Below are positions 1 to 64,000 of a stretch of 64,000 nucleotides of DNA, one piece after another. Location: assembly GCF_009707485.1 (NCBI RefSeq), contig NZ_CP046121.1, positions 558,001-622,000 on the forward strand, in the 5' to 3' direction. The notes under the pieces were generated by a model, which was not told the origin of the DNA, ran no database searches, and saw only the letters and a program-made list of their open reading frames with translations. Source of the DNA: Nostocoides sp. HKS02. GTDB lineage: Bacteria; Actinomycetota; Actinomycetes; Actinomycetales; Dermatophilaceae. Numbering within the stretch: the stretch's first letter is position 1; each line of letters begins with the position of its first letter. A program made the position numbers and the translations under genes.

Positions 1-431
1 CAGCGCACCCAGTCCGGCGTCAGGGGGTAGCGGTACCACTCGCCGTTGTTCGCCTTGACCGCGGCGATGATCTGGAAGACCACCGAGGCGACCGCCGTGG
101 CGACGAGGAACGGGATGCCGATGAGAACAATCGACAGCAAACCGAACACGAGGTACGCGATGAGCAGCACGAGCTGGAAGTTCAGGGCCTGCGCAGCGTG
201 GAACCGGATGAACGGGCCGCGGTCGCGCAGCACGAGGTAGATCACGAGAGGGCCGAGGAACGGCAGCCCGACGAGGGCCGCGAGGAACGGCGACAGGTGG
301 ACCAGCGTGGACCACAGTCGCTCGTCCGACTGCGACATGGGGTTCGCCGACGGCGCACTGTCGTAGTTCGGCGCACTGCCATAGTTCTGGCCGCCCTCGG
401 GCGGCTCGGTGGGGGCTGGCTGGTCGGTCAT
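1..431 (-). CDS. DUF4870 (Tic20-like) membrane protein, C-terminus cut by window edge
   Basis: Small integral membrane protein of unknown function. About 143 residues are visible. A Pro/Gly/Asn/Ser-rich cytoplasmic head (residues 1-36) is followed by the DUF4870 pattern: a helix around LVHLSPFLAALVGLPFLGP, the RDRGPFIRFHAAQALNFQL stretch typical of the family, then two more helices. The ATG at 431 is preceded by GGAGGA at good spacing, which supports the start. The gene runs off the left edge, so the true stop is not seen. It points the same way as the DUF3097 gene upstream of it. Family assignment is firm; function is unknown. Confidence 0.8.
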   Translation of the reverse strand, partial: MTDQPAPTEPPEGGQNYGSAPNYDSAPSANPMSQSDERLWSTLVHLSPFLAALVGLPFLGPLVIYLVLRDRGPFIRFHAAQALNFQLVLLIAYLVFGLLSIVLIGIPFLVATAVASVVFQIIAAVKANNGEWYRYPLTPDWVR

Positions 432-517
432 GGGGGTCCTCCGGACTCGGGTGTGCTGCTCACCCAGTCAAACGCATCGCACGCCCTCTGGACACTGGTT
501 TCGGGGTGCGTTCAGGG

Positions 518-543
518 CCTGGTCAGGGCCGACCCTGACCAGG
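518..543. terminator. Hairpin overlapping the DUF3097 stop codon
   Basis: A perfect 11-bp inverted repeat (CCTGGTCAGGG, CCGA loop, CCCTGACCAGG). It contains the stop codon (523-525) of the DUF3097 gene in its left arm. No T-tract follows on either strand, so it is a candidate GC-hairpin terminator or mRNA 3' stabiliser rather than a classic intrinsic terminator. Confidence 0.45.
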
Positions 544-1416
544 GTGCGTGGGTTCGGTGACGAAGTCGATGAGCTCCTCGACGCTGGCGAGCAGGGTCGG
601 CTCGAGGTCGGCGTAGCTGCGCACGGTCCCCAGGATCCGTTTCCAGGCCATGGCGATGTCGGCCTGGGTCCGGTGCGGCCAGCCCAGGTGCGCGCAGATC
701 CCGTCCTTCCACGAGGTGCCGCGGGGGATGACCGGCCAGACCGAGAGGCCGAGCCGTTCAGGACGGACTGACTGCCACACGTCGACGTAGGGGTGGCCGA
801 GGACGCGGACGTGCGCGGCATACGGACCCGACGACGCCCCCTGGACGATCCGGTGCTCCTTGGTGCCCGGCACGAGGTGGTCGACGAGCACCGCCATCCG
901 GCGTCCCGGACCGGGCTGGAACTCGGCGATGGCGCCGGCGAGGTCGTCGACGCCGTCGAGCATCTCGACGACGACCCCCTCGATGCGCAGGTCGTCTCCC
1001 CACACCTTCTCCACGAGCTCGGCGTCGTGGCGGCCCTCGACGAAGATGCGCGAACCGCTGGCCACCCGCGCGCGCACCCCGGCCACGGCCCGGGAGCCGG
1101 AGGCGGTGCGCGACGCCACCTGCCGCGCCGCGGCGAGCTCGGCGCGGGCCCCGGCCTTCGGCGGCGTCAGGACCACCGGGCCGCCGTCGAGCAGGAAGCC
1201 CGGGCCGAGCGGGAATCCCTTGGACCGCCCGCGACGGTCCTCGAGGTGCACGACGTACATGCCGCCGGCCTTCTCGACCCGCACCACCGCACCGCACCAG
1301 CCCGTCTCGACGTCCTCGACGACCAGACCGTTCTCGGCCTCGACCTCGCGCGATCGACCCCGCGCGGGGGCACGCCAGTCGCCGGAGAGCACGTCGGCGC
1401 CATAGCGGTCTTTCAC
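523..1416 (-). CDS. DUF3097 family protein
   Basis: Actinobacterial conserved protein of unknown function, 297 residues from a GTG at 1416. An N-terminal beta-rich part (about 1-95, with GAVVRVEKAGGMYVVHLEDR) precedes a toprim-like part with SRIFVEGRHDAELVEKVWG and MAVLVDHLVPGTKEHRI, suggesting a nucleic-acid or phosphate-binding fold. The reading frame stays open further upstream, but GTG 1416 is favoured because KDRYGADVL begins the conserved region and a TACGGT -10 box lies 7 bases before it. It is divergent from hrcA, a common arrangement in actinobacteria. The function is inferred only by family membership. Confidence 0.8.
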   Translation of the reverse strand: MKDRYGADVLSGDWRAPARGRSREVEAENGLVVEDVETGWCGAVVRVEKAGGMYVVHLEDRRGRSKGFPLGPGFLLDGGPVVLTPPKAGARAELAAARQVASRTASGSRAVAGVRARVASGSRIFVEGRHDAELVEKVWGDDLRIEGVVVEMLDGVDDLAGAIAEFQPGPGRRMAVLVDHLVPGTKEHRIVQGASSGPYAAHVRVLGHPYVDVWQSVRPERLGLSVWPVIPRGTSWKDGICAHLGWPHRTQADIAMAWKRILGTVRSYADLEPTLLASVEELIDFVTEPTHPGQGRP

Positions 1417-1423
1417 GCCCCAG

Positions 1424-1429
1424 ACCGTA
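1424..1429 (-). promoter_or_regulatory. -10 box TACGGT, leaderless start of the DUF3097 gene
   Basis: TACGGT on the minus strand ends 7 bases before the GTG at 1416, giving a leaderless transcript. It overlaps a copy of the word GTATGCCG (1427-1434). Confidence 0.4.
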
Positions 1430-1499
1430 TGCCGCCGGGCGGCGTCCCAGCCGGTGGCGCGCCGGGTGGGGCGCTCGTCGGCAGGGGAACGACATAGAC

Positions 1500-1526
1500 T
1501 TGGCACTCGTAGAGTCTGAGTGCCAG
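1500..1526. promoter_or_regulatory. CIRCE operator (HrcA site)
   Basis: TTGGCACTC, 9-base spacer, GAGTGCCAG. This is the CIRCE inverted repeat (consensus TTAGCACTC-N9-GAGTGCTAA) with two GC-ward changes in each arm pair. It lies 50 bases before hrcA, so HrcA is expected to repress its own hrcA-dnaJ operon and release it on heat shock. Confidence 0.9.
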
Positions 1527-1576
1527 CCGGCGGGCCGGTCAGGAACACCCGCCGACAGCGCAGAGGAGGAGAGGCC

Positions 1577-2608
1577 ATGAGTGAGGAACGTCGACTCGCC
1601 GTCCTCCGCGCGATCGTGCAGGACTACGTGCAGACCTCCGAGCCCGTGGGCTCCAAGTCCCTGCTCGAGCGCCACCAGCTCGGTGTCTCGGCCGCGACGG
1701 TGCGCAACGACATGGCCGCCCTCGAGGAGGAGGGGCTCATCGCCGCCCCGCACACCTCCGCCGGGCGCGTGCCCACCGATGCCGGCTACCGCCTGTTCGT
1801 CGACCGGCTGAGCTCGGTCAAGCCGATGTCGGTGGCGGAGCGCTCCGCCATCGCGCAGTTCCTCCAGGGTGCTGTCGACCTCGACGACGTCGTCGAGCGC
1901 ACGGTGCGGCTGCTCGCCTCCCTCACCCGCCAGGTCGCCGTGATGCAGTACCCGTCGCTCACCCGCTCGTCGGTGCGCCACGTCGAGTTCGTGCCCATGG
2001 GTGCCCGACGGCTGATGCTCGTGCTCATCGTCAACACCGGCCGGGTCGAGCAGCGGGTCATCGACACCGCCCACGACCTCACCAGCCCCGAGGGCGAGCG
2101 CACGCTCGGCCAGATCCGGGCCAAGGTCAACGCCGTCGCCGTCGGGCAGCGCCTCATCGACGCCGCGGCAATGCTCGAGGCGCTCCCCGAGCAGTTCGAG
2201 CCCGCCGCCCGTGACCTCGTGCGCGCGATCGTCGGGTCGCTCGACGACGCCCTGGTCGAGGAACGCGAGGAGCGCCTGGTCCTGGCCGGCACGGCCAACC
2301 TCGCCCGCGTCGGCACCGACTTCCCGCTCACCATCGGCCCCGTGCTCGAGGCCCTCGAGGAGCACGTCGTGCTGCTCAAGCTGCTCGGGACCGCTCGTGA
2401 GACCTCCGACACCGTGTCGGTGCGGATCGGCCACGAGAACCCGTATGCCGGGCTCCAGACGACCTCGGTCGTCTCGACCGAGTACGGCACGGGTTCGGAC
2501 CTCGTCGCCGGCCTCGGGGTGCTCGGCCCCACCCGCATGGACTACCCCACGACGATGGCGTCGGTGCGGGCAGTCGCCACCTACGTCTCCCGAATCCTCG
2601 CGCAGTGA
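1577..2608 (+). CDS. hrcA: Heat-inducible transcription repressor HrcA
   Basis: Repressor of chaperone genes that binds CIRCE and is kept active by GroEL. The protein has 343 residues, normal for the family. The N-terminal winged helix contains [23 protein letters not shown] and [20 protein letters not shown], followed by [19 protein letters not shown], the signature of the family. A GAF-like dimerisation and insertion region follows. The ATG at 1577 has a strong GGAGGAG ribosome site and a CIRCE box upstream. dnaJ starts 25 bases after its stop, indicating one heat-shock operon with dnaJ and rsmE. Confidence 0.95.
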
Positions 2609-2633
2609 CCCGTACCACCGACAAGGACTTCTG

Positions 2634-3761
2634 TTGAACGACTACTACCAGGACCTCGGCGTTTCGCGAGACGCCTCACCCGAGGACATCAAGCGCGCCT
2701 ACCGCAAGAAGGCCCGCGCCCTGCACCCGGACGTCAACCCCAGCCCCGAGGCCGAGGAGCAGTTCAAGAAGGTCTCGCAGGCCTACGACGTGCTCGCCGA
2801 CGCCGACAAGCGCCGGTCCTACGACATGGGTGCCGACCCGTATGCCGCGGGTGCGGCGGGCTTCGGGCAGGGGTTCTCGTTCAGCGACATCATGGACGCG
2901 TTCTTCGGTGCGGGGGCCGGCACGAACCAGCGCGGGCCCCGGTCGCGGCAGCGGCGGGGCCAGGACGCGCTGGTCCGGCTCGACATCGACCTGGCCGACG
3001 CCGTCTTCGGCGCCGAGAAGGACCTCGCGATCGAGACGGCGGTGGTGTGCTCGACCTGCCACGGCGACGGCGCCCAGCCGGGCACCGCGCGGCGCACCTG
3101 TGACGTGTGCGGCGGTCGGGGCGAGATCCAGCAGGTCCAGCGCTCGTTCCTCGGCCAGGTCATGACGACCCGACCGTGCATGACCTGCCAGGGCTATGGC
3201 GAGGTCCTGGTCAGCCCGTGCTTCGAGTGCTCGGGCGACGGGCGGGTCCGCACTCGCCGCACCTTGAAGATCAAGGTTCCGGCTGGAGTCGACACCGGCA
3301 CCCGCATCCAGCTGGGTGGCGAGGGCGAGGTGGGTCAGGGCGGCGGACCGGCTGGCGACCTCTACGTCGAGATCAACGTCCGGGCACACCAGAGCTTCCA
3401 GCGACGCGGTGACGACCTGCACTGCCACGTCGAGCTGCCGATGACGGCCGCCGCCCTGGGCACGACCCTCAAGCTGGACACCTTCGACGGCATCAACGAG
3501 CTCGAGGTCAAGGCCGGCACCCAGGCCGGCGACGCCATGACCCTTCGCGGGCTGGGGGTGACCCACCTGCGCGGCACCGGCCGCGGCGACCTCATCATCC
3601 ACGCGACGGTGCAGACCCCGACCCGGCTCGACGAGCAGCAGGAGGAGCTCCTGCGCCAGCTCGCGGCGCTGCGCGGGGAGGAGCGGCCCGACGGTCGCTT
3701 CGCGCCGGCCAACCAGGGTGGCCTGTTCGGGAAGCTCCGCGACGCCCTCAAGGCGAAGTAG
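2634..3761 (+). CDS. dnaJ: Molecular chaperone DnaJ (type I, DnaJ2 paralogue)
   Basis: Co-chaperone that delivers unfolded proteins to DnaK and stimulates its ATPase. The protein has 375 residues. The J-domain (1-70) carries HPD at 31-33. A Gly/Phe-rich linker (about 66-100) is followed by four zinc-finger repeats, [24 protein letters not shown] and CFECSGDG (about 140-210), and the C-terminal substrate-binding domain. The start is TTG at 2634: it places YYQDLGVS at the very N-terminus and has AAGGAC 7 bases upstream. This copy beside hrcA is the heat-shock DnaJ usually separate from the dnaK-grpE-dnaJ1 operon. Confidence 0.95.
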
Positions 3762-3771
3762 GCCGGGCGTC

Positions 3772-4515
3772 GTGACCCTGCCGCTGTTCCTCGTGCCGCC
3801 TGCCCTGGTGGCCGACGTCACGGTCGGGGACCTCGTAGGGCTCGACGGCGCGGAGGGCCGGCACGCGGCCACCGTGCGCCGGATCGGCGTGGGGCAGCGG
3901 GTCATGCTCGCCGACGGCGAGGGCCTGCGGGTCACCTGCGACGTCGTCGGGGTCCACCCCGCCCAGCTCGACCTGGCGGTCGTCGGCGTCGACCACGAAC
4001 CACCGCCACAACCCAGGTTCGTGCTCGTCCAGGCGCTCGCCAAGGGTGACCGCGACGACCAGGCGGTCGAGTCGGCGACCGAGCTCGGCGTGGACGAGGT
4101 CGTGCCCTGGCAGGCCGCCCGGTGCATCGTCCAGTGGCGGGGCGAGCGCGGCGAGAAGGCCCGGCGCAAGTGGGAGACCACGGTGGCCGCGGCGAGCAAG
4201 CAGTCCCGCCGGGCGCGGGTCCCGGTCGTCGCCGAGCTGGTCACCACCCGCACCCTGGCCGAACGCATCGAGGCGGCAGCCGCGGCATACGTGCTCCACG
4301 AGGACGCCACGATGGCGCTGGCCGGTCACGCGCTGCCCGAGCATGGCGACGTCGTCGTCGTGGTCGGCCCCGAGGGGGGCATCACGCCCGAGGAGGTCGC
4401 CCAGCTCGAGGCGGCCGGGGCCATCGCCGTGCGCCTGGGCCGCAGTGTCCTGCGGTCCTCGAGTGCCGGCCCGGCCGCGCTCGCCGTGCTGAGCGCGACC
4501 AGCCGGTGGCGCTGA
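3772..4515 (+). CDS. rsmE: 16S rRNA (uracil-1498-N3)-methyltransferase RsmE
   Basis: SPOUT-class methyltransferase that methylates U1498 of 16S rRNA with SAM. The protein has 247 residues from a GTG only 10 bases after dnaJ. An N-terminal PUA-like domain (EGRHAATVRRIGVGQRVML) precedes the trefoil-knot domain with QALAKGDRDDQAVESATELGV, the SAM-binding VVVVVGPEGGITPEEV and the terminal LGRSVLRSSSAGPAALAVL. All family landmarks are intact. The run of six G at 4374-4379 is in frame here, unlike several similar runs elsewhere in the window. Confidence 0.95.
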   Translation: MTLPLFLVPPALVADVTVGDLVGLDGAEGRHAATVRRIGVGQRVMLADGEGLRVTCDVVGVHPAQLDLAVVGVDHEPPPQPRFVLVQALAKGDRDDQAVESATELGVDEVVPWQAARCIVQWRGERGEKARRKWETTVAAASKQSRRARVPVVAELVTTRTLAERIEAAAAAYVLHEDATMALAGHALPEHGDVVVVVGPEGGITPEEVAQLEAAGAIAVRLGRSVLRSSSAGPAALAVLSATSRWR

Positions 4516-4538
4516 GGTCGCCGTGAGAACCGGCAGTC

Positions 4539-5675
4539 CTACCTGACGGTGAAGGTCACCGACTTCTCGGCTGCGACCGAGCCGTCGGCCATGCTCACCT
4601 CGTAGGCCCGGATCGTGTAGTCGCCGGGGGCCAGCACGCCCAGGTTGACCGAGTAGCCGCCCTGCGACGGTGCACCCACGCTCGCCATGGTGTGGCCGGT
4701 CTTGACAGTGGTCGACCCACGCTTGAGGTCCCAGCTCACGGTGGCCTCGAACACGATGGCCTGGCCCTGGACGACCACCGGCTTGGCTGCCGGCAGGACC
4801 TGGTCGCGGCCGGGTGCGGTGACCCAGATCGGCGCGAGGTCCTTCCACAGCTGGTCCTTGCCGGGGCGGGTGTACGTCTGTGCGGTGGGGAACCGGCCGA
4901 ACAAGGCGCTCGAGCCGTCGGACACGGTGAACTGCACCGGGATGGCGCCCTTGCCGACCGCGGCCTGGGCCGTCCAGACGAGCTCCTGCACGGCCAGCCG
5001 CTGGGTCTCGGCGTCGAAGCCTGAGGCGCCGGCGTTCGCCAGGGCGATGGTGATCCTCTGGCCGGACACCGTGACGTCACCGATGGTCTGGCCGGACCAC
5101 GGCTGGAGGTAGCCGTCGGTGTTGCTGTAGGGCTGGGCGTTGATGGCGCGGACGAGCGCCGCCTTGGCGCGTGCGGCATCCGTTGCGCCCTGGGGCAGGT
5201 TGGCCCGGACGAACTCGCGGAACAGCTTGTACGTCGGCTTGCTGTCGCCGATGGGCCCGACGAAGTAGACGGGCAGGCTCGTGCCGGCACCCGCAACCGG
5301 TGGCGCGGACGGGGGCTGGGTGGTCGGCGCGGTCGTTCCCGAGGTCGCCGGGCTCGTTGCCGACGTGGCCACCGGCCCGCTGCTGGCCGGGGGCGTGGGC
5401 ACCAGCTGGTCGGTGCCGCGGTGGGTCGCGACCCACGCGCCCCCGGCGATGAGCGCGACGGATGCCGCTGCGGCGACCGGGACCAGCCACCGTCGCGACG
5501 AGCCGCCCGCCGTCGCCGGGCCGGCCTCGCGTGCGGTGCGCAGGACCTCGTCGAGACGGTCGGTCGGGTTCATGCGGTGGGCCTCCATGGTCAGTGCCTG
5601 GCGCAGCTCGCGCTCGGTGCGGTCGAACTCGCCCGGCTCGAAGTCGGGGTGCAGGAAGTCGGTGCGGTCGTTCAT
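4539..5675 (-). CDS. Membrane-anchored GerMN/Gmad2 protein, candidate anti-sigma partner
   Basis: Protein of 378 residues. A cytoplasmic head of about 65 residues precedes one membrane helix (WLVPVAAAASVALIAGGAWV, about 66-86) and a Pro/Ser/Thr-rich linker. The extracytoplasmic part has a GerMN domain (SLPVYFVGPIGDSKPTYKLFREF to about 270) and a C-terminal Gmad2 immunoglobulin-like domain (about 285-378, ending GDYTIRAYEVSMADGSVAAEKSVTF). The start overlaps the stop of the sigma factor gene by four bases (ATGA), so the two are co-translated. By position and topology it may hold the sigma factor at the membrane; that role is inferred, since I do not see a classic zinc anti-sigma motif. Confidence 0.75.
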   Translation of the reverse strand: MNDRTDFLHPDFEPGEFDRTERELRQALTMEAHRMNPTDRLDEVLRTAREAGPATAGGSSRRWLVPVAAAASVALIAGGAWVATHRGTDQLVPTPPASSGPVATSATSPATSGTTAPTTQPPSAPPVAGAGTSLPVYFVGPIGDSKPTYKLFREFVRANLPQGATDAARAKAALVRAINAQPYSNTDGYLQPWSGQTIGDVTVSGQRITIALANAGASGFDAETQRLAVQELVWTAQAAVGKGAIPVQFTVSDGSSALFGRFPTAQTYTRPGKDQLWKDLAPIWVTAPGRDQVLPAAKPVVVQGQAIVFEATVSWDLKRGSTTVKTGHTMASVGAPSQGGYSVNLGVLAPGDYTIRAYEVSMADGSVAAEKSVTFTVR

Positions 5676-6238
5676 GATGACGCCTCCATCCGGTCGCGCA
5701 GCGACGCCAGGCCGCGGTGGGCGTGAGCCTTCACCGAGCCGGGCGAGATGCCGAGCGCGTCGGCGATCTCGGCCTCGCTGAGCTCGAGGTAGTACCGCAT
5801 CGTCAGGACCTCTCTCTGGCGCTGGGGCAGCCGCCCCAGGGCCGTGATCATCGAGTGGGTCGCCTCGCCGGCGAGGGCGCGTTCCTCCGCGCTGGCCTCG
5901 GTGCGTCGTGCGTATGCCGTGGGTTCGCCCTGCTCGCGGGTGAGGTACCGCTGCTCGACGCCGCGGTGGCGCAGGCCCGACCGGGCGCCGTTGACGACCG
6001 ACCGGCGCAGGTAGGCGGCCGCGTTCTCCTGGCTGCGCAGCGAGTCCCACCGGCGGTGCACGGCGATGAACGCGTCCTGCACGACCTCCTCGGCCAGCTG
6101 GTCGTCGCGCAGCAGGAGCCAGGCGAGTCGCACGAGACCGGTCCAGTGCGCGGCATACAGGTCGGCGACCGCCGCGTCGGCCGCCGACGTCACGGCGCCC
6201 CCCGGGCGGTTGCGTTCTGCCACGCTCAACGGTCTCAC
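5672..6238 (-). CDS. ECF sigma factor, SigE-like (SigE family, actinobacterial)
   Basis: Extracytoplasmic-function sigma factor of about 188 residues. Region 2 is seen in LYAAHWTGLVRLAWLLLRDDQLAEEVVQDAFIAVHRRW and region 4 in ALGRLPQRQREVLTMRYYLELSEAEIADALGISPGSVKAHAHRGLASLR. The GTG at 6238 is the longest credible start; a second GTG 15 bases further in would remove five residues. It is transcribed away from the HIT gene with the membrane partner downstream. The pair interrupts the rsmE-HIT-phoH order common in actinobacteria, as if inserted there. The regulon is unknown. Confidence 0.88.
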   Translation of the reverse strand: MRPLSVAERNRPGGAVTSAADAAVADLYAAHWTGLVRLAWLLLRDDQLAEEVVQDAFIAVHRRWDSLRSQENAAAYLRRSVVNGARSGLRHRGVEQRYLTREQGEPTAYARRTEASAEERALAGEATHSMITALGRLPQRQREVLTMRYYLELSEAEIADALGISPGSVKAHAHRGLASLRDRMEASS

Positions 6239-6280
6239 GACCCATGGACGCGCAGGTGCCCGCTGCGGTTGACGCGCCGA

Positions 6281-6286
6281 TACGCT
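6281..6286 (+). promoter_or_regulatory. -10 box TACGCT, leaderless start of the HIT gene
   Basis: TACGCT ends 6 bases before the ATG at 6293 and there is no ribosome-binding site. This fits transcription starting at the start codon. Confidence 0.45.
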
Positions 6287-6292
6287 CGTTTC

Positions 6293-6664
6293 ATGTCAGC
6301 TGCGGCCGCCGTCCCCACCGATCCACACTGCTTGTTCTGCCGCATCGTCGCTGGCGAGATCCCCGCGACGGTCGTGCGTGAGGACGAGCACACGGTGGCC
6401 TTCCGTGACCTGGAGCCCCAGGCCCCGACCCACGTGCTCGTCATTCCCCGGCGCCACGTGCCGAACGTGGCGGCACTCGCCGAGGAGGCCCCCGACGAGG
6501 TGGTCGCGCTCGTGGACGCCGTCGCCGCGGTCGCCCGCGCGGAGGGGGTCGACGAGGGCGGCTACCGGCTGGTCTTCAACACGGGGGCCCAGGCCCACCA
6601 GACCGTGTTCCACGCCCATGCCCACGTGCTCGGCGGCCGACCCATGGCGTGGCCGCCCGGCTGA
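6293..6664 (+). CDS. HIT family protein (histidine triad nucleotide hydrolase)
   Basis: Small nucleotide hydrolase or transferase of the HIT superfamily, 123 residues. The N-terminal CLFCRIVAGEIPATVVRED and the catalytic triad FHAHAHVLGG near residue 106 are both present. It resembles the HinT branch, which hydrolyses purine nucleotide phosphoramidates. The ATG at 6293 has no ribosome site but has a -10 box at leaderless spacing. phoH follows 24 bases later behind its own -10 box. Confidence 0.92.
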   Translation: MSAAAAVPTDPHCLFCRIVAGEIPATVVREDEHTVAFRDLEPQAPTHVLVIPRRHVPNVAALAEEAPDEVVALVDAVAAVARAEGVDEGGYRLVFNTGAQAHQTVFHAHAHVLGGRPMAWPPG

Positions 6665-6673
6665 GCGGCACCG

Positions 6674-6679
6674 TAGACT
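6674..6679 (+). promoter_or_regulatory. -10 box TAGACT upstream of phoH
   Basis: TAGACT ends 9 bases before the phoH ATG at 6689, which would give a leaderless or nearly leaderless transcript. The same hexamer precedes asd, dnaG and fasR. Confidence 0.4.
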
Positions 6680-6688
6680 GGACGGACC

Positions 6689-7762
6689 ATGCCTGACGCC
6701 GATCATCAGACCACGCTGGATGGCGCGCCCGACGGCGCCCGTCCGGCGCCCACGCACACCGTCGTGATCCCACCGCAGGTGCAGATGGTGACGCTCCTCG
6801 GCCCCCGCGACGAGCTCCTGCGCACCATGGAACGCGCCTTTCCGCAGCTGCAGATCCACGTGCGCGGCAACGAGTTCCACCTGGCCGGCCCGAGCCCCGA
6901 GGTGGCCCTGGCCGAGCGGACCATCGACGAGCTCCTCCTGGTGATCGACGGCGGCCAGCCGCTCAACCGCGACGCCGTCGAACGCTCGATCAGCATGCTG
7001 CGGGCCCAGACGTCCGAGCGCCCGGCCGACGTGCTGACGATGAACATCGTGTCGTCGCGCGGTCGCACCATCCGCCCCAAGACGCTGAACCAGAAGCACT
7101 ACGTCGACGCCATCGACGAGCACACCGTCGTCTTCGGGATCGGGCCCGCGGGCACGGGCAAGACCTACCTCGCCATGGCGAAGGCGGTCGCGGCGCTGCA
7201 GGCCAAGCAGGTCAACCGGATCATCCTGACCCGCCCCGCGGTCGAGGCGGGCGAGCGGCTGGGCTTCCTGCCGGGCACTCTCAACGACAAGATCGACCCG
7301 TACCTGCGCCCGCTCTACGACGCGCTCCACGACATGGTCGACCCCGAGTCGATCCCCCGGCTCATGGCGGCCGGCACGATCGAGGTCGCACCGCTGGCCT
7401 ACATGCGCGGACGCACCCTCAACGACGCGTTCATCATCCTGGACGAGGCCCAGAACACCTCGCCCGAGCAGATGAAGATGTTCCTCACCCGCCTGGGCTT
7501 CGGCTCCCGGATGGTCGTGACCGGGGACGTCACCCAGGTCGACCTGCCTGACGGCACCAAGTCGGGCCTCCGCGTCGTCCGGGAGATCCTCGACGGCGTC
7601 GAGGACATCCACTTCTCCCTCCTGACCCCGCAGGACGTCGTCCGGCATCGCCTCGTCGGGGCCATCGTCGACGCCTACGGCCGGTGGGACGAGAACCAGC
7701 ACGGCCAGCGTGATGCTCGGCAGGGAGGGCGAGGACAGCGTGAGCGTCGACGTTCTCAATGA
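6689..7762 (+). CDS. PhoH family ATPase (YbeZ)
   Basis: Cytoplasmic P-loop ATPase that works with YbeY in RNA metabolism and ribosome quality control. The protein has 357 residues. An N-terminal KH-like segment (about 25-100) is followed by the PhoH core: Walker A GPAGTGKT near 150, [16 protein letters not shown], Walker [21 protein letters not shown] and [11 protein letters not shown]. The C-terminal 25 residues are basic and Gln/Arg-rich. Its end overlaps ybeY, so the two are translationally coupled. Confidence 0.95.
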
Positions 7763-8207
7763 GACCGACCACCAGCTCGACGAGCTCGAGCTGGTGGCCC
7801 TGAGCAAGTACGTCATGCAGCAGATGCGCGTCCACCCCGGGGCGGACCTGTGTCTGCGCCTCGTCGACGAGGCGGCCATGGAGGTGCTCCACGTCCAGTG
7901 GATGGACCTTCCGGGGCCGACGGACGTCATGAGCTTCCCCATGGACGAGCTGCGCCCCGGCCGCGACGGGGAGGACCCCGAGGAGGGCGTCCTCGGCGAC
8001 ATCGTGCTCTGCCCGTCCGTCGCCGCTCGCCAGGCCGCCGAGGCGGGTCATGCGGTTGAGGAGGAGCTCCTCCTGCTCACGACGCACGGCATCCTGCACC
8101 TGCTGGGGTACGACCACGCGGAGCCCGAGGAGGAGCGCGAGATGTTCGAGCTCCAGCGGCAGCTGCTGCTCACCTTCCTCGCCGGCCGCGGGCGGCCCGG
8201 CGCGTGA
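7740..8207 (+). CDS. ybeY: Endoribonuclease YbeY
   Basis: Metal-dependent endoribonuclease for 16S rRNA 3' maturation and 70S quality control. The GTG at 7740 gives 155 residues, the usual size, and has GAGGA four bases upstream. An ATG at 7710 would add ten residues inside phoH. The zinc site [11 protein letters not shown] is intact near 115-125, and [13 protein letters not shown] is the conserved substrate-side motif. It overlaps the end of phoH by 23 bases and precedes the CBS gene. Confidence 0.93.
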
Positions 8208-8226
8208 GGGGTCTGGTGACCGTCTC

Positions 8227-9553
8227 GTGACCACGCTCGTCCTCGCCGCCCTGCTGAGCATCTTCATCGCGTTCCTCCTGGCCGCTGCCGAGGCCGCGAT
8301 CTGGCGGATGTCGCGGGTGCGCGCCCACGAGCTGCTCGAGGAGCGGCGACCCGGGGCCGAGGCGCTGGCGCGCATCGTCGCCGACAGCGCGGCATACCTG
8401 TCGGTCACGGCGTTCCTGCGCATCGTCGCCGAGGCCACCACGGCGGTCCTGATCACCCTCGGGGTCGTCGACCTCGTCGACGGGTTCTGGAAGCAGGTGC
8501 TGATCGCGATCGGCGTCATGGCGCTGGTGTCGTTCGTGGTCGTCGGGGTCTCGCCGCGCACCCTGGGCCGACAGCACTCCGACCAGGTGGCGCTCGTCGC
8601 CTCGCCGTTCATCGTCTGGCTGCGCCGCGTGCTCGGTCCGCTGGCGCGCGTGCTCGTGGCGCTCGGGAACGCCGTCACCCCCCGGCCGCGGCTACCGCGA
8701 CGGCCCGTTCCAGACCGAGTCCGAGCTGCGCGACCTCGTCGACCTCGCCGGCGAGAGCGCGGTCATCGAGGCCGGCGAGCGCGAGATGATCCACTCCGTC
8801 TTCGAGCTCGGCGACACCGTGGCCCGTGAGGTGATGGTCCCGCGCACCGACATGGTGACGATCGACGGCACGAAGTCCCTGCGCTCGGCCATGTCGTTGT
8901 TCCTGCGGTCCGGCTTCTCACGCATCCCGGTGGTGGGCGACGGGTCCGACGACGTCCTCGGGCTGCTCTACTTCAAGGACGTGGCGCGTCGGGTCAACGC
9001 CGACCCCGACGCGGCAGGCCTGCCGGTCACCGCCCAGATGCGCCCGATGCACTTCGTGCCCGAGAGCAAGCCCGTCGACGACCTGCTCCGCGAGATGCAG
9101 CGTGACCAGAGCCACTTCGCCGTGGTCGTCGACGAGTACGGCGGGACGGCGGGCCTGATCACGATCGAGGACATCATCGAGGAGATCGTCGGAGAGATCG
9201 CCGACGAGTACGACCGCGAGGCGCCGGGCATCGAGGACCTCGGCGATGGCCGGTTCCGGGTGCCGGCGGCGATGGACATCGACGACCTCGCCGACCTGTT
9301 CGACGTCGAGATCGAGGAGGACGAGGTCGACACCGTCGGCGGCCTCATCGGCAAGCACATCGGCCGGGTCCCCATCGTGGGCTCACGCTGCGAGGTGTCC
9401 GGGCTGTCGCTCACCGCCGAACGGATGGCCGGTCGTCGCCACCGCATCGCCTCGGTGATCGTCGAGCGCGTCAGCCCCACTCCGGCCGAGGGCGATGCCG
9501 CCGCCGTCCCCGAGCGGACTACGGTGGAGCACCAGCGAGAGGGAGTGTCATGA
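8227..9553 (+). pseudogene. CNNM/CorC-HlyC family membrane protein with CBS pair, frameshifted
   Basis: Membrane protein of the family linked to magnesium and cobalt efflux. Corrected length would be 441 residues: an N-terminal DUF21 domain with about four helices (TTLVLAALLSIFIAFLLAA at the start), two CBS domains (MVPRTDMVTIDG and GGTAGLITIEDIIEEIVGEI) and a C-terminal CorC_HlyC domain. The frame breaks in a run of six C at 8678-8683. With five C the protein reads AVTPGRGYRDGPFQTESELR and continues to the stop overlapping era. Both halves look well conserved, so an extra C from sequencing or a very recent mutation is more likely than an old pseudogene. Confidence 0.85.
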
Positions 9554-10479
9554 CCGTCGTGAACCAGAGCACGTATGCCGCGGGCTTCGCGTGCCTGGTC
9601 GGGCGGCCGAACGCGGGCAAGTCGACCCTGACCAACGCCCTGGTGGGCCAGAAGGTCGCGATCACGTCCTCGAAGCCGCAGACCACCCGGCACACGATCC
9701 GCGGGATCGTCACGACGGAAGCGTCCCAGCTGGTGCTGGTCGACACGCCGGGTCTGCACAAGCCCCGCACGCTGCTGGGCGAGCGGCTCAACGACGTGGT
9801 GCGGGCGACCCTGCTCGAGGTCGACGTCATCGGCTTCTGCCTGCCGTCCGACCAGCGCATCGGGCCTGGTGACGCGTACATCGCCCGCGAGCTGGTCGAG
9901 ATCCAGCAGTCGAAGCGCCGCCCCGTCGTGGCGATCGCCACGAAGACGGACCGGGTCGACCGTCAGCGGCTGGCCGAGCACCTCATCGCCATCGACCAGC
10001 TCGGTTCGTGGGACGCGATCGTGCCCTGCTCGGCCGTGGACGGGTCGCAGGTCCAGGAGGTCGCCCAGGTGCTCTGCTCGTACCTGCCGAGCTCACCCGG
10101 CCCGCTGTACCCCGCAGGCGTCCTCACCGACGAGCCCGAGGCGGTGATGATCGCCGAGCTCGTGCGCGAGGCGGCGCTCGAGGGAGTGCGCGACGAGCTG
10201 CCGCACTCGCTGGCCGTCGTCGTCGAGGAGATGGTCCCGCGGGCGGGGCGGTCCGAGGACAACCCCCTGCTCGACGTGCGGGTCAACGTGTTCGTCGAGC
10301 GCTCGTCGCAGAAGGCCATCATCATCGGCCGGGGCGGGTCACGGCTGCGCGAGGTCGGCACGACGGCGCGGCAGTCCATCGAGGCCCTGCTCGGCCAGCG
10401 GGTCTACCTCGACCTGCACGTGAAGATCGCCAAGGACTGGCAGCGCGACCCCAAGCAGCTCCAGCGGCTCGGGTTCTGA
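9550..10479 (+). CDS. era: GTPase Era
   Basis: Essential GTPase that binds 16S rRNA and helps assemble the 30S subunit. The protein has 309 residues. G1 is GRPNAGKS at 18-25, G2 TTRHTIRG, G3 DTPGLHKP, and G4 reads TKTD rather than the usual NKxD, a variation seen in actinobacterial Era. The C-terminal KH domain (about 215-309) contains IIIGRGGSRLREVG. The ATG overlaps the previous stop by four bases (ATGA), coupling it to the CBS gene. Confidence 0.95.
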   Translation: MTVVNQSTYAAGFACLVGRPNAGKSTLTNALVGQKVAITSSKPQTTRHTIRGIVTTEASQLVLVDTPGLHKPRTLLGERLNDVVRATLLEVDVIGFCLPSDQRIGPGDAYIARELVEIQQSKRRPVVAIATKTDRVDRQRLAEHLIAIDQLGSWDAIVPCSAVDGSQVQEVAQVLCSYLPSSPGPLYPAGVLTDEPEAVMIAELVREAALEGVRDELPHSLAVVVEEMVPRAGRSEDNPLLDVRVNVFVERSSQKAIIIGRGGSRLREVGTTARQSIEALLGQRVYLDLHVKIAKDWQRDPKQLQRLGF

Positions 10480-10501
10480 CAGGACCGTTCTGAGCGCACC
10501 G

Positions 10502-11548
<1,047 letters not shown>

Positions 11549-11566
11549 GCGGGTCGCGCGCGGCTT

Positions 11567-13519
11567 TCAGCGGACGGCGCGCCAGACCGACTCGCTCTCG
11601 CTGGGCCCGGGCGACCACGGTGCGATCCATGGGCCGGTGCCCTCCGAGACGTCGAGCACGCCCTCCTCCAGCCAGGTGTAGTCGCCGGCCAGCACGCCGT
11701 GCGCCACCCGCCCGTCGGCGTCGTCGGTGTTGGTCCACAGGGCCGCGAACAGCGCCTCGGTCCGCAACCGGCTCTGGCGGCAGAAGACGTCGGCCAGCTG
11801 CTGCGCAGAGCGTCCCGTCCCGGCGTCGTCAGCGCGCAGCATGGCAGCCCGCGAGCAGGCGGCGGACATCGCGAACAGCTCGGCGCCGATGTCGACGATC
11901 CGGCCCAGGAACGCCTGGCGGTACTCCAGCTTCGCCTGCCACCGCGACATCGCGTAGAACGTCTGTCGCGCCAGCTTGCGTGACGCACGCTCCACATACC
12001 GCAGGTGCTCCGCGAGCGGCCCGAACTCGGCATACGAGGTGGGCACGGTGCCCTTGCCGGCCACGAGATGGGGCAGCCACCTGCCGTAGAAGCCGCTCGC
12101 ATCCACCGCCGCGCGTGCCTTCTGCTGCGGCGTCGCGGCGGGTGAGGCGAGGTCGCCGGCGGCCTTGAGGTGGGCGTCGACGGCTTCGCGGGCGATGAGC
12201 AGGTGCATGATCTCGGTGGACCCCTCGAAGATCCGGTTGATCCGCAGGTCGCGCAGCACCTGCTCGGCGGGCACCGCTCGCTCACCCCGGGCCGCCAGGG
12301 ACGCCGCCGTCTCGTATCCCCGGCCCCCGCGAATCTGCACGAGCTCGTCGGCGATGCGCCAGGCCATCTCGCTCGACCACAGCTTGGCCAGTGCGGCCTC
12401 GATGCGGATGTCCTTGCTACCGGCGTCGGCGAGCTGGGCCGACAGCTCCAGCACCGACTCGAGCCCGTAGGTCGTGGCCGCAATGAAGGCGAGCTTCTGC
12501 GCCACCGCCCCGTGCTCGCCGACCGGTCGGCCCCATTGCACCCGCGTGGCCGACCACTCGCGGGCGATCTTGAGCGACCACTTGCCCGCCGCGGCGCACA
12601 TCGCGGGGATCGAGAGGCGCCCGGCGTTGAGCGTGGTGAGCGCGATCTTGAGCCCCTCGCCCTCCTTGCCCAGCCGGTTCTCGACGGGCACGCGCACCTG
12701 GTGGAACCGGGTCAGGCCGTTCTCGAGTCCCTTGAGCCCCATAAAGGAGTTGCGGCGCTCCACCGTGATGCCCTCCGAGGTGCCCTCGACGACGAAGGCG
12801 GTGATGCCTCCGCGGTGGCCCTCGTGCTCAGGTACCCGGGCCATCACCACGAGGAGCTCGGCGACGACACCGTTGGTGGTCCACAGCTTCACCCCGTCGA
12901 GCAGGTATGCCGTGCCGTCGACTGTCGGGGTGGCCGTGCTGGCCATCCGGGCGGGGTCGGAGCCCACGTCCGGCTCGGTGAGCAGGAACGCGGAGATCGC
13001 ACCGGCTGCGCAGCGGGGGAGGAACGCCTGCTTCTGCTCCGGGGTCCCGACCAGCTTGACCGGCTCGGGAACGCCGATCGACTGATGGGCCGAGAGCAGG
13101 GCGCCCAGGCTCGGGTGGGCGGAGCCGGCCAGGACGAGCGCCTTGCCGTACGACGACATGGTGAGGCCGAGGCCGCCGTACTCCCGGGGGATCTTCATGC
13201 CGAACGCGCCGATGTCATTGAGCGCCGCGAGGTACTCGTCGGGAATGCGGTCGTCGCGCTCGATGCGCGTCCCGTCGAAGCCTTCGCAGACAGCCCGCAG
13301 CCGCGTCAGGAACTCCGCGCCGCGGGCCTCGTCATCGGGTCGGGCGCGGGGGTGCGGGTGGACGAGGTCGAGGTCGAACCGTCCGAGGTACAGCCCCTTG
13401 GCGAAGCTCGGCCGGTCCCAGTCCGCCTCTCGGGCGGCCTCCGCCACGGCCCGCGACTCACGTTCGGTGGCCCGGACGGGGGTGCCCTGGTCGGGATGGC
13501 TGTCGGTGACGTGGGTCAT
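11567..13519 (-). CDS. Acyl-CoA dehydrogenase, large VLCAD-like type
   Basis: FAD enzyme for the first step of fatty-acid beta-oxidation. At 650 residues it is longer than the usual 380-400 because it carries a C-terminal helical extension, as in VLCAD/ACAD9-like proteins. Visible marks: AFLLTEPDVGSDPARM (FAD/substrate loop), YLLDGVKLWTTNG, GGRGYE and the catalytic Glu in RINRIFEGSTEIMHLLIAREAV. The ATG at 13519 has GAGGAGG upstream. It converges with asd and diverges from the ACC deaminase gene. Confidence 0.92.
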   Translation of the reverse strand: MTHVTDSHPDQGTPVRATERESRAVAEAAREADWDRPSFAKGLYLGRFDLDLVHPHPRARPDDEARGAEFLTRLRAVCEGFDGTRIERDDRIPDEYLAALNDIGAFGMKIPREYGGLGLTMSSYGKALVLAGSAHPSLGALLSAHQSIGVPEPVKLVGTPEQKQAFLPRCAAGAISAFLLTEPDVGSDPARMASTATPTVDGTAYLLDGVKLWTTNGVVAELLVVMARVPEHEGHRGGITAFVVEGTSEGITVERRNSFMGLKGLENGLTRFHQVRVPVENRLGKEGEGLKIALTTLNAGRLSIPAMCAAAGKWSLKIAREWSATRVQWGRPVGEHGAVAQKLAFIAATTYGLESVLELSAQLADAGSKDIRIEAALAKLWSSEMAWRIADELVQIRGGRGYETAASLAARGERAVPAEQVLRDLRINRIFEGSTEIMHLLIAREAVDAHLKAAGDLASPAATPQQKARAAVDASGFYGRWLPHLVAGKGTVPTSYAEFGPLAEHLRYVERASRKLARQTFYAMSRWQAKLEYRQAFLGRIVDIGAELFAMSAACSRAAMLRADDAGTGRSAQQLADVFCRQSRLRTEALFAALWTNTDDADGRVAHGVLAGDYTWLEEGVLDVSEGTGPWIAPWSPGPSESESVWRAVR

Positions 13520-13629
13520 AGGGGCCTCCTCGCGGCTCCCTCAGTCGTACTCGCTGGTAGCCCGAAAGGGAAGGGCCCGATGGTCTGCTCTACAGGTCGA
13601 CCGGTGCACTCCGTGCCATCGTGGCACCC

Positions 13630-14685
13630 ATGAGCATCCACGACTTCGCGCGCTACCCGCTGACATTCGGGCCGAGCCCGGTGCACCCGCTCGACCGGCT
13701 GACGGCGCACCTCGGCGGCGCCCAGGTCTGGGCCAAGCGGGAGGACTGCAACAGTGGCTTGGCCTTTGGTGGCAACAAGACTCGCAAGCTCGAGTACCTC
13801 GTCCCCGATATCCTCGCGCAGGGTGCGGACACGCTGGTGTCCATCGGCGGCTACCAGTCCAACCACACGCGCCAGGTGGCCGCCGTGGCCGCCAAGCTCG
13901 GGCTCAAGTGCCGTCTGGTGCAGGAGAAGTGGGTGGACTGGGACGACCCTGTCAACGCCAAGGTCGGCAACATTCTGCTGTCACGGATCATGGGCGCCGA
14001 CGTCCACCTCGACCCGCACGGTTTCGACATCGGCCTCCGCAGCTCGTGGGCGGACGCCCTGCGTGAGGTCGAGGAGTCTGGCGGCAAGCCCTACGGCATC
14101 CCGGCCGGGGCCTCCGAACACCACTTGGGCGGGCTGGGGTTCGCGAACTGGGCCTACGAGGTGGCCGATCAGGAGCGTGAGCTCGGCATCTTCTTCGACA
14201 CCATCGTGGTCTGCACGGTGACCGGGTCGACCCACGCCGGGATGGTCGCGGGCTTCGCCGCGCTCGAGGACGCGGGCGGGCGAACGCGACGGGTGATCGG
14301 CATCGACGCCTCCGCGACCCTCGACAAGACCCGCGACCAGGTGGCCCGGATCGCGCAGCACACGGCCAGCCTCATCGGCGTGGAGCGTGCCCTGCGCGAC
14401 GACGAGCTCACCCTGCTCGAGGGTTGGGCGGGCGACCTCTACGGGATCCCCGTGGAGTCGACCGTCGAGGCGATCAGGCTCAGCGGCCGGCTCGAGGGGA
14501 TGATCATCGACCCCGTCTACGAGGGGAAGTCCATGGCCGGGCTCGTCGACCTCGTGACCTCAGGGGAGATCGGCAAGGACTCCACCGTCCTGTTCGCCCA
14601 CCTCGGCGGCCAGCCCGCGCTCAACGCCTACTCCGGCATCTTCGACGCAGAGAACCTCGCGACCCGTGGGCGGTCCCGATCGTGA
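13630..14685 (+). CDS. acdS: 1-aminocyclopropane-1-carboxylate deaminase
   Basis: PLP enzyme that splits ACC, the plant ethylene precursor, to 2-oxobutanoate and ammonia. The protein has 351 residues. Lys of [11 protein letters not shown] (about 54) binds [52 protein letters not shown] (with the Tyr-Glu pair that separates ACC deaminase from D-cysteine desulfhydrase) and [14 protein letters not shown] match the true AcdS pattern. The ATG at 13630 is used; a GTG nine bases upstream is possible. No AcdR-type regulator is adjacent. D-cysteine desulfhydrase is the main alternative but fits less well. Confidence 0.88.
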
Positions 14686-14711
14686 TCCGTCCGGATGGTG
14701 GGCCGCATGGA

Positions 14712-14735
14712 CGTATGCCGCCACGGCGGCATACG
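14712..14735. terminator. Hairpin made of two inverted GTATGCCG words
   Basis: An 11-bp perfect stem (CGTATGCCGCC) with a two-base loop, 27 bases after the acdS stop. Each arm carries one copy of the genome word GTATGCCG. The right arm runs into the -10 box of the leuA leader (14732-14737), so the element may end acdS transcription, control leuA, or both. Confidence 0.5.
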
Positions 14736-14737
14736 CT
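14732..14737 (+). promoter_or_regulatory. -10 box TACGCT for the leuA leader peptide
   Basis: TACGCT ends 6 bases before the leader GTG at 14744. Same hexamer and spacing as the HIT gene. Indicates a leaderless leader-peptide transcript. Confidence 0.45.
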
Positions 14738-14743
14738 CGACGC

Positions 14744-14788
14744 GTGCGTTCTCTGCGCCTCCTCCTTCGCCGCCGCGGCGGGGCCTGA
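14744..14788 (+). CDS. leuL: leuA leader peptide (14 residues, leucine-rich)
   Basis: The short frame reads MRSLRLLLRRRGGA and stops with TGA. Four Leu codons (CTG, CTC, CTC, CTT) lie within five positions, flanked by Arg codons, about 80 bases before leuA. This is the usual form of an actinobacterial leucine attenuator: ribosome stalling on Leu codons when leucine is short is expected to change folding of the downstream RNA, where GTTGC at 14819 and GCAAC at 14840 can pair. The start is GTG with a -10 box 6 bases upstream. Confidence 0.65.
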   Translation: MRSLRLLLRRRGGA

Positions 14789-14832
14789 CCGATCAGCCGC
14801 CCCTCGTCGCGGAGTGGCGTTGCCCGGGCTGA

Positions 14833-16632
<1,800 letters not shown>

Positions 16633-16691
16633 GCCGGACGCGTGCTGAGCCGGACCGTGCCCGGAGGAGGGCCGTGGCTAGGGTGAGCGCC

Positions 16692-17888
16692 ATGACCGAC
16701 CTCGTTCGCGACGTGTACCTCTACGACGCCGTGCGTACCCCCTTCGGCAGGTTCGGAGGTGCCCTGGCCGGCACCCGCCCTGACGACCTGGCCGCGCTCG
16801 TGGTCCGCACCATCGTCGAGCGCTCGCCCGACCTCGACCCGGCCGTGGTCGACGAGGTCGTCCTCGGCAATGCCAACGGCGCGGGCGAGGAGAACCGCAA
16901 CGTCGCACGCATGGCGACGCTGCTGGCCGGGCTCCCCACCAGCGTGCCGGGCACCACGGTGAACCGGCTGTGCGGGTCGAGCCTCGACGCGACGATCATG
17001 GGGTCGCGACAGATCGCCCTCGGCGAGGCCGAGGTCGTGGTGGTGGGTGGTGTGGAGTCGATGAGCCGCGCCCCGTGGGTGGTCCAGAAGCCCGACCGGC
17101 CGTATGCCGCGGGCGACCGCAGCATGGTGTCGACCACCTTGGGCTGGCGGCTGGTCAACCCCGCCATGCCGGCGGAGTGGACCGTCTCGCTCGGCGAGGC
17201 TACCGAGCAGCTCCGCGAGCGTGAGGGGGTGACCCGGGAGCGGCAGGACGCGTTCGCCTTGCGATCGCACCAGGCGGCGCTCGCGGCGTGGGACTCGGGC
17301 TTCTACGACGACCAGGTCGTCGCGGTGCCGGGGGTGAGCCTGACTCGCGACGAGTCCATCCGCCCCGACGCCAACCTCGAGGCGCTCGGCGCGCTGAAGC
17401 CGGTCTTTCGGCCCGACGGCACCGTGACCGCCGGGAACGCCTCGCCCCTCAACGACGGGGCGTCGGCGGCCCTGCTGGGTTCGCAGGCCGCGGCAGGCCT
17501 GCTGGGGCGCGACCCGTTGGCGAGGATCGCCGGCCGGGGTGCGGCGGCACTCGACCCGCAGTACTTCGGCTTCGCCCCGGTCGAGGCGGCCAACCTCGCG
17601 CTGGAGCGAGCCGGCATCTCGTGGTCGCAGGTCGCCGCCGTCGAGCTGAACGAGGCCTTTGCGGCCCAGTCCCTCGCGTGCATCGACGCGTGGGGGGTCG
17701 ACCCGGCGATCGTCAACCAGCACGGCGGTGCGATCGCGATCGGCCATCCGCTGGGGGCTTCGGGCACCCGGGTGCTCGGGACGCTGGCGCGCTCGCTGCA
17801 GGCCAGTGGCGGCCGGTGGGGCGTCGCGGCGATCTGCATCGGCGTCGGCCAAGGGCTCGCGGTCGTCCTGGAGAACCTCAGCCGCTGA
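16692..17888 (+). CDS. Acetyl-CoA C-acyltransferase (thiolase)
   Basis: Thiolase of beta-oxidation or acetoacetyl-CoA synthesis. The protein has 398 residues. Nucleophilic Cys lies in TTVNRLCGSSLDATIMG (about 93), the conserved His in GGAIAIGHPLGASGTRV and the second Cys in CIGVGQGLAVVLE. NEAFAAQSLA and GGVESMSRAPWV are further family marks. ATG 16692 is chosen; GTG 16674 would add six residues. The length and motifs resemble PcaF/FadA acyltransferases, so a role in aromatic (beta-ketoadipyl) degradation is possible, though no other such gene is adjacent. Confidence 0.92.
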   Translation: MTDLVRDVYLYDAVRTPFGRFGGALAGTRPDDLAALVVRTIVERSPDLDPAVVDEVVLGNANGAGEENRNVARMATLLAGLPTSVPGTTVNRLCGSSLDATIMGSRQIALGEAEVVVVGGVESMSRAPWVVQKPDRPYAAGDRSMVSTTLGWRLVNPAMPAEWTVSLGEATEQLREREGVTRERQDAFALRSHQAALAAWDSGFYDDQVVAVPGVSLTRDESIRPDANLEALGALKPVFRPDGTVTAGNASPLNDGASAALLGSQAAAGLLGRDPLARIAGRGAAALDPQYFGFAPVEAANLALERAGISWSQVAAVELNEAFAAQSLACIDAWGVDPAIVNQHGGAIAIGHPLGASGTRVLGTLARSLQASGGRWGVAAICIGVGQGLAVVLENLSR

Positions 17889-17945
17889 TGGCCGCCGGAC
17901 CCGCGCGGGCCAGCTGTCGGCGAGCGGACGTGCTCGGGCCGTGGG

Positions 17946-18581
17946 TCAGCGGACGCCGCGGGGGCGGAACTGGATCGAGATCCGTGGGCCGACGGGCTTG
18001 GCTGTCTTGGGGATGCAGTGGTCCCAGGTGCGCTGGCAGGACCCGCCCATGACCACGAGGTCGCCGTGGCCGAGCGAGAACCCGATCGACTGACCGCCGC
18101 CGCGCGGGCGGAGCATGAGCGAGCGCGCCGAGCCGACCGACACGATCGCCACCATGGTGTCGAGGTCCATGGCGCGGCCGATCCGGTCGCCGTGCCACGC
18201 GACCGAGTCCCGGCCGTCGCGGTAGAGGCACATGCCAGCGGTGACGAAGGGCTCGCCGAGCTCGGCGGCATACGCCGCGCTGAGCTGCTCACGGGCCTGG
18301 GTGAGCACCGGGTGGGGGAGCGGCTCGCCCTCGGAGTAGAACCGCAGCAGGCGGGGGACGTCGACGACCCGCTCGTACATCTCGCGCCGCTCGGCCTGCC
18401 AGGGCACGCCATGGAGCAGGACGTCGAACAGGGGATCGGCACCGGCCAGCCAGCCGGGGCGGTAGTCGACCCACGCACCCCGGGCGAGCATCGTGCGCTG
18501 CAACCCGGATGCCAGCGGGCGGAGCGAGATCTCGTCCGCCGTGTCGAGCAGGGAGCCCTGAAGTGCCAGTTCCGTGGCCAT
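17946..18581 (-). CDS. alkB: Alpha-ketoglutarate-dependent dioxygenase AlkB
   Basis: Fe(II)/2-oxoglutarate dioxygenase that repairs N1-methyladenine and N3-methylcytosine. From the ATG at 18581 the protein has 211 residues. The metal motif HxD is in SVAWHGDRIGRAMD, the distal His in TWDHCIPK, and the 2-oxoglutarate-binding RxxxxxR pattern ends the protein (RISIQFRPRGVR). An ATG at 18608 is also in frame but lies inside the LexA box and upstream of a TACCGT -10-like box, so 18581 is preferred. It diverges from recO. LexA control as part of the SOS response is inferred from the operator. Confidence 0.9.
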   Translation of the reverse strand: MATELALQGSLLDTADEISLRPLASGLQRTMLARGAWVDYRPGWLAGADPLFDVLLHGVPWQAERREMYERVVDVPRLLRFYSEGEPLPHPVLTQAREQLSAAYAAELGEPFVTAGMCLYRDGRDSVAWHGDRIGRAMDLDTMVAIVSVGSARSLMLRPRGGGQSIGFSLGHGDLVVMGGSCQRTWDHCIPKTAKPVGPRISIQFRPRGVR

Positions 18582-18601
18582 GCCCCACGGTAACGCATCG
18601 T

Positions 18602-18615
18602 CGAACATATGTTCT
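18602..18615. promoter_or_regulatory. LexA (SOS) box between alkB and recO
   Basis: CGAACATATGTTCT matches the Gram-positive SOS box CGAACRNRYGTTYC at 13 of 14 positions, and its GAACATATGTTC core is a perfect palindrome. It lies 21 bases before the alkB start and 59 bases before recO. It sits just upstream of the alkB -10-like box, a position suited to repression; recO may also respond. Confidence 0.75.
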
Positions 18616-18673
18616 AGTCTGATGGCCGACGCGGCATACCGGGAATTCGGCGCGGCCGGGAGAGAATGGACCC

Positions 18674-19471
18674 ATGCCCCTCTACCGCGACGAAGGCATC
18701 GTCCTGCGCACCCAGAAGCTGGGCGAGGCCGACCGCATCGTCACGCTGCTCACCCGGGGGCTCGGCAAGGTGCGTGTCGTCGGCAAGGGCGTGCGGCGCA
18801 CCAAGAGCCGGTTCGGGGCTCGGCTCGAGCCGGCGATGATGGTCGACGTCCAGTGCTACGAGGGGCGCTCGCTCGACACCGTCACCCAGGCCGAGACGCT
18901 CGCCTCGTGGGGCGACGTGCTGGCCCGCGACTACACGACCTACACGGCGGCCGCCGCGATGCTCGAGACGGCCGACCGGCTCACCGAGGAGCGTGAGCCC
19001 AACCTCCAGCAGTACCTGCTGCTCCAGGGCGCACTGCGCTCGATGGCCGAGGGCGCCCACGACCCCGGCCTGGTGCTCGACGCCTACCTCCTGCGAGCGC
19101 TCGCGGTGGCGGGGTGGGCCCCGAGCTTCCACGACTGCGCGCGGTGCGGCGCGGTGGGCCCGCACCGGGCGTTCAACCTCGCCGCGGGCGGCACCGTGTG
19201 CCCGGCATGCCGTCCGCCAGGCTCGGCCGCGCCGGCGCCCGAGACCTTGTCGCTGCTGGCTGCGCTGCTCGCCGGCGACTGGGTCGTCGCCGACGCGTCG
19301 CAGGGCAGGCACCGCCGCGAGGGCAGCACGCTGGCCAGCGCGTTCCTCCAGTGGCACCTCGAACGGGGTGTGCGATCCTTGCGCCTCGTGGACCGACGTG
19401 ACCCCGATGCCCAGACCGCCGCCCAGGCGGCACGGGCCGCCCAGACCGCCGCCCAGGCAGCACAGGCGTGA
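18674..19471 (+). CDS. recO: DNA repair protein RecO
   Basis: RecFOR mediator that anneals single strands and loads RecA. The protein has 265 residues. The N-terminal OB-fold shows [50 protein letters not shown], and the zinc finger has CARCG and CPAC around 157-178. The C-terminal 20 residues are two copies of a Gln/Thr/Ala repeat and are not part of the fold. A GAGAAT -10-like box ends 6 bases before the ATG. The stop overlaps the uppS start by four bases (GTGA). Confidence 0.94.
19411..19470 (+). repeat. 30-base tandem duplication in the recO 3' end
   Basis: Two adjacent 30-base copies (19411-19440 and 19441-19470) differing at a few positions. They encode the Ala/Gln/Thr tail of RecO and run into the uppS start codon. 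Confidence 0.8.
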
Positions 19472-20250
19472 GCGCGGCATACCCGAGGCCGTTCGCCCAC
19501 CCGAGCGGAGCCCAGCCGCCGGTCCTCCCGAAGGAGCTCGTGCCCCGGCACGTCGCCATCGTCATGGACGGCAACGGGCGCTGGGCCAACCAGCGCGGCC
19601 TGCCGCGCACCAAGGGCCACGAGGCCGGCGAGGCGGCGCTGCTCGACGTGACGGCCGGCGCGATCGAGGCCGGGGTGACGCACCTGTCGGCCTACGCGTT
19701 CTCGACCGAGAACTGGAAGCGCAGCCCCGACGAGGTGCGCTTCCTCATGGGCTTCAACCGCGACGTCATCCGGCGGCGGCGCGACCAGCTGCACGAGTGG
19801 GGGGTGCGGATGCGCTGGGTCGGTCGCCGGCCGCGCCTGTGGGGATCGGTGATCAAGGAGCTCGAGACCGCGCAGGAGCTCACCAAGGACAACACCGGGC
19901 TGACGCTGTACTTCTGCGTCAACTATGGCGGCCGGGCCGAGATCGCCGACGCCGTCCAGCGGATCGCCGAGCAGGTGCAGCGCGGCCAGCTCAAGCCATC
20001 GTCGATCGACGAGCGGACGATTGCCCGCCACCTGCCCGAGCCCGACATGCCTGACGTCGACCTGTTCGTGCGCAGCTCGGGGGAACAGCGGACCAGCAAC
20101 TTCCTGCTGTGGCAGAGCGCGTACGCCGAGATGGTCTTCCAGGACACGCTGTGGCCCGACTACGACCGCCGGCACCTGTGGCAGGCCATCCAGACCTATG
20201 CCGAGCGCGACCGCCGCTACGGCGGTGCCGTCGACCGCGCCACCCCCTGA
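19468..20250 (+). CDS. uppS: Isoprenyl (polyprenyl) transferase, UppS type
   Basis: cis-Prenyltransferase that builds the lipid carrier for cell-wall synthesis from IPP. The protein has 260 residues from a GTG overlapping the recO stop. [20 protein letters not shown] holds the catalytic Asp, followed by [16 protein letters not shown] and the terminal [20 protein letters not shown] with QSAYAE, all conserved. In actinobacteria such enzymes make decaprenyl or omega,E,Z-farnesyl products; which applies here cannot be read from the sequence. It converges with zur across a strongly structured gap. Confidence 0.94.
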
Positions 20251-20254
20251 CCTG

Positions 20255-20282
20255 CAGCAACCTCTGCTAGCAGACCTTGCTG
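20255..20282. terminator. Palindromic hairpin between convergent uppS and zur
   Basis: Outer arms CAGCAA/TTGCTG and inner arms TCTGCT/AGCAGA, separated by a symmetric CC/CC mismatch. Lies 5 bases after the uppS stop. Symmetric, so it could end transcription from both sides. Confidence 0.5.
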
Positions 20283-20321
20283 CACGCAGGACGGGTTGCA
20301 ACCTGTGCTCCCGGCAGGAGT

Positions 20322-20335
20322 CTCTGCTCGCAGAG
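20322..20335. terminator. Short hairpin just beyond the zur stop
   Basis: CTCTGC, TC loop, GCAGAG. It ends immediately before the zur stop codon (20337-20339). Together with the hairpin at 20255-20282 it fills most of the 86-base gap. No T-tract is present. Confidence 0.4.
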
Positions 20336-20336
20336 G

Positions 20337-20765
20337 TTAAGACCGGCCCGCGCTGGAGCAGGTCGTGCAGAGGCCGACGATCTCGACCGTGTGGTCGACG
20401 TCGGTGAAGCCGTGCTCGGTGCTCACGCTGCGCGCCCACGCCTCGACTGCGACGCCCTCCACCTCGACGGTGCGCCCACACTGCCGACACACGAGGTGGT
20501 GGTGGTGGCCGGTCGAGCAGGCCCGGTAGACCGCCTCGCCCTCGTCGGTGCGGATCATGTCGATCTCGCCGTCGGCGGCCATGGCCTGCAGGTTGCGGTA
20601 GACGGTCGCCAGGCCGACCTTGTCACCGCCCTCGCGCAACAGCGCGTGCAGCTCCTGCGCAGACCGGAACCCGTCGATCCCCGCGAGCACGGCGGCCACG
20701 GCTGAGCGCTGGCGGGTGGGCCGACGGACGCTCTCGGCCGCTCGCTCGCCCCCGGTGGTGGTCAT
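20337..20765 (-). CDS. zur: Zinc uptake regulator Zur (Fur family)
   Basis: Zinc-sensing repressor, 142 residues. The winged-helix part has RQRSAVAAVLAGIDGFRSAQELH and GLATVYRNLQAMAADGEID. The dimerisation part carries HHHHLVCRQCGRTVEVEG and CTTC, the two CxxC pairs of the structural zinc site, with GHHHHLVC and HGFTDVDHTVE as likely regulatory ligands. It is the last gene of the zinc importer operon, its ATG overlapping the permease stop by four bases. The tandem Zur boxes before znuA imply that it represses its own operon. Confidence 0.93.
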   Translation of the reverse strand: MTTTGGERAAESVRRPTRQRSAVAAVLAGIDGFRSAQELHALLREGGDKVGLATVYRNLQAMAADGEIDMIRTDEGEAVYRACSTGHHHHLVCRQCGRTVEVEGVAVEAWARSVSTEHGFTDVDHTVEIVGLCTTCSSAGRS

Positions 20766-21805
20766 CGGCCCGCCTCCTGCGTGGTCTCGTGGAAGGTGCT
20801 CTCCTGGTGGGTGCCGTCGTGGCGGTTGGCCTCGTGACGGGCCGGGTCGTGCTCGTCGTAGTGGCCCTCGTGCGCCGCGTGGAGGTGCCCGTCGTGGACG
20901 TAGTCGACGTGGCCGCCGTGGACCACCACCGGGTGACCGCAGTCCGGCCCGTGTTCGTGGTCGTGCCGCTCCGCCCGACGGTGCTGGTGTGCGCGAAGGC
21001 GGGCGACGGCCGCGGTGAGGGAAGCCGCGAGGACGAAGACCCCGATCGCGAGCAGCACGATGGTCCCGCCCGACGGCGTCTCTGCGTAGTACGACGTGAC
21101 GACGCCGCCGACACTGCACGCCACCCCGACGAGCACCGCCCACCGCACGGACGCGCGGAAGCTGCGGCCGAGCAGCTGGGCCGCAGCATTGGGGATGATC
21201 ATCAGCGCGCTGATCAGGAGCAGGCCGACGACGCGCATCGAGACGACCACCGTGACTGCCGTGAGGATCGCGAGGGCGATGTTGAGCCCGGTCACGGGCA
21301 GCCCACTGGCCCGGGCGTACTCCTCGTCGTTGGCGACGGCGAACAACCATGGCCGCAGCAGCCACGTCGTGCCAAGGACGACCACCGTCAGCGCGGCGAA
21401 CACCCACAGGTCGTTCTGGTTCGCGGTGGTGATCGCCCCGAAGAGGTATGCCGTGAGGTTGGCTGGGCTGCTGCTCGGCGACTTGGCGATGATCACGACG
21501 CCGGCGGCGATGCCTCCGTAGAACATCACCGCGAGGGCGATGTCACCACTCGTGCGACCCCGGCCCCGGATGACCTCGATGGCGATCGCGGCGCCGACCG
21601 CGGCGAGCAGGGCGGTGAGGACCGGCGCGTGCCCGGTGAGCACGCCGACCGCGACACCGGCGAGGGCGACGTGGCCCATTCCATCGCCGATCAGGGACAG
21701 CCGACGCTGGACGAGGAAGACGCCGACGAGCGGAGCGGCGATCCCGACGAGCAGCGCGGCGACGAGGGCCTGGCGCATGAAGTCCAGTGAGAGCAGCTCA
21801 GCCAT
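20762..21805 (-). CDS. znuB: Zinc ABC transporter permease (ZnuB type) with histidine-rich tail
   Basis: Inner-membrane permease of an ABC-3 family metal importer. The protein has 347 residues. About eight helices span residues 10-275, with the family's GDGMGHVALAGVAVGVLTG and RVVGLLLISALMIIPNAAAQLL. The last 70 residues form a cytoplasmic tail very rich in His, Asp and Glu (HEHGPDCGHP, GHLHAAHEGHYDEHDPARHE), likely a zinc buffer. The start overlaps the end of the ATPase gene by eight bases. Zinc rather than manganese specificity is inferred from Zur and its boxes. Confidence 0.92.
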   Translation of the reverse strand: MAELLSLDFMRQALVAALLVGIAAPLVGVFLVQRRLSLIGDGMGHVALAGVAVGVLTGHAPVLTALLAAVGAAIAIEVIRGRGRTSGDIALAVMFYGGIAAGVVIIAKSPSSSPANLTAYLFGAITTANQNDLWVFAALTVVVLGTTWLLRPWLFAVANDEEYARASGLPVTGLNIALAILTAVTVVVSMRVVGLLLISALMIIPNAAAQLLGRSFRASVRWAVLVGVACSVGGVVTSYYAETPSGGTIVLLAIGVFVLAASLTAAVARLRAHQHRRAERHDHEHGPDCGHPVVVHGGHVDYVHDGHLHAAHEGHYDEHDPARHEANRHDGTHQESTFHETTQEAGR

Positions 21806-22706
21806 GGTGGGTGCCTCCGCGCGGGTCGAGGGGGCCCGCGGACGGGGCCCCGGGAAGTCGGTGCCGGTCCACGGCGAGCTCGTCGTCATGGTGGTGACCG
21901 TCATGGTGGAGGCCGTCACGCTGGTAGCCGTCATGGGAGTAGCCGGCGCGACCGACCTCGGAAGTCCGCGCTTCGAACTCGGCTCGGCTGCCGTCGAAGG
22001 CGATCCGGCCGCCCTGCACCAGGATGATCCGGGTCACGATGTCGTCGAGTGCCTCGAGCTCGTGGGTGACGATGAGCATGGTGGTGCCGCGCTGGGCCAG
22101 GCGGGCCAGCACCTGCGCGAGGACCTGTTGGTTGGCCGTGTCGACGCCCGCCGTGGGTTCGTCCATGAGGAGCACGTCCGGGTCGGCCGCGAGCGCCCGG
22201 GCGATGAGCACCCGCCGCTGCTGGCCGCCGGAGAGGGTCGAGACGTCGGCATCCGCGCGGTCGGCGAGGCCCACGACGTCGAGGGCCCTGGCGATCATGG
22301 CGTCGTCGGCCGCGGACCGCACGACCGGCTTCCACCAGCGTCGCCGGGGCAGCCGGCCCACCGCGACGATCTCGGTCACCGTCGCCCGCACCGAGGCCGA
22401 CAGGGTGTGCCGCTGCGGGACGTACCCGAGGCGCGCGTGGTCGTGGAAGTCCGCGCGGTCCTGGCCGAAGAGGCGGACCTCGCCGCCAAGCTGGTCGTTG
22501 AGCCCGAGCAGCCCGCGGACCAGGGTCGACTTCCCGGACCCGTTCGGCCCGAGTACGGCCACGACCTCACCGGGTCGCACGGTGAGGGTGGCCTGCTGGA
22601 CCACGGCGCGCTCGGCATACCCGAACGACGCGTGGGTGAGCTCGACGATGGGCGCGCCGGGCGCGCCGGGCTGGCTGGGCCTGGTGGGTGTCGTGGCGGT
22701 GGTCAC
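21798..22706 (-). CDS. znuC: Zinc ABC transporter ATP-binding protein (ZnuC type) with histidine-rich tail
   Basis: ATPase that powers zinc import. The protein has 302 residues from a GTG at 22706 overlapping the znuA stop by four bases. Walker A is GPNGSGKST (about 52), then QRHTLSASVRATVTEIV, signature LSGGQQRRVLIARAL, Walker B VLLMDEPTAGVD and THELEALDD. After the normal end near residue 245 comes an unusual His/Asp-rich tail (SHDGYQRDGLHHDGHHHDDE), so both membrane-side partners carry metal-binding tails. Confidence 0.92.
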   Translation of the reverse strand: MTTATTPTRPSQPGAPGAPIVELTHASFGYAERAVVQQATLTVRPGEVVAVLGPNGSGKSTLVRGLLGLNDQLGGEVRLFGQDRADFHDHARLGYVPQRHTLSASVRATVTEIVAVGRLPRRRWWKPVVRSAADDAMIARALDVVGLADRADADVSTLSGGQQRRVLIARALAADPDVLLMDEPTAGVDTANQQVLAQVLARLAQRGTTMLIVTHELEALDDIVTRIILVQGGRIAFDGSRAEFEARTSEVGRAGYSHDGYQRDGLHHDGHHHDDELAVDRHRLPGAPSAGPLDPRGGTHHG

Positions 22707-23603
22707 TGGCAGTCCTGTCCGATGCGGAGGGTGGCGAGGTTGGCTCGCATCACGGCGGGGTAGTCGCGCCCCGCCGAGACGCCGGTGATGCCCTCGATGG
22801 GGTCGAGCACGGCCAGCCGGGCGCCGGTCTCACGGGCCACGGTCTGGGCGACCGCGGGGCTGACGAGGGTCTCGGCGTAGACCGTGGTGGCCCCGGCCGC
22901 GCGCACGTGCTGCGAGATCCGGGCCAGCGTGGCCGGGTCGGGCTCGGCCTCGGGGTCGAGGCCGGTGATGCTGTCCTGGTGCAGCCCGTAGCGTCGCCCG
23001 AGGTAGCCGAACGCGGCGTGCGAGGTCACCAGCTCGCTCGTCGTGCAGTGCGCCAGGCCGGTGCGGAACTGCGCGTCGAGGGTGGTCATCGTCGCGCGGA
23101 ACGTGCGGGCGTTGGCTTCGTATGCCGCGCGGTGCGCGGGGTCGAGCCGGGCCAGCCGCTGGGCCACGGCGTCGCCGACATCGGCGTAGCGCGGCGGGTC
23201 GAGCCAGAAGTGCGGGTCGGGGCCCGTGGTCTCCGCCCCGACCGCCTTCAGGTCGAGGTGTGCCGCGGGGGGAGACGTCGAAGCCCGTGCGCCTGGCCTC
23301 GGTGTCCACGGCCGCATCGACAGCGGGTTGGAACCCGGCCTCGTAGACGACGAGGTCGGCCGTCGCGACTCGACCCACCTGGCGGGGGGTCAGCTCGACG
23401 TCGTGCGGCTCGCCGCCCGGCTTGGTGAGGCTGGCCACCTCGACGTGGGAGCCGCCGATCTGGCGGACGGCGTACTCGAGGGGGTAGAACGCCGCGACGA
23501 CCCGCAGGCGCCCGTGCGACGCGGCCCAGCTGCTGGGGATGCCGCAGCCGCCCAGTGCGGCCAGGGCGAGGGCGGCCACCAGCCAGCCGAGAAGTCGCTT
23601 CAT
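22703..23603 (-). pseudogene. znuA: Zinc ABC transporter substrate-binding lipoprotein (ZnuA type), frameshifted
   Basis: Extracytoplasmic zinc-binding lipoprotein of cluster A-I, 299 residues if corrected. The signal peptide ends in a lipobox (LAALGGC). Metal ligands are visible in GGEPHDVEL, PHFWLDPPRY and SHAAFGYLGRRYG. The frame breaks in a run of six G at 23267-23272; with five, FDVSPAAHLDLKAVGAETTGPDPHFW reads through. Both halves are conserved, so an extra base in the sequence or a recent mutation is likely. ATG 23603 directly follows the signal-peptide MKRLLGW and abuts the first Zur box; ATG 23612 and GTG 23618 lie inside it. Confidence 0.85.
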
Positions 23604-23617
23604 GACAATCATTCTCA
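23603..23617. promoter_or_regulatory. Zur box 1
   Basis: TGACAATCATTCTCA is the reverse complement of box 2 and matches the actinobacterial Zur consensus TGAAAATGATTTTCA closely. It overlaps the znuA start codon. Confidence 0.8.
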
Positions 23618-23624
23618 CTTGATC

Positions 23625-23639
23625 TGAGAATGATTGTCA
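23625..23639. promoter_or_regulatory. Zur box 2
   Basis: TGAGAATGATTGTCA. It is separated from box 1 by 7 bases (centre to centre 22 bases, two helical turns). The two form one large perfect inverted repeat, suited to cooperative Zur dimers repressing znuA-znuC-znuB-zur. Confidence 0.8.
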
Positions 23640-23696
23640 ATCTCGGTGAGGCCGGTCAGCGCCTCTCCGCCTCTTCGCCGCGAGCGCCCGAGCGCC

Positions 23697-23981
23697 TCAG
23701 CGGCGCGGGACCGCCTGCGTCACGGTGATGGCGAGGGCCAGGAGGATCACCGTGCCGCGCATCAGGCGGTTCGTGTGGTCGAGCCCGGGCCAGGACAGGT
23801 AGAACGTCCACCCGAGGAACGCGACGACGACCAGCACGAGCAGCCAGCCCCAGCCAGGGATGACCACGCCGGCGACCATGAGGGCGAGGACCGCGAGGAA
23901 CGGCACCGCCCTCGGCAGGCGGTTGAGCCAGGTGATGGCGGGGAGGCTGAGGTTCTCGATGCGTTCGCGAGGGGTCGACAC
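23697..23981 (-). CDS. Small membrane protein, possibly DUF6703 family
   Basis: A 94-residue protein from a GTG at 23981. It begins with [21 protein letters not shown] and has two or three membrane helices ([37 protein letters not shown] and [12 protein letters not shown]), with the pattern [15 protein letters not shown] between them. Proteins of this look sit between the zinc operon and glyS in other actinobacteria, which supports it being real. Function is unknown and the family name is tentative. Confidence 0.6.
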
Positions 23982-24052
23982 GCAGGAGATGGTACGTGCC
24001 CCCTGCGGCCGGCCACGCGGCATACCCCGTCGAGCCGGGAGGGGCCGCACAG

Positions 24053-24058
24053 TACCCT
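24053..24058 (+). promoter_or_regulatory. -10 box TACCCT, leaderless start of glyS
   Basis: TACCCT ends 7 bases before the ATG at 24066 with no ribosome site between. Confidence 0.4.
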
Positions 24059-24065
24059 TCTGCGC

Positions 24066-25469
<1,404 letters not shown>

Positions 25470-25502
25470 CCCCCGCGGGGCGGGCGTGCGTTACTAGGGG
25501 TT

Positions 25503-27189
25503 ATGCAGCGTGACGCGGACGACGAGTACGTCCGGTACGTCCGCGCCCGCCAGCACCGTCTCCTGCGCGCCGCGTGGTTGGTCTGCGACGACACCCGGGT
25601 CGCCGAGGACCTCGTCCTGGCGACCTTCACCCGGCTGGCGCTGCGCTGGGAGAAGGTGCGCGCTGACGGCCCCGAGGCGTTCGTTCGTCGGATCCTCTAC
25701 CGCGACGCCCTGTCGGCCGGGCGGGCAACCCGGCGCGAGTCCGTCTCGCTCGACGTGGGCGGGTCCTTCGGCGCGCTGACCGCCACGCAGCGTGCCGTGC
25801 TCGTCGTGCAGTTCTTCGAGGATCGCAGCGCGCAGGAGACTGCCGAGGTGCTGGGCAGCTCGGCCGGATCTGTCGCGAGCCAGACCCGGACCGCGCTGGC
25901 GACGCTCCGACCCGGGGCCGCCATCACCGAGGGTGACGTCGTGAGCCTGCTGGAACGGGCCAGCAGGCACGTGCCCGAGCTCGACTTCGCCGAGGAGGCG
26001 TGGAGCGCAGCCGTGGCGGGGCAACGCCGTCGGCGCCGGGTGTGGCGGGGGTCGCTGGCCGCGCTGGCCGCCGCAGCCGGGCTGGCTGTCGTCGCCGTCC
26101 TGGTGGGCGGCTCGACGCAGCCGCGGCCCGTCCCCGAGCCGACCACGAGCCCCACCTCCGCGGGGTTGCCCAGGCTCGCGGACGGCACGGCATACGCGCA
26201 GCTTCCCCTGGAGGGCGCCGAGACCCAGCTGCGCCATTTCGACGCCGGGATCCCGTCCGTGCTCGACGTCCAGACCGCGGCCACGGAGCTGTCGGCCCTG
26301 AAGAATCCCCCTGTCGTCGGTGGTGGCCGCCTACCTCGCGCCGGCCGGTGCGGGGACGTTCCACCCGGTCCTGGTGAGCGGCGCCGGCCAGCGGGTCGTC
26401 GCGAACGGGCTCACCCTGGTGCCCACCTATGACGCGGCGGGGAACCCCGGGACAGCCCTGGGGCCGCGTGCCATCGGCGGGGGAGGGCGGTACGTCGTCT
26501 TTCCACAACCGGGGCAGGTCGTGCGTCTCGACACCCGCACCGGGGCGGTGGCGACGTACCCCGTTCCGTCCCAGACCCTCCAGTCGGCCGGCTGGACCGC
26601 GGCAGGCAACCTCGTCGTGGCACGGGACGAGCAGTCCGCCTGGACCATCGACCCCTGGATGCCGGGTGCCAAGGCGGTGCCCGCCGGGCGCGGCTACGAG
26701 GGCAGGTTCCGCGTGTCGGCAGCCGCGGACTCGGTGGCCGTGGCGCGCTTCGACGGCGAGGCCCGGCCGGGCACGGTGAGCACCGTCAGGGCCCCGGTCA
26801 CGCAGGCCTTCGGCGAGACGCTCAACACCGAGCAGTGGGCCGCCACCGGCGCGATCTTCGACCAGGACCTCACCCACCCCGTGATCCGGCAGGGCAACGG
26901 CCCGATCTACCAAGGGCTGGTGGCCGTCGACGTGGCGGCCGGCTCGGCCCGGGTCCTGCTCGCCCCGGAGTCACCGGACGGCCAGACCGGGCGGTTCAAG
27001 GAGTGCTGCACCGCGCTCGCTTGGGCCGACGGACACACCCTGCTGTTCCAGTCGGTCGGCAGGCACGGACGCTGGGTCCTGGCCTGGAACGTCACCACCG
27101 GTGAGGTCTTCGAGGTGGCGCAGATCGTGACCGGGGCACCGGACGACCCGGTCACGGCCGTGGCCCTGGACGTCGGGTGGCGCTACTAG
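25503..27189 (+). pseudogene. ECF sigma factor fused to a membrane and extracytoplasmic region, frameshifted
   Basis: One polypeptide of 561 residues if one C is removed. Residues 1-150 are ECF-like: region 2 YVRARQHRLLRAAWLVCDDTRVAEDLVLATFTRLALRW and region 4 LTATQRAVLVVQFFEDRSAQETAEVLGSSAGSVASQTRTAL. After a basic patch comes one helix (SLAALAAAAGLAVVAVLVGG, about 180-200), a Pro/Thr linker and about 350 residues of beta-rich extracytoplasmic sequence with repeated blades (VVFPQPGQVVRLDTRTGAV). The frame breaks at a run of five C (26307-26311); with four C it reads ALKNPLSSVVAAYLAP. A sigma factor tied to the membrane by its own tail is inferred from this order. Confidence 0.7.
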
Positions 27190-27278
27190 CGCCCACCGTC
27201 TGCCCTCGCGGCACCTGACAGACGTCATGGTCGGGTCGTGACGGGTGTCGGAGTCCAGCGGACGCACGGTCGGGCACC

Positions 27279-28217
27279 ATGACTGCCATGACACAGACGC
27301 AGACCCACCCCGGAGCGGCGTCCACGGCGGTTCCGGCGATCGAGCTGAGCGGGCTCACGAAGAGCTTTGGCGCGGTGCGGGCGGTCCGGGGGATCGACCT
27401 GACCGTGCGGCCGGGCGAGATCGTCGCCTTCCTCGGCCCGAACGGCGCGGGCAAGACGACCACCATCGACATGGTGCTCGGCCTGACCCGGCCCGACCTC
27501 GGCACGGCCAGCGTGTACGGACTCGAGCCGGCCGCAGCGGTGCGACACGGGCTCGTCTCGGCGGTGATGCAGTCCGGCGGACTGCTCAAGGACCTGACCG
27601 TCGCCGAGACCCTCCAGCTGACGGCCAGCCTGTTCAGCGACACCAGGCCGGTGGCCGAGGTGCTGGCGCGGGCGGGTATCGCCGACATCGCCGACCGGCG
27701 GGTGGTCAAGTGTTCCGGCGGCCAGCAGCAGCGGCTCCGGTTCGCGATGGCGCTGCTCCCGGACCCGGAGCTGCTGGTCCTCGACGAGCCGACGACGGGC
27801 ATGGACGTCACCGGGCGGCGGGACTTCTGGAACGCCATCCGGGCGGACGCCGAGCGGGGCCGGACCGTCGTCTTCGCGACCCACTACCTCGAGGAGGCCG
27901 ACGCGTACGCCGACCGCATCGTCCTGGTGAGCCAGGGCCAGGTCGTCGCCGACGGCACAGCTGCCCAGGTCAAGGCCCTGGTCTCCGGGCGCACCATCCG
28001 GGCCACGCTGCCCGATGCGGATGTCGCTGCGCTGCAGGGACTTCCGGGCGTCGAGACGGTCGAGGTCCGGGGCGACTCAGTCATCATCGCGTCGACGGAC
28101 AGTGACGCCGTGGCGCGTCACCTGCTCGCCGCCACGACCGCGCGCGACCTCGAGATCACCTCGCGCGGCCTCGAGGACGCCTTCATCTCACTGACCTCCG
28201 AGGGAGAGAGCCGATGA
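27279..28217 (+). CDS. ABC exporter ATP-binding protein (DrrA/LnrL-like)
   Basis: ATPase of an ABC-2 type exporter, 312 residues. Walker A is GPNGAGKTT, followed by MQSGGLLKDLTVAETLQL, signature CSGGQQQRLRFAMALL (with Cys in place of the usual Leu/Val), Walker B LLVLDEPTTGMD and FATHYLEEADAYADR. The C-terminal 70 residues are the accessory domain of drug-resistance type ATPases. Its stop overlaps the permease start by four bases, and the sensor kinase and regulator follow, an arrangement like the Bacillus LnrJK-LnrLMN lipopeptide/polyene resistance system. The substrate is unknown. ATG 27279 or 27288 could start it. Confidence 0.9.
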   Translation: MTAMTQTQTHPGAASTAVPAIELSGLTKSFGAVRAVRGIDLTVRPGEIVAFLGPNGAGKTTTIDMVLGLTRPDLGTASVYGLEPAAAVRHGLVSAVMQSGGLLKDLTVAETLQLTASLFSDTRPVAEVLARAGIADIADRRVVKCSGGQQQRLRFAMALLPDPELLVLDEPTTGMDVTGRRDFWNAIRADAERGRTVVFATHYLEEADAYADRIVLVSQGQVVADGTAAQVKALVSGRTIRATLPDADVAALQGLPGVETVEVRGDSVIIASTDSDAVARHLLAATTARDLEITSRGLEDAFISLTSEGESR

Positions 28218-29023
28218 CCAGCACCGCCTCGAGCGCGCCGAGCACCGCGCGCGCCGTCCCCGAGCGCACCGTCCCGCCGCTCGGCGGCTTCAACCCGACC
28301 CTGCTGCGCCTCGAGCTGCGGCGGATGCTGCGCAACCGGCGCACGGTGATCTTCTCCGTGGTCCTGCCGGTGGCGTTCTTCTTCCTGTTCGGCACGGGGC
28401 AGAAGTACTCCAACCAGAGCGCCGGTCACGGCAACGTCGCCGGCTACATCATGATCAGCATGGCGCTCTACGGTGCGATGCTCTCCACCACCGCCGGCGG
28501 CGCGATGGTGGCGGTGGAGCGCAGCCAGGGCTGGAGCCGCCAGCTGCGCCTCACCCCGCTCACCTCGACGGCATACATCGCGGTGAAGGTCGTGATCGCC
28601 ATGGTCCTCGGCGCGCTCTCGGTGACCGTGACGTATGCCGCGGGCGCGTCGTCGGGCGCGCGGCTGGACGGCAGCCTGTGGTGGCAGACCGCCATGCTCG
28701 CCTGGCTGGGCTCGCTGGTGTTCGCGGCGTTCGGCGTCTTCATGGGGTACCTCCTGCCGAGCGAGAACGTCATGCAGATCCTCGGGCCGGTGCTGGCGTT
28801 GTTCGCCTTCCTCGGGGGGCTGTTCATGCCGCTGTCACAGATGGGGTCGGTCTTCCAGACCCTCGCGAAGTTCACGCCGATGTACGGGCTGAGCGAGATC
28901 GTCCACGCACCGGTCTCCGGCGACGGCCCCGGGTGGGCTGCCGTGGTCAACGTCCTCGTGTGGCTGGCCGTGTTCGCGGGAGGGGCGGTATGGCGCTTCC
29001 GTCGCGACACGGCGCGCGTCTGA
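28214..29023 (+). CDS. ABC-2 type exporter permease
   Basis: Membrane partner of the preceding ATPase, 269 residues. A Pro/Thr-rich N-terminal part precedes RMLRNRRTVIFSVVLPVAFFFLFG, the typical first helix of ABC-2 permeases. About five more helices follow, with the family's ERSQGWSRQLRLTPLTSTAYIAVKV loop and FLGGLFMPLSQMGSVFQTLAKFTPMYGLSEIVHAP near the end. One permease only, so the exporter probably works as a homodimer. ATGA overlap with the ATPase gene shows coupling. Exports an unknown compound or lipid. Confidence 0.9.
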   Translation: MTSTASSAPSTARAVPERTVPPLGGFNPTLLRLELRRMLRNRRTVIFSVVLPVAFFFLFGTGQKYSNQSAGHGNVAGYIMISMALYGAMLSTTAGGAMVAVERSQGWSRQLRLTPLTSTAYIAVKVVIAMVLGALSVTVTYAAGASSGARLDGSLWWQTAMLAWLGSLVFAAFGVFMGYLLPSENVMQILGPVLALFAFLGGLFMPLSQMGSVFQTLAKFTPMYGLSEIVHAPVSGDGPGWAAVVNVLVWLAVFAGGAVWRFRRDTARV

Positions 29024-29072
29024 GTGCGGCGGCCCCTGCCCCACGGCCACATGGCCTGAGAGGGTGGGGGCC

Positions 29073-30266
29073 GTGAGCGCACCCAGGCCCGCACCCAGCC
29101 CGTTCGACGGGTTCGCCGAGCCCCGTCCCCGGCTGTTCGCTGGCGGCGACGACCGGGGCTGGTCGGGTCGCCTGCTCGGACTGTTCTTCGCCGGGATCTG
29201 GCTGGTCTTCCTCTCCGATGCCTTCACCTCGGCGTGGCAGCAGCGCCACACCCTGCGCGGCGACGCCGGACTGGTCGTGCTGGTCCTCTTCGTCGCGGTG
29301 TACCTGCTGCACTTCAGCCACCTGCGGGCAGCCGTGTGGGGGGCGGGTGGGCCGTTCGGGTCGCGGTGGTACGTCACGCGTCTCGGGCTGGTCACCTGGG
29401 CCGTGCTGGCCGTGCTTGCCGCGATGTCCACGGTCCTCGTGGGCCAGATCGGCGCCAGCACCTACGTCTTCCTCGCGGTGTCAGGGCTGTGGACCTTCCG
29501 CATGCGCACCGGGCTGGCCCTCGGTGCGGTGCTGATGGTGGTGTACGAGTTCCTCACGTTCCACATCGCCGGCTGGAAGCACGACACGAGCATCAGCATG
29601 TCGATCGTCCTCGCGCTGGCTGCGGTGACCGGGGGCATGGTCGCCGCGCAGCGCCAGCGGGCACTGGGGGAGGCCCGGCAGGAGAACGCGCGGCTGGCCA
29701 TCCAGGACGAGCGCAACCGGATGGCCCGCGACGTCCACGACATCCTCGGTCACAGCCTGACCGTCATCACCGTCAAGGCCGAGCTGGCCGCCCGTCTGAT
29801 GGAGGTCGACCCAGCGCGCGCCCGAGCCGAGGTGACCGACCTCGAGCGACTGGCTCGCGACGCGCTCGCGGATGTCCGGCGCGCGGTGGCCGGGTTCCGT
29901 GACATGTCGTTGCCCGCGGAGCTGGCCAGGGCTCGCTCGTCGCTCGCCGCGGCAGGCATCGAGGCGGACCTGCCGACCGCCACCGACGCCGTGCCCAGCG
30001 AGTTCCGCGAGCTGTGTGCCTGGACCCTCCGCGAGGGCGTCACCAACGTCATCCGCCACAGCGGCGCGACGTCGTGCCGGGTCACCCTCGACGATCGGGG
30101 CATCGTGGTGGCGGACAACGGAGCCGGACCGACGGGCGGCGCGGCGGGGACCGGGCTGATCGGCCTGAAGGAGCGCGCCGAGGCGATCGGCGCCCGCCTC
30201 ACGACGCGGCGCGTCGAGCCGCACGGCTTCGAGCTGTGCGTGGGTCCGACGAGGACGGACGCATGA
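29073..30266 (+). CDS. Sensor histidine kinase, DesK/NarX-like (HisKA_3)
   Basis: Membrane sensor kinase of 397 residues from GTG 29073. Five or six helices (about 30-200) with very short loops form the sensing part, as in DesK-type kinases that sense the membrane itself. HisKA_3 phosphoacceptor is ERNRMARDVHDILGHSLTVITVKAELA (His near 225). The ATPase domain has LREGVTNVIRHSGATSC (N-box), VADNGAG (G1) and GTGLIGLKERAEAIGA. The stop overlaps the regulator start by four bases. It lies 49 bases after the exporter permease, so it probably controls the exporter. Confidence 0.92.
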   Translation: MSAPRPAPSPFDGFAEPRPRLFAGGDDRGWSGRLLGLFFAGIWLVFLSDAFTSAWQQRHTLRGDAGLVVLVLFVAVYLLHFSHLRAAVWGAGGPFGSRWYVTRLGLVTWAVLAVLAAMSTVLVGQIGASTYVFLAVSGLWTFRMRTGLALGAVLMVVYEFLTFHIAGWKHDTSISMSIVLALAAVTGGMVAAQRQRALGEARQENARLAIQDERNRMARDVHDILGHSLTVITVKAELAARLMEVDPARARAEVTDLERLARDALADVRRAVAGFRDMSLPAELARARSSLAAAGIEADLPTATDAVPSEFRELCAWTLREGVTNVIRHSGATSCRVTLDDRGIVVADNGAGPTGGAAGTGLIGLKERAEAIGARLTTRRVEPHGFELCVGPTRTDA

Positions 30267-30871
30267 CGATCCGGTTGCTGCTGGCCGACGACCAGGCGCT
30301 GGTGCGGGGCGCCCTCGCGACCCTCCTCGGGCTCGAGCCCGACATGGAGGTCGTCGCCGAGGTCGGCCGCGGCGACGAGGTGGTGGCGGCGGCCAGGCAG
30401 TCCCGGCCGGACGTCGCCCTGCTCGACGTCGAGATGCCCGGTCTCGACGGGATCGCCGCGACCACGGCTCTACGGGAGGCGCTGCCGGGCGTCCGGGTCC
30501 TCATTGTCACGACCTTCGGCCGCCCGGGGTTCCTGCGCCGCGCCCTGCAGGCGGGCGCCCAGGGCTTCGTCGTCAAGGACACCCCGGCCCGTCAGCTTGC
30601 CGAGATGGTGCGCCGGGTGCACGCGGGGCTGCGCGTCGTCGACCCCGCGCTGGCAGCCGACTCGCTGGCCGGCGGTGAGTCGCCACTGACCGCCCGGGAG
30701 ACCGAGGTGCTCGTGGCAGCACGGGCCGGCGGGTCGGTGGCGGACATCGCCAAACAGGTGAGCCTGTCGGAGGGCACCGTGCGCAACCACCTGTCCTCGG
30801 CGATCGGCAAGACCATGGCGCGCAACCGTGCGGATGCGGTGCGGATCGCCGACGAGTACGGCTGGCTCTGA
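30263..30871 (+). CDS. Response regulator, NarL/DesR family
   Basis: DNA-binding partner of the kinase, 202 residues. The receiver domain has ADDQALVRGALATLL, phosphorylation Asp in DVALLDVEMPGLDGIAA (about 53) and a conserved Lys in GFVVKDTPARQLAEMV. The LuxR-type HTH is LTAREVEVL-like: PLTARETEVLVAARAGGSVADIAKQVSLSEGTVRNHLSSAIGK. It very likely activates the ABC exporter genes upstream, as in LnrK or DesR systems; I see no clear operator by eye. Confidence 0.93.
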   Translation: MTIRLLLADDQALVRGALATLLGLEPDMEVVAEVGRGDEVVAAARQSRPDVALLDVEMPGLDGIAATTALREALPGVRVLIVTTFGRPGFLRRALQAGAQGFVVKDTPARQLAEMVRRVHAGLRVVDPALAADSLAGGESPLTARETEVLVAARAGGSVADIAKQVSLSEGTVRNHLSSAIGKTMARNRADAVRIADEYGWL

Positions 30872-30879
30872 GCGAACGG

Positions 30880-31713
30880 TCAGGAGGTGGCCACCGGCCG
30901 GGTCGGGTCGGTGATCCAGTCGCTCCAGGACCCGACGTACAACGCTGCTTCGATCCCGGCCTCGTGCAGGGCCAACACCTGGTGCGCCGCGCTCACGCCC
31001 GAGCCGCAGTACGACCCAACTCGGTCACCAGGACGAATCCCCGTGCGGGAGAACAGTTCTCGCAGCCTCTCGCCCGGCAGGAAGGTGCCGTCCGGGTTGG
31101 CGGTGTCGAGGGTGGGCGCGTTCCGCGCACCGGGGATGTGCCCCGCGACCGGATCGATCGGCTCGGTCTCACCGCGGTAGCGCTCGGGTGAGCGGGCGTC
31201 GAGCAGTACGCCGTCGCGGGCCAGGGCCTGCGCGCCTGCAGCATCGAGCACCGGCATCCCGCCCGCGTGCGCCTCGAACGAGCCGTCCCGGGGTGGGGGC
31301 GCCTCCGTCGTCGTCGCGCCACCGGCGGCCACCCAGGCAGCGAGCCCACCGTCGAGCACGCGCACGTCGCGGGCCCCGAAGTGCCGCAGGACCCACCAGG
31401 CGCGGGCGGCGGCGAACGACAGGCCCTGGTCGTAGACGACGATCGCGGAGTCGTCGTGCGCACCACAACGGCGCAGCGCCGCCTGCACGGCCTGGGCGGT
31501 CGGCAGCGGGTGGCGCCCGCCCGGTCCCGGGGGTCCGGCGAGCTCGGCGTCGAGGTCGACGTGGTGGGCCCCGGGCAGGTGCGCGGCGGCATACAGGTCC
31601 CGTCCTGGCGGCCCGCCCGCGGCGGTGAGGTTCCACTGGACGTCGACGAGCACGGGCTCGGCCCCGGTGGCCAGCAGGTCGAGGAGGTTGACGGCGCTGA
31701 GGAGGGCACGCAT
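30880..31713 (-). CDS. Sulfurtransferase, thiosulfate/3-mercaptopyruvate type
   Basis: Two-rhodanese-domain enzyme that moves sulfane sulfur to thiol acceptors. The protein has 277 residues. The inactive N-terminal rhodanese has LVDVQWNLTAAGGPPGRDLYAAAHLPGAHHVDLD, and the C-terminal active one has LLDARSPERYRGETEPIDPVAGHIPGARNAP. The catalytic Cys lies in GSYCGSGVSAAHQVLAL. CGSGVSA points to a 3-mercaptopyruvate sulfurtransferase-like loop rather than CRKGVT of rhodanese. ATG 31713 is used; a TTG four codons upstream is possible. It is convergent with the response regulator and divergent from dusB. Confidence 0.9.
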   Translation of the reverse strand: MRALLSAVNLLDLLATGAEPVLVDVQWNLTAAGGPPGRDLYAAAHLPGAHHVDLDAELAGPPGPGGRHPLPTAQAVQAALRRCGAHDDSAIVVYDQGLSFAAARAWWVLRHFGARDVRVLDGGLAAWVAAGGATTTEAPPPRDGSFEAHAGGMPVLDAAGAQALARDGVLLDARSPERYRGETEPIDPVAGHIPGARNAPTLDTANPDGTFLPGERLRELFSRTGIRPGDRVGSYCGSGVSAAHQVLALHEAGIEAALYVGSWSDWITDPTRPVATS

Positions 31714-31751
31714 TCGGTCAGTCAACCAGCAGATGGGACACTGGTGCCGCC

Positions 31752-32975
31752 ATGACCGCGACCCAGACGACCTCGCCGACCGCGCAGCCGCGTGCGGTCC
31801 TGCCAGCGCTCCAGATCGGCCCGCACACCATCGAGTCGCCAGTCGTGCTCGCGCCGATGGCGGGCATCACCAACCGGGCCTTCCGCAAGCTGTGCCGTGA
31901 GTACGGCCGGCAGGGCCTTGCGGCGGGCGGTGCGAGCGGCGCCACCTCGCTGTACGTCAGCGAGATGATCACCTCGCGTGCGCTGGTCGAGCGCACCCCC
32001 GAGACGATGCGGCTCATCGAGCACGACCCCGACGAGAGCCCGCGGTCCATCCAGCTCTACGGGGTCGACCCCGCGACCGTGGCAGCCGCCGTGAAGCTGC
32101 TGGTCACCGAGGACCGGGCCGACCACATCGACCTCAACTTCGGCTGCCCGGTGCCCAAGGTGACGCGCAAGGGCGGCGGGGCCGCGCTCCCGTGGAAGAA
32201 GGACCTCTTCGAGGCGATCGTCACCGGTGCCGTCCGCGAGGCGAGCAGGTATGCCGTGCCGGTCACGGTGAAGATGCGCAAGGGGATCGACGATGACCAC
32301 CTGACCTACCTCGACGCCGGACTCATCGCCGAGCGGGCAGGGGTCGCGGCCGTCGCCCTCCACGGCCGCACCGCGTCCCAGGCGTACTCGGGCGAGGCGG
32401 ACTGGAGCGCCATCGCGCGGCTCAAGGAGACGGTCCGGACCATCCCGGTGCTCGGCAACGGCGACATCTGGTCGGCCGAGGATGCCGTCCGCATGGTCGA
32501 GGAGACCGGGTGCGACGGCGTGGTCGTCGGGCGTGGCTGTCTGGGGCGGCCCTGGCTGTTCACCGACCTCGCCGCGGCCTTCGCAGGGACCACCGCGCGC
32601 GCGGAGCCGGGCCTCGGTGAGGTGCTGGCGACCCTGCGGCGCCACACGGAATACCTGGTGGACTTCTACGACGACGAGTTCAAGGCCTGCCGCGACATCC
32701 GCAAGCACATCGCGTGGTACCTCAAGGGGTTCCCGGCCGGGTCGACGGTGCGACACCAGCTCGCGCTGGTCGACTCCCTCGCGGCCCTCGACGGGCTGAT
32801 CGCCACCATGGACGACACGGCACCGTGGCCCGGTGACGCCGCCGAGGGCCAGCGCGGGCGGGCCGGGTCGCCGCGCCGGGTGGCCCTCCCAGACGGCTGG
32901 CTGGAGTCCCAGTCGCTCGACGACTCGGCGCGGGCCGTCGTGGCCGAGGCCGAGCTGTCGGTCTCCGGAGGCTGA
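31752..32975 (+). CDS. dusB: tRNA dihydrouridine synthase DusB
   Basis: FMN enzyme that reduces uridines in the tRNA D-loop. The protein has 407 residues. The N-terminal VVLAPMAGITNRAFRKLCREYG, the catalytic Cys in DHIDLNFGCPVPKVTRKGGGAALP, VALHGRTASQAYSGEADWSAI and NGDIWSAEDAVRMVEETGCDGVVVGRGCLGRPWLF are intact. The C-terminal helical domain has RDIRKHIAWYLKGFP. A tail of about 50 residues rich in Gly and Arg follows the conserved fold. The start ATG is 38 bases from the divergent sulfurtransferase. Confidence 0.94.
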   Translation: MTATQTTSPTAQPRAVLPALQIGPHTIESPVVLAPMAGITNRAFRKLCREYGRQGLAAGGASGATSLYVSEMITSRALVERTPETMRLIEHDPDESPRSIQLYGVDPATVAAAVKLLVTEDRADHIDLNFGCPVPKVTRKGGGAALPWKKDLFEAIVTGAVREASRYAVPVTVKMRKGIDDDHLTYLDAGLIAERAGVAAVALHGRTASQAYSGEADWSAIARLKETVRTIPVLGNGDIWSAEDAVRMVEETGCDGVVVGRGCLGRPWLFTDLAAAFAGTTARAEPGLGEVLATLRRHTEYLVDFYDDEFKACRDIRKHIAWYLKGFPAGSTVRHQLALVDSLAALDGLIATMDDTAPWPGDAAEGQRGRAGSPRRVALPDGWLESQSLDDSARAVVAEAELSVSGG

Positions 32976-33054
32976 TGGCCGGGGAGACGCCCGGCGCGCT
33001 GGGTCCACGTGCGCACCGTGGCTGGATGTCGGGCGTGCATGGCAGGCTGCGGTC

Positions 33055-33714
33055 ATGATCGGGACACCGGGCGGGTCGGCGGAGCGGCCGGCCACGTTCT
33101 TCTCCGGGCCGCAGGAGTTCCGGGCCTGGCTGGCCGCGCACCACGCGACGCGGACCGAGCTGTGGATGGGCCTGAACAAGAAGCACGTCCCCGAGCGCGG
33201 GCTCACGTGGGAGGAGGCCGTCCTCGAGGCGCTGTGCTGGGGGTGGATCGACTCCCAGGTGCAGAGCCTGGGCGCAGACGCAGTGCGCCAGCGGTGGACG
33301 CCACGCAAGCCCGGCAGCAACTGGAGTGCCATCAACATCGCCGCGGTCGAGCGACTCACCGCCGAGGGCCGCATGCAGCCCCCCGGCCTCGCCGCGTTCG
33401 AGAAGCGGCGCCCCGAGCGCTCGGCCATCTACTCCTACGAGCAGGCCGGCGAGCTCGCCCTGCCCCCGGAGTTCGCCGAGCGGCTGGCGGCCGATGCCGG
33501 GGCCGCGGCGTTCTGGGCGGTGGCCACCGCGTCGTACCGCAAGATCTGCGTGAACTGGGTCCTGACCGCCAAGCAGGCGGCCACCCGGGAGAAGCGGCTG
33601 CGCCAGCTCATCGACGACTCGTCGCAGGGTCGGCTCATCCCGTCGCAGCGTTACGGTCAGGAGCCGGCGTGGGTCGCGCGGGCGGCGCGCGCCGCCCAGG
33701 ACGCGGGCCTCTAG
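33055..33714 (+). CDS. YdeI/OmpD-associated family protein
   Basis: Cytoplasmic protein of 219 residues of the bacteriocin-protection YdeI/OmdA family. TFFSGPQEFRAWLAAHHATRTELWMGLNKKH, LTWEEAVLEALCWGWIDSQVQSLGADAVRQRWTPRKPGSNWS and the C-terminal RLRQLIDDSSQGRLIPSQRYG are the family's conserved blocks. Molecular role is not established. Its stop overlaps the -10 box of dgt, so dgt has its own promoter. Confidence 0.88.
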   Translation: MIGTPGGSAERPATFFSGPQEFRAWLAAHHATRTELWMGLNKKHVPERGLTWEEAVLEALCWGWIDSQVQSLGADAVRQRWTPRKPGSNWSAINIAAVERLTAEGRMQPPGLAAFEKRRPERSAIYSYEQAGELALPPEFAERLAADAGAAAFWAVATASYRKICVNWVLTAKQAATREKRLRQLIDDSSQGRLIPSQRYGQEPAWVARAARAAQDAGL

Positions 33715-33717
33715 AGT
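33712..33717 (+). promoter_or_regulatory. -10 box TAGAGT, leaderless start of dgt
   Basis: TAGAGT ends 7 bases before the dgt GTG at 33725 and includes the stop codon of the preceding gene. Confidence 0.4.
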
Positions 33718-33724
33718 CGCGTGC

Positions 33725-34954
33725 GTGGGATACACCGAGGCCGACCGTGAACGCTGGGTGCGCGAGGACCCGGTGCACAAGCTGGCCGACCGTGACGAGT
33801 TCGCCCGCGACCGGGCTCGGCTCGTGCACTCGGCCTCGCTGCGGCGGTTGTCGGCGAAGACCCAGGTGGTCGAGCCCGGTGACGACGACTCCGTCCGCAA
33901 CCGCCTCACGCACTCGCTCGAGGTCGCCCAGATCGGCCGCGAGTTCGGGGCAGCGCTGGGGTGCAGCGCCGACGTCGTCGACACGGCCTGCCTTGCCCAC
34001 GACCTCGGGCATCCACCGTTCGGCCACAACGGCGAGGAGGCGCTCGACGCCGTCGCCGATGGCATCGGGGGCTTCGAGGGCAACGCCCAGACGCTGCGCC
34101 TGCTCACCCGGCTCGAGCCCAAGCGGATCCACGCCGACGGCCGGCCGGCGGGCCTGAACCTCACCCGGGCGAGCCTCGACGCTTCGACGAAGTACCCCTG
34201 GTCCCGTGGTGACGCGCCTACTCCCACAGCGAAGTTCGGTGTCTACGACGACGACCTCCCGGTGTTCGAGTGGTTCCGCCTGCGCCGGGCTCCGGGGGAG
34301 CGGTGCATCGAGGCGGACGTCATGGACTGGTCCGACGACGTGGCGTACTCCGTGCACGACGTCGAGGATGCGATCACGTCCGGGCGGCTCGACCTGCGGC
34401 AGCTGCGTGACGCGGCCGACGTCGACCACGTGCTGGCGGTCGCCACGGGCACCTACGCCGTCGACCTCGGGACGGACGCACTGGGGGCCGCGCTGGAACG
34501 AGTGCTCGCCACCGGGGCCGTGCCCACGGCATACGACGGGTCGCGCACGGACCGGGCGGCGCTGAAGGACATGACCTCACGGCTCATCGGGCGCTTCGTC
34601 CAGGCCGTCGAGGTGGCGACCCGCGCCGAGCACGGCGACGGGCCACTGACGCGGTATGCCGCGAACCTCGTCGTCCCGGACACGACCCGGGCCGAGTGCG
34701 CCGTGCTGAAGGCGGTGGCGGCCCACTTCGTCATGAACGCCCACGAGCGCGTAGACCTGCTGGCGCACCAACGGCAGGTCGTCCGGGACCTGGTCGAGGC
34801 CTACCGAGCCGACCCCGTGCGTCGTCTGGACCCCGACCTCGTGGCGGACTGGAAGGCCGCAGACTCCGACGCCGCCGCGCTGCGCGTCGTGGTCGACCAG
34901 GTCGCCTCGCTGACCGACGTGCGGGCCCTGGTGCTCCACGAGCGGTGGAGGTGA
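33725..34954 (+). CDS. dgt: Deoxyguanosinetriphosphate triphosphohydrolase-like protein
   Basis: HD-domain enzyme that cleaves dNTPs to deoxynucleoside and triphosphate, adjusting dNTP pools. The protein has 409 residues. N-terminal ARDRARLVHSASLRRLSAKTQV, first metal ligand in NRLTHSLEVAQIGRE, the HD motif in CLAHDLGHPPFGHNGEEAL and the last Asp in DWSDDVAYSVHDVEDA are intact. dgt commonly precedes dnaG in actinobacteria; here an iron transport operon on the other strand has come between them. Confidence 0.93.
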   Translation: MGYTEADRERWVREDPVHKLADRDEFARDRARLVHSASLRRLSAKTQVVEPGDDDSVRNRLTHSLEVAQIGREFGAALGCSADVVDTACLAHDLGHPPFGHNGEEALDAVADGIGGFEGNAQTLRLLTRLEPKRIHADGRPAGLNLTRASLDASTKYPWSRGDAPTPTAKFGVYDDDLPVFEWFRLRRAPGERCIEADVMDWSDDVAYSVHDVEDAITSGRLDLRQLRDAADVDHVLAVATGTYAVDLGTDALGAALERVLATGAVPTAYDGSRTDRAALKDMTSRLIGRFVQAVEVATRAEHGDGPLTRYAANLVVPDTTRAECAVLKAVAAHFVMNAHERVDLLAHQRQVVRDLVEAYRADPVRRLDPDLVADWKAADSDAAALRVVVDQVASLTDVRALVLHERWR

Positions 34955-34969
34955 CCGGGGGCCGCGAGG

Positions 34970-36007
34970 TCAGCGCGTGGCGAAGGCTCGCGCTGGCCCC
35001 GCGACCGACAGCCCCACGACGGTGCCGGGGCGTGGCAGGTTTGTGCCCCTGACCCGTGCAGTGACGACCGTGTCGTCCGCGACCAGCCGGAGCGCCACCA
35101 GGGCGTCGTGCCCGAAATAGCTCGTCGACACCACCTCGGCGCACGGTCGGCCGGCCGACGGCAGTCCGAGCTCGAGCTGCTCGGGTCGCACGAGCACGTC
35201 GACCGGACCCGCTGGAGCGGGGTGGTGCACGGCCAGCCGGCCCAGTGCGGTGGTGACGGCGGCACCGTCGGCGGTCCCGCGCAGGAACACCGCACCCCCC
35301 AGAAACGCAGCGGTATGCCGGTCCGCTGGGCTGGCGTACACCTCGGCCGGGGTGCCGACCTGGGAGAACCTGCCCTCGTGCATCAGCGCCACCTCGTCGG
35401 CGAACGACAGGGCCTCGGCCTGGTCGTGGGTGACGAGGACGACGGTGACCCCCTCGTGGGCCAGCGCCTCGGCCACCGCATCACGGGTGGTGGCCCGCAG
35501 CCCGGCGTCGAGCGAGGAGAACGGCTCGTCGAGCAGGACCACCGCCGGTCGACGGGCGAGCGCGCGGGCGAGGGCCACCCGCTGTTGCTGCCCGCCCGAG
35601 AGCTGGTCGGGCCGGCGGATGGCCAGGTCGGGCGAGAGCCCCACGAGCTCGAGCAGCTCGGCAGCTCGGGTGCCGGCCCGCCGTGCTGACCTCCGCAGGC
35701 CGTAGGCCACGTTGGCGCCCACGCTGAGGTGCGGGAAGAGGTTGCCCTCCTGCGCGACGTAGCCGATCCCACGCCGCTCCGGTGACACCTGGACCCCCGG
35801 TCCCACGACGACGTCGTCCCCGAGCTGGACGGTCCCCGCATCCGGCGTCTGGAAGCCTGCGACCACCCGCAGCAGCGTGGTCTTGCCGCATCCCGACGGG
35901 CCGAGGATCGCCGAGGTTGTGCCCGAGGGGACCACGAGGTCGAGGCCGTGGAGGACGGGGCGGCCGCCGTGGGACGCGGCGACCCCCGCGATGCGCAGGG
36001 TGGTCAC
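34970..36007 (-). CDS. Iron(III) ABC transporter ATP-binding protein (FbpC-like)
   Basis: ATPase of a ferric-iron importer, 345 residues. Walker A GPSGCGKTT, YVAQEGNLFPHLSVGANVAYGLR, signature [16 protein letters not shown] and Walker B VVLLDEPFSSLD are intact. The C-terminal TOBE-like regulatory domain (about 240-345) contains VLVRPEQLELGLPS. The GTG at 36007 overlaps the permease stop by four bases. The DtxR box before the binding-protein gene makes iron the likely substrate. Confidence 0.92.
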   Translation of the reverse strand: MTTLRIAGVAASHGGRPVLHGLDLVVPSGTTSAILGPSGCGKTTLLRVVAGFQTPDAGTVQLGDDVVVGPGVQVSPERRGIGYVAQEGNLFPHLSVGANVAYGLRRSARRAGTRAAELLELVGLSPDLAIRRPDQLSGGQQQRVALARALARRPAVVLLDEPFSSLDAGLRATTRDAVAEALAHEGVTVVLVTHDQAEALSFADEVALMHEGRFSQVGTPAEVYASPADRHTAAFLGGAVFLRGTADGAAVTTALGRLAVHHPAPAGPVDVLVRPEQLELGLPSAGRPCAEVVSTSYFGHDALVALRLVADDTVVTARVRGTNLPRPGTVVGLSVAGPARAFATR

Positions 36008-37587
36008 GGGGTGGGCTCCTGGTCGGGTTGGCGCAGCAGCAGAGAGGTGAGGGGCGCCGACACGAGTACGAGGGCGGCGGCATAGGGTGCGGCGCCCGCG
36101 TAGTCGATGCTCTCGCTCGCGCTCCAGAACGCCGTGGCGAGCGTCTGGGTGCCGGTGGGCGCGAGCAGCAGGGTCGCGGTGAGCTCCGTCGAGGTCGCGA
36201 TGAACACCATGGCAAAACCGGCGAGCGCGCCTGGCGCGGTCAGCGGCAGGACGACCCGCACGAACGCGCGAAGCGGCCCGTCGCCAAGGGCGCGGGCGGC
36301 CTCGGACAGCTCCTCGGGTGCGTGCGCCATGGCCGCACGGATGCTCACCATGGCGCGGGGGATGAACAGGATCGTGTATGCCGCGACGAGGACCACGCTG
36401 GTTTGGTAGACCGGCCGTGCGTAGCGGACCGACAGGGTGACCAGGGCCAAGGCGATGACCACGCCGGGCAGGGCTGACGAGAGGTACGTCGCGCGCTCGA
36501 CGAGGACGGACAGCCAGGTCCGTCGGCGGGCGACGAGCCACGCGACCGGGAACGCGGCGACCACCGTGACCGCGCCAGCGACGAGGGCCAGCCGCAGCGT
36601 GCCCCAGAGGGTGGCCAGCAGGTCGGTCGGGGTGGCGCCGATCTGCGCGGCACCGCCCGCCAGGAACCAGTAGACGAGGCTGCCGAGCGGCACGCCGAGG
36701 GCGAGCGCGGCGAGCCCCGTGAGCGCCCCCAGGGCTGGGAAGGTCCCCCGGCCGAGCGAAGCCGGCAGCGCACGGCGCGCCGCGCCCCGCCCCAGGCGTG
36801 CGTGCCGCCGCGAACCGCGCAGCAGCAGCTCGGCCGTGAGCAGGGCCACGCACAGGGCGATCAGCACGACCGCCAGCAGACTGCCGGCGCTGTTGCTGAA
36901 GGCCACCTGGAACTGCTCGAGGATCGCGGTGGTGAAGGTCGGGAAGCGCAGCATGGCCAGCACCCCGAACTCCGACAGCAGGTGCAGCGCGACGAGGAGC
37001 ATCCCACCCAGGATCGCCGGGCGCAGCTGTGGCAGGACCGCGCGCCAGAACGAGCGCCAGGGCCCCAGCCCCAGCGTGCGAGCGGAGTCCTCGAGGCCCT
37101 GGTCGAGGCCGCGCAGCACGGCGGCCACGGGCAGGAAGACGAAGGGGAAGTACGACAGCGTCGTCACAAGGACCGCACCCCCCAGTCCCTGCAGGTCGGG
37201 CCGCACGGTGACCCATGCGTAGCTGTTGACGAAGGCCGGCACCGCCAGCGGGCACACCATGAGCACCCGCCAGAGCCGAGCCCCGGGCAGGGTGGTCCGC
37301 TCGACGAGCCACGCGCTGCCGACCCCCAGCACGCAGGTGAGGGCGACGGTGACCGCCACCAGGGCACCGGTGTTGCGCAGCAGCTCACCGACCCTGGGGC
37401 GCCACACCAGTGCCCAGGCAGCCTGCCCTCCGACGTCGAAGGCCTCGACGCCGACGACCGCCAGGGGGAGCAGGCACAGGACCGCGACCACCACGCCGGC
37501 CACGACGACCGGCGCGGCCGCGCGGCTGGCCGTTCCCGCGCGGCTGGCCGTTCCCGCGCGGCGGACACCGTCGCTGGTGCCGACCAC
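36004..37587 (-). CDS. Iron(III) ABC transporter permease (FbpB-like, two fused domains)
   Basis: Membrane subunit of 527 residues with about 12 helices in two homologous halves, each with a binding-protein-dependent transport EAA loop (ESARTLGLGPWRSFWRAVLPQLRPAILGG and EAARALGDGPLRAFVRVVLPLTAPGALAG). The GTG start at 37587 touches the stop codon of the binding-protein gene. Its N-terminus carries a duplicated RAGTAS segment coded by an 18-base tandem repeat. Together with the ATPase and binding protein it forms a complete ferric-iron importer. Confidence 0.92.
   Translation of the reverse strand: MVGTSDGVRRAGTASRAGTASRAAAPVVVAGVVVAVLCLLPLAVVGVEAFDVGGQAAWALVWRPRVGELLRNTGALVAVTVALTCVLGVGSAWLVERTTLPGARLWRVLMVCPLAVPAFVNSYAWVTVRPDLQGLGGAVLVTTLSYFPFVFLPVAAVLRGLDQGLEDSARTLGLGPWRSFWRAVLPQLRPAILGGMLLVALHLLSEFGVLAMLRFPTFTTAILEQFQVAFSNSAGSLLAVVLIALCVALLTAELLLRGSRRHARLGRGAARRALPASLGRGTFPALGALTGLAALALGVPLGSLVYWFLAGGAAQIGATPTDLLATLWGTLRLALVAGAVTVVAAFPVAWLVARRRTWLSVLVERATYLSSALPGVVIALALVTLSVRYARPVYQTSVVLVAAYTILFIPRAMVSIRAAMAHAPEELSEAARALGDGPLRAFVRVVLPLTAPGALAGFAMVFIATSTELTATLLLAPTGTQTLATAFWSASESIDYAGAAPYAAALVLVSAPLTSLLLRQPDQEPTP
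37521..37560 (-). repeat. 18-base tandem repeat in the iron permease N-terminus
   Basis: Two identical adjacent 18-base copies (37521-37538, 37539-37556) plus the first bases of a third. They encode RAGTAS repeated in the cytoplasmic head before the first helix; change in copy number would keep the frame. Confidence 0.85.
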
Positions 37588-38635
37588 CTAGAGGATGCCG
37601 GCCCTGGTCATCAGCGTGATGACCTTCGGGCCGTTGAGGGTGAACGGGTCCACGCTGGGTGCCTCGAGTGAGGCCAGGGGCTCCAGGGCGGGGTCGGAGG
37701 CGACGCCGTTGCCCACGGCATACTCCTTCGCGTCGCTGGTGGCGAGGACCTTCTGCCCCTGCGCGCTGGTCACGAAGGCGAGGAACTTCTGGGCCGTTGC
37801 CGCATGCTTGGTGGACTTGAGCACCCCGCCACCGGAGATGCTCACGAAGGCTCCCGGGTCGCGGTGGCGGAAGTAGAGCAGCGCGGTGTTCTTGCTGCCG
37901 GCCTTGGTGAGGGCCTGGTCGCGGTACCAGTAGTAGTGGTACATGATCCCGACGGGCACCTGGCCAGCGTTGACGGCCTTCATCACGGCAGTGTTGCTCT
38001 GGAAGACCTGCGCGCCGCTCTTGAGCCCGGCCAGCCAGGTCGCGGTCTTCTGCTCGCCCTGGGTGGCGAGGATGGCGCTGACGATCGCCTGGAAGTCGGC
38101 GCCGCCGGCTGCGGCGCCCCACTTGCCCTTCCACTCCGGCTTGGCCAGATCCATGATCGACGTCGGCAGCTGCGCCGCAGTGATCTTGCTGGGGTTGTAG
38201 ACGAGCACGGTGGACCGGGCGGCGATGCCCACCCACTGGTGCGTCGACGGCGCGTACTGCGGACCGACCTGGGCCGTCGTGGCGGGGTCGACGGCCGCGA
38301 GCAAGCCGGCGTTCTGCACGGTGGTCATGGCCGGCGAGTTCTCGGTGAGGAACACGTCGGCCGGCGATGAGCTGCCCTCCTGGACCAGCTGCGCGGCCAT
38401 CGACGAGTCACTGCCGTGGCGGACCTCGACGCGGATCCCGGTCCTGTCCTCGAAGGCCTTCGCCCACGCGTCGGTGAGGCTCTCGTGCTGGGCGTTGTAG
38501 ACCGTCAGGGTCTCGGGCTCGGGGGTGCCCTTCGCCTCGAGGGTGGAGCTCCCACAGGCCGCCAGCGCCAGAGCGGCGGTGGTTGCAAGGGCGACGAGGG
38601 GGGAGCAGGGCGGGCGGGGCGGTCCGGCGGCGCAT
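37588..38635 (-). pseudogene. Iron(III) ABC transporter substrate-binding lipoprotein (FbpA-like), frameshifted
   Basis: Ferric-binding lipoprotein, 348 residues if corrected. N-terminal MRRRTAPPALLP, then after the break LVALATTAALALAACGSS with a clear lipobox (LAAC), then PETLTVYNAQHESLTDAWAKAFEDRTGIRVEVRHG and the tyrosine-rich iron site YHYYWYRDQ. The break is a run of six G at 38598-38603 inside the signal peptide; five would restore it. A start at ATG 38400 would drop the signal peptide, so a shorter call is wrong. Likely repressed by DtxR/IdeR with iron. Confidence 0.85.
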
Positions 38636-38664
38636 CACGCGAGTTCTCCAAGGGTAGCGGTTAC

Positions 38665-38683
38665 AAAGGTAAGCCTTACCTTA
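38665..38683. promoter_or_regulatory. DtxR/IdeR iron box
   Basis: The 19-base site matches 14 of 19 positions of the iron-box consensus TTAGGTTAGSCTAACCTAA, and its inner 17 bases are a perfect palindrome (AAGGTAAG, C, CTTACCTT). It lies 30 bases before the iron binding-protein gene, so iron-loaded DtxR/IdeR should repress the importer. Confidence 0.75.
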
Positions 38684-38755
38684 CCTGACGGGGATCGCTG
38701 GTCCGCGCACCCCCGGGTCTGGGGATCCGGGCCGCGCAGGTCCGCCCGCAGCACC

Positions 38756-38761
38756 TAGACT
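38756..38761 (+). promoter_or_regulatory. -10 box TAGACT upstream of dnaG
   Basis: TAGACT lies 21 bases before the dnaG GTG, and AGGAGG follows at 38772-38777. Unlike neighbouring TAGACT promoters this transcript has a normal leader with a ribosome site. Confidence 0.45.
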
Positions 38762-38782
38762 CGGCCGCGAACAGGAGGGCCA

Positions 38783-40723
38783 GTGGCGGGTCGGATCAAG
38801 ACCGACGACATCGCGCTCGTGAAGGAGCGCTCGTCGATCGAGGACGTCGTGCGCGAGCACGTGACCCTGCGACCGGCCGGCCCGGGCTCGATGAAGGGTC
38901 TGTGCCCCTTCCACGACGAGAAGTCGCCGTCGTTCAACGTCCGTCCGGCCGTCGGGGCCTGGCACTGCTTCGGCTGCGGCGAGGGCGGTGACGTCATCTC
39001 CTTCGTGCAGAAGGTCGAGCACCTCACCTTCACCGAGGCGATCGAGCGGCTCGCCCAGAAGCTCGGCATCGAGCTGCACTACGAGGAGGGTGGACGACCG
39101 GGGGGACGCGACGGCGAGACCCTGGGGCGGCGCTCGCGGCTGATCGAGGCGCACCGCGTCGCGCAGGAGTTCTACCACCACGCGCTGCTCAACGCCCCGG
39201 AGGCCAGGGCCGGCCGCGACTTCCTGCGCGAGCGGGGCTTCGACAGCGAGGCGGCCAAACGTTTCGGCGTCGGGTTTGCCCCACGCGGCGGCGAGGAGCT
39301 CAGCCGCCACCTGCGGACGAAGGGCTTCACCGACGAGGAGCTCACCCTCGGTGGGCTCTCCGGCCGGGGCAGCCGCGGGCTCTACGACCGCTTCCGCGGA
39401 CGGCTGGTCTGGCCGATCCGCGACATCACGGGCGACACCGTCGGGTTCGGCGCGCGCCGGCTCTACGACGACGACCGCATCGCGGCCAAGTACCTCAACA
39501 CCTCCGAGACGCCGATCTACAAGAAGTCGACGGTCCTCTACGGCCTCGACGCCGCCAAGAAGGCGATCGCCGCCGAGCGCAAGGCCGTCGTCGTCGAGGG
39601 CTACACCGACGTGATGGCCTGCCACCTCGCGGGCATCGAGGGCGCCGTCGCGACGTGCGGCACAGCGTTCGGTGTCGACCACATCAAGGTCCTGCGACGG
39701 ATCATGCGCGACGAGGCCGACCTCGCGCCGGCCCGCGTGGTCTTCACCTTCGACGGCGACGCCGCCGGGCAGAAGGCCGCGATGCGGGCGTTCGGTGAGG
39801 ACCAGCGATGGGCCTCGCAGTCGTTCGTCGCCGTGGCCGACGGAGGCATGGACCCCTGCGAGCTGCGCATCGCCAAGGGCGACGACGCCGTGCGCCATCT
39901 CGTCGACGACGCGGTTCCGCTGTTCGAGTTCGCGGTGCGGACCACGATCTCCCGTTTCGACCTGTCGACCGCCGAGGGACGGGTGCAGGGCATGCGTGCT
40001 GTGGCCCCGATCGTGGGCTCGATCCGCGACAGCTCGATGCGACCCGAGTACGTCCGGACCGTGGCCGGATGGATCGGCGTCGAGGTGGAGCAGGTCCAGG
40101 CCGAGGTGGCCCGCGCCGGCCGGATGGCCGCCCGGGACGCCAAGTCCGACGGTGGCGCGAGCGCCCGGCCCGACGCCGACAGCGTGCCCGAGCCCTCCGC
40201 CGAGGAGGCGCGGGCCGCCCTGCCGGTACCCGACCTGCGCGACCCGGTCGTGTTCGCCGAGCGACAGCTGCTCCAGACGCTGCTGCAGTACCCCGACAGC
40301 TTCTCGGCCTCCGACGTCGACGACGTCGCCCCGGACGCGTTCACCGCCCCGGCCCACCGCGCGGTCTTCGACGGGGTGCGCGGAGCAGGCGGGCCCCAGC
40401 GGGGACTGTCGGCCCGCGCCTGGGCCGACCGGGTCGCCGAGGCGGCGCCGCTGGCCGTCCGGGGGCTCGTGGCCGAGCTCGCGGTGGCCGAGCTCCCGAC
40501 CCGCATGGACCGCACCACGGGCCTGCCCGAACGCCGCTACATCGACGCGCTGCTCGTCCGGGTCCACGAGGTCTCCCTGACCCGCCGGATCGCCGACGCG
40601 ATGTCCGCGATGCGCCGCATGGCCACCGATCCGCATACCGACCCATCGCGCGCGCGCAGCCTGTCCAGCGAGCTGCAGGACCTCCAGCGCGAGCTGGCCC
40701 AGCTCCGTGACCGGGCGAGCTGA
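38783..40723 (+). CDS. dnaG: DNA primase DnaG
   Basis: Makes RNA primers for replication. The protein has 646 residues. The zinc finger has CPFHDEKSPSFNV and HCFGCGEGGDVISF (about 40-65). The catalytic core carries FGVGFAPRG, GRLVWPIRDITGDTVGFGARRL, the toprim AVVVEGYTDVMACHLAGIEGAVATCGTAF and VVFTFDGDAAGQKAA. A DnaB-binding C-terminal helicase-interaction domain (about 490-646) ends with a helical tail. GTG start with AGGAGG. Followed directly by a conserved small gene. Confidence 0.95.
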   Translation: MAGRIKTDDIALVKERSSIEDVVREHVTLRPAGPGSMKGLCPFHDEKSPSFNVRPAVGAWHCFGCGEGGDVISFVQKVEHLTFTEAIERLAQKLGIELHYEEGGRPGGRDGETLGRRSRLIEAHRVAQEFYHHALLNAPEARAGRDFLRERGFDSEAAKRFGVGFAPRGGEELSRHLRTKGFTDEELTLGGLSGRGSRGLYDRFRGRLVWPIRDITGDTVGFGARRLYDDDRIAAKYLNTSETPIYKKSTVLYGLDAAKKAIAAERKAVVVEGYTDVMACHLAGIEGAVATCGTAFGVDHIKVLRRIMRDEADLAPARVVFTFDGDAAGQKAAMRAFGEDQRWASQSFVAVADGGMDPCELRIAKGDDAVRHLVDDAVPLFEFAVRTTISRFDLSTAEGRVQGMRAVAPIVGSIRDSSMRPEYVRTVAGWIGVEVEQVQAEVARAGRMAARDAKSDGGASARPDADSVPEPSAEEARAALPVPDLRDPVVFAERQLLQTLLQYPDSFSASDVDDVAPDAFTAPAHRAVFDGVRGAGGPQRGLSARAWADRVAEAAPLAVRGLVAELAVAELPTRMDRTTGLPERRYIDALLVRVHEVSLTRRIADAMSAMRRMATDPHTDPSRARSLSSELQDLQRELAQLRDRAS

Positions 40724-41202
40724 TGGCGTTCTCCCTGCGGCGGCCGGCCCGCGTGCCCGGTCCGGTGCTCGCGGCAGCGGCGATCGGCCCGGGCGAGCGC
40801 GTCCTCACGTGGGCGCGCGACGCTGCCGGCACGACGGTCGTGGCCACCACCCACCACCTGTATGCCGTGAGCACGGCGGGGGAGCGCAGCCTCGCCCGGC
40901 CGTGGCACGAGGTCGATGCCGGCACGTGGTCCCCCGAGCTCGGCCAGCTGACCGTGACGTGGGTGGACGGGTCGCGACCCGTGCAGTGGACGCTCGGCCC
41001 GTCGACCCTGCTCCCTGAGGCGGTGCGCGAGCGCGTGCAGGCCAGCGTCGTGCTCGCCACCAGGGTGGACCTCGGCAACCGCCGGGGCGCCCGCGTCGTG
41101 ATCCGGCATGACCTGGCCACCGGCGGCTTGTGGAACAGGTCGTCCTGGGCCGCGGGGTGCCCGGCGACGACCCTCAGATCGCTGCGGCGCTCGCGGATCT
41201 GA
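40723..41202 (+). CDS. Conserved protein downstream of dnaG, probable frameshift near its end
   Basis: Protein of unknown function whose ATG overlaps the dnaG stop by one base. MAFSLRRPARVPGPVLAAAAIGPGERVLTWARDAAGTTVVATTHHLYAV and RPWHEVDAGTWSPELGQLTVTWVDG look like a beta-rich (PH-like) domain. As read it has 159 residues and ends in an Arg/Ser-rich stretch unlike the rest. If one C were missing near 41127 the frame would continue as VEQVVLGRGVPGDDPQIAAALADLREQVGLD and stop at 41225, a far more protein-like end giving 167 residues. Confidence 0.7.
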   Translation: MAFSLRRPARVPGPVLAAAAIGPGERVLTWARDAAGTTVVATTHHLYAVSTAGERSLARPWHEVDAGTWSPELGQLTVTWVDGSRPVQWTLGPSTLLPEAVRERVQASVVLATRVDLGNRRGARVVIRHDLATGGLWNRSSWAAGCPATTLRSLRRSRI

Positions 41203-41264
41203 GGGAGCAGGTCGGGCTCGACTGAGCGCACCGACTGGGGTCCCCGACGCGCCCGGGCCCCGTT

Positions 41265-41294
41265 TTCAGAACTGCGCACATCCTTTGCTATGGT
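41265..41294 (+). promoter_or_regulatory. Promoter of tRNA-Asn
   Basis: TTCAGA (41265-41270), 18-base spacer, TATGGT (41289-41294), 56 bases before the tRNA. Confidence 0.5.
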
Positions 41295-41350
41295 TGCGCA
41301 GCGCCGCGGGCGGGAACACCCGCTGAACGCCCGCTGGATGCCAAGGACAT

Positions 41351-41426
41351 TCCCCTGTAGCTCAATTGGCAGAGCAGCCGACTGTTAATCGGCAGGTTGT
41401 TGGTTCGAGTCCAACCGGGGGAGCCA
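41351..41426 (+). tRNA. tRNA-Asn (GTT)
   Basis: Complete cloverleaf. Acceptor TCCCCTG pairs with CGGGGGA; anticodon stem CCGA/TCGG carries loop CTGTTAA with anticodon GTT; T arm GTTGG-TTCGAGT-CCAAC. The CCA end is encoded (41424-41426). Confidence 0.95.
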
Positions 41427-41442
41427 TCCGCTTGCGGACCAC

Positions 41443-41465
41443 GGCCCGGGTCATCGACCCGGGCC
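41443..41465 (+). terminator. Strong hairpin after tRNA-Asn
   Basis: Perfect 10-bp stem GGCCCGGGTC / GACCCGGGCC with ATC loop, 16 bases after the tRNA. No T-run. It overlaps the start of a 26-base tandem repeat. Confidence 0.6.
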
Positions 41466-41501
41466 TGTGTCATGCGTCATCGACCCGTGCCTGTGTCATG
41501 C
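41450..41501. repeat. 26-base tandem duplication downstream of tRNA-Asn
   Basis: Two adjacent copies (41450-41475 and 41476-41501) differing at one base. The duplication lies between the tRNA terminator and the stop of the convergent binding-protein gene. Confidence 0.85.
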
Positions 41502-41514
41502 GCAGCCGGCGCGC

Positions 41515-42345
41515 TCAGGAGCAGGGGTCCTGCTTGGGTGGGTTGAGCCTGGTGTCGACCGTGAATCCGGCCGGCCCGAGGTTGGCGTCCACGGCCTGTT
41601 GCCATGCGCCGGAGGAGATCATCCGCGCGATCGCAGCGGTGATCTTCTGGCAGGTGGTGACGGCGCCCTTCCTGATGCCGATGCCGTAGCGCTCCTCGGA
41701 GAACGTCTTGCCGACCACCTTGAGCATGCCCGCGTACTGGGGCTGGGCGGCATACCCGGCCAGGATGGTGTTGTCCGTGGTCACGGCGTCGACGCCCTGG
41801 GAAACCAGGGCGGCCACGCACTGCGAGTACGTGTTGAGCTCCTGCAGCTGCACGCCCGGGTACTTGTCCTTGACCTTCTGTGCTGAGGTGGACCCCTTGA
41901 CCGAGCACAGCTTCTTGCCGGTCAGCGTGTCGGGGCCGGTGATCGAGGTCTCGTCGGAGCGCACCAGGAGATCCTGACCGGCGACGAAGTAAGGCCCCGC
42001 GAACGAGACCTTCGCCTTGCGAGCGTCGGTGATGGAGTAGGTCGCCACGACGATGTCGACCTGACCGGTGGACAGCAGCGTCTCGCGCTGCGCGGACGGT
42101 GCCTCGACCCACTGGATATCGGCGACGTTGTGTCCCAACGCCTTGGCGACGTACTTGGCCACGTCGACGTCCAGGCCGGTGTAGGTGGAGCCCCGCTTGA
42201 GGCCGAGCCCGGGCTGGTCGAACTTGATGCCGATCTTGAAGGTCCGGCCCGTGCCACCGCCCGCCGACCCGGTGCCTGCGCAGGCGGCGAGGGCGAGCGC
42301 GAGCAGGGCTGCAGCACTCATCACCCCAATCCGTCGAACCACCAT
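41515..42345 (-). CDS. Glutamate/amino-acid ABC transporter substrate-binding lipoprotein (family 3)
   Basis: Extracytoplasmic amino-acid receptor of 276 residues. Signal peptide with lipobox LALAAC near residue 22. SBP family 3 marks: FKIGIKFDQPGLGLKRGSTYTGLDVDVAKYVAKALG, VDIVVATYSITDARKAKVSFAGPYFVAGQDLLVR and GKKLCSVKGSTSAQK. It resembles the GluB binding protein of corynebacterial glutamate uptake. The ATPase gene precedes it by 20 bases, but no permease gene follows; the next elements are a repeat and tRNA-Asn. Confidence 0.9.
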   Translation of the reverse strand: MVVRRIGVMSAAALLALALAACAGTGSAGGGTGRTFKIGIKFDQPGLGLKRGSTYTGLDVDVAKYVAKALGHNVADIQWVEAPSAQRETLLSTGQVDIVVATYSITDARKAKVSFAGPYFVAGQDLLVRSDETSITGPDTLTGKKLCSVKGSTSAQKVKDKYPGVQLQELNTYSQCVAALVSQGVDAVTTDNTILAGYAAQPQYAGMLKVVGKTFSEERYGIGIRKGAVTTCQKITAAIARMISSGAWQQAVDANLGPAGFTVDTRLNPPKQDPCS

Positions 42346-42365
42346 GTCTCCTCGGGTGTGTGCGG

Positions 42366-43106
42366 TCAGTGCGCCAGGATCTTGCTGAGGAAGTCCTTCG
42401 CGCGATCCGACCTCGGGGCCGTGAAGAACCCCTCCGGGTCGTTCTCCTCGATGATCTGGCCGTCGGCCATGAAGACGACGCGGTGGGCGGCCTTGCGGGC
42501 AAAGCCCATCTCGTGGGTGACGACCACCATGGTCATGCCGTCCGTCGCGAGGCCGACCATGACGTCGAGGACCTCGGTGATCATCTCGGGGTCGAGGGCC
42601 GAGGTGGGCTCGTCGAAGAGCATCACCTTGGGGTCCATCGCGAGCGACCGCGCGATCGCCACGCGCTGCTGCTGCCCACCGGAGAGCTGCGCGGGGAACT
42701 TCTCGGCCTGGTGCGCCACGCCCACGCGGTCGAGGAGCTCCATGGCGCGCGCCTCGGCCGCATCCCGGGGCGTCTTGCGGACCGTCGTAGGCCCCAGCGT
42801 CACGTTGTCGAGGATCGTCTTGTGGGCGAACAGGTTGAACGACTGGAACACCATGCCGACGTCCGCCCGCAGCTCTGCGAGCTCTCGGCCCGCGCCGGGC
42901 AGCGGCTTGCCGTCGATGGTGATGCTGCCGGTCTCGAAGGTCTCGAGCCGGTTGATGGTGCGGCACAAGGTGGACTTGCCGGAGCCCGAGGGGCCGATCA
43001 CGACGACCACCTCGCCGCGGTCGATGGTCAGGTCGATGTCGCGCAGGACGTGCAGGTCGCCGAAGTGCTTGTTGACGCCCGTGAGGACGACCAATGGCTC
43101 CGTCAT
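42366..43106 (-). CDS. Amino-acid ABC transporter ATP-binding protein (GluA/GlnQ-like)
   Basis: ATPase for polar amino-acid uptake, 246 residues. Walker [28 protein letters not shown], signature [16 protein letters not shown] and Walker [16 protein letters not shown], with [26 protein letters not shown], the typical GlnQ end. In relatives the order is ATPase, binding protein, permease, permease; here both permeases are absent from the locus. Confidence 0.92.
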
Positions 43107-43144
43107 GTCCGGAAACCTACCGGCTCGGGGGTGCCCCAAATCCC

Positions 43145-43345
43145 TCAGGCCACAGACTCCACGACGAGCTCGGCGAGATAGGCCCAGCACTCGGCGCCGG
43201 TCGCGACCGAGCGCACCCGGTAGACCCGCCGACGATCCGGCAGGACGTAGTCGTGGCGGCCCCCGTCGACGATCTCGACCGTCCCCGCACACGCCGTGAC
43301 CGGGGCGGTCACCGGGGGGTTGGGGATGAATGTCACGATCTGCAC
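43145..43345 (-). CDS. Small conserved-looking protein of unknown function
   Basis: A 66-residue frame from GTG 43345, [21 protein letters not shown], continuing [45 protein letters not shown]. The composition is protein-like and beta-rich, with no membrane segment, and it fits exactly between the ATPase gene and an AT-rich control region. I do not recognise it. Confidence 0.5.
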
Positions 43346-43678
43346 CCCTCCAGTGTGTGCACGGGCGGCGCCCGGCCGCCATGGCCCGTTGGTATGCCGC
43401 CGCGCAGGCGCGGGCTAAGCCTGCTGGCGGAGGCCGTTTGACGTAGATCGCGGCAGGTCAGGGCATCACAGCGAGGCAAACGCACGAAGATGGGGGATCT
43501 CGCGGGCCAATGCCGAGAGGGTGCGTCATCGCCGCCCGTGCTGCCTCAGATGACGATAAATAGTAAAGAAAGGGTAAAAAGGCCATCGGACAAAGGTAAG
43601 CATTCGGCATGATGCAGCCATGCAAAGGGCATCGCTTGAGCAAATGGCGTCGGTCTCGTCCTCCGTCGGAGAGCCGCG
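43346..43678. promoter_or_regulatory. AT-rich control region before the kinase-like gene
   Basis: 333 bases without a supported gene. The part 43545-43610 is far richer in A/T than anything near it and holds AAAGGGTAAA (43569) and AAAGGTAA (43592), direct repeats 23 bases apart on one face of the helix, plus ATAAATAGTAAAG before them. This looks like a binding site array for an activator or an alternative sigma factor. A GTATGCCG copy lies at 43392. Short frames on either strand are not convincing. Confidence 0.45.
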
Positions 43679-44482
43679 ATGACGCGCCCGATGACGCGCC
43701 CGGTGGGCGCCCCGACCCCGACCACCGTCCTGGCGGTGCTGATGTCCTCGGTCGCCCTGGGGGCGGTCGCCACCATGGGTGCGACCGCCTTCGGATGGCC
43801 GGGACCGGCTCTGGGTCTGGACCCCCTGCAGGCGGGCCTCAGCATGGCGCTGCCCGCCCTCGTCGGCGCGGCGGTCGCCGCGCTCCCCGGCATCCTGCTC
43901 TATGCCCGTGCCGCCGGCCACCGGGCCACGGCACAGGCTTCCTTGACGGGGCTGCTGCTCCAGGCGGACGCCGCGGAGCGGGCTGTCGGCCCGGGGTCTG
44001 GCCTGCTCTCCTCGAGCCCTGCAGCACCGCGGCCGGGAGTCGAGGTCGCCGTCGCCGACAGCCCGACGGATGCCGCCGTGGCGGCGATCGACGCTCAACG
44101 CCGGTGGGCCGACACGGCCATCGCCTCTCGACGGCAGGTGCGACTGTCCGCGCTACCGGCGCCCGCGCTCGTCTCGGCCTCGCCGGTCCCGATCGGCCGC
44201 GTGCTCGACATCCTCATCGGCGCCGCCCTCAAGTACGGCACCGGCGACATCGACATCCGGCTGGACTGCCTGGGCGACCGGGCGAGGATCCGCGTCGCGG
44301 ACCAGTCGCCGGCGCGTGACCTGCCGGCGCAGGTTGGGGCAAACCGTGAGCCGCGCCTTGCGCTCGCCAAGCGCATCACCGAGGCGCTCGGGGGCGAGCT
44401 CACCTCGAGTCGGGAGCGTCCGACGTGCTTCGAGGTGTTCCTGCCCAAGGCTGCCCTGACCGCGGCCAGCCACGCCGCGTGA
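43679..44482 (+). CDS. Membrane protein with degenerate histidine-kinase-type ATPase domain
   Basis: Protein of 267 residues. It starts MTRPMTRPV because of a 12-base duplication at the start. Two helices (TTVLAVLMSSVALGAVATMGATAF and QAGLSMALPALVGAAVAALPGILLYA) anchor it. After a linker comes a GHKL-like domain: PIGRVLDILIGAALKYGTGDIDIRL (N-box position with Lys-Tyr-Gly), IRVADQSPARDLP (weak G1), RLALAKRITEALGGELTSSRERPTCFEVFLP. There is no dimerisation/phosphoacceptor helix with His, so it is not a complete sensor kinase. Role unknown; it could bind ATP or c-di-nucleotide-like ligands, or act as a phosphatase or serine kinase. Confidence 0.7.
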   Translation: MTRPMTRPVGAPTPTTVLAVLMSSVALGAVATMGATAFGWPGPALGLDPLQAGLSMALPALVGAAVAALPGILLYARAAGHRATAQASLTGLLLQADAAERAVGPGSGLLSSSPAAPRPGVEVAVADSPTDAAVAAIDAQRRWADTAIASRRQVRLSALPAPALVSASPVPIGRVLDILIGAALKYGTGDIDIRLDCLGDRARIRVADQSPARDLPAQVGANREPRLALAKRITEALGGELTSSRERPTCFEVFLPKAALTAASHAA

Positions 44483-44531
44483 CCTGCTCCGGTCGCCCGG
44501 TGGAGGCGGCCCCGCTCACGCCGGGTCGAAC

Positions 44532-45488
44532 CTAGAGGTCGCGCACGGGGTGCGTCGCGCCAGGAGCCGGAAACCTCAGGTACGCGAGTCGAGCGCTCTC
44601 CTGACGGCTGTGCGCCAGCGCGTCGAGGGTGTAGCCGAGGACCGCGGTCACGGTCGCGATGATCATCATGGCTGAGGCCAGGATGGCCGTGGGGAAGCGG
44701 GCCACCTCTCCGGTGTGGAGGTAGTCCACGATGACGGGGGTGCCGAGCGCCAGAGCGGCCACCGTGACGAGGGCCGCGATGACGCCGTGGAAGAGCGCTG
44801 GCCGCTCGCGGCGGGCGAGGGCGAGGATGAGCTTGAGGATGCGCCAGCCGTCGCGGTAGGTGCGCAGCTTGCTCTCGCTGCCCGCAGCCCGGTCCTTGAA
44901 GTCGGTGACGACCTCGGCCGCGGGCAGTCGCAGACGGAGGGCGTGCACGGTCATCTCGGTCTCGGTCTCGAACTCCTGTGAGAGGGCCGGGAAGGACTTG
45001 ACGTACCTGCGCGAGAAGGCGCGGTACCCGCTGAGCATGTCGCTGACCTCCCGGCCGAACAGCAGGCCGACCACGCCGGTGAGCAGCCGGTTTCCGACGG
45101 CGTGCCCCGGCCGGTATGCCGAGTCGGACACCGTCGAGCGGACGCCCAGGACGTGGTCGTACGGTCCCTCGAGGAGGGTGGCGACCAGGTCGCCCGCCCG
45201 CGTCGCGTCATACGTGTCGTCTCCGTCGATGAGCACGACCACGTCGGCGTCGATGTCGGCGAAGGCGCGTCGCACCACGTTGCCCTTGCCCTTGCGAGGC
45301 TCGGAGCGGACGATCGCGCCGGCTTCCTCGGCACGCTGGACCGTCGCGTCGGTCGAGGCGTTGTCGTACACGTAGATCTCAGCGTCCGGCAGCGCCAGAC
45401 GCAGGTCTCGGACAACGGTGCCGATGGCCGCTTCCTCGTTGTAGCACGGGACGATCGCAGCCACCGTGGGCCGATAGGGGTCAGTCAT
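44532..45488 (-). CDS. Glycosyltransferase family 2 (polyprenyl-phosphate sugar type)
   Basis: Membrane glycosyltransferase of 318 residues. The GT-A domain starts VAAIVPCYNEEAAIGTVV and has DVVVLIDGDDTYDA (DXD), GVRSTVSDSAYRPGHAVGNRLL, SDMLSGYRAFSRRYVKSFP and EFETETEMTVHAL, as in dolichol/undecaprenyl-phosphate mannose synthases. Two C-terminal helices (ALFHGVIAALVTVAALALGTPVIV and FPTAILASAMMIIATVTAVLGY) follow. The ATG at 45488 is 45 bases after the YfhO-like gene, so the two are probably one operon. It probably charges a lipid carrier with a sugar that a GT-C-type partner uses. Confidence 0.88.
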   Translation of the reverse strand: MTDPYRPTVAAIVPCYNEEAAIGTVVRDLRLALPDAEIYVYDNASTDATVQRAEEAGAIVRSEPRKGKGNVVRRAFADIDADVVVLIDGDDTYDATRAGDLVATLLEGPYDHVLGVRSTVSDSAYRPGHAVGNRLLTGVVGLLFGREVSDMLSGYRAFSRRYVKSFPALSQEFETETEMTVHALRLRLPAAEVVTDFKDRAAGSESKLRTYRDGWRILKLILALARRERPALFHGVIAALVTVAALALGTPVIVDYLHTGEVARFPTAILASAMMIIATVTAVLGYTLDALAHSRQESARLAYLRFPAPGATHPVRDL

Positions 45489-45532
45489 CAGGGAACCTTG
45501 CTCGAGAGGGACAACATCGGGCACCGCGGGCA

Positions 45533-48002
45533 TCAGGAGCGTAACAACGTGCCGGCCCTCGGACGGCGCCAGCGAGGCCGAGCCGAGCTTCGACGCCAGG
45601 CGATGGCGAGCGTCGCCAGCCAGGCCAGGAGTGCGACGAGGCTCACGAGCACACCCGAGGGGAAGGCCCGCGGCGTGAACCGGCACGTGAGGACGCCGGC
45701 CCCGCCCGGAGCCACCGTCAGCAACCGGTGGAACGAACCGGTGGAGATGCGGGAGGTGGACCCGCTCTGCTGGCAGGACCACTCATCCGTGGCTGCCGTG
45801 GCGAGCAGCAGGGTGTCATGGGACCGCGCGGCCGGGACCTGCACAGTGAAGCCAGTGGCGTCGTGCTGGATCGGCGCGGGCTGACCCAGCTGGGCGGGCC
45901 GGGTCGTCGTGCAGGTCATCGCCGGCATGGCCGTACCGGCCGTCGGCCGGGTCACGTCCACCTCTGCGCGCGCAGTGGGCGACAAGGTCAGGACGAGCAG
46001 GTGACCGGTCCAGGGGTCGGCGGAGGACTGCGTGGCCTGGCCGGCGACTTTGGCCGTGACCCGTGAGGTCGTCGCATTGACCACCAGGAGCCCAGAGCCG
46101 ACCGGGCATCCGACGCTGAACCTCGCCGTCGGGAAGAGCGCCCCCGACCCGTGCTGGAGGTCGGGCTGGCGCCGCGGCAGCTGCAACAGGGCGGAGTAGA
46201 GGGCCAGCGGGTCCCCAGCGGTCGCGGTCGGCGTGTGCACCAGTGCCGACGGCACCCAGCGGGCCAGGGTCACGCCGGGGTGCTGCACGGTGAAGGTTCG
46301 CCCGGCGCGCCACGTGACCCGCTGGGAGACGCCGAAGGCGGTGTCCTCGAGGAGGTTCGAGCTGCCTGTCAGCCGACGCCCACCGGCGCCTGCCGTCATC
46401 CCGGCGTTGACCAGCAGGTCACTGAGCGTCTTCGGCATCATGGTGGTGTAGGAGGTGCCCGAAGCACCACCGAAGAGCATCGGGTCGTTCGTCGTGGTGC
46501 GCGTCGTCACGCCGACACGGGCTCCGCCGGCCCCCGCGGCGCGGACGCGTGCCACGACGTCGGCCTTGGCCGAGAGCCCATCGAGGTTCACCATCTGGCC
46601 CGCGAACCGAGTCTCGCGTCGATGGATGATGGCCACGTGGTTGACCACCACCTCGCCAGCCACGAGCACCACCAGTGCTGCCACCGCGACCACGCCGATC
46701 CGCCGGCCGCGGGCCAGTGCGGTGATCAGCACCACGGCCACCGCAGCGAGGACCAGGGACACCAGGGCCGTCCGCGCAGTGACCACGTGGCTCCCGCGCG
46801 TCACGGCGACCACGGCGGCATACCCGATCGCCACGATGAGGGCGGTCACTCCCGAGCGCTTCCAGCCGCGAGCGGTCAGGGCAGGGAGCAGCTGCCACAG
46901 CAGGATCACCTGCATGGCGACCAGGACGAACGCCTCCCGGAAGAAGTTGCCGTCGGGGCTGTCAAAGCCGTGCCAGACGATCGAGGTCACGTGCCACCGC
47001 AGCGAGAGGGCCACCAGGACGAGGAGCCCGACCCACGTGATGGTGCGGCGGTCCCGAATCGTGAGCACGACGCAGGTGACGAGCACGGACCCAAGCAGGA
47101 CTCCGATGCCGAGCGACGGGGCCCACCCGATTCCCTCGGTGCCGACCAGCAGGCGCCCGGCCCAGTCTTGCCACGCGCCCGGGACGAACGGGACGTCCTT
47201 GGTCATCGCCGAGTGCTTGACGGCGACGTAGGTCGGCACCAGGGCGAAGGCATCCATGACGATCCCGAGGGACCGCGAGGCCCGCCCAGCGGGCGAGCGT
47301 GAGCCAGGGCCGTGGCCACTCGGACGGCTGCGCCACGATCATGGCGCAGACGATCAGGCCAGAGGCCAGGGTGGCCATCCACGACGTGTAGAAGTTGCTG
47401 TACCAGCAGACGAAGAAGAGCAGCGGCGTCAGCCAGGCCACCCGGCGGCGCTCGCGCACCCAGAGGGCGGAGTAGACCATGAGCGGCAGGGCAGCCCCTC
47501 CCACGAGCCACATGGGTTGGTAGGAGGCGTCGTTCACGGCGTACTGGCTCGTGGCGTAGGCCGCGCCCAGCGCGATCGCAAGTACGGGGGTGCCTGGCCG
47601 GAGGCGTTGCAGGAGCAGGGTCATCGTCGCTGCGCCGGCCATGGCCGTCAGGATCGTGACGGTCGCGATGGCCGTGGGCATCGCCAGGCGCGGGAACAGC
47701 ACCACGACCACGTTGAGCGGGTTCGAGAGGTACATCGTGAAGGTGGGGCCGAACGACTGGCCGTAACCCATGCCCCAGGCGAACTGGAGGTTGCCGTCTG
47801 CGTGGCCCGTGAGCACGTCACGGTAGTAGGCCAGGAACGGGATGCTCTGGTTGCCGAGGTCGCCCAGCACTCGGTCCTGGCCGCCCCACGGCGGCCGATC
47901 CTCGAGCAGGGACGCGAGGCTCCACAGCAGGCCCGTCACGAGAGCCGCCACGAGGGGGGTGAGGAGCCGCCGACCACGCAGAAGTCCGTCAGCTCGACTC
48001 AT
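45533..48002 (-). pseudogene. YfhO-like multi-spanning membrane protein, frameshifted
   Basis: Large membrane protein, 822 residues if corrected. The first part (48002 to about 47290) has some six helices with the family's GMGYGQSFGPTFTMYLSNPLNV and YWYS-type motif CWYSNFYTSWM. The second part has more helices, then an extracytoplasmic domain with many Thr/Val, and a last helix (GVLVSLVALLAWLATLAIAWRRS). YfhO proteins are GT-C-like and take part in glycosylation of lipoteichoic acid or surface proteins. The frame breaks near 47281-47287; removing one C gives RWAASRSLGIVMDAFALVPTYVAV. Likely works with the adjacent family 2 transferase. Confidence 0.8.
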
Positions 48003-48675
48003 GCACACCACCCTCCAGGCATATGCCGCGGCGATCCTTCGCCGGAGCGCTTGGAACCGGCGCCCAGAGCCTACCCGGGAGGGTGAGGCATTCTGCGCGC
48101 TGCTTCAGGTCCCGCTCAGGAGCGCGCCGTCCATGTCGGGCGGGCGGGGAGGACGTCCGCGACTGGGGCCGTCGCGCGCAGGGGCGAGGGGTGGGTCAGG
48201 CCACCTCGGCGCGCTCTGGGGCGACGTCCTCGACGTGCTCGCGCGCCGGGACCTCCAGCAGTCGGTCGAGCTCGGCCAGGGACAGTCGACGCCGTTCACC
48301 GCGAGCAGTCACTGCCATGACGCGCGACAGCAGCTCGCGCTCGCCGCTCAACAGCGGGTCGCGCGCGGCTTCGAGCTCGAACCATGGCCACCACACGCTG
48401 CAAGGATGCGCTGGCCGGCAGGGCAGGTGGGGCAACTTCACCCGAGTCGGGCCCTTTGCCCTAGTCCGGCCCTCGTCCCTTCGGTCGACGTGCGCTGGTC
48501 CGAGGGCTGGTGGTCGCGTGTCGGCGTGGGTCAGCACGCGACTCGGCTCGGCCGTTCGGTCGATGCGTCCCGGCCAGAGGGACTAGTCAGTTCTGACTAC
48601 CAAGCCGATCCCTCAGCAGGCGATCGCAGGTCATTGTTTGTAAACACAACCATTTGAGCTCGTAAGGGGATCCCC
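48003..48675. promoter_or_regulatory. Long intergenic region before the Flp pilin gene
   Basis: About 670 bases between the divergent YfhO-like and pilin genes. It holds one weak small frame (48196-48396), a near-perfect palindrome TAGTCAG-TT-CTGACTA (48584-48599), and TGTTTGTAAACA (48636-48647), an AT-rich repeat just before the pilin ribosome site. These two look like operator or promoter elements of the pilin gene. Nothing else is clear. Confidence 0.4.
48196..48396 (-). CDS. Hypothetical small protein
   Basis: A 66-residue frame from GTG 48396: MWWPWFELEAARDPLLSG continuing with ERELLSRVMAVTARGERRRLSLAELDRLLEVPAREHVEDVAP. It looks helical, charged and protein-like, but no ribosome site is visible upstream and I do not recognise it. 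It may be an artefact of GC-rich sequence. Confidence 0.35.
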   Translation of the reverse strand: MWWPWFELEAARDPLLSGERELLSRVMAVTARGERRRLSLAELDRLLEVPAREHVEDVAPERAEVA

Positions 48676-48846
48676 ATGACCAGCATCGTCGCCAAGCTTC
48701 GTCTCCACATCTCGCGTGAGCAGGGCGCCACCGCAGTCGAGTACGGACTGATGGTGGCCCTGATCGCCATCGTCATCATTGCCGCCGTCACGTTGCTCGG
48801 CGGCAGCCTCAACAGCCTGTTCAACCAGGTCGCCACGAGCGTCTAG
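48676..48846 (+). CDS. Flp-family type IVb pilin
   Basis: Prepilin of 56 residues: MTSIVAKLRLHISREQGATAVEYGLMVALIAIVIIAAVTLLGGSLNSLFNQVATSV. The Flp signature GATAVEYGLMVALIAIVII has the cleavage site Gly before Ala with Glu at +5 and a hydrophobic helix that packs the fibre. AAGGGG lies 6 bases before the ATG. Flp pilins are normally encoded with tad genes (TadA, B, C, TadV peptidase); none is in this window, so it is an orphan copy. A hairpin follows at 48882. It is too short to be found by length cut-offs. Confidence 0.88.
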   Translation: MTSIVAKLRLHISREQGATAVEYGLMVALIAIVIIAAVTLLGGSLNSLFNQVATSV

Positions 48847-48881
48847 CCAGCGGCGGCCGTCCGTGCCACCGAGGTGCTCAC

Positions 48882-48899
48882 GCGCCACCGCCGTGGCGC
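48882..48899 (+). terminator. Hairpin after the Flp pilin gene
   Basis: GCGCCAC, CGCC loop, GTGGCGC, 36 bases after the pilin stop. No T-run. Confidence 0.45.
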
Positions 48900-48932
48900 T
48901 GTGGGGGCTGCCGTGGGGCCGTCGTGGGGCTG

Positions 48933-49009
48933 TGGTGGGGCAGGTCGGGCTTGAACCGACGACCGACGGATTATGAGTCCGCTGCTCTGACCGACTGAGC
49001 TACTGCCCC
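48933..49009 (-). tRNA. tRNA-Met (CAT)
   Basis: On the minus strand: acceptor GGGGCAG pairs with CTGCCCC, D arm GCTCAGTCGGTCAGAGC, anticodon stem GCGGA/TCCGT with loop CTCATAA (anticodon CAT), T arm GTCGG-TTCAAGC-CCGAC. Encoded CCA at 48933-48935. The elongator Met identity is the best fit; a lysidine tRNA-Ile (CAT) is the alternative. Confidence 0.9.
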
Positions 49010-49316
49010 GCTGGGCCCAGGAGGCCGCCGGTCGCCCATCGGACGGAGACCGGTGTTGCGCTCCTGTGCCGAGCAGATTGTGTCAGAGCGGGTCCCCCGG
49101 CGGTGGTCGGACGGGTCGGTGCCGGAACTTCCGGATATCCGGGCGTTTCGTCACCAACAGGCGCGCTCGCGCCGATACCAGTGATGGTGCTGGTGCGGAT
49201 GTGATCCATGGTGCACAATGGGGCCAGCGCAACAACCGAAGAGTCGCGGCATCATGCCGAGCCACCCGTGCAGAGGTTCGTGGGGAAGACGTCCCTCGCA
49301 CACCAAGGAGGCCCGG
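49010..49316. promoter_or_regulatory. Intergenic region between divergent tRNA-Met and DUF3145 gene
   Basis: 307 bases that should hold the promoters of both genes. For the tRNA a TGACAC/ACAATCT pair on the minus strand near 49078-49092 is possible; before the DUF3145 gene TGGTGC and CAATGG around 49190-49220 are suggestive. AGGAGG at 49306-49311 is the ribosome site of the protein gene. No repeat or gene is seen. Confidence 0.3.
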
Positions 49317-49832
49317 ATGTCCGTCGCGATGCCGCGTGTCATGACCCGCGGGGTGGTGTTCATTCACTCCACCCCGACTGCGCTGTGCCCGCACATCACC
49401 TGGGCCCTGGAGTCCGCGCTCGACAGCCGCCTGTCGATCGACTGGACCCGTCAGCCAGCCGGTGCCGCACTCGTCCGCGCGGAGTTCCCGTGGAGCGGTG
49501 TGCAAGGCACCGGCGCCAAGCTCGCCTCCACCCTGCGTGGGTGGGACGGACTGCGCTATGAGATCACCGAGGAGCCCAGTCCCGGCGCCGACGGCTCGCG
49601 GTGGTCGCACACCCCCCGCCTGGGCATCCACCACACCTGGACCTCGGCCGCCGGTGACGCGGTCATCAACGAGGACCGCCTGCGCGAGGTCCTGCGGCTC
49701 TCGCAGGGATCTCCTGAGGCGATGGCGGAGATGGTCGAGGAGCTGCTCGGCAGCGACTGGGACGCCGAGCTCGAGCCCTTCCGGTATGCCGGCGACGGGG
49801 CTCCGGTGCGATGGCTCCACAAGGTGGGTTGA
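49317..49832 (+). CDS. DUF3145 family protein
   Basis: Conserved actinobacterial protein of 171 residues, function unknown. TRGVVFIHSTPTALCPHITWALESAL, FPWSGVQGTGAKLASTLRGWDGLRYEITEEPSPG and the C-terminal WDAELEPFRYAGDGAPVRWLHKVG are family blocks. ATG 49317 has AGGAGG 5 bases upstream. It usually lies near the fabF/accD end of the fatty-acid cluster, as here. Confidence 0.92.
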   Translation: MSVAMPRVMTRGVVFIHSTPTALCPHITWALESALDSRLSIDWTRQPAGAALVRAEFPWSGVQGTGAKLASTLRGWDGLRYEITEEPSPGADGSRWSHTPRLGIHHTWTSAAGDAVINEDRLREVLRLSQGSPEAMAEMVEELLGSDWDAELEPFRYAGDGAPVRWLHKVG

Positions 49833-49950
49833 GCAGTCCGGCCGGCACCCTGAGCTCAGGCCGCCCACGGCCCTCTGACCTGCACGTTTCGGGGGATCGT
49901 CGGCGTCCCGGGTAACCTGTCGCGTTGATCGACAGACCCAGGAGGTGCCT

Positions 49951-50574
49951 GTGACCCGCCGCAACCTGCCCGCTGCTGGCCTGCCCGCACTCGGTGGGCT
50001 CGCCGTTCTGCTCGTGCTCTGGTGCGCCTGGCGCATCCTCGGAGCGGGATTGACGGTGGCCACTGGACTCGTGGCGTGGGGCCTGTGGCTGGTCCTCGCG
50101 GCGTCGGTCGTGACCGCGGCGTTCTACGTCCGCGAGCTCGCCAAGCACCGGGTCGCGACCCGCGGGGGTGCGTGGCGGCCCCTGCCCTCCCTGGTGCTGC
50201 TCTGGATCGCCGGGCTGACCTCGGTGGGCGTCTTCGCGTTCATGCTGCCCAGTCGCGCCGAGCCAGCAGCGGCCGCGGCACCTGCGCCGGCTGCCGCCAC
50301 CGTGCCGGTTTCGCCGGCCCCGCCCGCGGCCGTCGCGACGACGGCCCCCACGACCGCCGCCGCCCGAGCGAGCGCGACCACGGCCTCGCGGTCGAAGGCT
50401 CGGGCGACACCCACGCCGGTGCGCACGACGGCCGCGCTGGCGCCCCAGCCGGTGTCCACCGCGGCGCCGGCCCCGGTGAGGTCGACGACGACCCCGCCGG
50501 CACCGTCACCGACGAGCTCACCCCTGATCACGATCAAGCTCCCCGGGCACGGAACCGGGTCGCCGACCCGCTAG
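49951..50574 (+). CDS. Hypothetical membrane protein with Ala/Pro/Thr-rich tail
   Basis: Protein of 207 residues from GTG 49951 (AGGAGG seven bases upstream; another GTG six bases before is too close to it). Three helices: LGGLAVLLVLWCAWRILGAG, GLVAWGLWLVLAASVVTAAF and LPSLVLLWIAGLTSVGVFAFML. Residues 105-207 are low-complexity Ala/Pro/Thr/Ser, probably outside the cell and possibly glycosylated. I do not recognise the family. It converges with fabF two bases apart. Confidence 0.7.
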   Translation: MTRRNLPAAGLPALGGLAVLLVLWCAWRILGAGLTVATGLVAWGLWLVLAASVVTAAFYVRELAKHRVATRGGAWRPLPSLVLLWIAGLTSVGVFAFMLPSRAEPAAAAAPAPAAATVPVSPAPPAAVATTAPTTAAARASATTASRSKARATPTPVRTTAALAPQPVSTAAPAPVRSTTTPPAPSPTSSPLITIKLPGHGTGSPTR

Positions 50575-50575
50575 G

Positions 50576-51820
50576 TCAGACGCTGGTGAAGACCACCGCG
50601 ACGTTGTGGCCGCCGAAGCCGAACGAGTTGTTCAGCGCCGCGATGTCGCCCTCGGGCAGCTTGCGCGCCTCGCCATGCACGACGTCGAGCTTGATCGCGG
50701 GGTCGAAGTCGTCGAGGTTGATGGTCGCCGGGGCGACGCGGTGGTGCAGCGCCAGCACGGTCAGGACGCCTTCGAGCGCGCCGGCGGCCCCCAGCAGGTG
50801 CCCGGTCATCGACTTCGTCGCGCTGACCGGCATACCGTCGGCGTCGTCGCCGAACGCACGCCGGATGGCGTTCGACTCGGCTACGTCGCCGACTGGGGTG
50901 GACGTCGCGTGCGCGTTGACGTGGACGATGTCCTTGGGGGACAGGCCCGCACGCTGGACGGCTTCGACCATCGCGCGAGAGGCGCCGGCACCCTCGGGCT
51001 CGGGCGCGGCGATGTGGTGGGAGTCGGCCGACATGCCCAGCCCGGCCAGCTCTGCGTAGATGGTCGCCCCGCGGGCCACGGCGTGCTCGTACTCCTCGAG
51101 CACCATGACGCCGGCGCCCTCACCGAGCACGAACCCGTCACGACCGGTGTCATAAGGGCGGGAGGCCCGCTCGGGGTCGTCGTTGCGGGTCGAGAGGGCC
51201 TGCATGGCCGCGAACCCGGCAATGGGCAGCGCGTGGACGGCGCCCTCGGTGCCACCGGCGACGGCCACGTCGGCGCGGCCGCTGCGGATCATCTCGGCGG
51301 CATACCCCATCGCCTCGAGGCCGGAGGCGCAGGCGGACACGGGGGTGTGCGCCCCCGCGCGAGCGCCGATCTCCAGCGACACCGCGGCGGAGGACGCGTT
51401 GGGCATGAGCATCGGGACCGCGAGGGGGAAGACCCGCCGCGGACCCTTCTCCTTGAGGTTGTCCCACTGGGACAGCAGGGTCCACACACCGCCGATGCCG
51501 GTGCCGATGCACGCGGCGAGCCGCTCGGGCTCGACCTGCGGGCTGCCGGCGTGCGCCCAGGCCTCGCGGGTGGCGATCAGCGCGTACTGCGCGCTCGGGT
51601 CGAGGCGGCGCACCTCCACCTTGGAGAGCACCTCCTCGGGCGGGGTGTGGATGACCGCGGCGAATGTCACCGGCAGCTCGTACTTCTCCACCCAGTCGTA
51701 GGGCATGGTGCGGGCGCCCGAACGGCCCGCGAGGATCGCGTCCCAGGTCTCCGGGACGGTGCCCCCCACGGGAGTGGTGGCGCCCAGGCCCGTGACGACG
51801 ACGCGTCGCTGCTCGGTCAT
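50576..51820 (-). CDS. fabF: Beta-ketoacyl-ACP synthase II
   Basis: Elongating condensing enzyme of type II fatty-acid synthesis, 414 residues. VVVTGLGATTPVGG opens it. The Cys-His-His triad is in TPVSACASGLEAMGYAAEMI (Cys about 174), VNAHATSTPVGD and SATKSMTGHLLGAAGALEGV; NNSFGFGGHNVAVVF ends the protein. It is the last gene of the fasR-fabD-fabH-acpP-fabF cluster, transcribed leftwards. Confidence 0.95.
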   Translation of the reverse strand: MTEQRRVVVTGLGATTPVGGTVPETWDAILAGRSGARTMPYDWVEKYELPVTFAAVIHTPPEEVLSKVEVRRLDPSAQYALIATREAWAHAGSPQVEPERLAACIGTGIGGVWTLLSQWDNLKEKGPRRVFPLAVPMLMPNASSAAVSLEIGARAGAHTPVSACASGLEAMGYAAEMIRSGRADVAVAGGTEGAVHALPIAGFAAMQALSTRNDDPERASRPYDTGRDGFVLGEGAGVMVLEEYEHAVARGATIYAELAGLGMSADSHHIAAPEPEGAGASRAMVEAVQRAGLSPKDIVHVNAHATSTPVGDVAESNAIRRAFGDDADGMPVSATKSMTGHLLGAAGALEGVLTVLALHHRVAPATINLDDFDPAIKLDVVHGEARKLPEGDIAALNNSFGFGGHNVAVVFTSV

Positions 51821-51926
51821 GGCTGGATGTGCTCCTTCGTCGGGTGGTGCGTGGGTGGTGCACCGGCGCGGGACGCCGCGGGCTCGGCGGTGACCGCCGT
51901 ATGCCGCGCCCCGCGCCGGGTGGGGC

Positions 51927-52175
51927 TCAGCTCTGGTTGGTGGCGATGAAGCTCACGGCATCGCCGACGGTCTTGAGGTTCTTGACCTCGTCGTCGGGGA
52001 TCCGCACGCCGAACTTCTCCTCGGCGTTGACCACGATGGTCATCATCGACAGCGAGTCGATGTCGAGGTCGTCGGTGAACGACTTCTCCGGCTGCACCGA
52101 CTCGGTGTCGAGGCCGGTCTCCTCGTTGACGATCTCGGCCAGACCCTCGAGGATCTCCTGCTCGCTCTGCGCCAT
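51927..52175 (-). CDS. acpP: Acyl carrier protein
   Basis: Carries growing acyl chains on 4'-phosphopantetheine. The protein has 82 residues. The attachment Ser lies in FTDDLDIDSLSMMTIVV (about 42), followed by an acidic helix 2, EEKFGVRIPDDEVKNLKTVGDAVSFI. ATG 52175 is chosen because AAGGAG lies nine bases before it; an ATG at 52193 would read through that site. Sits between fabH and fabF. Confidence 0.95.
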   Translation of the reverse strand: MAQSEQEILEGLAEIVNEETGLDTESVQPEKSFTDDLDIDSLSMMTIVVNAEEKFGVRIPDDEVKNLKTVGDAVSFIATNQS

Positions 52176-52256
52176 CTGGCTCAGCTCCTTCATGGTTGAT
52201 GTGCGGTGGTTGTGCATCGGTCGGCCCGGTTCACCCGCGGGCCAGCGGGAGTCTGC

Positions 52257-53279
52257 TCAGGGCAGGACCACGACCTGTGCGGCGTAGACCAACCCGGCCC
52301 CGAAGCCGATCTGCAGGGCCAGACCGCCGTGCGGTGCCTCGCCCTCGCGCAGCATCCGCTCGGTGGCCAGCGGGATCGAGGCGGCCGAGGTGTTGGCCGT
52401 CTCGGCGATGTCGCGAGCCACCGGGATGTCGGCGGGCAGCTTGAGCTGCTTGATCATCGCGTCGATGATCCGCATGTTGGCCTGGTGGGGGATGAAGGCG
52501 TCGAGGTCCTCGGCGCGGACGCCTGCGGCATCCAGGGCCTTCTGGGCCACGGGAGCCATGCCCCACACCGCCCAGCGGAAGACGGCCTGGCCGGCCATGC
52601 CGATCGCGGGCGAGCCGAGGCCGTCGGACTCCTTGAGCTCGACCCAGCTGTCTCGCTGGGAGATGGTCCGCCACTGCGAGCCGTCGGACCCCCAGACCGT
52701 GGGGCCGATGCCGGGGACGTCGCTCGGGCCGACGATCGCCGCCCCGGCGCCGTCGCCGAAGATGAACGCCGTGCCGCGGTCGGTGGGGTCGGTGAAGTCC
52801 GAGAGCTTCTCGACGCCGACGACCAGGACGTGCTGGGCGGACCCGCCGCGGACCATGTCGCTGGCCAGGCTGATGCCGTGGCAGTAGCCGGCGCAGGCCG
52901 CCGAGATGTCGAAGGCCGCCCCGCGGATACCGAGGCGGTCGGCGAGGATCGGCGCGGCGGCAGGGGTCTGGTAGGGGTGCGTGACCGTCGCGACGATGAC
53001 GGCGTCGACCTGGGCGGCCTCGAGCCCGGCGGCGGCGAGCGCCTCGCGGGTGGCTGCCTCGGACATGTCGACCACCGACTCGTCCTTGGCGGCGAACCGG
53101 CGGCTCTTGATGCCCGAGCGTTCCTGGATCCACTGGTCGGAGGAGTCGATCGCCTCGACGATCTCGGAGTTGGGGACGACGCGTTCGGGCCGGTAGCCGC
53201 CCACGCCGAGGATCCGGGTGTGGCGGGCGCCCGTGGATTCGGTGATGATGCCGGTGCCCTTGGGGACGGGTGTGGTCAT
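52257..53279 (-). CDS. fabH: Beta-ketoacyl-ACP synthase III
   Basis: Starts fatty-acid synthesis by condensing acyl-CoA (branched starters in many actinobacteria) with malonyl-ACP. The protein has 340 residues. Cys in DISAACAGYCHGISLA (about 125), His in DAFIPHQANMRIIDAM and Asn in AETANTSAASIPLA form the triad. IQERSGIKSRRFAAKDE and GDGAGAAIVG are further marks. The start follows the fabD stop by one base. Confidence 0.95.
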   Translation of the reverse strand: MTTPVPKGTGIITESTGARHTRILGVGGYRPERVVPNSEIVEAIDSSDQWIQERSGIKSRRFAAKDESVVDMSEAATREALAAAGLEAAQVDAVIVATVTHPYQTPAAAPILADRLGIRGAAFDISAACAGYCHGISLASDMVRGGSAQHVLVVGVEKLSDFTDPTDRGTAFIFGDGAGAAIVGPSDVPGIGPTVWGSDGSQWRTISQRDSWVELKESDGLGSPAIGMAGQAVFRWAVWGMAPVAQKALDAAGVRAEDLDAFIPHQANMRIIDAMIKQLKLPADIPVARDIAETANTSAASIPLATERMLREGEAPHGGLALQIGFGAGLVYAAQVVVLP

Positions 53280-53280
53280 G

Positions 53281-54285
53281 TCAGGCCTCTTGCGCGTCGG
53301 ACGAGGAAGGTGTCGAGGAGGGTGTCGAGGGAGGTGTCACGGAGGCGGGGTCGCCGTCCCGCGCCGAGCCGGACTCGGCAATGAGCTGCTGGGCCTTCTC
53401 GAGGTCATCGGGGGTCTTCACTGCCAGTGTGGCAACTCCCGGCATCGCGCGCTTGGCGAGGCCGACCAGAGTTCCGGCCGGGGCCAGCTCGATGAGGGTC
53501 GTGACACCCATGGAGACCATGGTCTGCATGCACTGGTCCCAACGGACGGGGTTGCTCACCTGGCGGACGAGGCGAGCCAGCGCGTCGGCACCGCCGGACA
53601 CCGCGGCGCCGTCGGCGTTCGACAGCAGGGTGACCGCAGGATCGCGGGTCTTGAACCCGGCACTGAGGCTCGAGAGCGCGTCGACTGCGGGCGCCATGTG
53701 ACTGGTGTGGAATGCCCCGGCGACCTGCAGGGGGATGACTCGGGCCTTGGCGGGTGGCTCCGCGGCCAGGGCGGCGAGCTGCTCGAGGGTGCCGGCGGCC
53801 ACGACCTGCCCCGCGCCGTTGGCGTTCGCCGCCGTGAGGCCGTGGCGCTCCAGCGCCGCGGCGACCTCGGCGGGGTCTCCGCCGAGCACCGCGCTCATGC
53901 CGGTCGGAGTCGTCGCGCTGGCGGCAGCCATACCCCTGCCGCGCTCGCGGACGAACACCATCGCGTCGCGGTCGTCGAGCACACCGGCGAAGGCTGCGGC
54001 GGTGATCTCGCCCACCGAGTGGCCGCCGGTGACCCCGACTGGCCCGCTCGGTCCGTCAGGGAGCAGGACTGCGGCCACCGCCAGACCCGCGCCCACGATG
54101 AGCGGCTGGGCGACTGCGGTGTCCTTGATCGTCTCGGCGTCGGAGGTGGTGCCGTGGGCGACGAGGTCGACCTCGGCGACGTCGGAGAGCGACTCGAGCC
54201 GCGCCCGGAAGGCGGGCAGCTCCAGCCAAGGGGTGAGGAAGCCGGGGGTCTGGGAGCCCTGTCCGGGGCACACGATGGCGAGCAC
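53281..54285 (-). CDS. fabD: Malonyl-CoA:ACP transacylase
   Basis: Loads malonyl units on acyl carrier protein. The protein has 334 residues. The nucleophilic Ser is in VTGGHSVGEITAAAFAGV (about 90), with PGQGSQTPG at the N-terminus, Arg in RGRGMAAAS and the catalytic His in VAGAFHTSHMAPA. The last 25 residues are a Pro/Ser/Thr-rich repetitive tail (PSTPSSTPSSSD) beyond the usual end. GTG start. First structural gene of the cluster, 100 bases after fasR. Confidence 0.94.
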   Translation of the reverse strand: MLAIVCPGQGSQTPGFLTPWLELPAFRARLESLSDVAEVDLVAHGTTSDAETIKDTAVAQPLIVGAGLAVAAVLLPDGPSGPVGVTGGHSVGEITAAAFAGVLDDRDAMVFVRERGRGMAAASATTPTGMSAVLGGDPAEVAAALERHGLTAANANGAGQVVAAGTLEQLAALAAEPPAKARVIPLQVAGAFHTSHMAPAVDALSSLSAGFKTRDPAVTLLSNADGAAVSGGADALARLVRQVSNPVRWDQCMQTMVSMGVTTLIELAPAGTLVGLAKRAMPGVATLAVKTPDDLEKAQQLIAESGSARDGDPASVTPPSTPSSTPSSSDAQEA

Positions 54286-54385
54286 GGTCCCAGCCTTGCG
54301 GTCGGGGTGGCCCCGCAGCGTGACCGTTTGGCACCAACATCGCGGGCGTGTCTTGGAGGATGTCTACAAAAGGTGGGACCAGGGT

Positions 54386-55564
54386 CTACGCAGGCCGCGA
54401 TCGAGAGGACTGGCTGAGGCGGCCGAGCGCGAGCGCGATCCGCACGGTGTGGGCGTCGTGTTGGTCGGTCAGCTGGTAGCCGGTGAGGTCGGCGATCTTG
54501 CCGAGGCGGTACCGGACCGTGTTGGGGTGGACGAACAGCAGCCGAGCGGTGCCCTCGAGGCCGCCCGCCGACTCGAGGTAGACGGCCGCGGTGTCGAGCA
54601 GACCGCCACCCGCGCCCACGAGCGGGTGCCAGATCCGGTCGAGCAGCAGGGCCCGGGCGGGACCGTCACCCACGAGGACGCGCTCGGCCAGCAGGTCGTC
54701 GGCCGCGACCGGCCGGGGGGCCTGCGGCCAGGCATGGGCGCAGGAGTGCCCCGCCAGTGCCGCCCGCGCGGAGCGTCCCGCCGCGAACAGGTGCGGCACC
54801 CGGGGGCCGACCACCACCGGCCCGTCGCCGAAGTGGTCGGCGACTGCGCGGGTGGCCTCGAGGGGGTCGTCGACGTTGCCGAGGATGCAGACCAGGCGAC
54901 GGCCCTGGATCGCGGCGAGGATGTCGACGCCGACCTTCTGCGCAGCACGGCGCAGGCCGTCGACCACCCCCGCAGGGCTGCCGGCGGGCGTGCTTCCGGC
55001 GATGACGGCGACACGGGTCGTCGTGCCCCACCCGAGCGCGGCGGCCCGCGACTGCATCGAGTCGTCGGCCTCACCGCGGAGCACGGCGTCCACCACGAGT
55101 CCTTCGAGCCGGGCGTCCCACGCGCCGCGGGCCTCCGCGGCGTGGGCGTAGACCTCGGCAGCGGCGAACGCGATCTCGCGCGAGTACCGCAGGACGGACT
55201 CGCGCAGGGCCTGCTCCTCACCCGGCTCGGCGAGCGCGGTGGCATCGAGCTCGACCACGTCGACGACCGACCGGACGAGGTCGAGGGTCTGGCGCAGGGT
55301 GATCGAGCGGGTCAGCTCTCGCGGTGCCGTGCCGAACACGTCGGCGGTCACCGGGACCTGGTCGCCCCCCGCGCGGAGCCAGGCGATGAACGCGGCGATG
55401 CCGGCCTGGGCCACGAGTCCCACCCACGACCGGTCCTCGGCGGACAGGGCGCGGTACCACTCGTGGCTCGCCTCCATCCGGCGGATCGCCGCGGTGGAGA
55501 GCTCTCCGGCGGCCCGCTCCACCCGCTGCAGGGTGACCTGCGAGGTGTCCTGGCGCGACGGCAT
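54386..55564 (-). CDS. fasR: PucR-type regulator, probable fatty-acid synthesis activator FasR
   Basis: Transcription factor of 392 residues. N-terminal helical part, a GGDEF-like/CdaR middle (about 170-290), and a C-terminal PucR HTH_30 domain: AGGLEGTARLLFVHPNTVRYRLGKIADLTGYQL. In Streptomyces, FasR upstream of fabD activates the fabD-fabH-acpP-fabF operon; the same order here supports that role. The ATG at 55564 lies in a perfect inverted repeat made of two GTATGCCG words with a -10 box in its loop. Confidence 0.88.
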   Translation of the reverse strand: MPSRQDTSQVTLQRVERAAGELSTAAIRRMEASHEWYRALSAEDRSWVGLVAQAGIAAFIAWLRAGGDQVPVTADVFGTAPRELTRSITLRQTLDLVRSVVDVVELDATALAEPGEEQALRESVLRYSREIAFAAAEVYAHAAEARGAWDARLEGLVVDAVLRGEADDSMQSRAAALGWGTTTRVAVIAGSTPAGSPAGVVDGLRRAAQKVGVDILAAIQGRRLVCILGNVDDPLEATRAVADHFGDGPVVVGPRVPHLFAAGRSARAALAGHSCAHAWPQAPRPVAADDLLAERVLVGDGPARALLLDRIWHPLVGAGGGLLDTAAVYLESAGGLEGTARLLFVHPNTVRYRLGKIADLTGYQLTDQHDAHTVRIALALGRLSQSSRSRPA

Positions 55565-55589
55565 ACGGGCAGTCTATTTGTATGCCGTC
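55557..55589. promoter_or_regulatory. Inverted GTATGCCG pair flanking the fasR -10 box
   Basis: Arms GACGGCATAC (55557-55566) and GTATGCCGTC (55580-55589) with a 13-base loop. The loop holds TAGACT on the minus strand, and the left arm holds the fasR start codon. Confidence 0.7.
55571..55576 (-). promoter_or_regulatory. -10 box TAGACT, leaderless start of fasR
   Basis: TAGACT on the minus strand ends 6 bases before the fasR ATG; no ribosome site is present. Confidence 0.5.
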
Positions 55590-55656
55590 CACAACCGAAC
55601 GGCGCACGTCACCGGTGCAGGGTGGGCAGCGCGAGGGGGGCAGCGCGAGGGGTTCG

Positions 55657-56529
55657 TCAGCCGGCGTGGTCGCGCCAGCTGTGCTGCGGCTCGTAGCCGA
55701 GCACCCGGCGCGCCTTGGCGATCGACAGCAAGGTCTCGTGCTCGCCGAGCTCGCCGCGCACCTCGACGCCGGGGAAGACCTCGGCCATGAGGTCGGCGCT
55801 GGAGCGGCTCATCACGGTGTCGGCGTTGGCGACGATGAAGACGTCGGTGCCCGGGTCGGGGTACTCGAGCGCGCGGCGCACCGCCTGGGCTCCGTCGCGC
55901 GCGTCGATGTACCCCCACAGGTTCCACTTCCGCAGCAGGGGGTCGGTGTCGTAGCCGGGGAACGCGGCGTAGTCGGCGACGTCCATGACGTTGGAGAACC
56001 GCAGCCCGATCATGCTCAGCTCGGGGTCCCAGCGGCAGAACTGACGGGCCATCTCCTCCTCGAGCACCTTGGTCAGGGAGTACGCCGACTCCGGCCGCGG
56101 CGGGTAGTCCTCGTCGACGGGTGCGTAGGGCGGGGGAGTGTCGAAGGGCAGCCCGAGCACGGTCTCGCTCGAGGCCCACACGACCTTGCGTATGCCGGCG
56201 GCGCGAGAGGCCGCGAAGACGTGGTAGGTCGCAGCGGAGTTGTTGGCAAAGGTCGTGGCGTTCGCCATCAGCCCGGACGCGGGGAGGGCGGCGAGGTGCA
56301 CCACGGCGTCGAGCCGGCCGCGGTGCTCGTCGGTCCACCCCGTCAGCGCCTCGAGCACCTGCCCGTAGTCGGTGAGGTGGACGGCCAGGAACTCGGTCGT
56401 CGGCTCCGGCGGGCGGTGCCGGTCGAGGGCGAGCACCTGCCAGCCCTGCTCGACCAGGTGGGACACGACGGCCCGACCGAGCTTGCCCGAGGACCCGGTG
56501 ACGGCGACGCGGCCGGGCGCACCCGGCAT
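55657..56529 (-). CDS. NAD-dependent epimerase/dehydratase family protein
   Basis: Extended short-chain dehydrogenase of 290 residues. Rossmann motif VAVTGSSGKLGRAVV at the N-terminus, VVHLAALPASG, SSETVLG and the catalytic YSLTK (about 150). GLRFSNVMDVADYAAFPGYD follows. It resembles the UDP-glucose 4-epimerase-like group, but the substrate cannot be read. It lies between aceE and fasR, eight bases from the aceE stop, and is not part of the usual fatty-acid cluster. A GTATGCCG copy overlaps the start codon. Confidence 0.88.
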   Translation of the reverse strand: MPGAPGRVAVTGSSGKLGRAVVSHLVEQGWQVLALDRHRPPEPTTEFLAVHLTDYGQVLEALTGWTDEHRGRLDAVVHLAALPASGLMANATTFANNSAATYHVFAASRAAGIRKVVWASSETVLGLPFDTPPPYAPVDEDYPPRPESAYSLTKVLEEEMARQFCRWDPELSMIGLRFSNVMDVADYAAFPGYDTDPLLRKWNLWGYIDARDGAQAVRRALEYPDPGTDVFIVANADTVMSRSSADLMAEVFPGVEVRGELGEHETLLSIAKARRVLGYEPQHSWRDHAG

Positions 56530-56537
56530 ACCGGCGT

Positions 56538-59303
<2,766 letters not shown>

Positions 59304-59442
59304 GGTGGTGGGTCCTTTCTCGCGCCTGAGTTCACGAGAGACCGCGGGGTTGCCTGCAGCCTCCGTCGTCCATCTTCCACCCGAACGAGTCGCAGGTCAC
59401 AACCGGATGCCGGCTACTGGCCAGTATGCGGAGCGGGCGGGC

Positions 59443-60282
59443 TCACCACCCCAGACGGTGCGCGCCGGCATACACGGTCATCCGCGGTGGTCGCGCGAAC
59501 CCGACCAGCGTCAGTCCTGACCGGGTGGCGAGGTCCGCGGCGAGCGAGGAGGGGGCGGACACCGCGACGAGGGCCGGCAGCCCGGCCATGACCGCCTTCT
59601 GCACGAGCTCGAAGCTGGCGCGACCGCTGACCACCAGGACGTGCCCGCTCAGGGGCAGCAGTCCCTCGCGCCCCGCCCAGCCGACGGCCTTGTCGACCGC
59701 GTTGTGGCGGCCGACGTCCTCGCGGACGACGAGCGCCTCACCCGAGGCGGTGAAGATCCCGGCCGCGTGCAGCCCGCCGGTGCGGTCGAACACCTTCTGG
59801 TGCTCGCGCAGGGCGTCGGGAAGCCCGGCCACGACGGCGGGGTCCAGCGCGACCGGGTCGGTGGCGACGGCATACGGGCTGGTCGCGGTGATGGCGTCGA
59901 TGCTCGTCTTTCCGCACACCCCGCAGGCGCTGCTCTGGTACCCCGAGCGCGCGGCGCGGTCGAGGTCGGGGACCACGCCCGGCGCGAGGGTGACGTCCAC
60001 GACGTTGTAGGTCGGGGAGCCCGACTCGTCCTCGTCGAGGCAGTGCATCAGCTGCTGGACGTCGGTGGCGTGACGCAGCACGCCCTCGGTGAGCAGGTTG
60101 CCGACGGTCAGGTCGAAGTCGTCGCCGGGCGTCCGCATGGTCACCGTCACCGACACCCCCGAGACGCGGATCTCGAGGGGCTCCTCGACCGCGAGGGTGT
60201 CCGGGCGAGAGGTGGTGCGGGGCTCACCTCCGGCGGTGATCTCGACGCGGATGCTCGGCGTGCGACTCGTGACCCGACCCAT
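59443..60282 (-). CDS. fdhD: Sulfur carrier protein FdhD
   Basis: Transfers sulfur from a cysteine desulfurase to the molybdenum cofactor of formate dehydrogenase. The protein has 279 residues. The sulfur-carrying CxxC lies in GYQSSACGVCGKTSIDAI (about 120), with TPGDDFDLTVGNLLTEGV, TGGLHAAGIF, VVREDVGRHNAVDKAVGW and SGRASFELVQKAVMAGLPALVAVSAPSSLA. The ATG at 60282 is preceded by a -10 box at leaderless spacing. The formate dehydrogenase genes are not in the window. Confidence 0.94.
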   Translation of the reverse strand: MGRVTSRTPSIRVEITAGGEPRTTSRPDTLAVEEPLEIRVSGVSVTVTMRTPGDDFDLTVGNLLTEGVLRHATDVQQLMHCLDEDESGSPTYNVVDVTLAPGVVPDLDRAARSGYQSSACGVCGKTSIDAITATSPYAVATDPVALDPAVVAGLPDALREHQKVFDRTGGLHAAGIFTASGEALVVREDVGRHNAVDKAVGWAGREGLLPLSGHVLVVSGRASFELVQKAVMAGLPALVAVSAPSSLAADLATRSGLTLVGFARPPRMTVYAGAHRLGW

Positions 60283-60288
60283 GGTCAG

Positions 60289-60294
60289 ACTGTA
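60289..60294 (-). promoter_or_regulatory. -10 box TACAGT, leaderless start of fdhD
   Basis: TACAGT on the minus strand ends 6 bases before the fdhD ATG. A leaderless promoter for the divergent gene lies 28 bases away. Confidence 0.5.
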
Positions 60295-60321
60295 GGCGCC
60301 GGTGGACCCCGCGCGTCCCGA

Positions 60322-60327
60322 TAGGTT
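60322..60327 (+). promoter_or_regulatory. -10 box TAGGTT, leaderless start of the PH-domain pair
   Basis: TAGGTT ends 6 bases before the GTG at 60334. Confidence 0.5.
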
Positions 60328-60333
60328 GGGCCG

Positions 60334-60822
60334 GTGAGTGACGTGCGCTTGTTCGGGAACGCCGGTATGCCGTGGCAGCCGGTGTCTCCGCGACTGGTCA
60401 CCGCCCGGCTGACGGTCCTGGCCGCCGTGCTGGTCGTGCCCCTGCTCGTGACCGTCGCCCTCGCGGTGGCCGTCTCGAGCACGCTGTGGTGGGCCGTCGG
60501 CGTCGTGGTGCTGGTGGGCGCCTGGGGGACGTGGGTGGTCCTGCGACAGGTCCCGGCCATCACCTGGCTCGAGCTGGACGACGAGCTCGTCGTGCGACGC
60601 GGGCGCCTGTTCCGGTCGCTGGTCACCGTGCCGTACGGCCGGCTCCAGTACGTCGACGTCCAGAGCGGGCCGCTCGACCGCGCCCTCGGCATCGCCGAGG
60701 TGGCGCTGCACACGGCCTCACCACAGTTCAGCGCCGACATCCCCGGTCTGCCGCTGGCCGAGGCGGAGGCCCTGCGGCAACGCCTCGTGGCCCGCGGCGA
60801 GTCCCAGCGGGCGGGTCTGTGA
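60334..60822 (+). CDS. PH domain-containing protein (YdbS-like)
   Basis: Membrane protein of 162 residues. Two helices (LTVLAAVLVVPLLVTVALAVAV and LWWAVGVVVLVGAWGTWVVL) are followed by one bacterial PH (bPH2) domain: ELDDELVVRRGRLFRSLVTVPYGRLQYVDVQSGPLDRALGIAEVALHTA. Together with the next gene (GTGA overlap) it forms the YdbS-YdbT pair of Bacillus, linked there to resistance to a bacteriocin. Function here unknown. Confidence 0.88.
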   Translation: MSDVRLFGNAGMPWQPVSPRLVTARLTVLAAVLVVPLLVTVALAVAVSSTLWWAVGVVVLVGAWGTWVVLRQVPAITWLELDDELVVRRGRLFRSLVTVPYGRLQYVDVQSGPLDRALGIAEVALHTASPQFSADIPGLPLAEAEALRQRLVARGESQRAGL

Positions 60823-62252
60823 CCGTTGCGGGCGGGCCGACGACCGACCGGCGCTCCACGGACGACGGGTGGCAGCACCTGCACCCGCTGTCTCCGGTGC
60901 TGCGCGGCGGCGTCGCGTTCGTCGCCGTCGTCGGATACACCCTGAGCCAGCAGACCGACCGGATCTTCGGCGCGCAGGCCGACGACCCGACCCAGGGGCA
61001 CCGGCTGCTCGCGGTCGGGGTCGTCCTCGCGGTCCTGCTGGTCATCGTCGCCGGGGCGTGGGTGTCCTGGCGGTTCTCGCGCTTCCGGGTCAGCACGGCG
61101 TTCGTCGAGCTGCGGACCGGGCTGCTGTTCCGCCAGCACCGGCAGGTGCCGTTCGACCGCATCCAGGCCGTCGACATCTCGCGGCCGGTCCTGGCCCGCC
61201 TGACCGGGCTGTCCGAGGTGGTCGTGCAGTCAGCCGGCGGACGGAACTCCCACCTGCGGCTCGCCTTCCTCACCGATGCGCGGGCGCAGGAGGTGCGCGA
61301 GCAGCTCATGGCGCTGGCGGGGCGCGGAGACGACGCGGTGGTGGTCCCCGACGACGCGGCGCTCCCGGCCGACGCGGTCCCCAGCGACCCGCTGCTGCGG
61401 GGCGCCGCGGTCGTGCGGGTGCCCAACGCGCGGTTGGTCCAGGCCAGCCTCTACAGCGGTGGCGCGGTGTTCCTCGCCGTGGCGGTGCCGACCCTCGTGG
61501 TCGGCGTCGTGACCGGCACGCCGCAGCTCGTCGGCTGGCTCGGGCCGATGGTCCTGGGCGTCGGGGGTCGCCACCTCCAGCGACTCGTGCGCCACGCGAA
61601 CTTCACCGTCCACCACCACGGCGACCGCCTCGTGATCCGGCACGGGCTGACCGACCTGCGGTCGACCAGCGTGCCGCTGCACCGCATCCAGGCGGCCGGC
61701 CTGGTCCAACCGCTGTTCTGGCGACTGCCCGGCTGGTGGCGCCTCGAGGTCAATGTCGCCGGGGCCGGCGGCGGTCGTGACGAGGACACCGAGACGGTCC
61801 TGCTGCCGGTCGGATCGATGCGCGAGGCCCTGGCGGTCCTCGCGCTCGTGCGTCCCGGCATCCCCGAGGACCTGTCCGTGGCCGCGCTGGCCGGCGAGGG
61901 CGAAGCGCACGGCTTCACCACCGCCTCGAGTCGCGCACGCCTGCTCGACCCGCTCAGCTGGCGACGCAAGGGCTATGCCGTGACGCCCGACTCCGTCCTG
62001 CTCCGAGGTGGCGTGCTGCACCGCCGGGCCCAGGTGGTGCCCCATGCGCGGATCCAGGCCGTAGGCGTGCGGCAGGGGCCGCTGCAGCGCTGGCGTGGGG
62101 TGGCAAGTGTCACCCTCGCCTCGACGCCCGGTCCGGTGCGGGCGCGTGTCGAGCACCTGGCCGTGCCGCAGGCCGAGCTGTTCCTGCGCGAGCAGATGGC
62201 CCGGTCGAGCCGGGCTCGCGGCGGACGTTCCCCGAGGTCAGGTCCATCATGA
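60819..62252 (+). CDS. PH domain-containing membrane protein (YdbT-like)
   Basis: Protein of 477 residues from a GTG overlapping the previous stop. Four helices in two pairs alternate with three bPH2 domains: RTGLLFRQHRQVPFDRIQAVDISRPVLARLTGLSEVVV, IRHGLTDLRSTSVPLHRIQAAGLVQPLFWRL and LRGGVLHRRAQVVPHARIQAVGVRQGPLQRW. The three copies of the xxxRIQAVxxxxxxxxR pattern mark it clearly as YdbT type. The tail is Arg/Ser-rich. The cellular role is not known. Confidence 0.9.
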   Translation: MTVAGGPTTDRRSTDDGWQHLHPLSPVLRGGVAFVAVVGYTLSQQTDRIFGAQADDPTQGHRLLAVGVVLAVLLVIVAGAWVSWRFSRFRVSTAFVELRTGLLFRQHRQVPFDRIQAVDISRPVLARLTGLSEVVVQSAGGRNSHLRLAFLTDARAQEVREQLMALAGRGDDAVVVPDDAALPADAVPSDPLLRGAAVVRVPNARLVQASLYSGGAVFLAVAVPTLVVGVVTGTPQLVGWLGPMVLGVGGRHLQRLVRHANFTVHHHGDRLVIRHGLTDLRSTSVPLHRIQAAGLVQPLFWRLPGWWRLEVNVAGAGGGRDEDTETVLLPVGSMREALAVLALVRPGIPEDLSVAALAGEGEAHGFTTASSRARLLDPLSWRRKGYAVTPDSVLLRGGVLHRRAQVVPHARIQAVGVRQGPLQRWRGVASVTLASTPGPVRARVEHLAVPQAELFLREQMARSSRARGGRSPRSGPS

Positions 62253-62405
62253 CGGCGCCATCGCGCGATTCTGGCGCTCACGGGCTGGGACGATGGGGGG
62301 CCGATGAGCGGATCTGCGCTCGATTCTGCCGACTCAGTTGAAAATACCGCTGGGACCCGGTGGACTAGCGGGCAACACACGTCATCACACGGGATGGAGA
62401 AGGCA

Positions 62406-62831
62406 GTGAGTACCTCCGCGCAGGCCGCGCCGCTGAGTGCGGCGGGCCGCCTGGGGTTCGCCACCGGTCAGGTGGTCCAGGAGTTCGGCTATGACGTCGA
62501 CGTCGACGACGACCTGCGGTTCGCGATCGAGGACCTCACCACCACCGAGCTCGAGGACGAGGACTACGGCGACGTCGCCGACGCGGTCCTCCTCTGGTGG
62601 CGGGCGGACGACGGCGACCTGGTCGACGCGGTCGTCGACGGGCTCACCAACCTGGCTGAGGGGGGCTTCATCGTGGTGCTGACGCCCAAGTCCGGTCGCC
62701 CCGCCCACGTGGAGCCCAGCGACATCGAGGAAGCCGCGACCACCGCGGGCCTGCACACCTCTGGGGCGGTGAACGCCTGCGACGACTGGACCGCCACCCG
62801 TCTCGTGGCCCCCAAGACGGCGCGCCGCTGA
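62406..62831 (+). CDS. DUF3052 family protein
   Basis: Small acidic actinobacterial protein of 141 residues, function unknown. AAGRLGFATGQVVQEFGYDVDVDDDLRFAIED, DADYGDVADAVLLWWRADDGDLVDAVVD-like block and GGFIVVLTPKSGRPAHVEPSDIEEAATTAGL are family marks. It starts at GTG 62406 after GGAGAAGG; an ATG four codons upstream is possible. DUF3052 usually lies next to aceE and a peroxiredoxin gene, as seen here within 3 kb. Confidence 0.9.
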   Translation: MSTSAQAAPLSAAGRLGFATGQVVQEFGYDVDVDDDLRFAIEDLTTTELEDEDYGDVADAVLLWWRADDGDLVDAVVDGLTNLAEGGFIVVLTPKSGRPAHVEPSDIEEAATTAGLHTSGAVNACDDWTATRLVAPKTARR

Positions 62832-62838
62832 TCGCTGG

Positions 62839-62844
62839 CAGACT
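62839..62844 (+). promoter_or_regulatory. -10-like box CAGACT, leaderless start of the peroxiredoxin gene
   Basis: CAGACT ends 6 bases before the ATG at 62851, with no ribosome site. It differs from TAGACT at the first base, so this is less certain. Confidence 0.3.
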
Positions 62845-62850
62845 TTGGCC

Positions 62851-63327
62851 ATGACCGCTTCGAGCGAGCCGCTGCCCGTCGGCGCCACAGCCCCCGACTT
62901 CACCCTCAAGGACCAGAACGGCGAGGAGTACTCGCTCGCCGACTTCCGTGGGCGCAAGAACGTCGTCGTGGTCTTCTACCCCTTCGCGTTCTCGGGCATC
63001 TGCACCGGTGAGTTCTGCGAGATCCGCGACAACCTCGGCGCGTTCGTCGGCGACGACGTGCAGGTCCTGGCCGTGTCGTGCGACCACATGTTCACGCAGC
63101 GGGCCTGGGCCGACAAGGAGGGGTACTTCTTCCCCCTGCTCTCCGACTACTGGCCGCACGGCGGTGTCGCGCAGTCGTTCGGCGTCTTCCACGAGCAGGC
63201 CGGGGCGGCCGTCCGCGGCACCTTCCTCATCGACACCGAGGGCATCGTGCGCTGGTCGCTGGTCAACGGCATCGGGCAGGCTCGTGACTTCTCCGGCTAC
63301 CACGCTGCCCTCGCTGATCTCCGTTAG
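62851..63327 (+). CDS. Peroxiredoxin, AhpE type
   Basis: Thiol peroxidase that reduces hydrogen peroxide and alkyl or fatty-acid peroxides. The protein has 158 residues. APDFTLKDQNGEEYSLADFRG, the peroxidatic Cys in VFYPFAFSGICTGEFCEIRDN (about 50, Cys of GIC) and GTFLIDTEGIVRWSLVN are the AhpE pattern. A second Cys five residues on (EFC) may act in resolving it. Next to DUF3052 and aceE as in mycobacteria. Tightly followed by tRNA-Val. Confidence 0.92.
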   Translation: MTASSEPLPVGATAPDFTLKDQNGEEYSLADFRGRKNVVVVFYPFAFSGICTGEFCEIRDNLGAFVGDDVQVLAVSCDHMFTQRAWADKEGYFFPLLSDYWPHGGVAQSFGVFHEQAGAAVRGTFLIDTEGIVRWSLVNGIGQARDFSGYHAALADLR

Positions 63328-63354
63328 CCTCTGGGCTGACCCTCCGACTCAGAG

Positions 63355-63427
63355 GGGCCTGTAGCTCAGTTGGTAGAGCGCCACGTTTACACCGTGGATG
63401 TCGTCGGTTCGAGCCCGGCCGGGCCCA
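63355..63427 (+). tRNA. tRNA-Val (TAC)
   Basis: Acceptor GGGCCTG pairs with CGGGCCC; D arm GCTCAGTTGGTAGAGC; anticodon stem CCACG/CGTGG with loop TTTACAC (anticodon TAC); T arm GTCGG-TTCGAGC-CCGGC. The CCA end is not encoded. Confidence 0.93.
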
Positions 63428-63428
63428 C

Positions 63429-64000
63429 GTGCACCCTGCGCAGCCCAAGCTCCGAGATGTCGTCCAGGCGCTCGATGGCCTCTTCCCGCCTGCCACCGCC
63501 CAGTCCTGGGACCAGGTCGGGCTCGTGTCCGGCGACCTCGACCAGCCCGTCGAGCGCGTCCTGTTCGCGGTCGACCCCACCCTCGCCGTCATCGAGGAGG
63601 CCCGCTCACTGGGCGTCGACCTCCTGGTGACCCACCACCCCCTGCTGCTGCGCGGCATACACAGCGTGGCGACGTCGAGCGCCAAGGGCGCGAGCGTCAC
63701 GGCCCTCGTCGTCCACGACATCGCACTGTTCGTCGCCCACACCAACGCCGACGTGGCCGAACCCGGGGTCAACGACGCCCTGGCCGCGGCCTGCGGGCTC
63801 ACCGAGACCTCGCCGCTCGCGGTCGTCGAGGGCCAGGCCCTGGGCCGCGTGGGCGAGCTCCCGTCGCCCGCCACCCTCGCCGACTTCGCGTCCCGCCTGT
63901 ATGCCGCCCTGCCGCCCGCCGCCGGGGGGTTGCGGGTCGCCGGTCCCCCCGACGGCCCCGTGCGCCGGGTGGCCGTCATGGGCGGGGCGGGCGACGACCT
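63429..64000 (+). CDS. Nif3-like dinuclear metal centre protein, cut by window end
   Basis: About 190 residues are visible from GTG 63429, one base after the tRNA. It opens HPAQPKLRDVVQALDGLFPPATAQSWDQVGLVSGD, then LFAVDPTLAVIEEARSLGVDLLVTHHPLLLRGIHSVA (metal-binding His pair) and VVHDIALFVAHTNADVAEPGVNDALA, all typical of the Nif3/DUF34 family, whose function is debated. No other start precedes the conserved part. The gene continues past the window edge. Confidence 0.88.
   Translation, partial: MHPAQPKLRDVVQALDGLFPPATAQSWDQVGLVSGDLDQPVERVLFAVDPTLAVIEEARSLGVDLLVTHHPLLLRGIHSVATSSAKGASVTALVVHDIALFVAHTNADVAEPGVNDALAAACGLTETSPLAVVEGQALGRVGELPSPATLADFASRLYAALPPAAGGLRVAGPPDGPVRRVAVMGGAGDD

Follow-up and report, generated by a model that had tools for sequence, protein, structure and literature searches.

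A strand-exclusive octamer of Intrasporangiaceae as a candidate DNA-uptake-type word

What keeps a short word at high density, evenly spread and in both orientations, in an actinobacterial chromosome? The window analyzed here (the whole stretch of 64,000 nucleotides) contains exactly 50 copies of the non-palindromic octamer GTATGCCG, 25 on each strand. The initial annotation had counted about 50 in balanced halves, and all 16 positions it named are correct. One hundred dinucleotide shuffles of the window gave a mean of 0.91 copies and never more than 4, which is below the 2-3 copies previously estimated from base composition, and GTATGCCG ranks first among the over-represented 8-mers (order-2 Markov expectation 1.26). 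The strong over-representation claimed for the window extends to the whole genome (G000; 3,482,451 bp), where 1,273 + 1,264 = 2,537 copies compare with 94 + 65 = 159 of the reversed control word. The genome-wide density is about 730 copies per Mb, or about one copy every 2.5 kb per strand.

Copies inside genes are given here with their strand, followed by the gene and its strand in brackets. In the first third of the window they lie at 816-823, - (523-1416, -); 2443-2450, + (hrcA, 1577-2608, +); 2840-2847, + (dnaJ, 2634-3761, +); 4283-4290, - (an RNA methyltransferase gene, 3772-4515, +); 5912-5919, + and 6151-6158, - (both 5672-6193, -); 8390-8397, - (8227-8829, +); 9573-9580, + (9550-10479, +); 11035-11042, + (10514-11548, +); 12028-12035, - and 12905-12912, + (both 11567-13519, -); 17102-17109, + (16683-17888, +); 18266-18273, - (17946-18581, -); and 19475-19482, - (19468-20250, +). 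These are followed by 21446-21453, + (20762-21934, -); 23120-23127, + (22703-23317, -); 28569-28576, - and 28633-28640, + (both 28214-29023, +); 31587-31594, - (30880-31713, -); 32249-32256, + (31752-32975, +); 34527-34534, - and 34654-34661, + (both 33725-34954, +); 36376-36383, + (36004-37587, -); 37716-37723, - (37588-38400, -); 40860-40867, + (40723-41202, +, directly after dnaG); 41748-41755, - (41515-42345, -); 45114-45121, + (44532-45488, -); 46816-46823, - (45533-47257, -); 49784-49791, + (49317-49832, +); 50828-50835, - and 51298-51305, - (both 50576-51820, -); 59466-59473, - and 59868-59875, - (both 59443-60711, -); and 63899-63906, + (63429-63998, +). The rare codons reported within the word were verified: Ile ATA is used at 56190-56197, + (55657-56529, -) and 63653-63660, - (63429-63998, +), and His CAT at 35313-35320, + (34970-36007, -) and also at 60365-60372, + (59443-60711, -). 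Intergenic or gene-boundary copies are found at 1427-1434 (+), 18632-18639 (-), 22613-22620 (-), 24018-24025 (-), 26188-26195 (-), 43392-43399 (+) and 51899-51906 (+), and a further copy lies at a gene boundary at 56524-56531 (-). Two inverted pairs complete the set, one intergenic (14713-14720, +, with 14727-14734, -) and one joining a boundary copy (55559-55566, -) to an intergenic one (55580-55587, +).

One explanation for this abundance is codon or peptide bias, repeats or mutational bias, and the two commonest reading frames, which place the word in Tyr-Ala or Ala-Tyr contexts, do account for 239 of the 293 genic copies in a 464 kb genome sample (433 genes, called in this analysis). However, a protein-preserving codon shuffle of these genes, a test that the initial annotation had named, yields only 21.7 +/- 4.3 copies (largest of 200 shuffles: 32) against the 293 observed. 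In the same sample the word occurs 341 times against 9.6 expected, while 22 of its 24 one-base variants stay at or below 2.5 times expectation; the sister word GTACGCCG, likewise proposed earlier for comparison, is not enriched in genes (38 observed, 68.6 expected). Density is similar in coding (0.729/kb) and non-coding DNA (0.695/kb). Codon or peptide bias as the cause is refuted by the codon shuffle together with the non-coding density, and the wider explanation is scarcely credible. The word also absorbs 137 of 303 TAT codons and 28 of 48 ATA codons in the sample. Codon shuffle, codon usage and the filling of permissive sites described below agree in supporting the earlier view that selection on DNA rather than on protein is likely. 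Little information extends beyond the 8 bp, except for a preference for C or T at position nine (70 % of copies) and for G at position ten (65 %).

The even spread noted for the window is supported by the spacing of the copies, and this spacing obeys a new rule: copies on the same strand are mutually exclusive within about 1 kb, whereas copies on opposite strands are not. The rule holds in three genera and for two dialect words. With distance bins summed, same-strand pairs less than 1 kb apart number 46 in G000, 57 in G068 and 89 in G026, against 120.0, 112.3 and 174.3 expected, whereas opposite-strand pairs (126, 148 and 189) compare with 130.3, 120.9 and 184.9 expected. In 2,000 rounds of strand-label permutation the observed values were never reached. 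At distances below 250 bp, G000 has 3 same-strand pairs where 30.5 are expected. As exclusion operates within but not between strands, the orientations of the copies alternate; in the window, 33 neighboring pairs are opposite and 16 have the same orientation, which is above chance. The balanced orientation described in the initial annotation (25/25) is therefore real but incomplete. Nine control words of G000 have no clear same-strand deficit, which is a further point against codon or mutational bias.

The rule is also visible in the sites where the protein sequence would permit the word. In the 464 kb sample, 293 of 594 such sites are occupied: 135 of the 176 sites with no same-strand copy within 1.5 kb are filled, but only 1 of 53 with such a copy closer than 250 bp. 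For the 517 of 594 sites away from stretch ends, the filled share grows as the closest other copy on the same strand lies farther away, from 1/53 (<250 bp) through 22/73, 39/110, 57/105 and 84/114 to 51/62 (>2.5 kb), and distance to opposite-strand copies has no clear trend in these 517 sites. Permissive sites are thus shown to be near saturation. Close inverted pairs, initially regarded as an uptake-like trait, are near chance in the window's genome (18 opposite-strand pairs <100 bp, 13.3 expected). More of them than expected occur in G068 (23 vs 12.4), in G026 (30 vs 18.9) and in pooled loci (26 vs 14.6), an excess that the simple strand law does not explain.

An alternative explanation is that GTATGCCG is a chromosome-organizing or nucleoid-protein site, one of which is required per 1-2 kb. 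The even spacing and the similar coding and non-coding densities would suit such a site. However, a protein binding double-stranded DNA should space the copies whatever their strand, and opposite-strand copies are unspaced. Replichore skew is absent: the best scanned ori/ter split reaches 53.7 % in G000 and 55.3 % in G068 (permutation P 0.83 and 0.49), so that the word is not KOPS- or AIMS-like; the initial annotation had also argued against KOPS-like words. Three regions picked for low counts are free of the word, namely an rRNA operon, a transposase/glycosyltransferase island and an Abi_C-bearing low-GC stretch; such island gaps, and the replacement of the word in relatives (see below), are unlike a structural need. 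We consider this explanation rather improbable.

The chief competitor of an uptake word is a Chi-like word. A helicase-nuclease, e.g., AdnAB where there is no RecBCD, would enter from a DNA end, read the word in one orientation and switch to recombination, and incoming or broken DNA that bears the word would survive, driving the spread of the word. The strand law fits a directional end-processing enzyme that uses one site per kb per orientation, the two orientations being independent. However, nine genomes of the window's genus were sampled and none has a RecC match, so that RecBCD is not the reader there. RecC is also rarer in word-rich (20/70) than in word-poor genomes (26/46), counts that are uncorrected for kinship. 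Known Chi words are skewed along replichores, co-oriented with replication, and GTATGCCG is not. Chi of E. coli has no same-strand exclusion in a low-power sample of 53 copies in 300 kb. On balance a Chi-like role is unlikely.

The distribution of the word among relatives is patchy. GTATGCCG is confined to one actinobacterial family, the Intrasporangiaceae, of whose 149 sampled genomes 81 are word-rich and 50 word-poor; counts are low in 184 genomes from 19 other families, which again argues against codon or mutational bias. In G026 the dialect GGATGCCG takes its place, with 3,949 copies and the same strand law. In three loci exclusion also operates between GTATGCCG and GAATGCCG where they share a strand (2 pairs vs 13.9) but not on opposite strands (15 vs 15.0), and GAATGCCG is interchangeable with GTATGCCG there. 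Dialects specific to clades and one or a few bases apart thus exist in the family. Neighbors of the candidate dialect GTACGACG/GTACGCCG (GTACGMCG) in G040 are about as often opposite (33) as alike in orientation (37), without strand exclusion. Between GTATGACG, a further candidate, and GTATGCCG there is no exclusion in the four tested genomes that bear both (30 vs 29.1). The comparison of related genera advised at the outset revealed dialects and patchy presence, as in Neisseriaceae and Pasteurellaceae. If the word were instead the target of a non-palindromic methyltransferase (type I/III/IIG-like), kept as a methylation tag of self DNA, a strand-specific mark would be well served by its 8 bp, which offer adenine on either strand. 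However, restriction targets are generally avoided in genomes rather than enriched, and the mark would have to persist across genera although methyltransferases turn over quickly. We give this explanation little credence.

The preferred explanation, which we consider as likely as not, is that GTATGCCG belongs to the DNA-uptake type of words: transformation would spread it by molecular drive, and its reader would recognize it with strand polarity. If this were the case, lysed relatives would release DNA of which the word-bearing part is taken up, or retained after uptake, more efficiently, and recombination would then copy the word through the population. The word would serve only the strand, or direction, that spells it; under such polar reading each strand would need no more than one copy in 1-2 kb, and a second same-strand copy would gain nothing. 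The driving process may be natural transformation via ComEA/ComEC and a Tad/Flp pilus, the polarity may reflect the single strand entering the cell, and the patchy presence in the family may reflect losses. The strand-specific genomic spacing suggests that position and orientation of the word, which do not matter for uptake in H. influenzae, may do so here. A more specific version, which we hold with somewhat less conviction, is that in actinobacterial (Gram-positive) transformation the word is a strand-addressed signal for the uptake or acceptance of DNA. Only one strand of the word would be read, either as the entering single strand or as a polar point of entry, and the reader would be no relative of the ComP/PpdA pilins but, e.g., a Tad/Flp pseudopilin, ComEA or a protein on the incoming strand; drive would maintain thousands of copies, until each strand is saturated at about one per 1-2 kb, and a genus changing its dialect would change its reader with it.

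The genes for such a machinery are widespread. ComEC is present in 145 and T2SSE-family ATPases in 148 of 149 genomes, equally often in word-poor ones; a tad cluster is present in the compared loci, with TadA called in 18 of 20. As the com and tad loci appear alike in word-rich and word-poor genomes, they leave the distribution of the word unexplained, and no gene tracking its presence was found in the genomes compared. PilM is found in only 5 of 149 genomes and is absent from G000, and N_methyl (type IV minor) pilins were found in none of 41 genomes. The expected comEA-comEC genes just outside the window are not beside it: comEC lies about 0.9 Mb from hrcA. In G000 it is split into two frames, which we guess, from the broken-looking first gene, to be an assembly error. 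Transformation of the actinobacterium Micrococcus luteus requires com and tad genes, according to the consulted portion of PMC4322843. Literature searches found neither uptake experiments in these bacteria nor papers on competence in Intrasporangiaceae.

The literature found on sequence-specific uptake words describes only Neisseriaceae and Pasteurellaceae. If the uptake reading is true, GTATGCCG would add an independent third group to these two, its hosts being high-GC Gram-positives that lack type IV pili; such words would arise wherever biased DNA acceptance meets recombination, and these little-studied bacteria would exchange genes by transformation. They might become transformable if the word were added in both orientations. 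The strand rule is a new type of evidence, by which the polarity of a DNA-handling machine is read from genome sequence alone, and other words, such as DUS, USS and Chi, can be tested likewise.

Among known systems, the initial likeness to uptake words of Neisseria and Pasteurellaceae is borne out in DNA-level action, even spacing, lack of replichore skew, dialects, putative losses and gaps, but not in the strict mechanism, as type IV pilus parts are missing and spacing is strand-specific. GTATGCCG is not a standard DUS or USS because type IV minor pilins, the known or predicted receptors of both, were not found; it resembles an address label of a new kind, with which DNA of their own kind would be taken in and kept by these bacteria. 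The DUS of Neisseriaceae (dialects such as ATGCCGTCTGAA; receptor ComP) is also short and non-palindromic, with hundreds of copies per Mb in both orientations and clade dialects, but it has 10-12 bp instead of 8, and strand-specific exclusion is a feature of GTATGCCG. The letters ATGCCG common to both are probably a chance likeness because the essential DUS core, CTG in the consulted part of PMC12061091, is absent from GTATGCCG. The USS of Pasteurellaceae (AAGTGCGGT), for which PpdA is the predicted receptor in the portion consulted of PMC12616744, resembles GTATGCCG in density (USS lie about 1,000 bp apart), even spacing, lack of chromosomal orientation bias and rarity in rRNA genes and in recently gained segments, as far as the excerpts of PMC7811141 and, for orientation, PMC1939737 extend. 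However, 23 % of USS in H. influenzae lie <100 bp from another (PMC7811141, same excerpt), whereas same-strand neighbors of GTATGCCG <250 bp apart are nearly absent, and USS uptake in H. influenzae is reported to be independent of orientation (PMC1939737, in its excerpt), so that the classic model does not predict the strand law. Chi (GCTGGTGG and relatives) shares with GTATGCCG eight letters and non-palindromy, and its action depends on orientation; GTATGCCG differs in its lack of replichore skew, its density, its dialects within one family and the lack of RecC in the sampled genomes of the genus. KOPS, SRS and TRS are non-palindromic octamers too, read directionally by FtsK, SpoIIIE and TraB, but those of FtsK and SpoIIIE are replichore-skewed and GTATGCCG is not. 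HIP1 of cyanobacteria (GCGATCGC), a highly iterated and clade-conserved octamer of unknown function, is likewise clade-bound; it is a palindrome, however, and so hides any strand rules, whereas GTATGCCG is not.

The initial annotation had counted about 50 copies of the octamer GTATGCCG in the window by eye. The count is exactly 50, 25 per strand, where dinucleotide shuffles would give 0.91, and GTATGCCG is the window's most over-represented octamer. The whole genome (G000; 3,482,451 bp, a single contig, with the window at 558,001–622,000) contains 2,537 copies, 1,273 forward and 1,264 reverse; the reversed octamer, used as a control, occurs 94 and 65 times. A 464 kb sample of this genome, consisting of the window and twenty 20 kb stretches, contains 341 copies against 9.6 expected under an order-2 Markov model. 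In this sample only two of the 24 one-base variants are raised more than 2.5-fold (CTATGCCG, 31 vs. 5.4; GGATGCCG, 122 vs. 42.9), and outside the eight bases we find only a weak YG on the 3' side. The samples cover 13% of G000, 13% of G068, which represents a second genus and is taken as Phycicoccus elongatus Lp2, and 11% of G026, a genome with a word of its own.

The word had been described as evenly spread and orientation-balanced. The equal strand counts in the window and the even spacing along a single strand (interval CV 0.66 vs. 0.93 ± 0.07 in simulations; genomes with fewer than seven neighbor pairs were left out of the interval analysis) agree with this description, but balance is an incomplete picture: the orientations alternate, with 214 opposite and 106 same-orientation neighbors in G000. 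They alternate because same-strand copies avoid each other. Same-strand pairs closer than 250 bp number 3 against 30.5 expected, and the deficit extends to about 1.5 kb; opposite-strand pairs are near expectation at every distance. Similar numbers are found in G068 (neighbors 189 opposite vs. 95 same; same-strand pairs below 250 bp 8 vs. 28.6 expected) and in a pool of 34 further loci with 400 copies (220 vs. 146; 9 vs. 34.1), which comprises loci with at least five copies and nine named word-rich loci picked by hand. When strand labels were permuted, the observed values were never reached in 2,000 rounds for G000, G068, or G026. Independent support comes from 81 word-rich genomes, in which the difference between forward and reverse counts scatters less than chance would give (variance of z 0.605; 1 expected), as alternation predicts. 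Nine other frequent words of G000 have no clear same-strand deficit within 1 kb, the lowest value being 24 vs. 28.7 for CGATGCCG; one of the nine, GGATGCCG, has a slight alternation (62 : 39) but no deficit of this kind. The close inverted pairs that had been pointed out are near chance in G000 (opposite-strand pairs below 100 bp, 18 vs. 13.3), on which ground we reject a terminator role. More of them than expected occur in G068 (23 vs. 12.4), in G026 (30 vs. 18.9), and among the pooled loci (26 vs. 14.6), given which a side use is possible.

The suggestion that selection acts on DNA rather than on protein is borne out. Shuffling synonymous codons within 433 G000 genes, which preserves the proteins, leaves 21.7 ± 4.3 copies (200 rounds) vs. 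293 in the real genes of the 464 kb sample, and the sister octamer GTACGCCG, able to encode the same Tyr-Ala, is depleted in these genes (38 vs. 68.6 expected). Within the sample, density is 0.729 per kb in coding and 0.695 per kb in non-coding sequence, and 137 of 303 TAT and 28 of 48 ATA codons lie inside the word. GTATGCCG acts at the DNA level, and codon use is shaped by it.

Gene calls come from our own simple gene caller, as do the counts of permissive sites, i.e., places in a called gene where the protein sequence allows the word. In G000, 293 of 594 permissive sites carry GTATGCCG. Sites are filled more often the farther away the closest other copy on their strand lies, from 1/53 below 250 bp through 22/73, 39/110, 57/105 (1–1.5 kb), and 84/114 to 51/62 beyond 2.5 kb, and no clear effect of the distance to an opposite-strand copy was found; both results refer to 517 of the 594 sites, those within 1.5 kb of stretch ends being left out. 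Overall filling is 229/482 in G068 and, for its own word, 271/958 in G026, with fractions of 0.14 and 0.15, respectively, below 250 bp from a same-strand copy and 0.63 and 0.56 at 1.5–2.5 kb. In G068, filling is back down to 0.41 beyond 2.5 kb, and a distant opposite-strand copy also accompanies low filling; the latter probably reflects islands wholly without the word. In orthologues from word-rich genera the position of the word is often shared: at permissive sites common to both, 57 genome pairs have it vs. 34.4 expected from occupancy alone, a comparison based on few genes. That thousands of individually trivial sites are filled would seem to need drive rather than ordinary selection; a drive model for the Pasteurellaceae uptake word (USS) is described in PMC7811141.

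Word density is higher in 5 kb tiles of higher GC in both genomes that were tiled. Three low-copy stretches were inspected. The rRNA operon of locus L012 (SSU, LSU, and 5S found) lies without the word between copies at 4,727 and 13,653; L156 has few copies in its first 14.6 kb, where a transposase of the Mutator family and several genes for glycosyltransferases lie, and copies resume inside glnE; the low-GC end of L025, also with few copies, carries an Abi_C gene. In the window itself, hrcA, dnaJ, and a gene for an RNA methyltransferase are consecutive (1577–4515); dnaG (38783–40723) and a pyruvate dehydrogenase E1 gene (56538–59303) lie farther on.

The family, placed by named relatives, is Intrasporangiaceae, which we take to be the Dermatophilaceae of GTDB. 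Among 149 sampled genomes, 81 exceed 150 copies per Mb, 50 stay below 30 (a class that takes in G026), and 18 are intermediate. In 184 genomes from 19 other families of the order GTATGCCG is rare, the top count of 167 being lower than that of the reversed control in the same genome (184), and distant actinobacteria have 24 copies over 56 loci (1.16 Mb). Loci of 12–22 kb were compared for named relatives: those of several Ornithinimicrobium strains, a Terrabacter, Knoellia remsis, Intrasporangium oryzae, and Humibacillus xanthopallidus have the word frequently, and those of Janibacter indicus, Intrasporangium flavum, and Dermacoccus abyssi lack it. Part of this named-locus survey covers loci 195–217, 248, and any with more than three copies; one locus comparison used 36 of 40 loci, four shorter than 4 kb being left out. 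Word-rich and word-poor lineages are intermixed in the protein tree of 19 compared genomes (G014 of the 20 was left out), which suggests an ancestral word with several losses as the simplest history. Low or intermediate counts are observed in G124, G137, G104, and G103 and in genera g17, g20, g21, and g48; in such genomes the word may be eroding since the reader was lost. In small samples of word-poor genera no substitute octamer dominates, except for GAAGGGGG in g37 and g38. It is raised about tenfold in the word-poor G126, G138, and G038 (g38) and G037 (g37), with 49 vs. 4.9 in three g38 samples. GAAGGGGG, which we take to resemble KOPS/SRS words, could be the FtsK guide or a Chi of these genera.

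GTATGCCG is almost gone from G026 (40 copies; 1 of 368 permissive sites filled), whose top octamer is GGATGCCG (406 vs. 34.1 expected in 433 kb; genome-wide 3,949 vs. 260–887 in 17 other genomes). There GGATGCCG obeys the strand law described for GTATGCCG (259 : 125). GTATGCCG and GAATGCCG occur together in G012 and in two named MAG loci, with 2 mixed same-strand pairs vs. 13.9 expected and 15 opposite-strand pairs vs. 15.0; given this mutual exclusion, it seems that one reader handles both words alike. GTATGACG and GTATGCCG are both raised in G003, G004, and G114, and mutual exclusion was not found when these were pooled with G027 (30 vs. 29.1); GTACGACG/GTACGCCG, taken together in G040, show no exclusion either (73 copies). 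These cases count against the dialect picture, and they may represent words in their own right, systems in decay, or data that are too sparse.

From a driven, strand-specific word we infer transformation: GTATGCCG would be an uptake or acceptance signal, read with polarity. An uptake word had been suggested initially, and such a signal is favored here. Type IV pilus parts are missing, with PilM in 5 of the 149 genomes and N_methyl found in 0 of 41, so a pilus link of this kind is rejected. ComEC occurs in 145 of 149 family genomes without a contrast between rich and poor, no contrast in the count of T2SSE-family ATPases is visible by eye, and TadE-like pseudopilins occur in 41 of 41 genomes. 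The com and tad-B neighborhoods were compared in 20 chosen genomes, of which 8 are rich, 9 are poor, and 3 are candidates for a dialect; they contain equal gene types in rich and poor, although our gene caller missed some genes there (ComEC called in 19, ComEA in 17, and TadA in 18 of 20), and no gene tracking the word was found among those compared between the classes. In four genomes, G046, G025, G005, and G108, the T2SSE-family ATPase match is full-length and far stronger than in the others listed, G025 also having PilM; these four are all word-rich or nearly so, a number too small for a judgment. In G000, comEC consists of two reading frames 9 bp apart (G000:C1:1517076-1517881, L125), and the first called gene of L009 appears truncated; both are probably assembly errors, the alternative being a real comEC lesion.

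The literature matches listed for the octamer appear to be chance occurrences, judged by title and start of abstract, and among the papers listed we found no report on it or on an uptake word in Gram-positives. The strongest rival is a Chi-type word with AdnAB as its putative reader, which would drive the spread of the word in the same way as an uptake signal. RecBCD is rejected as reader in the window's genus, with RecC in 0 of 9 sampled genomes; RecC is patchy in the family (59 of 149) and rarer in word-rich genomes (rich 20/70 vs. poor 26/46, Fisher P 0.0036, uncorrected for kinship). Scanning ori/ter placements, we find no replichore skew of the word in G000 or G068, which argues against classic Chi and against KOPS, as the case made earlier against KOPS-like strand bias had it. 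Chi itself exhibits no same-strand exclusion in 300 kb of E. coli K-12 (53 copies; 26 same : 21 opposite). The uptake or acceptance signal is favored by the near-universal ComEC, T2SSE-family ATPases, and TadE, and by the transformable actinobacterium Micrococcus luteus, in which transformation depends on com and tad genes (PMC4322843).
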